IMG/VR virus record: IMGVR_UViG_3300027805_000090
Span: 1 to 22,893 of that record
Length of the DNA: 22,893 nt
Direction: 5' to 3' (one strand)
Origin: a virus
In this document: positions 1 through 22,893 of the stretch, one piece after another
Layout of the letters: the number at the start of each line of letters is the position of its first letter
How positions within the stretch are numbered: the stretch's first letter is position 1
Notes under the pieces: generated by a model
What the model saw: the letters and a program-made list of their open reading frames with translations, nothing else
Database searches by the model: none
What the model was told of the DNA's origin: nothing
Translations under genes and position numbers: made by a program

Positions 1-2
1 GT

Positions 3-569
3 GCATATTCAACCGGTGTATCTTTTATGCTTATGCCAATGTATGCAGACTTACTTCGTATTCAGGCAATAGAATTTAATGACTTGATGCGTAAATCTGC
101 ATTTACATTTGAATTGATTGATAATGAGATACGTATATTTCCTGTTCCAACCAAAGATTACAAACTTTGGATAGAATATATCGTAAAAGAAGAAAGAAGT
201 AATCCATTAAAATATCCAGACGGAACTGTGTCTGATATGTCAAACGCTCCGTATGAGATAATGGAATACTCTCATATAAATTCTCCAGGTAAAGCGTGGA
301 TATACAGCTATACACTTGCGTTGGTAAAAGAAATGTTGGGATATATTCGTGGTAAATATGGCAGTATGCCAATAGGAAGTGGTGACGCAACTCTTAATTC
401 TGCTGATCTTATTTCTTCGGCTGCAACTGAAAAACAAATGTTAGTGGAACAATTAAGAACTATGTTAGATACAATGACAAGAAGTAAATTATTAGAGGCA
501 AAAAGATTAGAAACAGAATCTTTGGGTGCAACTCTAAATGCAACACCAATATCAATTTACATAGGATAA
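3..569 (+). CDS. gp13-like neck (head completion) protein, 5' partial
   Basis: The reading frame is open from the first bases of the window, so the true start lies upstream; the first ATG inside is at 27. What remains is about 188 residues. The C-terminal half has a pattern typical of T4/cyanophage gp13 neck proteins: a Trp followed by a helical Y-x-L-ALVKE-LG segment, KYGSMPI, a TLN turn, then an acidic helix (AATEKQMLVEQL), ending in IYIG. In T4, gp13 works with gp14 to complete the head neck so that the tail can dock. The next two genes resemble gp14 and gp15, the T4 order, which supports this call. The next gene starts 4 nt after the stop. The match is from pattern memory only; a generic head-tail connector is the alternative. 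Confidence 0.6.
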   Translation, partial: AYSTGVSFMLMPMYADLLRIQAIEFNDLMRKSAFTFELIDNEIRIFPVPTKDYKLWIEYIVKEERSNPLKYPDGTVSDMSNAPYEIMEYSHINSPGKAWIYSYTLALVKEMLGYIRGKYGSMPIGSGDATLNSADLISSAATEKQMLVEQLRTMLDTMTRSKLLEAKRLETESLGATLNATPISIYIG

Positions 570-573
570 TACT

Positions 574-1098
574 ATGCCATTATTTCACGGACAAAGAGAT
601 GCTGGACTTGTTCATAAATTTAATATGGAACTTGTAGCCGATATAATTGATACAGAAGTTGCGGTTTACAAACTTTCATTGGAAAATACAAAAACAAATT
701 TGTATAATGAATCTGACAAAAAAGTATATCATAGTCCAGTTAAAGTTCCAGCCCTAATAGATTATCAACCACAAACATATGAAGGAACAGAATTTGGTCA
801 AGATTTTCAACAATTAGCAAATTTTGCCTTTATACGAGAATTTTTAAAGAATGTTCAAATTTTTATAGAAGTTGGTGATGTAGTGGAATATAATGGAGAT
901 TGGTGGGAAGTTGATTCAATTCAAGAAAATCAATTTTTTGGTGGAAAGAATCCAGATTATTCTTTTGCTACTGAAAGATGGGGGCATAATGTTTCCATAA
1001 TTGCTAACACACACTTAACAAGACGTTCAAGAATACACATAGAAGAATTTAGACCAGCAATAACATCAAATCAAAATGATATTCCGAGTAACATATAA
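574..1098 (+). CDS. gp14-like neck / head-tail connector protein
   Basis: A 174-residue protein with an AGGA ribosome site 7 nt before its ATG. Residues about 10-60 are helical/strand. The centre carries a short beta-rich module (EVGDVVEYNGDWWEVDSI, residues about 107-124) followed by QFFGGKNPDY, like the small beta domain of gp14-type neck proteins in T4-superfamily phages. In T4, gp14 joins gp13 at the portal vertex and receives the tail. Its stop codon shares one base with the ATG of the next gene (TAATG at 1096-1100), so translation of the two is probably coupled. Identification rests on this module, the size and the position between gp13-like and gp15-like genes. No enzyme motif is visible. 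Confidence 0.55.
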   Translation: MPLFHGQRDAGLVHKFNMELVADIIDTEVAVYKLSLENTKTNLYNESDKKVYHSPVKVPALIDYQPQTYEGTEFGQDFQQLANFAFIREFLKNVQIFIEVGDVVEYNGDWWEVDSIQENQFFGGKNPDYSFATERWGHNVSIIANTHLTRRSRIHIEEFRPAITSNQNDIPSNI

Positions 1099-2282
1099 TG
1101 TTTAATTCATCAAAATATAGAATACCGCCATTAAAAAGAACACGTGACACATTCATAGATGACGTGCGTTCAGAACAAAATCCTAGACCAATTTTGGGAA
1201 AGGGAAGACATTTAGAAACAAGACGCGATAAGGATAAAATTCGTGAATTTGGTATAACACTATATGATGTTGATTTTGCTATTAAATCTTTTATAGATCA
1301 AAAAATGATGTTAAGAATAGAAGATAATGGTGAATCAATAATTGTTCCAACAATATATGCAAATTCTGAAAAATGGGCATCAATTCAAAAAGACGGTTTT
1401 TTGAAAGATAAAAAAGGAAAAACAATTGCACCCTTAATTACTTTCAGAAGATCAAATGTTGCATTCAGTTCAAATTTGAAACGTAATAAAGTTGCTACTA
1501 CAAAACAAATTGCTTATATTATGCAACAACCATATAGTAAATCAAATCCATATGATAAATTTTCTACACAATATGAACCAAAAAGATCATATGAATATTT
1601 TTTGTTACCTTTGCCAGACTATGTTGATATATCATACGATTTTATTGTTTGGTGTGAATATCAGAATCAATTAAATACTATACTTGAATCATTTATTAGA
1701 TTTGCTGGACAAGCGTTCGGTGATAAAAATTTCTTTAAATTTTCTACAAATATAGATTCTTTCGGAATAGAAGATAGTAATACAACTGGACAGGATAGAA
1801 TAGTTAGATCAACATTTCAAATATTAGTTCATGCCTATTTGATTCCAAAAGATTTGGCCGCACAAACAACTATTAAAAGAGTAGTTTCTCCAAATAAAAT
1901 ACAATTTGTTTCCGAAACATTCCGTGATCCAAATGCGGCTCAAAATCCTGAAGCAATAAATTATTATGGTGCAGGTAATGACATTCAAGATAGAATACGT
2001 GATAGTAGAGCAAGACAAAATGACGGTAATCCATCATCATCACCAACAACATCTCCTGTTGATAATTTCCCTCCAATAAATAATGGTTCAAATAGCGGAA
2101 ATGTATTAGATGACTTTAAGAAAAAGGTTGATGAATTGGTAACTCTTACTTTGAACAAATCACCCAATGTTTATACATTTGAAAATGATTTAAGCGATGC
2201 AGAATCAAGGACTGCTAGAAAATCCGAATTTGAAGAAAAAGGTGGAAATCCCGTTGAAACTAAATGGATTGTTAAAAAATAA
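1098..2282 (+). CDS. gp15-like tail completion / proximal sheath-stabilising protein
   Basis: A 394-residue protein starting at an ATG that overlaps the previous stop by one base; its own ribosome site is weak (GAG about 9 nt upstream), as expected for coupled translation. Residues about 60-260 have the T4 gp15 plan: a short predicted helix, a strand giving VPTIYANSEKW, a hydrophobic strand (APLITFRRSNVAF), then YEYFLLPLPDYVDISYDF and a long helical ESFIRFAGQAFG segment. In T4, gp15 forms the hexamer at the head-proximal end of the tail and stabilises the sheath. T4 gp15 is 272 residues; the extra length here is a Ser/Pro/Asn-rich linker (residues about 310-345) and a charged C-terminal tail. 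No other protein family fits better. Confidence 0.6.
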   Translation: MFNSSKYRIPPLKRTRDTFIDDVRSEQNPRPILGKGRHLETRRDKDKIREFGITLYDVDFAIKSFIDQKMMLRIEDNGESIIVPTIYANSEKWASIQKDGFLKDKKGKTIAPLITFRRSNVAFSSNLKRNKVATTKQIAYIMQQPYSKSNPYDKFSTQYEPKRSYEYFLLPLPDYVDISYDFIVWCEYQNQLNTILESFIRFAGQAFGDKNFFKFSTNIDSFGIEDSNTTGQDRIVRSTFQILVHAYLIPKDLAAQTTIKRVVSPNKIQFVSETFRDPNAAQNPEAINYYGAGNDIQDRIRDSRARQNDGNPSSSPTTSPVDNFPPINNGSNSGNVLDDFKKKVDELVTLTLNKSPNVYTFENDLSDAESRTARKSEFEEKGGNPVETKWIVKK

Positions 2283-2315
2283 ATTTTATCAAACCCATTT
2301 TGGTTAAACATACAA

Positions 2316-2323
2316 ATATTTAT
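2316..2323 (+). promoter_or_regulatory. ATATTTAT candidate late promoter, upstream of the coiled-coil gene
   Basis: Exact octamer in the 78-nt gap after the gp15-like gene, 37 nt before the ATG at 2361. The same octamer recurs in seven other gaps of this window, usually at similar spacing. No -35-like element is visible, as in T4-type late promoters. Promoter function is inferred from position and recurrence. Confidence 0.55.
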
Positions 2324-2360
2324 AGATGTTACATTTTACAATTTTATTAGAGGTTTTATT

Positions 2361-2669
2361 ATGGAAGAACAAACAATGAATGTTGAACAAGTTGGTTTAA
2401 AACTTGAAAAAGAATTTGTCCAAGAAGACATTGATTCCGTTAAAAATTTACAAAGAGGTTATGCTAAAACTACTGCTCAAATAGGACAGATTGAAGTAGA
2501 GTTGCACATACTTACCAAAAGATTAGAACAGATGAAAGAATTTAGAGAAAAACTTTTTTCCGATTATGCCGATTTACAAGAACAAGAAAGTAATCTTGTT
2601 AAAACATTAAATGAAAAATATGGCGATGGTGTATTGGATTTAGACTCTGGAAAATTTATTCAGTCCTAA
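2361..2669 (+). CDS. Small coiled-coil protein, function unknown
   Basis: A 102-residue protein with a good AGAGG ribosome site 7 nt before the ATG; a second in-frame ATG lies five codons later. Residues about 20-90 form an almost unbroken run of heptad-like, Glu/Lys/Gln-rich sequence with hydrophobics at helical spacing (for example IGQIEVELHILTKRLEQM), so a coiled coil is very likely. There is no cysteine, no signal peptide and no membrane segment. It has candidate promoter octamers on both sides and so may be transcribed on its own. It sits between the gp15-like gene and the sheath gene, where T4 has its terminase genes. A scaffold or assembly chaperone for the tail is possible, but I do not recognise the family. 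Confidence 0.7.
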   Translation: MEEQTMNVEQVGLKLEKEFVQEDIDSVKNLQRGYAKTTAQIGQIEVELHILTKRLEQMKEFREKLFSDYADLQEQESNLVKTLNEKYGDGVLDLDSGKFIQS

Positions 2670-2692
2670 TATAGTTTTGATGTTTTTGTTTC

Positions 2693-2700
2693 ATATTTAT
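2693..2700 (+). promoter_or_regulatory. ATATTTAT candidate late promoter, upstream of tail sheath
   Basis: Exact octamer 37 nt before the GTG start of the sheath gene, the same spacing as at 2316. Flanks read TTC on the left and ATGCA on the right. Function inferred from recurrence. Confidence 0.58.
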
Positions 2701-2737
2701 ATGCATATTTCATTCTATAATTTTATGGAGATAATAA

Positions 2738-5176
2738 GTGGCTAATGAAAGAATTGTGAGTCCTGGAGTATTTACTAATGAAATGGATATGTCATTCCTT
2801 CCACAAGGGATTGGTAATATCGGTGCTGCTCTCATAGGACCAACGCTTAAGGGACCTGCGTTTGTCCCTACGGTTGTTAATAATTTTAATGACTTTATTG
2901 TAAATTTTGGCAATACATATGAACAATCGTATCTACCCTATACTGCTAAAAACTATTTGAATAATGCTGGTAGTACAACCATTGTTCGTGTACTTGGATC
3001 AGGTGGATATTCTCTAAAACATCCAATAGCACTTGTTGCTACTGGTTCATGGGGTAAAAAACTGATTTCTTTCTTACACCCAACATTTGTTGTTACTAAT
3101 TCCGATGCAACATCATTGTTTGCTAACACAACAGTTAGTGCAAACAATAGTGGTAGTTTTGTATTGACAGTATCCGGTGGATTCTCAACTGATACTTCAT
3201 CATTTACAAATGCTACAAGTGAGAATGGACTTGCATTTAGTGCTTCAATAGATCCAGAATCAACTTCATATATTGGCGATTTGTATGGATATAATGCATA
3301 TGGAACACATGCTGTTTACAATTATGTATCATTTAAACAACAGGCATCTGCTTCATTGGCAGCTGATGCGGCAACAACTATATTGATTGAAACAGGATCA
3401 GCTGGTTCTCCTTGGGACTTCACAACTGATTATTTACAGGCAACAACACCTTGGATTACTTCTCAAAAAGTTGGAGCAATAAAATCAGACTTGTTTAGAC
3501 TACATACAATTTCTCATGGTATTCATTCAAATTATGAAATAAAAGTTGGTATTGCAAATGTTAGACCCGCCGGAACAATAGCCGGTTCAGAGTATGGTGA
3601 TTTTGATGTGGTCGTTAGATTTGTTGATCAATCTAAATTACCACACACACCTTTTACATATGAAGATGAAGATTTGCGTCCAAATGTTATTGAATCATTT
3701 AAGTGTAACTTGGATCCAAATTCACCTAAATTTGTTTCACGTGTAATTGGTGATAGATTTATTACAATTACAAATACTGGTAAAGTTGTTGTTAATGGTG
3801 ATTATACAAACAAATCAAAATATATTCGTGTAGAAGTAACCGAGGCAGTTGCTAATGGTAGTGTTTCTTCAACACTGGTTCCTTTTGGATTCCGTGCTTT
3901 AAAATCACCAATACCATCTGCTTTCACACAACCACCTGCAGCTACATTTGTAACTGATCAAACAGTAGCTGGTGCTTACAATAGACGTGTTTATTGGGGA
4001 TTTGATTATGATTTCGCAAATAGTGACAATTTCAATTATTTGAGACCATTGCCTATTAGTGATAATCAAACAACTGGATCAAATGCAGATTTCTATTTGG
4101 GTGATTATCAACAAAATGCTGCTGCTAGTTTCCCATCAAGTGCAACTGCGTATAGTTCATCTATTGACTTATCTACAAATACTGCACTTGATTCTCGTAA
4201 ATTTATGATTCCATTCCAAGGTGGATTTGATGGTCATAAACCAAATCTTCAAAAGAAACTCGGTTCAAATATAGAAGCCGGAAATACACAAGGATTTGAT
4301 ATTTCAAATTCAACATCAGATGGATACACTGCTTACAAAAAGGCACTTGATACTATTTCAAATGCAGATGAATTTGATATTAACATGATTGTTACACCTG
4401 GAATAGTTCATAGATTACATTCTGCTATAACCAATTATGCTAAAGATGTTTGTGAGGATCGTGGTGATGCGTTTTATGTAATGGATTCCGTTGCTTATGA
4501 CGATAATATTTCAACTGCAGTTTCTGCTATGGAAGGATTTGATAGTAATTATACTGCTACTTATTATCCTTGGGTTAAAATAGTTGATTTTGACAGAAAC
4601 AAACCAGTATGGGTTCCACCTTCTGTTGTTCTCCCTGGTGTAATTGCTTTCAATGATCGTGTATCTGCTGAGTGGTTCGCTCCTGCTGGTTTGAATCGTG
4701 GTGGATTGACCGATGTTGTTGAAGTTAGAACAAGATTAACACAATCTGAAAGGGATTCATTATATGAAGGTCGCATCAATCCTATTGCAGTATTCCCATC
4801 AACGGGCGTTTGTGTTTGGGGTCAAAAAACATTGCAAGGTAGACCTTCTGCTCTTGACCGTATAAATGTTCGCCGTCTATTGATTGCTGCTAAGAAGTTT
4901 ATTGCGTCATCTACGAGATACCTTGTATTTGAACAAAATACTTCACAGACACGATCAAGATTCTTGAACATCGTTACACCATATTTGGAGTCTATTCAAC
5001 AACGTCAAGGATTGTTTGCTTTCCGTGTTATCATGGATGAAAGTAATAATACTCCGGAAATTATAGATAGAAATATCCTTTACGGACAATTGTATCTACA
5101 ACCAACAAAGACTGCGGAATTTATCATTCTTGATTTCAATATTCAGTCTACTGGTGCCGCATTTCCCGGTGCTTAA
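2738..5176 (+). CDS. Tail sheath protein (gp18-like), contractile tail
   Basis: An 812-residue protein. The start is GTG at 2738, supported by GGAG at 2727-2730 with a 7-nt gap; translation then reads MANERIVSPGVFTNE, the usual sheath N-terminus. Residues 7-90 (SPGVFTNE, then GNIGAALIGP and the TAKNYLNN / TIVRVLG strand) and residues about 600-812 (INVRRLLIAAKKFI, RYLVFEQNT, then YLQPTKTAEFIILDF) match the two ends of the conserved sheath fold. The sheath surrounds the tail tube and contracts to drive it through the host envelope. T4 gp18 has 659 residues; the additional 150 or so lie in the middle, probably as surface-exposed inserted domains. It has its own candidate promoter and is followed by a strong terminator, so it is probably a single-gene transcript made in large amounts. 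Confidence 0.93.
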   Translation: MANERIVSPGVFTNEMDMSFLPQGIGNIGAALIGPTLKGPAFVPTVVNNFNDFIVNFGNTYEQSYLPYTAKNYLNNAGSTTIVRVLGSGGYSLKHPIALVATGSWGKKLISFLHPTFVVTNSDATSLFANTTVSANNSGSFVLTVSGGFSTDTSSFTNATSENGLAFSASIDPESTSYIGDLYGYNAYGTHAVYNYVSFKQQASASLAADAATTILIETGSAGSPWDFTTDYLQATTPWITSQKVGAIKSDLFRLHTISHGIHSNYEIKVGIANVRPAGTIAGSEYGDFDVVVRFVDQSKLPHTPFTYEDEDLRPNVIESFKCNLDPNSPKFVSRVIGDRFITITNTGKVVVNGDYTNKSKYIRVEVTEAVANGSVSSTLVPFGFRALKSPIPSAFTQPPAATFVTDQTVAGAYNRRVYWGFDYDFANSDNFNYLRPLPISDNQTTGSNADFYLGDYQQNAAASFPSSATAYSSSIDLSTNTALDSRKFMIPFQGGFDGHKPNLQKKLGSNIEAGNTQGFDISNSTSDGYTAYKKALDTISNADEFDINMIVTPGIVHRLHSAITNYAKDVCEDRGDAFYVMDSVAYDDNISTAVSAMEGFDSNYTATYYPWVKIVDFDRNKPVWVPPSVVLPGVIAFNDRVSAEWFAPAGLNRGGLTDVVEVRTRLTQSERDSLYEGRINPIAVFPSTGVCVWGQKTLQGRPSALDRINVRRLLIAAKKFIASSTRYLVFEQNTSQTRSRFLNIVTPYLESIQQRQGLFAFRVIMDESNNTPEIIDRNILYGQLYLQPTKTAEFIILDFNIQSTGAAFPGA

Positions 5177-5185
5177 ATAAATTCA

Positions 5186-5219
5186 ATGGGGAGTTGAAAA
5201 ACACTCCCCATAATTTTTT
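5186..5219 (+). terminator. Intrinsic terminator after tail sheath
   Basis: A 9-bp stem ATGGGGAGT / ACTCCCCAT (5186-5194 with 5203-5211), 8-nt loop, followed by a run of six T at 5214-5219. It lies 10 nt after the sheath stop codon and just before the next candidate promoter. Confidence 0.85.
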
Positions 5220-5228
5220 AAAAGTTTT

Positions 5229-5236
5229 ATATTTAT
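5229..5236 (+). promoter_or_regulatory. ATATTTAT candidate late promoter, upstream of tail tube
   Basis: Exact octamer 31 nt before the tail tube ATG and 10 nt after the T-run of the sheath terminator. Function inferred from recurrence in the other gaps. Confidence 0.55.
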
Positions 5237-5267
5237 TAAAAAGAATAATTTTAATCTGGAGATATAA

Positions 5268-5756
5268 ATGGCTGAATTAGTTAGTGCAAATGAGATTTTT
5301 TTCACACCATTTGAACCTAAATTACAGAATCGCTTTATTATGTATATCGAGGGCGTTCCTGCTTATTTGGTAAAAGGTGCGGGAAGACCAAACATCAGTT
5401 TTAACCCAATTACACTTGATCATATAAATGTCAAGCGTAAAGTTAAAGGAAAGGGTGAATGGCAAGATATTACAATTAAATTATATGATCCAATCGTACC
5501 ATCTGCTGCTCAGGCAACAATGGAATGGGTACGTTTGTCACACGAATCTGTAACAGGTCGTGATGGTTATTCTGACTTCTATAAGAAGGATATATCATTA
5601 CACATTCTTGGTCCAGTTGGTGATAAAGTTGAAGAATGGACATTGAAAGGAGCATTCATCACCGGAACAACTTTTGGTGATATGGATTGGGCAAATGATG
5701 CGTTTGTTGAAATTTCTTTGACACTCGCTTATGATTATGCTATTCTACAATACTAA
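5268..5756 (+). CDS. Tail tube protein (gp19-like)
   Basis: A 162-residue protein, almost exactly the length of T4 gp19 (163 residues), directly downstream of the sheath as in most contractile-tailed phages. The ATG has a TGGAG ribosome site 6 nt upstream. The sequence fits the tube fold: an N-terminal strand NRFIMYIEGVPAYLVKGAG, a loop region with the basic HINVKRKVKGKGEWQ segment, strands ITIKLYDPI and DISLHILGP, and a final WTLKGAFI...FVEISLTLAYDYA. The rings of this protein form the rigid inner tube through which DNA passes. It has its own candidate promoter and is closed by a hairpin at 5794-5823. Confidence 0.92.
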   Translation: MAELVSANEIFFTPFEPKLQNRFIMYIEGVPAYLVKGAGRPNISFNPITLDHINVKRKVKGKGEWQDITIKLYDPIVPSAAQATMEWVRLSHESVTGRDGYSDFYKKDISLHILGPVGDKVEEWTLKGAFITGTTFGDMDWANDAFVEISLTLAYDYAILQY

Positions 5757-5793
5757 TATTATTGGTATTCTAATAGTAAAATTGAAATAAAAG

Positions 5794-5828
5794 TATGGGC
5801 ATACTATTTTAGGTATGCCCATATTTAT
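5794..5828 (+). terminator. Hairpin terminator after tail tube, overlapping a promoter motif
   Basis: An 11-bp perfect stem TATGGGCATAC / GTATGCCCATA (5794-5804 with 5813-5823) and an 8-nt loop, beginning 38 nt after the tube stop. The T-rich stretch after it (TTTATGTTTG) is interrupted, so termination may be leaky. The last three bases of the stem are the first three bases of the octamer at 5821. Confidence 0.65.
5821..5828 (+). promoter_or_regulatory. ATATTTAT candidate late promoter, upstream of the gp26-like gene
   Basis: Exact octamer 48 nt before the ATG at 5877, the longest spacing of the set. It begins inside the 3' arm of the hairpin that ends the tube transcript. Confidence 0.5.
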
Positions 5829-5876
5829 GTTTGTATATTAAAATGTTTTATTTAAAATAATGTTATAGGATTAGTT

Positions 5877-6743
5877 ATGACAAAAATTCCAACCGGTTAT
5901 GAACAACCTTTAGATCAACAAATGTCAGACGATGAAATAAAAGACAGATTGATGTCTGAATACAAAACTACCGAAGTAAAAAAGACAAATTTCCCAACGG
6001 AAACAGTACCATTGCCTTCAAAAGGATATATTTATCCTCCAGATAATACACTCGCCTCTGGTGTAGTAGAAATGAAATACATGACTGCTAAAGAAGAAGA
6101 TATTTTAACTTCACAGAATCTTATTAAGCAAGGTGTGGTATTAGACAGATTGTTTGAGTCTTTGATTGTTAGCCCTATTAACTACAACGATTTATATGTA
6201 GGTGATAAAAATGCAATCATGGTTGCGGCTCGTGTATTAGGATATGGCAAAGATTATGTAATCGAAGTGGATGATCCATTTTCTCCAGGAACAAAACAAA
6301 AAATAACAATAGACTTAACTCAAATCGAGCACAAGGAGGTCGATTATAGCTTATTTGAGGCTGGAAAAAATGAGTTTGATTTTGAATTGCCTATATCTAA
6401 AAGAGTTGTTACATTTAAATTGATGACACATGGAATGGAAAAACAAGTTCAAGCTGAAATTAAATCGATGAACAAAACACTTGTTAAAACAGGAATTGAT
6501 AGAGAATTAACAACAAGACTCAAACATATTATTACCGCAGTTGATGGTGAAACTGGTAGAGCAACTGTAAACAATTTTGTTGATAATGAACTTTTTGCTT
6601 CAGATTCTAGAGCATTAAGGCAATATATTAAATCAATATCACCAGACCTTGATTTAACATATACTTTTATTTCAGATGCAACAGGTCAGGTGAAGGAGAT
6701 GGATATACCGATTGGGGTATCATTTTTTTGGCCTGGGAACTAA
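5877..6743 (+). CDS. gp26-like baseplate assembly protein / tail assembly chaperone
   Basis: A 288-residue protein; the ATG has AGGA 6 nt upstream. Residues about 43-120 carry the most recognisable part: VPLPSKGYIYPP, then VEMKYMTAKEEDIL and a helical segment ending VGDKNAIMVAARVLGYGKDY. This is the core of the T4 gp26 baseplate-hub family as found in T4-superfamily phages. A beta segment and a helix with THGMEKQVQAEI follow, ending in FFWPGN. Its place between tube and tape measure is where tail assembly chaperone genes are found in many other tailed phages, so a role in folding or loading the tape measure is as likely as a structural role. The last 32 nt overlap the gp51-like ORF in another frame, with a seven-T run in the overlap. 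Confidence 0.7.
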   Translation: MTKIPTGYEQPLDQQMSDDEIKDRLMSEYKTTEVKKTNFPTETVPLPSKGYIYPPDNTLASGVVEMKYMTAKEEDILTSQNLIKQGVVLDRLFESLIVSPINYNDLYVGDKNAIMVAARVLGYGKDYVIEVDDPFSPGTKQKITIDLTQIEHKEVDYSLFEAGKNEFDFELPISKRVVTFKLMTHGMEKQVQAEIKSMNKTLVKTGIDRELTTRLKHIITAVDGETGRATVNNFVDNELFASDSRALRQYIKSISPDLDLTYTFISDATGQVKEMDIPIGVSFFWPGN

Positions 6744-6951
6744 TTATCGTGTAGGTTTACACGAAGAAATTTTTAGTCTTTGTTATTATGGGCAAGGTGG
6801 TTTTTCTTGGAGCGATGTATACAATCTACCTATTTATTTAAGAAAATTTTATATCAAACAAATTATCAAAATAATAGAAGAAAAAAACAAAAAAGATACA
6901 GAGCAACATAATACAAGAAAAAGAGCAATGCCAACATTTAAGACAAAATAA
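6712..6951 (+). CDS. gp51-like small baseplate assembly protein; may be made by frameshifting from the gp26-like gene
   Basis: The frame is open from 6694 to the stop at 6949-6951, with no ATG until near its end and no GTG; the only conventional start is the TTG at 6712, preceded by AAGGAG at 6693-6698 with a long 13-nt gap. From the TTG it encodes 79 residues. The core VGLHEEIFSLCYYGQGGFSWSDVYNLPIYLRKFY part looks like the small gp51-type baseplate hub assembly proteins that follow gp26 in T4-like phages (in T4 genes 26 and 51 are adjacent). The C-terminus is Lys/Arg-rich. It could be an independent protein or the C-terminal extension of the gp26-like protein after a +1 (or -2) ribosomal frameshift near 6723-6729; a -1 shift would stop at 6752. 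The coding potential is convincing, the start is not. Confidence 0.6.
   Translation: MGYHFFGLGTNYRVGLHEEIFSLCYYGQGGFSWSDVYNLPIYLRKFYIKQIIKIIEEKNKKDTEQHNTRKRAMPTFKTK
6723..6729 (+). other. Candidate programmed ribosomal frameshift site (T7 run)
   Basis: Seven consecutive T bases, read TTT TTT TGG in the gp26-like frame, lie inside the overlap with the gp51-like frame. Slipping +1 (or -2) on the Phe codons continues into the gp51-like ORF up to 6951. Homopolymer T runs serve as slippery sites in other tail assembly chaperone genes. Assigned from sequence and synteny only. Confidence 0.35.
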
Positions 6952-6953
6952 TT

Positions 6954-6989
6954 AAGGTTCGTATATTTATGTATACGAACCTTTTTTTT
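6954..6989 (+). terminator. Strong intrinsic terminator with a promoter motif in its loop
   Basis: A 12-bp perfect stem AAGGTTCGTATA / TATACGAACCTT (6954-6965 with 6972-6983), 6-nt loop, and a run of eight T at 6982-6989. It lies 3 nt after the gp51-like stop codon. The octamer ATATTTAT spans the top of the 5' arm and the loop. Confidence 0.9.
6963..6970 (+). promoter_or_regulatory. ATATTTAT candidate late promoter, upstream of tape measure
   Basis: Exact octamer 35 nt before the tape measure ATG. It occupies the top of the stem and the loop of the terminator at 6954-6989. A transcript starting here would include only the 3' part of that hairpin and could not refold the terminator. Confidence 0.55.
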
Positions 6990-7005
6990 AATTTATATTG
7001 AAACT

Positions 7006-10000
7006 ATGGCAGAAGATATTAGTAGGAGGGATGCCGAGGCCCTCAAAGATTTAAGATCGCAAGAAGTAAATATAACCCGTGAACTCATAGATTTGCGGGA
7101 TAAACTAGTTACATTATCACGTGCCGATGTTATCAATCTAGAAGAAGTTGCAAAAATACAAGCTCAATCATTGCAATTAGAACAACAACGTCAGGGAGTA
7201 ACAAAACAAATAGTTTCAATAACTGGTGACGTATTAGAAACTGATCAAAAAAGAGTAGAAGTTCAAGAACGATCTAATAAAAATGCAGAGGAAGCATTAA
7301 AGGCAACACAGGATGCGTCTAAAATACAATCCGAACAATTAAAAAGAGATAAAGAAAGAGAAATAACATTAAAAAAGTCAAAGGATTTACAAAGAGAACT
7401 TGCCGAGTCGTATGATAAAGTTCAAAAAACTGTTAAAAATGAAAAACAATATGCTGATGAATTATTAAAAATAAAAGGCCAACAGGCCGATGTTGCAAAT
7501 TTAATACAATTTGCTGCACAAAATTCAACGATTGAAGGTGGAGAATTATTAAGAGTAACACAAGAACTTGTAAATACAAGTCAATTGGTTACAACTAATA
7601 TTGCAGAAAGGGCAGTTGCAGAAGCGGCGGCTCGTGAAGGTAAATACACAGAATTGGATATATCAAGAGAAATGCGTGGTATATCAAGAGCGGAAGTAGA
7701 ACTTGAATTTGCTAAAGCAGCCGGTAATGTAGAAACCGCTAAACTTCTTGAAAGAGAAATTTCAATGTTGCAAGAAGAAGTTGCAATAAAGACGGAATCC
7801 AACAAATTAAACGAAGACCTTGCCAAAAAAATGGAAAAGGTTATGAAGACATCAGAAAAGATAAAGGGGGCAATAGAAGCAACGCCCATTGGGGGTTTGT
7901 TGGATGGTATGTCTAGTAGCATAGAAAAACTTCCAGGTGGATCAGCAATAACAAAAGCACTTGGAGTAGACCAAGTAAAAGAAAGTTTAAAAAAGAATTT
8001 AGGCGATACCATGACAAATGTGGTATCTGGATTCCAGCAAGGTGGTATGGCCGGAATGAAAGCCCTTGCAGCCGGAGCAAAATCATTCGGCATGGCTCTG
8101 ATGGCAGGTCCACAAGTTATCATAATCGCAATGGTTGCCGCTGTTGCAGGACTTGTTTCATTATTCAATGGCGCAGACCAAGCAGTATCAGATATACAAA
8201 AAACATTAGGTGGAACAAAAGAACAGGCGGGAAAAACATTAGTTGCTGCACAGGGTATGGCACAGGAAATGGGAATAGTTGGTGTTAATACCAAAGAGGT
8301 TGCACAAGGTATGGCAACTGTGAGTGAACTTATGGGCGGACTTGATGTTGCTACACAAATAAAAGCCGGTAATAAAGAATTAGGACAATTTGTAAAAGAC
8401 GCAACGGTGTTGAGCACAAAGTTCGGAATGAGTACAGAAGAAATTGGAAATATAAAGGCACTAGCAACAATGACTGGTGAATCTATGGGTTCACTTATGC
8501 AAAAAAGTCAAGGTCTTGCAAAAGGTCTTATGACAGATAAAGAGGCAATGAAAACACTTGCATCTGTTCCTAAATCGGTAACAGTTGCATTCAAGGGTGG
8601 ATCCGAAGCATTGATAAAGGCAGCTCAAAAGGCAAAGATGCTTGGTATGGATTTGAAAAAAGTGCAAGATATTGGTGATGGTCTATTGGATATTGAATCA
8701 TCACTCGCCAAAGAAATGGAAGCGCGTGTTATTACTGGTAAACAATTAAATCTCGATACAGCGAGACAATTTGCTTTGAATGGTGATATTGCTGGATTGC
8801 AGGATGAATTGCTAAATCAAGCTGGATCTCTGGAAGAGTTTCAAAATATGAACAGACTTCAACAAAAATCTATGGCAGATGCCATGGGTATGTCTGTTGA
8901 TGAAATGACTGAAATGCTTACAAAAGCTCAAGAGTATAAAGACATTGGATTGGATTCATCTAAAATATCCGATCTTCAAGCAAAAAATGCTAAAGAATTG
9001 GCAGAAATTGCAGCTAATACAAGTAATGCTGAGCAAAAGGCATATATCGAAAAGATGGCAAAAGAAAAAGAAGCATCAACAATGGCAGAAAATCTTTCCG
9101 ATATTATGACAAAGATACAAGAAAAAATAACTGCATTGGTTGCACCATTAGTTGAAGTTATACACGGAATGTTTGATGCTGGTGATGCTGCTGAAGGAAT
9201 AACCGGTGGAATAGATACGGTTGCTTCTGCATTAACTCCTGTGTTTGATATATTATCGGGTGTTGGAAAAATATTATGGACTGTTATTAAAGCATCTTTT
9301 GATAATATATTAAGTATAGTAAAACCAATTTTTAGTGCTGTTAGCGATATATTTTCATCTTTAAGTTCTGGTGCGGAAACTACTGGAGGTCTTTCTGCAA
9401 TATTTGATAAGATAAGTTCTGTATTGGGTACTATTTTTGGAGTTGTTGGTGATGTTGTTGAAATACTTATGACTGGTCTAATATCTCCACTAAAAATGTT
9501 TTATATGGCAATAATAACACCAATTTGGGATGCATTTACTGGTATATTCGATGCATTAACTAAGGCATTTGAGCCACTAATGGGCGCCAATGAAACTGGA
9601 GAAGAAACTGCAGGAATAATGGATACTATAAAAAAAGTATTTGAGCAATTGCAGCCAATAATTGGATTGGTAGGTACACTTATCGGTGGACTTATTGTTA
9701 GACCAATAGAGTTATTTGCAACACTAATAAAAGGCGTTATACAAATATTTTCAGGAGATTTTACTGGTGCAATTGATACATTTGGTAAATACATATTTGA
9801 TTTCTTTTTAGGTATACCGAAAATGATACTCGAATCTATTGCCGGTGCAATAGATGCAATATTTGGGACAAACATAAAAGGTGCGGTAACAGGATTTTTT
9901 GATCACGTTCAAGGTATATTCAATGATATTGTTGAATATGTTATGAACATTGGCAGTTTGATACTTGATTATCTAATGTCACCATTTGATTTAGTATCAA

Positions 10001-11118
10001 CCGTTATAGATGGAATTGTCCAAATGTTTAGTGGCGATTTCATGGGTGGTTTGGAAACAATTGGTGGTGGTATTAAAGATTTCATCATGGCACCTTTTGA
10101 TTTGGTTAGTGGTCTATTTGATAATTTAATGGGAACAATTGGAAAGATAACTGATAAAGTTTCAGGAGCTCTTTCTATTTTTGGAATCGGTGGCGATGAA
10201 GCTGAGGGAGAAACTGAAAAGAAGGCAGAAGAAACGAAGAAGGCTGGATCTGCTAGTCCACAAAAAGAAGCAAGTGCTGGTGCAGGTGCACCTGCAGCTG
10301 AAACAAAATCTGCCGGTGGAGATCAATCTGGCAAACCTGCCGGAGAAGCGAAATCACAGCCCCAAATGGCAACTGGTGCAGTTAAAGGTATGAAATCGCC
10401 GAGTGTAATGAGCGATAAAGAATTAGAAGAAATGGGAAAAACACGCGAAGAATATGAAAGAGAATGGTTTGCACCAATAGGTGCAGCCGCTACTGGTGGT
10501 ATAATTAAGAAGGGTGGAGCAACACTTGTTGGAGAACAGGGTCCTGAAATAGTATCTTTACCACAAGGTTCCGTTGTTTCAAATGCAAGTGCAACTCAAC
10601 AAGTTGGTGCTGCTATGAATGCAATGGGTGGCGGTGCAGAGGGATCAGAGGCAACTGAATCACCGGAACTTTTAGTTTTACAAAGTATGGATTCAAAACT
10701 TTCTGCAATACTGGAACCTTTTCAAAAATTAGGAGAAGCTATAAGTGGTATGGTTGGTATGTTTTCAGGTGGAATAGGATCTTTAGCCGGTGGAATGATG
10801 GGTTCAATCGGAGACACAATAGGTGGTTTATTTGGTAGTTCTGAAACAGAATCTGGATCACCAATAGAACAATCAACAATGACAGCTGGTTCTATGCAAT
10901 CACCTGGAGCAGTTGGTGGTGAATCTGCCGGTGGGGGATCAATAAATCTTTCATCATTAGAATCTAAACTTGACACTATTGCAAATATATTAAATTCGGC
11001 AGCAAATCAACCAACTATAATAAAAGTTGGTGAAAAAGTTATAGAAGAAATAAGATCTAATTTGAGGATAAAGGCAACATATACAACTTCAACGGATAAT
11101 ACGTATGGTAGGGCATAA
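7006..11118 (+). CDS. Tail tape measure protein
   Basis: A 1370-residue protein. The ATG at 7006 lacks a clear ribosome site. Residues 1-300 are charged coiled coil (many Glu/Lys/Gln). A strongly hydrophobic stretch follows at about 361-395 (MAGPQVIIIAMVAAVAGLVS), then more helices, and several hydrophobic amphipathic segments at about 740-1050. Residues about 1062-1122 are an Ala/Glu/Lys/Gly-rich disordered linker. The C-terminal part carries ATLVGEQGPEIVSLPQGS, close to the VGE-GPE motif often seen near the C-terminus of tape measure proteins. The protein fills the tail tube during assembly and sets its length; at about 0.15 nm per residue this predicts a tail up to roughly 205 nm, about twice that of T4. 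It is functionally equivalent to T4 gp29. Four related segments in the 827-1045 region are listed as repeats. Confidence 0.9.
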   Translation: MAEDISRRDAEALKDLRSQEVNITRELIDLRDKLVTLSRADVINLEEVAKIQAQSLQLEQQRQGVTKQIVSITGDVLETDQKRVEVQERSNKNAEEALKATQDASKIQSEQLKRDKEREITLKKSKDLQRELAESYDKVQKTVKNEKQYADELLKIKGQQADVANLIQFAAQNSTIEGGELLRVTQELVNTSQLVTTNIAERAVAEAAAREGKYTELDISREMRGISRAEVELEFAKAAGNVETAKLLEREISMLQEEVAIKTESNKLNEDLAKKMEKVMKTSEKIKGAIEATPIGGLLDGMSSSIEKLPGGSAITKALGVDQVKESLKKNLGDTMTNVVSGFQQGGMAGMKALAAGAKSFGMALMAGPQVIIIAMVAAVAGLVSLFNGADQAVSDIQKTLGGTKEQAGKTLVAAQGMAQEMGIVGVNTKEVAQGMATVSELMGGLDVATQIKAGNKELGQFVKDATVLSTKFGMSTEEIGNIKALATMTGESMGSLMQKSQGLAKGLMTDKEAMKTLASVPKSVTVAFKGGSEALIKAAQKAKMLGMDLKKVQDIGDGLLDIESSLAKEMEARVITGKQLNLDTARQFALNGDIAGLQDELLNQAGSLEEFQNMNRLQQKSMADAMGMSVDEMTEMLTKAQEYKDIGLDSSKISDLQAKNAKELAEIAANTSNAEQKAYIEKMAKEKEASTMAENLSDIMTKIQEKITALVAPLVEVIHGMFDAGDAAEGITGGIDTVASALTPVFDILSGVGKILWTVIKASFDNILSIVKPIFSAVSDIFSSLSSGAETTGGLSAIFDKISSVLGTIFGVVGDVVEILMTGLISPLKMFYMAIITPIWDAFTGIFDALTKAFEPLMGANETGEETAGIMDTIKKVFEQLQPIIGLVGTLIGGLIVRPIELFATLIKGVIQIFSGDFTGAIDTFGKYIFDFFLGIPKMILESIAGAIDAIFGTNIKGAVTGFFDHVQGIFNDIVEYVMNIGSLILDYLMSPFDLVSTVIDGIVQMFSGDFMGGLETIGGGIKDFIMAPFDLVSGLFDNLMGTIGKITDKVSGALSIFGIGGDEAEGETEKKAEETKKAGSASPQKEASAGAGAPAAETKSAGGDQSGKPAGEAKSQPQMATGAVKGMKSPSVMSDKELEEMGKTREEYEREWFAPIGAAATGGIIKKGGATLVGEQGPEIVSLPQGSVVSNASATQQVGAAMNAMGGGAEGSEATESPELLVLQSMDSKLSAILEPFQKLGEAISGMVGMFSGGIGSLAGGMMGSIGDTIGGLFGSSETESGSPIEQSTMTAGSMQSPGAVGGESAGGGSINLSSLESKLDTIANILNSAANQPTIIKVGEKVIEEIRSNLRIKATYTTSTDNTYGRA
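9484..10137 (+). repeat. Internal hydrophobic repeats in the tape measure protein
   Basis: Four related segments begin at residues about 827, 899, 992 and 1029. Each starts with a Pro preceded by a small or basic residue (SPLKMF, RPIELF, SPFDLV, APFDLV) and continues as a hydrophobic helix. The second and third copies share a Q-(I/M)-FSGDF-G...T-G...DF pattern and lie 93 residues apart. They were seen by eye in the protein; at DNA level they are diverged. Confidence 0.6.
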
Positions 11119-11133
11119 TAATATGTTGTTCAT

Positions 11134-11141
11134 ATATTTAT
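11134..11141 (+). promoter_or_regulatory. ATATTTAT candidate late promoter, upstream of the giant baseplate gene
   Basis: Exact octamer in the 48-nt gap after the tape measure gene, 25 nt before the ATG at 11167, the shortest spacing in the set. The opposite strand reads TATAAATA here. Confidence 0.5.
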
Positions 11142-11166
11142 ATTAAGTTAAAATGGATGTTACTAA

Positions 11167-14100
11167 ATGGCTTTAATTGATTTAAAATCTGATTTATCAA
11201 GATACCGTTCACCAGCTTCTTCCGATGAAGTTAGTGTGCCCAATCCTACACAAAAACCAGTAACGGATCAAATAACTGCATACCTAAATAAAACAAAACA
11301 TGATGATATAAAAAAACCAACACCTAAAAGTATCACAAGTTTGTTGAATACAACATATTTGGATGAAATAGAACAACCTATCAGAACAAATGTTGTTACT
11401 AGACTAACAACTACAAATTTAGATAATATTCAAAAGACCGTCACCGCTAGTTTATTTTCAAAGTTGGGTTCAACCAAGTTAGATGATGTTGTTAAATTGG
11501 ATCCTAAACGGCCAAAATTGGTTGATAGATATGCTTCTAGAAAACCTGCCGATGATTCTGCATCATATAGATCTGCACCATTAAATGAACAGACTAGTGT
11601 TCTTGTTAATTCGGTATCAAATCTATCCCCTTTGGTAACAAATACATCAACATTTTCAAATCCTATACCATTGGAAGAAATTACATCTGCATTATCAACA
11701 ATAAATGTATTCGATAATACAAGTAATTTTCAAAATCCAACTGATATAAAAATAAACAAACCAATACCTGGACAAAATAATAATGAATCATCAATAGATA
11801 TAACTCGTTCTGTTTTATCAGGTGATTTGGAAGACACTAGTCCTGATATAACAAAAAATCCAAGGGAGCAGTCTAATAATATAGTAAATCCTGATGTTGA
11901 TATACCGATTCCGGAACAATCATTTAATAGACAGGAACAATCCGTAGTTATTAACAAAGATTTATTGACGCCTATTGGTAATATAACTAATCCTTTAATT
12001 AGAATAGAAAGAAAACCATTATCAATAAACAGAGAGTCACAGGCATTTGAGTTCAATAAATCGAGAGTTTTTCCTGACGATGATATTGTAAATCCAGAAA
12101 TAGAAATAATAAAACCACCACAAACTTTTGATAGAAGATCAGAATCTCCTGATATAATATTGGATGTGCCTACACAGGGAATTGTTGTAGATCCAAAAAC
12201 AAAAGTTTTAAGAGTTGATCAATCTTCGATACACTTTGAAGATGGTAGCAATTTAAATATAGATAAATTACCAATAAGATATACCGCAGTTTCCGAATTG
12301 GAAAAAATGGTAAATGAAGTAATATTTGCTCCAATTAGATATTCGGGTGATTCACAACTTGAAACAGATAGAAGTAATTTAAATCTAGATGTAAAACCAA
12401 AAACTTTATTATCAGGTAGACATGAGGATCCGTCAGAATCTAATTATGCAATACTTGGTTATCAAGAAGTAAACTTCTTTACAAATAGATTTGCAACTGG
12501 ATTTACTCACAAACAACAAATTGGTGATAGTAAATATATTGGTGATTCTCAATTTTCTTGGGTTGGTCCAACCGAATCTTCACCATTTACAAATTTCTTT
12601 TCCGATGCAAACGCCAGAGGTTTTAGAACCTTTATGGATGCAAGTGAAACTCTGTATTTAACAAATTCATCATTATTGGGTTTCTTTAAACCATCCGGTG
12701 TTAATTATTTTGATGTTGGTAAGAAAAATACAACAAGTGGGTTTAGTGTGTCGGCAATGCCTTCAATGACTGAATATAAAACCGAATCATCTTTATTGGG
12801 GTGGACCGGTAATAAAGAAGCGGCACCAACTGTAAATTATTTTGATTTAGGTAATCCAAAAACAAAAGATGGTTTTACTAAATTTCATGTGTTAGGTGAT
12901 TCCAAATACATATCAGATTCATCAGATTTAAATTGGGATGGTAATGGTCAGGCGGCACCTTCTGTAAATTATTTCGATTTACAAGGGCAACACACTACCG
13001 CCGGATTTCACGCATACGCTGGATTTTTAGATAGTAAATATATCACAGATTCATCACAATTCGATTGGGATGGACCTGTTGCATTGACAAATGCACCAAC
13101 TGTAAATTATTTTGATATGATGAATTTCCACACAACATCAGGATTTACAGCATTTGTTCAACAAGGTATAAGTAATTATGTAGATGGTTCATCTATATTT
13201 CAATGGTCTGGTCCTTCTGCTAATGCACCTGCAGTTGATTATTTTGATATTGCATATAATTTTACAGACGAAGGTTTCCATACATTTGCTCAGAAAGGAA
13301 TAACAAAATATATTGAAGATGTTTCCGCATATACTTGGTATGGATCTAGAGAGGATGTCCGTGGTGTTAATTATTTTGATTTAACAAAAAAGAATACAAC
13401 AGAAGGATTCCACATACTTGCAACATTTGGTGAAACAAAATATATTCACGAATCATCATTTTACACATGGAAGGGTAATGCACAGAAACCGCCTGTTGTT
13501 AATTACTTCGATTTAACAAATGTTGTAACTACCGCTGGATTTCATGCAAATGCTGCGTTCTTGGAAACAAAATATAAGAAAGATGCATCACAATTCGATT
13601 GGGATGGCAATAGAGATGCTGTTCCAAATGTAAATTATTTTGATTTGAATAATACATATACTCGCGTTGGTTTTCATTCTTTTGCCGTAATAAAAGATTC
13701 AAAGTATATTTCAGATTCCTCTCTTTATACTTGGAAAGGATTGCCACAAGATTCCCCAACCGTAAATTATTTTGATCAAAATAATGTATTTACATCAGAA
13801 GGATTCCATCGTTTTGCTTCTTTATTAGAATCAAAATACGTTAAAGAATCTTCTGAATTTGATTGGGATGGACCAAAACAAAATGCACCGGCAGTCAATT
13901 ATTTTGATCAAAACTTTACATATACCTCAGATGGTTTTCATATTTTAGCAACACCACTTGAATCAAAATATGTTGAAGAATCATCCAGATTCGATTGGGA
14001 TGGACCAAAAGAAAAATCACCAGAAACAGATTTCTTTGATAGAAATAAACAATTTACAACGGTTGGTTTTCATAGACTTGCAGAATTTAAGATTACTAAA

Positions 14101-17100
14101 TATGTTCCAGAATCATCTGAATTTACATTCAAAGGAAAGTTTCCACAAACTGGTATAGATTATTTCCCCAATCAAAATCAACCAGGATTTACTTTAAATA
14201 TATTCCCAAAAACTCAAAGTAAAAATCCTGAAACAGAATATCTACACGAAACGTCTGACTACACATTTACAGGAGAGAGACCATCTAAACCTGCAAATTG
14301 GTTTGATATAGAAACATTAAACCAATCTGGATTTACGCAAGATATATTTCCAAGAACTCAAAGTAAAAATCCTGAAACAGAATATAAACATGAATCGTCT
14401 AGATTTGTTTGGGTTGGCACTTTCCCAAAAGAACCTGCAGACTGGTTTGATGTTAGTAAAAGAAATCAAACTGGATTCACATTAAATATAATGCCTAAAG
14501 GTGAATCAAAAAATCCAAACACAGAATATTTTACAGAATCTTCCGATTATGGTTTTACTGGAATAAGACCAGGATCTGGTATAAATTTCTTTCCAGATAG
14601 TAATGCATCTGGATTCACTATGGATATATTTCCGAAAAATGTAAGTCAGAATCCAAATACAGAATATCAATGGGAATCATCTAGATTTGTTTGGGTTGGC
14701 ACTTTGCCTAAATCTGGTGTTGATTATTTTGATAAATCTAAGCAAAATGTAACCGGTGGTTTTACTATGAATATATTTACGTTAGGTGGTCAAAGACCAT
14801 TAACAACGGAATATAAACATACTACTTCACAATATACATTTGCAACACAATTTCCTGCTGGAGAAAATAGATTTCCGGATACTGATGCAACTGGATTTAA
14901 GATAAATGTAATGCCAAAGGGGCAATCACAAAGACCACCAACTGAATATATTGAATCATCCATTGACCGCAGTTCTGGATTTATTGCAAACGGAAATAGA
15001 CCAAAGGATTCAATAAATTTCTTTCCAGATAGTAATGCATCTGGTTTCACTATGGATAGATTCCCAAAAGGAGCATCAAGACCATTGGATGATGGTGAAT
15101 ATATTAAAGAATCATCTTTGCTTGATTTTAATGGAATTTTGCCTCCAAATAAATCACATTTTTGGTTTGATAGTGCCCAAACACAAGAAGCGGGTTTCTT
15201 GTTACAAATGAACGATGGTGAAACTATTTATCCAATAATAAGTCCAAGATTAAAATATAATGCTGGAAATACAGAAAGACTAACAACGTCAGCTGCACGT
15301 TTATTATCAATAAGTACAGATGACACCACATTTCAAACTTATGCTCCGCTATCATTAGGAGACAGACCTTGGCAAAACGGTAAATTTGCAACATTATTAA
15401 ATCAAGTTCCTGAAATAAAAACAGAAGGACAAGTATCATCTTACAAAAATAAATACGATACATTAGTTTCAAGTTTTAAAGATGATATGAGTAACTTAAA
15501 AATCTACGGTGATGATAAAGGAAATATTGATAACGAATATGAAAAAGGTGAATATTGGAGTTGGGGAGTAGACAAACCATTTATTATCAGAGATATAGGT
15601 GATACGTATGGAACCGGAACAGACCTATTTGAAGATGTTAGAGACGAAGATGCTGATAGAATACAACAATGGATTGATTCAACAAAAGGTCAAAAATGGA
15701 TAACTTTACAGAATGAGTTATACAAGAAAAATCCATATGTTGATTCCCTTTCATTTGGTAGTAAACCACAGACTAAAATATTTAATGAAGATTCTATAAT
15801 TGATGTAATAGAAGGACAGGATTCAGATTTAAAAGAATTGATAGCAAGACATGGTGACGGCGATTTAGACAAATATGAAGAAGTTGCCGCATCCATGAAT
15901 CCACCAAAAGATGATGATATGAAATTTATTCCAGTTGGTTCGGATAGACCCAATGTCAGTGATCGATTTGCGTATAAGAAAAATCGTTTGATTGCTCTCG
16001 TTGGTGAAATGTTACCGTCTGTTTTAACGCCAATAAATAAAGATAAAACTAGTGGAAAATATACACCTTTGAAAGATATAAGTTCTGGAGATGGAAAAAT
16101 ATATCGCGTATCTGATCCTGAAAATAATTCTCAATTACAGATACATCGTGCTAGTCACCCTTACCAAGAAAATAAAAGATACAATACAATGGGTGTTGAT
16201 ATAACCGATGAAAATTATCCAGATACAGCCAAAAGGCATACTTTTTATGGTGGTTCAAAAAGAGATAATGCCGGTACTGCTTTTGATAATACATCTACTT
16301 TTGATTATTCATATTATGGAAGATTGAAAGGACTACATAACAGTATACAGGATGAAGGCAAAAAAATAGATGGTTTATTGACTGCATTATCATACTTAAT
16401 GGGTGGTGCTAAACTTAAAGGCGATACTTCCAATTATACATATGAAAATTCAATTTTAGATATACAACCTAATTCGCAGAAAATAATAGTAGAAAAATTG
16501 AAAGGTCCTGTTGATCCACAATATATTTCATTGGATGATAGAATACGAGCAATAACATATGCTAATTTTACACCTAGCGGTAAAAAAATATTAAATGGTC
16601 CACCCAGTGGGGAATTTGCTGATACTGCTCCAGAAAAACAATATTCAACTGTTGCTTATTCAAAATTGAAAAGAGTAGATGCCGGTGTTGCAAATAGATC
16701 CAGAGATTACAATGATTTCAGACATGATATAGAAAATCTTTCAAATACAGATAAAACCAAAGGAACTGTTCCAGGGTTATTTTCTGCTGATCCAACTATT
16801 ATAGATTTTGCTAATAACAATCTAGAAACCAAATATGGATTTGGTAAACATGGAAAAGTTGGTGCCGATAAAAGTAAACCAAATGTAACAAATGTTACAT
16901 ACGAGGCACTTTCTGGTGGAGGAGGGGCATCAGCTGCTACACCAACACCGCCAATGACACAAGTTAAATTAAAAGATCCTAAAAAAGAATTTAGGGGTGA
17001 TAGAATAAATTTAATTGACTACAAACGTAAATCAACTGGACTATTAACTGAAAATGAAATATATGAAATAAACAATAATGGATTAAAAGGAACAAAGGAT

Positions 17101-18279
17101 TTAGTAACATTTTATTTTTCAAGTGCTAGATTGGTTGGTGGTCCTCTTGGACCTGCTGAAGCTATTGTTTTTCGTGCTACATTTGACAGCATATCTGATA
17201 ATCATAAACCTTCGTGGAGTCCAGTAAAATACATGGGTAGAGGAGATCCAATTTATACATATGAGGGATATGAGAGAGATGTTAGTTTCGGATTTACAGT
17301 TCACATCGGATCTCGCGATGAAATGAAAGCAACTTGGAGAAAATTAAACTATTTGGCATCATGGACTGCTCCGGAATATACTGGCGGTGGTATGATGCGT
17401 GCGCCTATTTGTAGACTTAATATAGGACATCTGTATAGAAAAGTTCCTGGTTTCATAAATTCTTTAAGTTATACATTTGATAATGTTAGTAATACATGGG
17501 AAACCGCAGGATTAAAAGATGATATGAACACTAGTGGTGATTTTGCACCCGGCGTATTACAATTGCCAAAAACTGTTCAAGTATCATGTGGATTTACTAT
17601 ATTCGGTGTATATCGACCAGAGAAAAATTCTGTATTCTATTCATTGTTTGATGATGATGAAACAGGAATATCACCTAAAAATGCTAACAAAGTTAATTAT
17701 TTCCGGGCAATTGAACAAGGCAGTGGTATAGGAGGTTCTGATCCGAATGATGATTATGTTGCAGTTCCAATTGGTGCAACAGATGTTCCATATGGTAAAC
17801 AACCCGCATTAACAACTGCGCAGGCAAGAGCACAGGCAGCTTCTGATCAAGCTTCTGCTAACGCAGAAATAGTTGCATTACAAAGAAGTGATGGACTTGA
17901 TGGTCCAGAAGACTTTGATGGCACTGGAGGAACGGGCGGAACATTGCCGTCTGATGTTCGTTTAAAGAAAAATATAAGACCAATAGAATATGGATTGAGT
18001 CAAGTATTAAAATTAAATCCAGTTCATTATGAGATGAAGTCATCTGGTAATGGTGAAGTTGGATTTATCGCCCAAGAATTGAAGAGTATATTACCAGAGG
18101 TTGTTTTGGGTAAAGAGGGTGACATAGAAAAAGGTGAAATATTGACAGTATCATACGGTCATATGGCCGCGGTATTAACAAAGGCAATACAAGAACAACA
18201 ATCAATTTTGGATTATCAGTCCAATAGAATAGACGAATTGGAAACTATAATTAAACAAATTATTGAAAAAAATGAATAG
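11167..18279 (+). CDS. Giant repeat-rich baseplate / tail-tube-initiator protein with C-terminal S74 intramolecular chaperone
   Basis: A 2370-residue protein. From N to C: four tandem 20-residue repeats (31-110); a Pro/Asn-rich region with about 34-residue repeats (190-347); about 20 repeats of 43-48 residues (436-1359); a region I do not recognise (1360-1930); a baseplate domain (about 1935-2170) with RINLIDYKR, DLVTFYFSSARL, FRATFDSISD, YTYEGYERDVSF, GGMMRAPICRLNIG and KVPGFINSLSYTF, resembling tube-initiator proteins of large myoviruses; a Gly/Ala linker; and a Peptidase_S74 domain from 2262. S74 domains help fibres and spikes trimerise and then cut themselves off. The expected Ser/Lys pair is present (SDVRLK: Ser2262, Lys2267), so cleavage before Ser2262 would remove the last 109 residues, which end in a predicted coiled coil. 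ATG with a weak GGAT site. Position between tape measure and hub fits a baseplate role, perhaps including host contact. Confidence 0.8.
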   Translation: MALIDLKSDLSRYRSPASSDEVSVPNPTQKPVTDQITAYLNKTKHDDIKKPTPKSITSLLNTTYLDEIEQPIRTNVVTRLTTTNLDNIQKTVTASLFSKLGSTKLDDVVKLDPKRPKLVDRYASRKPADDSASYRSAPLNEQTSVLVNSVSNLSPLVTNTSTFSNPIPLEEITSALSTINVFDNTSNFQNPTDIKINKPIPGQNNNESSIDITRSVLSGDLEDTSPDITKNPREQSNNIVNPDVDIPIPEQSFNRQEQSVVINKDLLTPIGNITNPLIRIERKPLSINRESQAFEFNKSRVFPDDDIVNPEIEIIKPPQTFDRRSESPDIILDVPTQGIVVDPKTKVLRVDQSSIHFEDGSNLNIDKLPIRYTAVSELEKMVNEVIFAPIRYSGDSQLETDRSNLNLDVKPKTLLSGRHEDPSESNYAILGYQEVNFFTNRFATGFTHKQQIGDSKYIGDSQFSWVGPTESSPFTNFFSDANARGFRTFMDASETLYLTNSSLLGFFKPSGVNYFDVGKKNTTSGFSVSAMPSMTEYKTESSLLGWTGNKEAAPTVNYFDLGNPKTKDGFTKFHVLGDSKYISDSSDLNWDGNGQAAPSVNYFDLQGQHTTAGFHAYAGFLDSKYITDSSQFDWDGPVALTNAPTVNYFDMMNFHTTSGFTAFVQQGISNYVDGSSIFQWSGPSANAPAVDYFDIAYNFTDEGFHTFAQKGITKYIEDVSAYTWYGSREDVRGVNYFDLTKKNTTEGFHILATFGETKYIHESSFYTWKGNAQKPPVVNYFDLTNVVTTAGFHANAAFLETKYKKDASQFDWDGNRDAVPNVNYFDLNNTYTRVGFHSFAVIKDSKYISDSSLYTWKGLPQDSPTVNYFDQNNVFTSEGFHRFASLLESKYVKESSEFDWDGPKQNAPAVNYFDQNFTYTSDGFHILATPLESKYVEESSRFDWDGPKEKSPETDFFDRNKQFTTVGFHRLAEFKITKYVPESSEFTFKGKFPQTGIDYFPNQNQPGFTLNIFPKTQSKNPETEYLHETSDYTFTGERPSKPANWFDIETLNQSGFTQDIFPRTQSKNPETEYKHESSRFVWVGTFPKEPADWFDVSKRNQTGFTLNIMPKGESKNPNTEYFTESSDYGFTGIRPGSGINFFPDSNASGFTMDIFPKNVSQNPNTEYQWESSRFVWVGTLPKSGVDYFDKSKQNVTGGFTMNIFTLGGQRPLTTEYKHTTSQYTFATQFPAGENRFPDTDATGFKINVMPKGQSQRPPTEYIESSIDRSSGFIANGNRPKDSINFFPDSNASGFTMDRFPKGASRPLDDGEYIKESSLLDFNGILPPNKSHFWFDSAQTQEAGFLLQMNDGETIYPIISPRLKYNAGNTERLTTSAARLLSISTDDTTFQTYAPLSLGDRPWQNGKFATLLNQVPEIKTEGQVSSYKNKYDTLVSSFKDDMSNLKIYGDDKGNIDNEYEKGEYWSWGVDKPFIIRDIGDTYGTGTDLFEDVRDEDADRIQQWIDSTKGQKWITLQNELYKKNPYVDSLSFGSKPQTKIFNEDSIIDVIEGQDSDLKELIARHGDGDLDKYEEVAASMNPPKDDDMKFIPVGSDRPNVSDRFAYKKNRLIALVGEMLPSVLTPINKDKTSGKYTPLKDISSGDGKIYRVSDPENNSQLQIHRASHPYQENKRYNTMGVDITDENYPDTAKRHTFYGGSKRDNAGTAFDNTSTFDYSYYGRLKGLHNSIQDEGKKIDGLLTALSYLMGGAKLKGDTSNYTYENSILDIQPNSQKIIVEKLKGPVDPQYISLDDRIRAITYANFTPSGKKILNGPPSGEFADTAPEKQYSTVAYSKLKRVDAGVANRSRDYNDFRHDIENLSNTDKTKGTVPGLFSADPTIIDFANNNLETKYGFGKHGKVGADKSKPNVTNVTYEALSGGGGASAATPTPPMTQVKLKDPKKEFRGDRINLIDYKRKSTGLLTENEIYEINNNGLKGTKDLVTFYFSSARLVGGPLGPAEAIVFRATFDSISDNHKPSWSPVKYMGRGDPIYTYEGYERDVSFGFTVHIGSRDEMKATWRKLNYLASWTAPEYTGGGMMRAPICRLNIGHLYRKVPGFINSLSYTFDNVSNTWETAGLKDDMNTSGDFAPGVLQLPKTVQVSCGFTIFGVYRPEKNSVFYSLFDDDETGISPKNANKVNYFRAIEQGSGIGGSDPNDDYVAVPIGATDVPYGKQPALTTAQARAQAASDQASANAEIVALQRSDGLDGPEDFDGTGGTGGTLPSDVRLKKNIRPIEYGLSQVLKLNPVHYEMKSSGNGEVGFIAQELKSILPEVVLGKEGDIEKGEILTVSYGHMAAVLTKAIQEQQSILDYQSNRIDELETIIKQIIEKNE
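11257..11496 (+). repeat. Four tandem 20-residue repeats at the N-terminus of the giant protein
   Basis: Residues 31-50, 51-70, 71-90 and 91-110 align without gaps. Consensus features are P/T at position 1, a hydrophobic I/V/L at 6, a conserved L at 10, T at 12-13, a D near 16 and a hydrophobic residue at 18 followed by Q/K. They look like short helical repeats. The copies are diverged at DNA level. Confidence 0.75.
11734..12207 (+). repeat. Pro/Asn-rich repeats of about 34 residues
   Basis: Units begin with N-P (or D-P) at residues 190, 241, 275, 309 and 342; the last four are spaced 34, 34 and 33 residues. Each has NP-x-(I/V)-x-I, one to three Pro residues, a Ser/Thr-rich segment with an (F/I)(N/D)R turn and an acidic S/E patch. 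Likely an extended linker; whether it binds a partner cannot be seen. Confidence 0.55.
12472..15243 (+). repeat. About twenty tandem 43-48-residue repeats in the giant protein
   Basis: Residues 436-1359. Each unit has (N/D)-(Y/F/W)-F-D, a Thr/Ser-x-GF turn, a (S/T)-x-Y strand, an ESS or DSS step and an aromatic W/F followed by -G. Two classes occur. The first (12472-14157, thirteen units, about 44 residues) uses GFH and KY-(I/V)-x-(D/E)-SS with DWDGP. The second (14158-15243, about seven units, 46-48 residues, the last partial) uses GFT-x-(N/D)-IFPK and KNPETEY. The units look like short beta segments of an elongated stalk. Some copies are nearly identical at DNA level. Confidence 0.85.
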
Positions 18280-18281
18280 TG

Positions 18282-18289
18282 ATATTTAT
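18282..18289 (+). promoter_or_regulatory. ATATTTAT candidate late promoter, upstream of the LysM baseplate operon
   Basis: Exact octamer 2 nt after the giant gene's stop codon and 37 nt before the ATG at 18327. This spacing matches those at 2316 and 2693 and supports that ATG over an upstream TTG at 18315. The extended context GATATTTATATT is shared with the site at 22666. Confidence 0.58.
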
Positions 18290-18326
18290 ATTAGTTATGG
18301 TGTAAAACTTTTAATTGGAAAAATAT

Positions 18327-18692
18327 ATGCCAAGTAGATATGATAATGCAGTTCAAATATCTAATGTAAAAAAAACTTCATCCAATGGTGAAACAAAAAG
18401 AGTTACTAGATTAGCAACCGTAAATTATCCAACATTTCCAAATCAAAGAGATGTGTATGTAATATCCCAGCAAGGTGACAGATTGGATAATCTTGCAATG
18501 GAATATTTTGGCGATGAATCGTATTGGTGGGTAATTGCCAGAGTAAACAATTTGGGCAAAGGAACACTTCTTATACCACCCGGAATAACATTAAAAATAC
18601 CGTACTATGATGAACTGTCTGGCATAGCCGCACTATTTGATATGATGGATGATTCCAATTTTACTGATAATGTTTTTGGCTCTATGAGGTAA
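18327..18692 (+). CDS. LysM-like baseplate wedge protein (gp53-like)
   Basis: A 121-residue protein. The ATG at 18327 is preferred because GGAA lies 6 nt upstream and the candidate promoter spacing fits; an in-frame TTG at 18315 would add four residues. Residues about 42-93 form a LysM-type fold as used in phage baseplates: DVYVISQQGDRLDNLAMEYFGDESYWWVIARVN, then an LLIPPG-LKIP ending. In phages this module occurs in T4 gp53-like wedge proteins and in P2 gpX-like proteins that help hold the baseplate around the tube. The C-terminal 25 residues are acidic and probably flexible. The next gene starts 3 nt after the stop with ATGAGG as its ribosome site, so it is the first gene of a three-gene unit ending at 21378. 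Confidence 0.72.
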   Translation: MPSRYDNAVQISNVKKTSSNGETKRVTRLATVNYPTFPNQRDVYVISQQGDRLDNLAMEYFGDESYWWVIARVNNLGKGTLLIPPGITLKIPYYDELSGIAALFDMMDDSNFTDNVFGSMR

Positions 18693-18695
18693 TAT

Positions 18696-20705
18696 ATGGC
18701 ATATACATTCGGTATTGATCACAATCCATTCGTTCAGGCAGTAGGTGGGGCATCCGGAGAGATGCATGCTCGTGCTGCTTATTATGGCAGAGCGGTTAGA
18801 ACTTCTGGAAATACTAATGGTGAAATAGGACTATATTGGTCTTATGGAAAAAAACCTTGGGCAAGAGTTAGTGGCGGTGGTGTAGTTCTAGGTTTATCGT
18901 CATCTACAACAAATAGTAATGCTGTTGGTAATTTAACATTATACACCGAAAGAAGACATCTGCCAAGACTACCATTGCTAATGGGAATAGATGTAAGTAA
19001 TGAAGGTGCAATGGGTTCATTGATTAAAGGTAGTTATTCATTTACTGTTTATCCTGAAGTCAGTCGAGCTTCTATGGCATTAGGGCGTATTGAAAATGCA
19101 TTTTTTAAACCAGGTGCAAGGGTTAGTGTTGCATTTGGATGGACAACATATGCTAGAAGTGCATGTGCATCTGTGTTTGGGGTTAATGGTATAATAACTA
19201 ATTTTAATTGGTCTGTTAATGTTGATATGTCTGTAAGTGCCACCGTTCAGATAATAACCGCTGCGAGTGTGGGTGTTGGTGCTCCTGGTGCAAATACATT
19301 GAGAGTAAATAAAACTAGCACTGTTCCCGCATTAGTTGGTGCAGGTACACCTGATTTTATACCAAACGATCCAAAGGGCGCACCCGTTATTGGCTATGAC
19401 TTGGCAACAATAGTAGACGAAGTGATGGCATATGCTGAACCAGTAAATTACTCCGGTACAGGTGGTGCAAGTTTACCAAAAACTGCTCCAGCCGGCTCTC
19501 AACCATGGGAATTATACGGAATACAGGCATGGCAAACCACAGGAGTAAATACGGGTCCTGTAAACACACATGGATTGCAATTCTTTGCAATGGGTATACC
19601 ATGGCAACCAGAACCGCCGCCGACTGATGAAGTTGTGCCCAATGCAGGTGGAACGGCTGGAACCGCGGGTGGTGCTCCACCGAATCCTATAACTCAAGCT
19701 ATTGTAAAAAAATATTATTATGTATCATTTGGTTCTATTGAAAATTACTTAAACGATAGGTTGGGTGAAATAAATATGCGTAATTTTATGAAGATAGATA
19801 TACGTTTAAATTTTACACAAGGTTATGATTGGATGAAATCTGCATATCCAACCGAAGTAATATGGAACACTTTGCCTGGATATGGTACAACTGTAATAAA
19901 TCCACCAATAAGTACATATAGTGCAGGTAACGGTACATTTAGTAATCAAAATGGAATAAGAAGAGAATTTGGTGGAATATGGTTCAATGTAGATTTTCTT
20001 AAAGCAACTTGGAGAAAATTCTTTTCAGAGGCAGCAACTGCTGTTACTGAAAAAAATATAACTGGTTTTTTAAATGAGTTGTGCAAACGAACAAATGAAT
20101 GCACAGGTGATAGCATACAGTTAGCTGCAACAATGGTTGAGAAAATTTCTATGTGTGGCGGTCCTGGACCAAGAGAAGTTGTTTTATCCGTGGAGGATAT
20201 GTCATATTCTCCGGCTGTTTCAATATTTAAGTTTGAAGCAAGTATGATTAGACCAATGATAAAATCTGTTAATATATCCTGCACTGCACCATCCGCTATT
20301 GCAACTGCAGCTTATGTTGGTCCAGACGGTGGCGACTTGGACACACCAACATCAGAAGTAACGCCTTATGCTGGATTCCCAACTGCAGAATTAGGTGCAA
20401 TGGAGGGGATAGTTGATCTATATGGTATAAATGCGGTGTGGGGTGACAGTTATCGTGCTATACTTAAAAAATGTAAGAAATCAACTGCAGATCATCACTC
20501 TATTACAAGAACCGTTTATCCTGTAAACTTTGCAGTTACAGTTGATGGAATATCTGGATTTAAATTTGGAGATGCAGTTACAACTAATTTATTACCGGCT
20601 GGTTATGCGGGGGCAATGTTTTTTACAGTAACTAAAATAAACCATAAAGTTGATGCAACATCTTGGGAGACAACTATAAATACGGTTGCTAGAATGAGAG
20701 ATTGA
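18696..20705 (+). CDS. Baseplate hub protein (gp27 / gpD-like)
   Basis: A 669-residue protein whose ATG has ATGAGG 6 nt upstream. Residues about 80-195 resemble the first beta domain of phage hub proteins: LTLYTERRHLPRLP, then GSLIKGSYSFTVYP, FFKPGARVSVAFGW and IITNFNWSVNVDMSVSATVQI. The middle (about 225-340) is Pro/Gly-rich and variable. The C-terminal 65 residues (YPVNFAVTVDGISGFKFGDAVTT, then FTVTKINHKVD and WETTINTVARM) match the closing domain of hub proteins, which form the trimeric ring between tube and spike. No lysozyme domain is fused, so cell-wall degradation must come from elsewhere. Position after the LysM protein fits. Alternative: another baseplate structural protein with the same fold. 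Confidence 0.68.
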   Translation: MAYTFGIDHNPFVQAVGGASGEMHARAAYYGRAVRTSGNTNGEIGLYWSYGKKPWARVSGGGVVLGLSSSTTNSNAVGNLTLYTERRHLPRLPLLMGIDVSNEGAMGSLIKGSYSFTVYPEVSRASMALGRIENAFFKPGARVSVAFGWTTYARSACASVFGVNGIITNFNWSVNVDMSVSATVQIITAASVGVGAPGANTLRVNKTSTVPALVGAGTPDFIPNDPKGAPVIGYDLATIVDEVMAYAEPVNYSGTGGASLPKTAPAGSQPWELYGIQAWQTTGVNTGPVNTHGLQFFAMGIPWQPEPPPTDEVVPNAGGTAGTAGGAPPNPITQAIVKKYYYVSFGSIENYLNDRLGEINMRNFMKIDIRLNFTQGYDWMKSAYPTEVIWNTLPGYGTTVINPPISTYSAGNGTFSNQNGIRREFGGIWFNVDFLKATWRKFFSEAATAVTEKNITGFLNELCKRTNECTGDSIQLAATMVEKISMCGGPGPREVVLSVEDMSYSPAVSIFKFEASMIRPMIKSVNISCTAPSAIATAAYVGPDGGDLDTPTSEVTPYAGFPTAELGAMEGIVDLYGINAVWGDSYRAILKKCKKSTADHHSITRTVYPVNFAVTVDGISGFKFGDAVTTNLLPAGYAGAMFFTVTKINHKVDATSWETTINTVARMRD

Positions 20706-20706
20706 T

Positions 20707-21378
20707 ATGGAAATTAGATTAAAGTCATATTATAGTGAAAATCAGATTGTAAAAAATCTTTTTACAAGTGGAGAAGAACTTATGTTCATATCTGATTTTT
20801 CACAATATGTTGGTTTCTATCACAGATATACTACTGGAGAGGTTTTTAGTGAACCAGAATGGGATCCTGTTAGATCAAAAAGACTAATATCATACCGAAA
20901 TATATCGGAAATGCAAAAACGATATTATGATCTAAAACATTTTGTATCAAATCCTTTGAGAGGCAAAAGGAAACGCATAAATAATCCAGATGAATATTAC
21001 CGGTATACAACACCAATTGCGATAAACAGACAACTTACAGATAGAGAAATAAGAGATGGTAAATTATTTAGATATTTCGTTTCAAAGAGGAATGAGAGAT
21101 CTAGAGTTTTTTATGAAATAGATCAAAAACAAGCGGTAACGGTAACTAGCACACGTAGTGGTCTTAATCAATTTTTATTTGAAGTTATTACTGTTCCGTG
21201 GAAAACAGATGGACCTCAATATGATATTTACAAAAATAATATTTTAACTATTCCAGGAGTAGTTGATACTAATTTGAGAATAATAGAAAGATATTCAAAA
21301 AAATATCCGTTATTAAGAAAAACCGTATCTGGACCAAGAGAGCTAACTGTCTATGAAAACAGACGTAGAAATTCATAA
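20707..21378 (+). CDS. Phage structural protein, probably baseplate, family not recognised
   Basis: A 223-residue protein starting 1 nt after the hub stop, with a GAGAG ribosome site inside the end of the hub gene, so expression with the hub is very likely. The N-terminal 60 residues (IVKNLFTSGEELMFISDFSQYVGFYH, then TGEVF) recall short beta modules seen in tail proteins of large myoviruses. The centre is rich in Arg, Lys and Tyr (RGKRKRINNPDEYYRYT), and residues about 105-175 could form a small beta domain. The C-terminus is basic and polar (ENRRRNS). No enzymatic motif, signal peptide or membrane segment is visible. A baseplate wedge or hub accessory role is inferred from position only. Confidence 0.65.
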   Translation: MEIRLKSYYSENQIVKNLFTSGEELMFISDFSQYVGFYHRYTTGEVFSEPEWDPVRSKRLISYRNISEMQKRYYDLKHFVSNPLRGKRKRINNPDEYYRYTTPIAINRQLTDREIRDGKLFRYFVSKRNERSRVFYEIDQKQAVTVTSTRSGLNQFLFEVITVPWKTDGPQYDIYKNNILTIPGVVDTNLRIIERYSKKYPLLRKTVSGPRELTVYENRRRNS

Positions 21379-21413
21379 ATTTTATTTTGAATTTATGTAA
21401 AAAATTATTATAT

Positions 21414-21438
21414 TTGGATTATATTATTATCAATCCAA
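21414..21438 (+). other. Small inverted repeat in the leader of the polymerase-like gene
   Basis: A 7-bp stem TTGGATT / AATCCAA (21414-21420 with 21432-21438) with an 11-nt AT-rich loop. It ends 8 nt before the ATG at 21447, which lacks a ribosome site and whose gap lacks an exact ATATTTAT. It may be a weak terminator or affect translation, or it may be chance. Confidence 0.3.
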
Positions 21439-21446
21439 ACTATATT

Positions 21447-22661
21447 ATGATATTCCAAGAAAAACCTTCGGTTTGCATTCCAATTACAACCAATCCAAAT
21501 AAACACCAATCAGTAGTTGGCATTATAGGTATGTATTTTCTATTTATAGACGGAGAAGAACAATACATAAACTTTACACATCCAGACGAAATAGATACAG
21601 ATATTAGTTTGAATGATATTATTTTACACCCAAAAACAATTGTGTTCAATAAAAAGGTGCTTGTTTACAACGGGTTTAATGGTGGTATAGATTTAAATTC
21701 ATATCTTCATTATTACATATCAGACCATATCAACCCACATGAATTTTATCCAAAAGGAATGGAAATACTTGCAAAAAAATTTTACAAGATAGAAGATTTA
21801 GGCCAAGTCATACCACTTTCAAAACAATTTGAATGGGCAAGGAGAATTGCACGGTATGTTATGAAAGTTTATGTAGATAATCCAATTAGTCAAAGTTGTA
21901 TTGATTATTGTAATGATTTCATAAATGTATTCCACGAAATAGAAAGAAACGATATTCTTGTTGGTGATGAATGGAAGAAACAAAACTATATGTGGTATAC
22001 GGCAACAGGTAGACCGAGTAACGCTTTCGATGGTTTTAATTTCTCTGCAATGAATAAGAAAGACGGTAGTAGAGATAAAATCCGTTCAAGATTTCATGGT
22101 GGTAAAATAGTTCAGTTTGATTATGATGCATTTCATATCAAACTACTTGCTAAGATATTGGACTATCAATTTGAATGTCACCCATATGAACAAATACAGA
22201 ATGATTTACATATGGACATGGACTATGATAAATTCAAAGGAAAAGTATTTCAAAACATCTATGGAACAATCACACCTGAATTTATGAACCACACTTTCTT
22301 TAGATCGGTTCAGGCACTCATAGATGAAATGTATTCGATATATGAAAAGAATAACATAGTTAAGTCTTGGTTTTACGAAAAGAATTTCAGAGATATTCAA
22401 GATGCCACGCCCAATAAAGTATTCAATTATGTGCTTCAATCATTAGAAACGGAATACAATGTACGTAAAATAAAAAGCATTCTACCATACTTGAAGAATA
22501 AGAAGTCTGTTTTTATGATGTATCTGTATGATGCATTTATTTTTGATATACATCCAGACGAAAATGATTTAATAGAAACTTTACAGTCTGCACTTGAGAC
22601 TGATAATATGTCAGTAAAAATTTATGCTGGTGACGATTTTGGACACATTAAACAAATTTAA
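21447..22661 (+). CDS. Short, divergent family A DNA polymerase-like protein
   Basis: A 404-residue protein from the ATG at 21447; an in-frame TTG at 21387 would add 20 unlikely residues. Neither start has a clear ribosome site. Family A motifs appear in the right order: ATGR-(P/S) at about residues 186-190; motif A FDYDAFHIKLLAKI with Asp225; a motif B-like K-x-VFQNIYG ending at about 273; N-x-VFNYVLQSLETE resembling the N-x3-Q segment; and motif C MYLYDAFIFD with Asp362, where Pol I has HDE. Both metal-binding Asp positions are kept, but the Glu after the motif C Asp is Ala. The N-terminal 150 residues resemble a degraded 3'-5' exonuclease fold (IPITTN where DTET is expected). The polymerase part is shorter than in Pol I, with small fingers and no obvious thumb. 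It may be an accessory or repair polymerase, one part of a split enzyme, or a non-catalytic relative. Confidence 0.65.
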   Translation: MIFQEKPSVCIPITTNPNKHQSVVGIIGMYFLFIDGEEQYINFTHPDEIDTDISLNDIILHPKTIVFNKKVLVYNGFNGGIDLNSYLHYYISDHINPHEFYPKGMEILAKKFYKIEDLGQVIPLSKQFEWARRIARYVMKVYVDNPISQSCIDYCNDFINVFHEIERNDILVGDEWKKQNYMWYTATGRPSNAFDGFNFSAMNKKDGSRDKIRSRFHGGKIVQFDYDAFHIKLLAKILDYQFECHPYEQIQNDLHMDMDYDKFKGKVFQNIYGTITPEFMNHTFFRSVQALIDEMYSIYEKNNIVKSWFYEKNFRDIQDATPNKVFNYVLQSLETEYNVRKIKSILPYLKNKKSVFMMYLYDAFIFDIHPDENDLIETLQSALETDNMSVKIYAGDDFGHIKQI

Positions 22662-22665
22662 GTTG

Positions 22666-22673
22666 ATATTTAT
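22666..22673 (+). promoter_or_regulatory. ATATTTAT candidate late promoter, upstream of the last gene
   Basis: Exact octamer 4 nt after the polymerase-like gene's stop and 36 nt before the TTG at 22710. It shares the context GATATTTATATT with the site at 18282. Confidence 0.52.
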
Positions 22674-22709
22674 ATTGAGTAGATATTTAAAAAAAATGAG
22701 AGAGAGGTA

Positions 22710-22893
22710 TTGAAAACACAACTAGTATGCACATTTACAAGAAAAAAAGATACTGACGATACAATAGATTCTATAAAAGAAAATTTTTCAATTTTTAATA
22801 ATAAGATTTTTGTATTCAAATCATTTGATACGCGAGAAGATATTATATTATCATACAACATAGTGATGGACACATATAAAAAATTTCTACCAA
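22710..22893 (+). CDS. Unknown phage protein, 3' partial, TTG start
   Basis: The frame is open from 22683 to the end of the window. The best start is the TTG at 22710: it follows a purine-rich GAGAGAGAGG tract, lies 36 nt after a promoter octamer, and reads MKTQLVCTFTRKKDTDDTID. About 61 residues are visible. They suggest alternating strands and helices (NNKIFVFKSFD, then REDIILSYNIVMD) and are Lys/Asp-rich, with no recognisable motif. An ATG at 22696 in another frame encodes only five residues before a stop and overlaps this start. The reverse strand also has an open frame here, but codon composition, ribosome site and promoter spacing favour the + strand. Function unknown. Confidence 0.6.
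   Translation, partial: MKTQLVCTFTRKKDTDDTIDSIKENFSIFNNKIFVFKSFDTREDIILSYNIVMDTYKKFLP

Follow-up and report, generated by a model that had tools for sequence, protein, structure and literature searches.

Why does a single octamer, ATATTTAT, stand in almost every longer gap between the genes of this viral fragment? The window, that is, the whole stretch of DNA analysed, is the IMG/VR fragment IMGVR_UViG_3300027805_000090 (one strand, 22,893 nt, 22.9 kb). An earlier note had listed eight intergenic copies and one coding copy on the + strand, with their distances to the start codons, and had read the intergenic ones as a late promoter set. Our exact search and the gap sequences gave the same sites and distances (Table 1), and eight of the nine gaps of at least 45 nt (622 nt in total, with ATG starts taken at 18327 and 21447) contain the octamer. 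The coding copy is probably a chance occurrence; a minus-strand copy at 19770, within a gene, had gone unmentioned. Over the whole window the excess was only mild (10 copies vs 5.3 expected, 6/100 shuffles), and thus the signal is the placement of the octamers in the gaps. When the nine gaps were shuffled 20,000 times with dinucleotides preserved, the mean was 0.63 octamers and the maximum was 5.

The window contains tail genes, including those for sheath, tube, baseplate hub, tape measure, and tail fibre/baseplate. Its closest annotated relative is Microcystis phage Mel-JY01 (PP395634, 190 kb), and the best matches of its sheath include Mel-JY01, Flavobacterium phage immuto, and Rhodothermus phage RM378. 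Terminase, portal, capsid, sheath, and tube are common to the relatives of the window and RM378. To judge from these matches, the window is a piece of a Far-T4-type myovirus, kin of these three phages. The Far-T4 group has been described (PMC4360716) and tied to Bacteroidetes (PMC7198788); in the former paper, T4 transcription-regulation genes were undetected in Far-T4, and transcription control was recorded as missing. Gene order pairs the gene near 22710 with Mel-JY01 51674-52063 as its orthologue, and that Mel-JY01 gene too is preceded by an octamer, at 42 nt. A 79-aa ORF (6712-6951, start TTG) overlaps the hub gene by 32 nt; the family search gave no match for it, and its counterpart is a 78-aa Mel-JY01 gene at the same place that resembles one in relative G006.

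Table 1. Octamer sites and genes in the window, and candidate sigma loci in annotated phages. Distance is from octamer to start codon.
Feature	Position	Strand	Predicted +1	Start codon	Distance (nt)	Basis
Octamer	2316..2323	+	2328 (G)	ATG 2361	37	exact match, purine rule
Octamer of tail sheath gene	2693..2700	+	2705 (A)	GTG 2738	37	relatives
Tail sheath protein	2738..5176	+				Pfam PF04984, PHROG 23
Octamer of tail tube gene	5229..5236	+	5241 (A)	ATG 5268	31	relatives
Tail tube protein (gp19 family)	5268..5756	+				Pfam/PHROG profile search
Octamer of baseplate hub-like gene	5821..5828	+	5833 (G)	ATG 5877	48	relatives
Baseplate hub-like protein	5877..6743	+				Pfam/PHROG profile search
Octamer copy within hub gene	6028..6035	+				exact match
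Octamer of tape-measure gene	6963..6970	+	6975 (A)	ATG 7006	35	relatives, hairpin
Tail tape measure protein	7006..11118	+				profile search
Octamer of tail fibre/baseplate gene	11134..11141	+	11146 (A)	ATG 11167	25	exact match
Large tail fibre/baseplate protein, 2370 aa	11167..18279	+				family search
Octamer of baseplate wedge gene	18282..18289	+	18294 (G)	ATG 18327 or TTG 18315	37 (ATG 18327)	
Baseplate wedge gene		+		ATG 18327 or TTG 18315		gene family search
Octamer of gene starting near 22710	22666..22673	+	22678 (A)		36	exact match
Candidate sigma, Mel-JY01	158764-159534					
Candidate sigma, immuto	78174-78872					
Candidate sigma, RM378	17032-17826					

We counted the octamer in 80 IMG/VR relatives, picked by their sheath, jointly with the window. 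Octamer sites of relatives share ancestry and their counts are therefore not independent (within-genome tests are less affected); read in this way, ATATTTAT ranked first among gap 8-mers, with 384 sense and 2 antisense copies there and 58 sense and 9 antisense copies inside genes. The octamer is far more frequent in gaps than within genes, as had been proposed, and its strand follows the genes; in minus-strand genomes, its orientation flips along with them. An exact octamer was found upstream of the sheath gene in 79/79 relatives with enough upstream sequence, upstream of the tube gene in 70/72, of the hub gene in 59/61, and of the tape-measure gene in 11/11. Among 44 distinct versions of the sheath upstream region, all eight octamer columns were invariant, and most columns further downstream were about 45-75% conserved. 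An unbiased EM motif search ranked (T)ATATTTAT(A) top in five of seven relatives; the octamer motif was not ranked first in Mel-JY01 and was ambiguous in G006.

Within single genomes, we compared the gaps of the structural blocks with those elsewhere. The late motif (the labels ‘early’ and ‘late’ rest on gene class, not timing) was found in 13/36 structural-block gaps of Mel-JY01, 14/34 of the 177 kb relative G002, and 11/37 of immuto, vs 6/110, 3/27, and 7/101 gaps elsewhere, where some octamers precede genes outside the structural blocks (Fisher’s p = 1.7 × 10−5, 0.011, and 0.0011, respectively).

The remaining genes are marked by another motif. Bacteroidota sigma-A promoters have TTTG at −33 and TAnnTTTG at −7 (PMC7366714, PMC9723704). 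Many gaps of non-structural genes in G002 carry TTTG-N~20-TATATTTGT, and the forms are CTTGCAT...TAAATTTG in Mel-JY01 and GTTGC...TATATTTAG in immuto. A TTG stands 23-24 nt 5' of the early −7 box at 14/19 sites in Mel-JY01 (in all 14, exactly 24 nt before TAnnTTTG), 14/23 in G002, and 15/16 in immuto. Within the structural blocks, this host-like motif was found 0, 1, and 0 times in Mel-JY01, G002, and immuto. The late (T)ATATTTAT and the early (T)ATATTTGT are one base apart, A replacing the final G, and the same genomes have the A form in late gaps and the G form in early gaps. In Mel-JY01 and G002, the early sites have the TAnnTTTG −7 box; the octamer sites have neither this box nor a −33 TTG/TTTG at fixed spacing. 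Purine bias gave no clear +1 for the early sites. The earlier note had found the octamer set and missed this second class in the same genomes. The hosts of the octamer-bearing Far-T4 clade are most likely Bacteroidota.

The absence of a −35 (or −33) element at the octamer sites, remarked on before, is borne out by alignments and a TTG scan. When 69 octamer sites of three genomes were aligned, the columns 5' of the octamer carried next to no information, and TTG was found there at about chance level in five of six genomes, that is, without a −33 box; the exception was immuto (7 vs 3.1 expected, without fixed spacing). The strongest column outside the octamer in the 69 sites was the fifth base 3' of it, a purine (85% vs 55%, p = 1.2 × 10−7). 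This base was a purine in 88% of sites in G001, 83% in G011, and all 7 of the sites scored in the window; immuto, with 75% purine at +12, is not significant taken alone (p = 0.12). The distance to the start codon had a standard deviation of 12.7 nt, vs 162 nt for the distance from the upstream stop. Transcription probably starts at the purine five bases after the octamer. With this purine as +1, the octamer would occupy −12 to −5, which is the placement of the flavobacterial −7 box register (PMC9723704).

Several octamers lie near hairpins. The terminator-like hairpin of the sheath gene (5186-5211) is upstream of the tube-gene octamer, and a hairpin GGGCATAC...GTATGCCC is immediately 5' of the hub-gene octamer. 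The tape-measure octamer falls within a terminator-like hairpin (6954-6983; −16.8 kcal/mol, z = −6.7), where it lies across the loop and the upper stem. The stem of this hairpin has compensating variants in relatives (TTCG/CGAA vs TCCG/CGGA). A transcript from the predicted +1 at 6975 would hold only the 3' arm and so would escape termination, and read-through from upstream would be stopped at this hairpin. The octamers at 18282 and 22666 begin 3-5 nt past a stop codon, with no hairpin. Several relatives without the hub-gene hairpin retain the octamer, which speaks strongly against a role of the octamer as part of a hairpin or terminator.

Which factor could read such sites? A gp55-like late sigma factor had been suggested. 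The standard gp55 profile (phrog_234) had no match at E 1 in Mel-JY01 and the long relatives, and the Sigma70_r2 profile also found nothing in these genomes. When the gp55 profile was compared with about 115 conserved core families, there was a sole outlier, a candidate sigma of 243-256 aa that Mel-JY01, immuto, and RM378 share with hundreds of uncultured relatives. With 41 diverse homologues, hhalign aligned 105 co-linear columns (Prob 81, E = 1.2 × 10−5; about 10−3 corrected for the families tried) between gp55 4-113 and the N-terminal half of the candidate, corresponding to sigma-70 region 2. A diverged gp55-like candidate is there on profile-profile comparison, one that standard profiles miss. 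Sigma70_r2 was weakly matched by 11/41 members (best E = 0.0013). An AlphaFold model (pLDDT 82, pTM 0.45) gave fold matches in the PDB and viral structure libraries that were mostly sigma factors, including T4 gp55 (7d7c_F), almost all of them weak (best E in the PDB 0.19, not significant); at the sequence level, scanning the PDB with the profile of the candidate gave nothing useful. Two other Mel-JY01 loci, 27548-28147 (199 aa) and 78230-78784, were tried as sigma factors and dropped. The annotated sigma of RM378 was rejected as the factor of the clade; it has no counterpart in Mel-JY01 and the long relatives. No shared clamp-binding tail was seen between the C-termini of the polymerase and the candidate sigma. 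A clamp candidate (Mel-JY01 75755-76507) is placed by synteny only, and PHROG and Pfam name no function for it. A T7-type RNA polymerase (PF00940) had no match in Mel-JY01 and the long relatives, in a search run without a positive control.

Among 50,697 phage records, the candidate sigma was found only in Mel-JY01, four immuto records, RM378, and LR756508. The last is a jumbo phage (484 kb) with a Far-T4 sheath and a homologue of 47% identity; no ATATTTAT was found in the gaps of the 49 kb read (190000-239000) of this unannotated record. It perhaps has an unusual genetic code. RM378 has a distant homologue and an annotated ECF-like sigma; the word that it uses is related at best (ATATTTAA/TATTTAAA). 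As far as these two phages go, the distributions of motif and candidate sigma fit imperfectly. An unbiased search in RM378 gave tTTATTTAAA in about 50 gaps, including those before sheath and tube; its sense bias is weak (23 vs 13, 11 shared), and it is possibly a sister late promoter. Among MAG contigs with a candidate sigma homologue, 7/14 are labelled Bacteroidota. Such contigs are also held by MAGs labelled archaea, Actinomycetes, and Gammaproteobacteria, and these are most likely misbinned phage contigs.

It is likely that the octamers are Far-T4 late promoters with a ATATTTAT core, read by a diverged phage sigma factor. The earlier reading as a late promoter set is supported by the enrichment, the strand, the placement before virion genes, the purine, and the lack of a −33 box; promoter activity, late timing, and recognition of this octamer by the candidate sigma are what we infer from sequence. 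In the proposed mechanism, ATATTTAT would be the single core element of virion-gene promoters across a large Far-T4 clade. Host RNA polymerase, reprogrammed by the phage sigma factor, would read it on the coding strand at roughly −12 to −5, making no contact at −33, and would begin transcription at the purine five bases past it, with resulting leaders of some 30 nt. Non-structural genes would be served by the unmodified host holoenzyme via TTG(−33)/TAnnTTTG(−7) promoters. The best candidate for the sigma factor would be the 243-256 aa protein with the gp55/sigma-70 region 2-like N-terminal half. We put forward, tentatively and as a doubtful extension, that one protein combines this region-2 half with a helical domain at the C-terminus that takes over the role of gp33, and that the late promoter is a one-base shift of the host −7 box without −33 rather than an inherited TATAAATA.

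Alternatively, without any phage sigma, host polymerase, either unmodified or assisted by an activator, might use the octamer as a weak −7 box for host sigma-A. The single base between the late and early forms, the weakly defined −33 box of Flavobacterium (PMC7366714), and the failure of standard sigma profiles in these genomes would all fit; however, the same genomes split the A and G forms between late and early gaps, each promoter class goes with its own class of genes, in five of six genomes the late sites have a −33 box about as often as chance predicts, and the clade has kept a gp55/sigma-2-like protein, so that we regard this explanation as rather unlikely. An element of the 5' leader RNA, or an intercistronic processing or terminator tail, would explain why several octamers lie directly after or within terminator-like hairpins, and is improbable given the hairpin-free hub relatives and the sites at 18282 and 22666, the fact that only eight bases, and a purine at a set distance from them, are invariant, and the complementary host-like class at the remaining genes.

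The sites might also be T4-type late promoters on the opposite strand (ATATTTATA reversed is TATAAATAT), giving antisense transcripts, and an A does follow the octamer in 64% of sites, which gives TATAAATA on the minus strand. However, this ninth base is absent at a third of sites, spacing is constant relative to the sense start downstream but not relative to the stop codon upstream, the purine is seen on the sense side, there is no gp55 profile match, and the cyano-T4 phage P-SSM4 has CATAAATA in sense, upstream of + strand genes. We give this arrangement hardly any credence.

The putative late promoters that we prefer can be compared with known systems. T4 late promoters use gp55, gp33, and gp45 (PMC2988020). 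Like these and the cyanophage NATAAATA-type sites, the octamer is a single −10-like AT-rich element with no −35, and as in T4 it stands before virion genes, with one copy for each gene or short operon. In contrast to T4, the sense motif is ATATTTAT and not TATAAATA, a difference overlooked in the earlier note, whose late-promoter reading is otherwise supported, and antisense gap copies are rare (2 vs 384). The candidate sigma resembles gp55 in its small size and in its putative similarity to sigma-70 domain 2, but the gp55 PHROG profile does not pick it up, and it carries an additional helical domain at its C-terminus. With Bacteroidota sigma-A promoters the sites share the core TATTT and the probable position relative to the start, and they differ in the A for the final G and the missing −33 box. 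RM378 has the virion genes and a distant candidate sigma homologue in common with the clade of the window; unlike it, RM378 has an enriched gap word that is TATTTAAA-like and a further ECF-like sigma gene. The jumbo phages phiKZ and AR9 also have short AT-rich late elements, but they use their own multisubunit polymerases, unlike the system proposed here.

We found no earlier report of the ATATTTAT motif in the open-access literature. Far-T4 phages are common in freshwater, and their late gene control becomes directly testable, with a defined putative late promoter, a contrasting host-like class, a candidate sigma, and a cultured model (immuto on Flavobacterium). With the octamer, late genes and the host phylum could also be called from sequence in uncultured contigs.

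Two observations concern Mel-JY01. CTCTCTCT runs and CCCCCGGGGG-rich words show a strong excess in its gaps. Its record names Microcystis elabens as the host, and the promoters of its non-structural genes match the Bacteroidota type; judged by these promoters, the host label may be wrong, and the true host is perhaps a bacterium living alongside the cyanobacterium.
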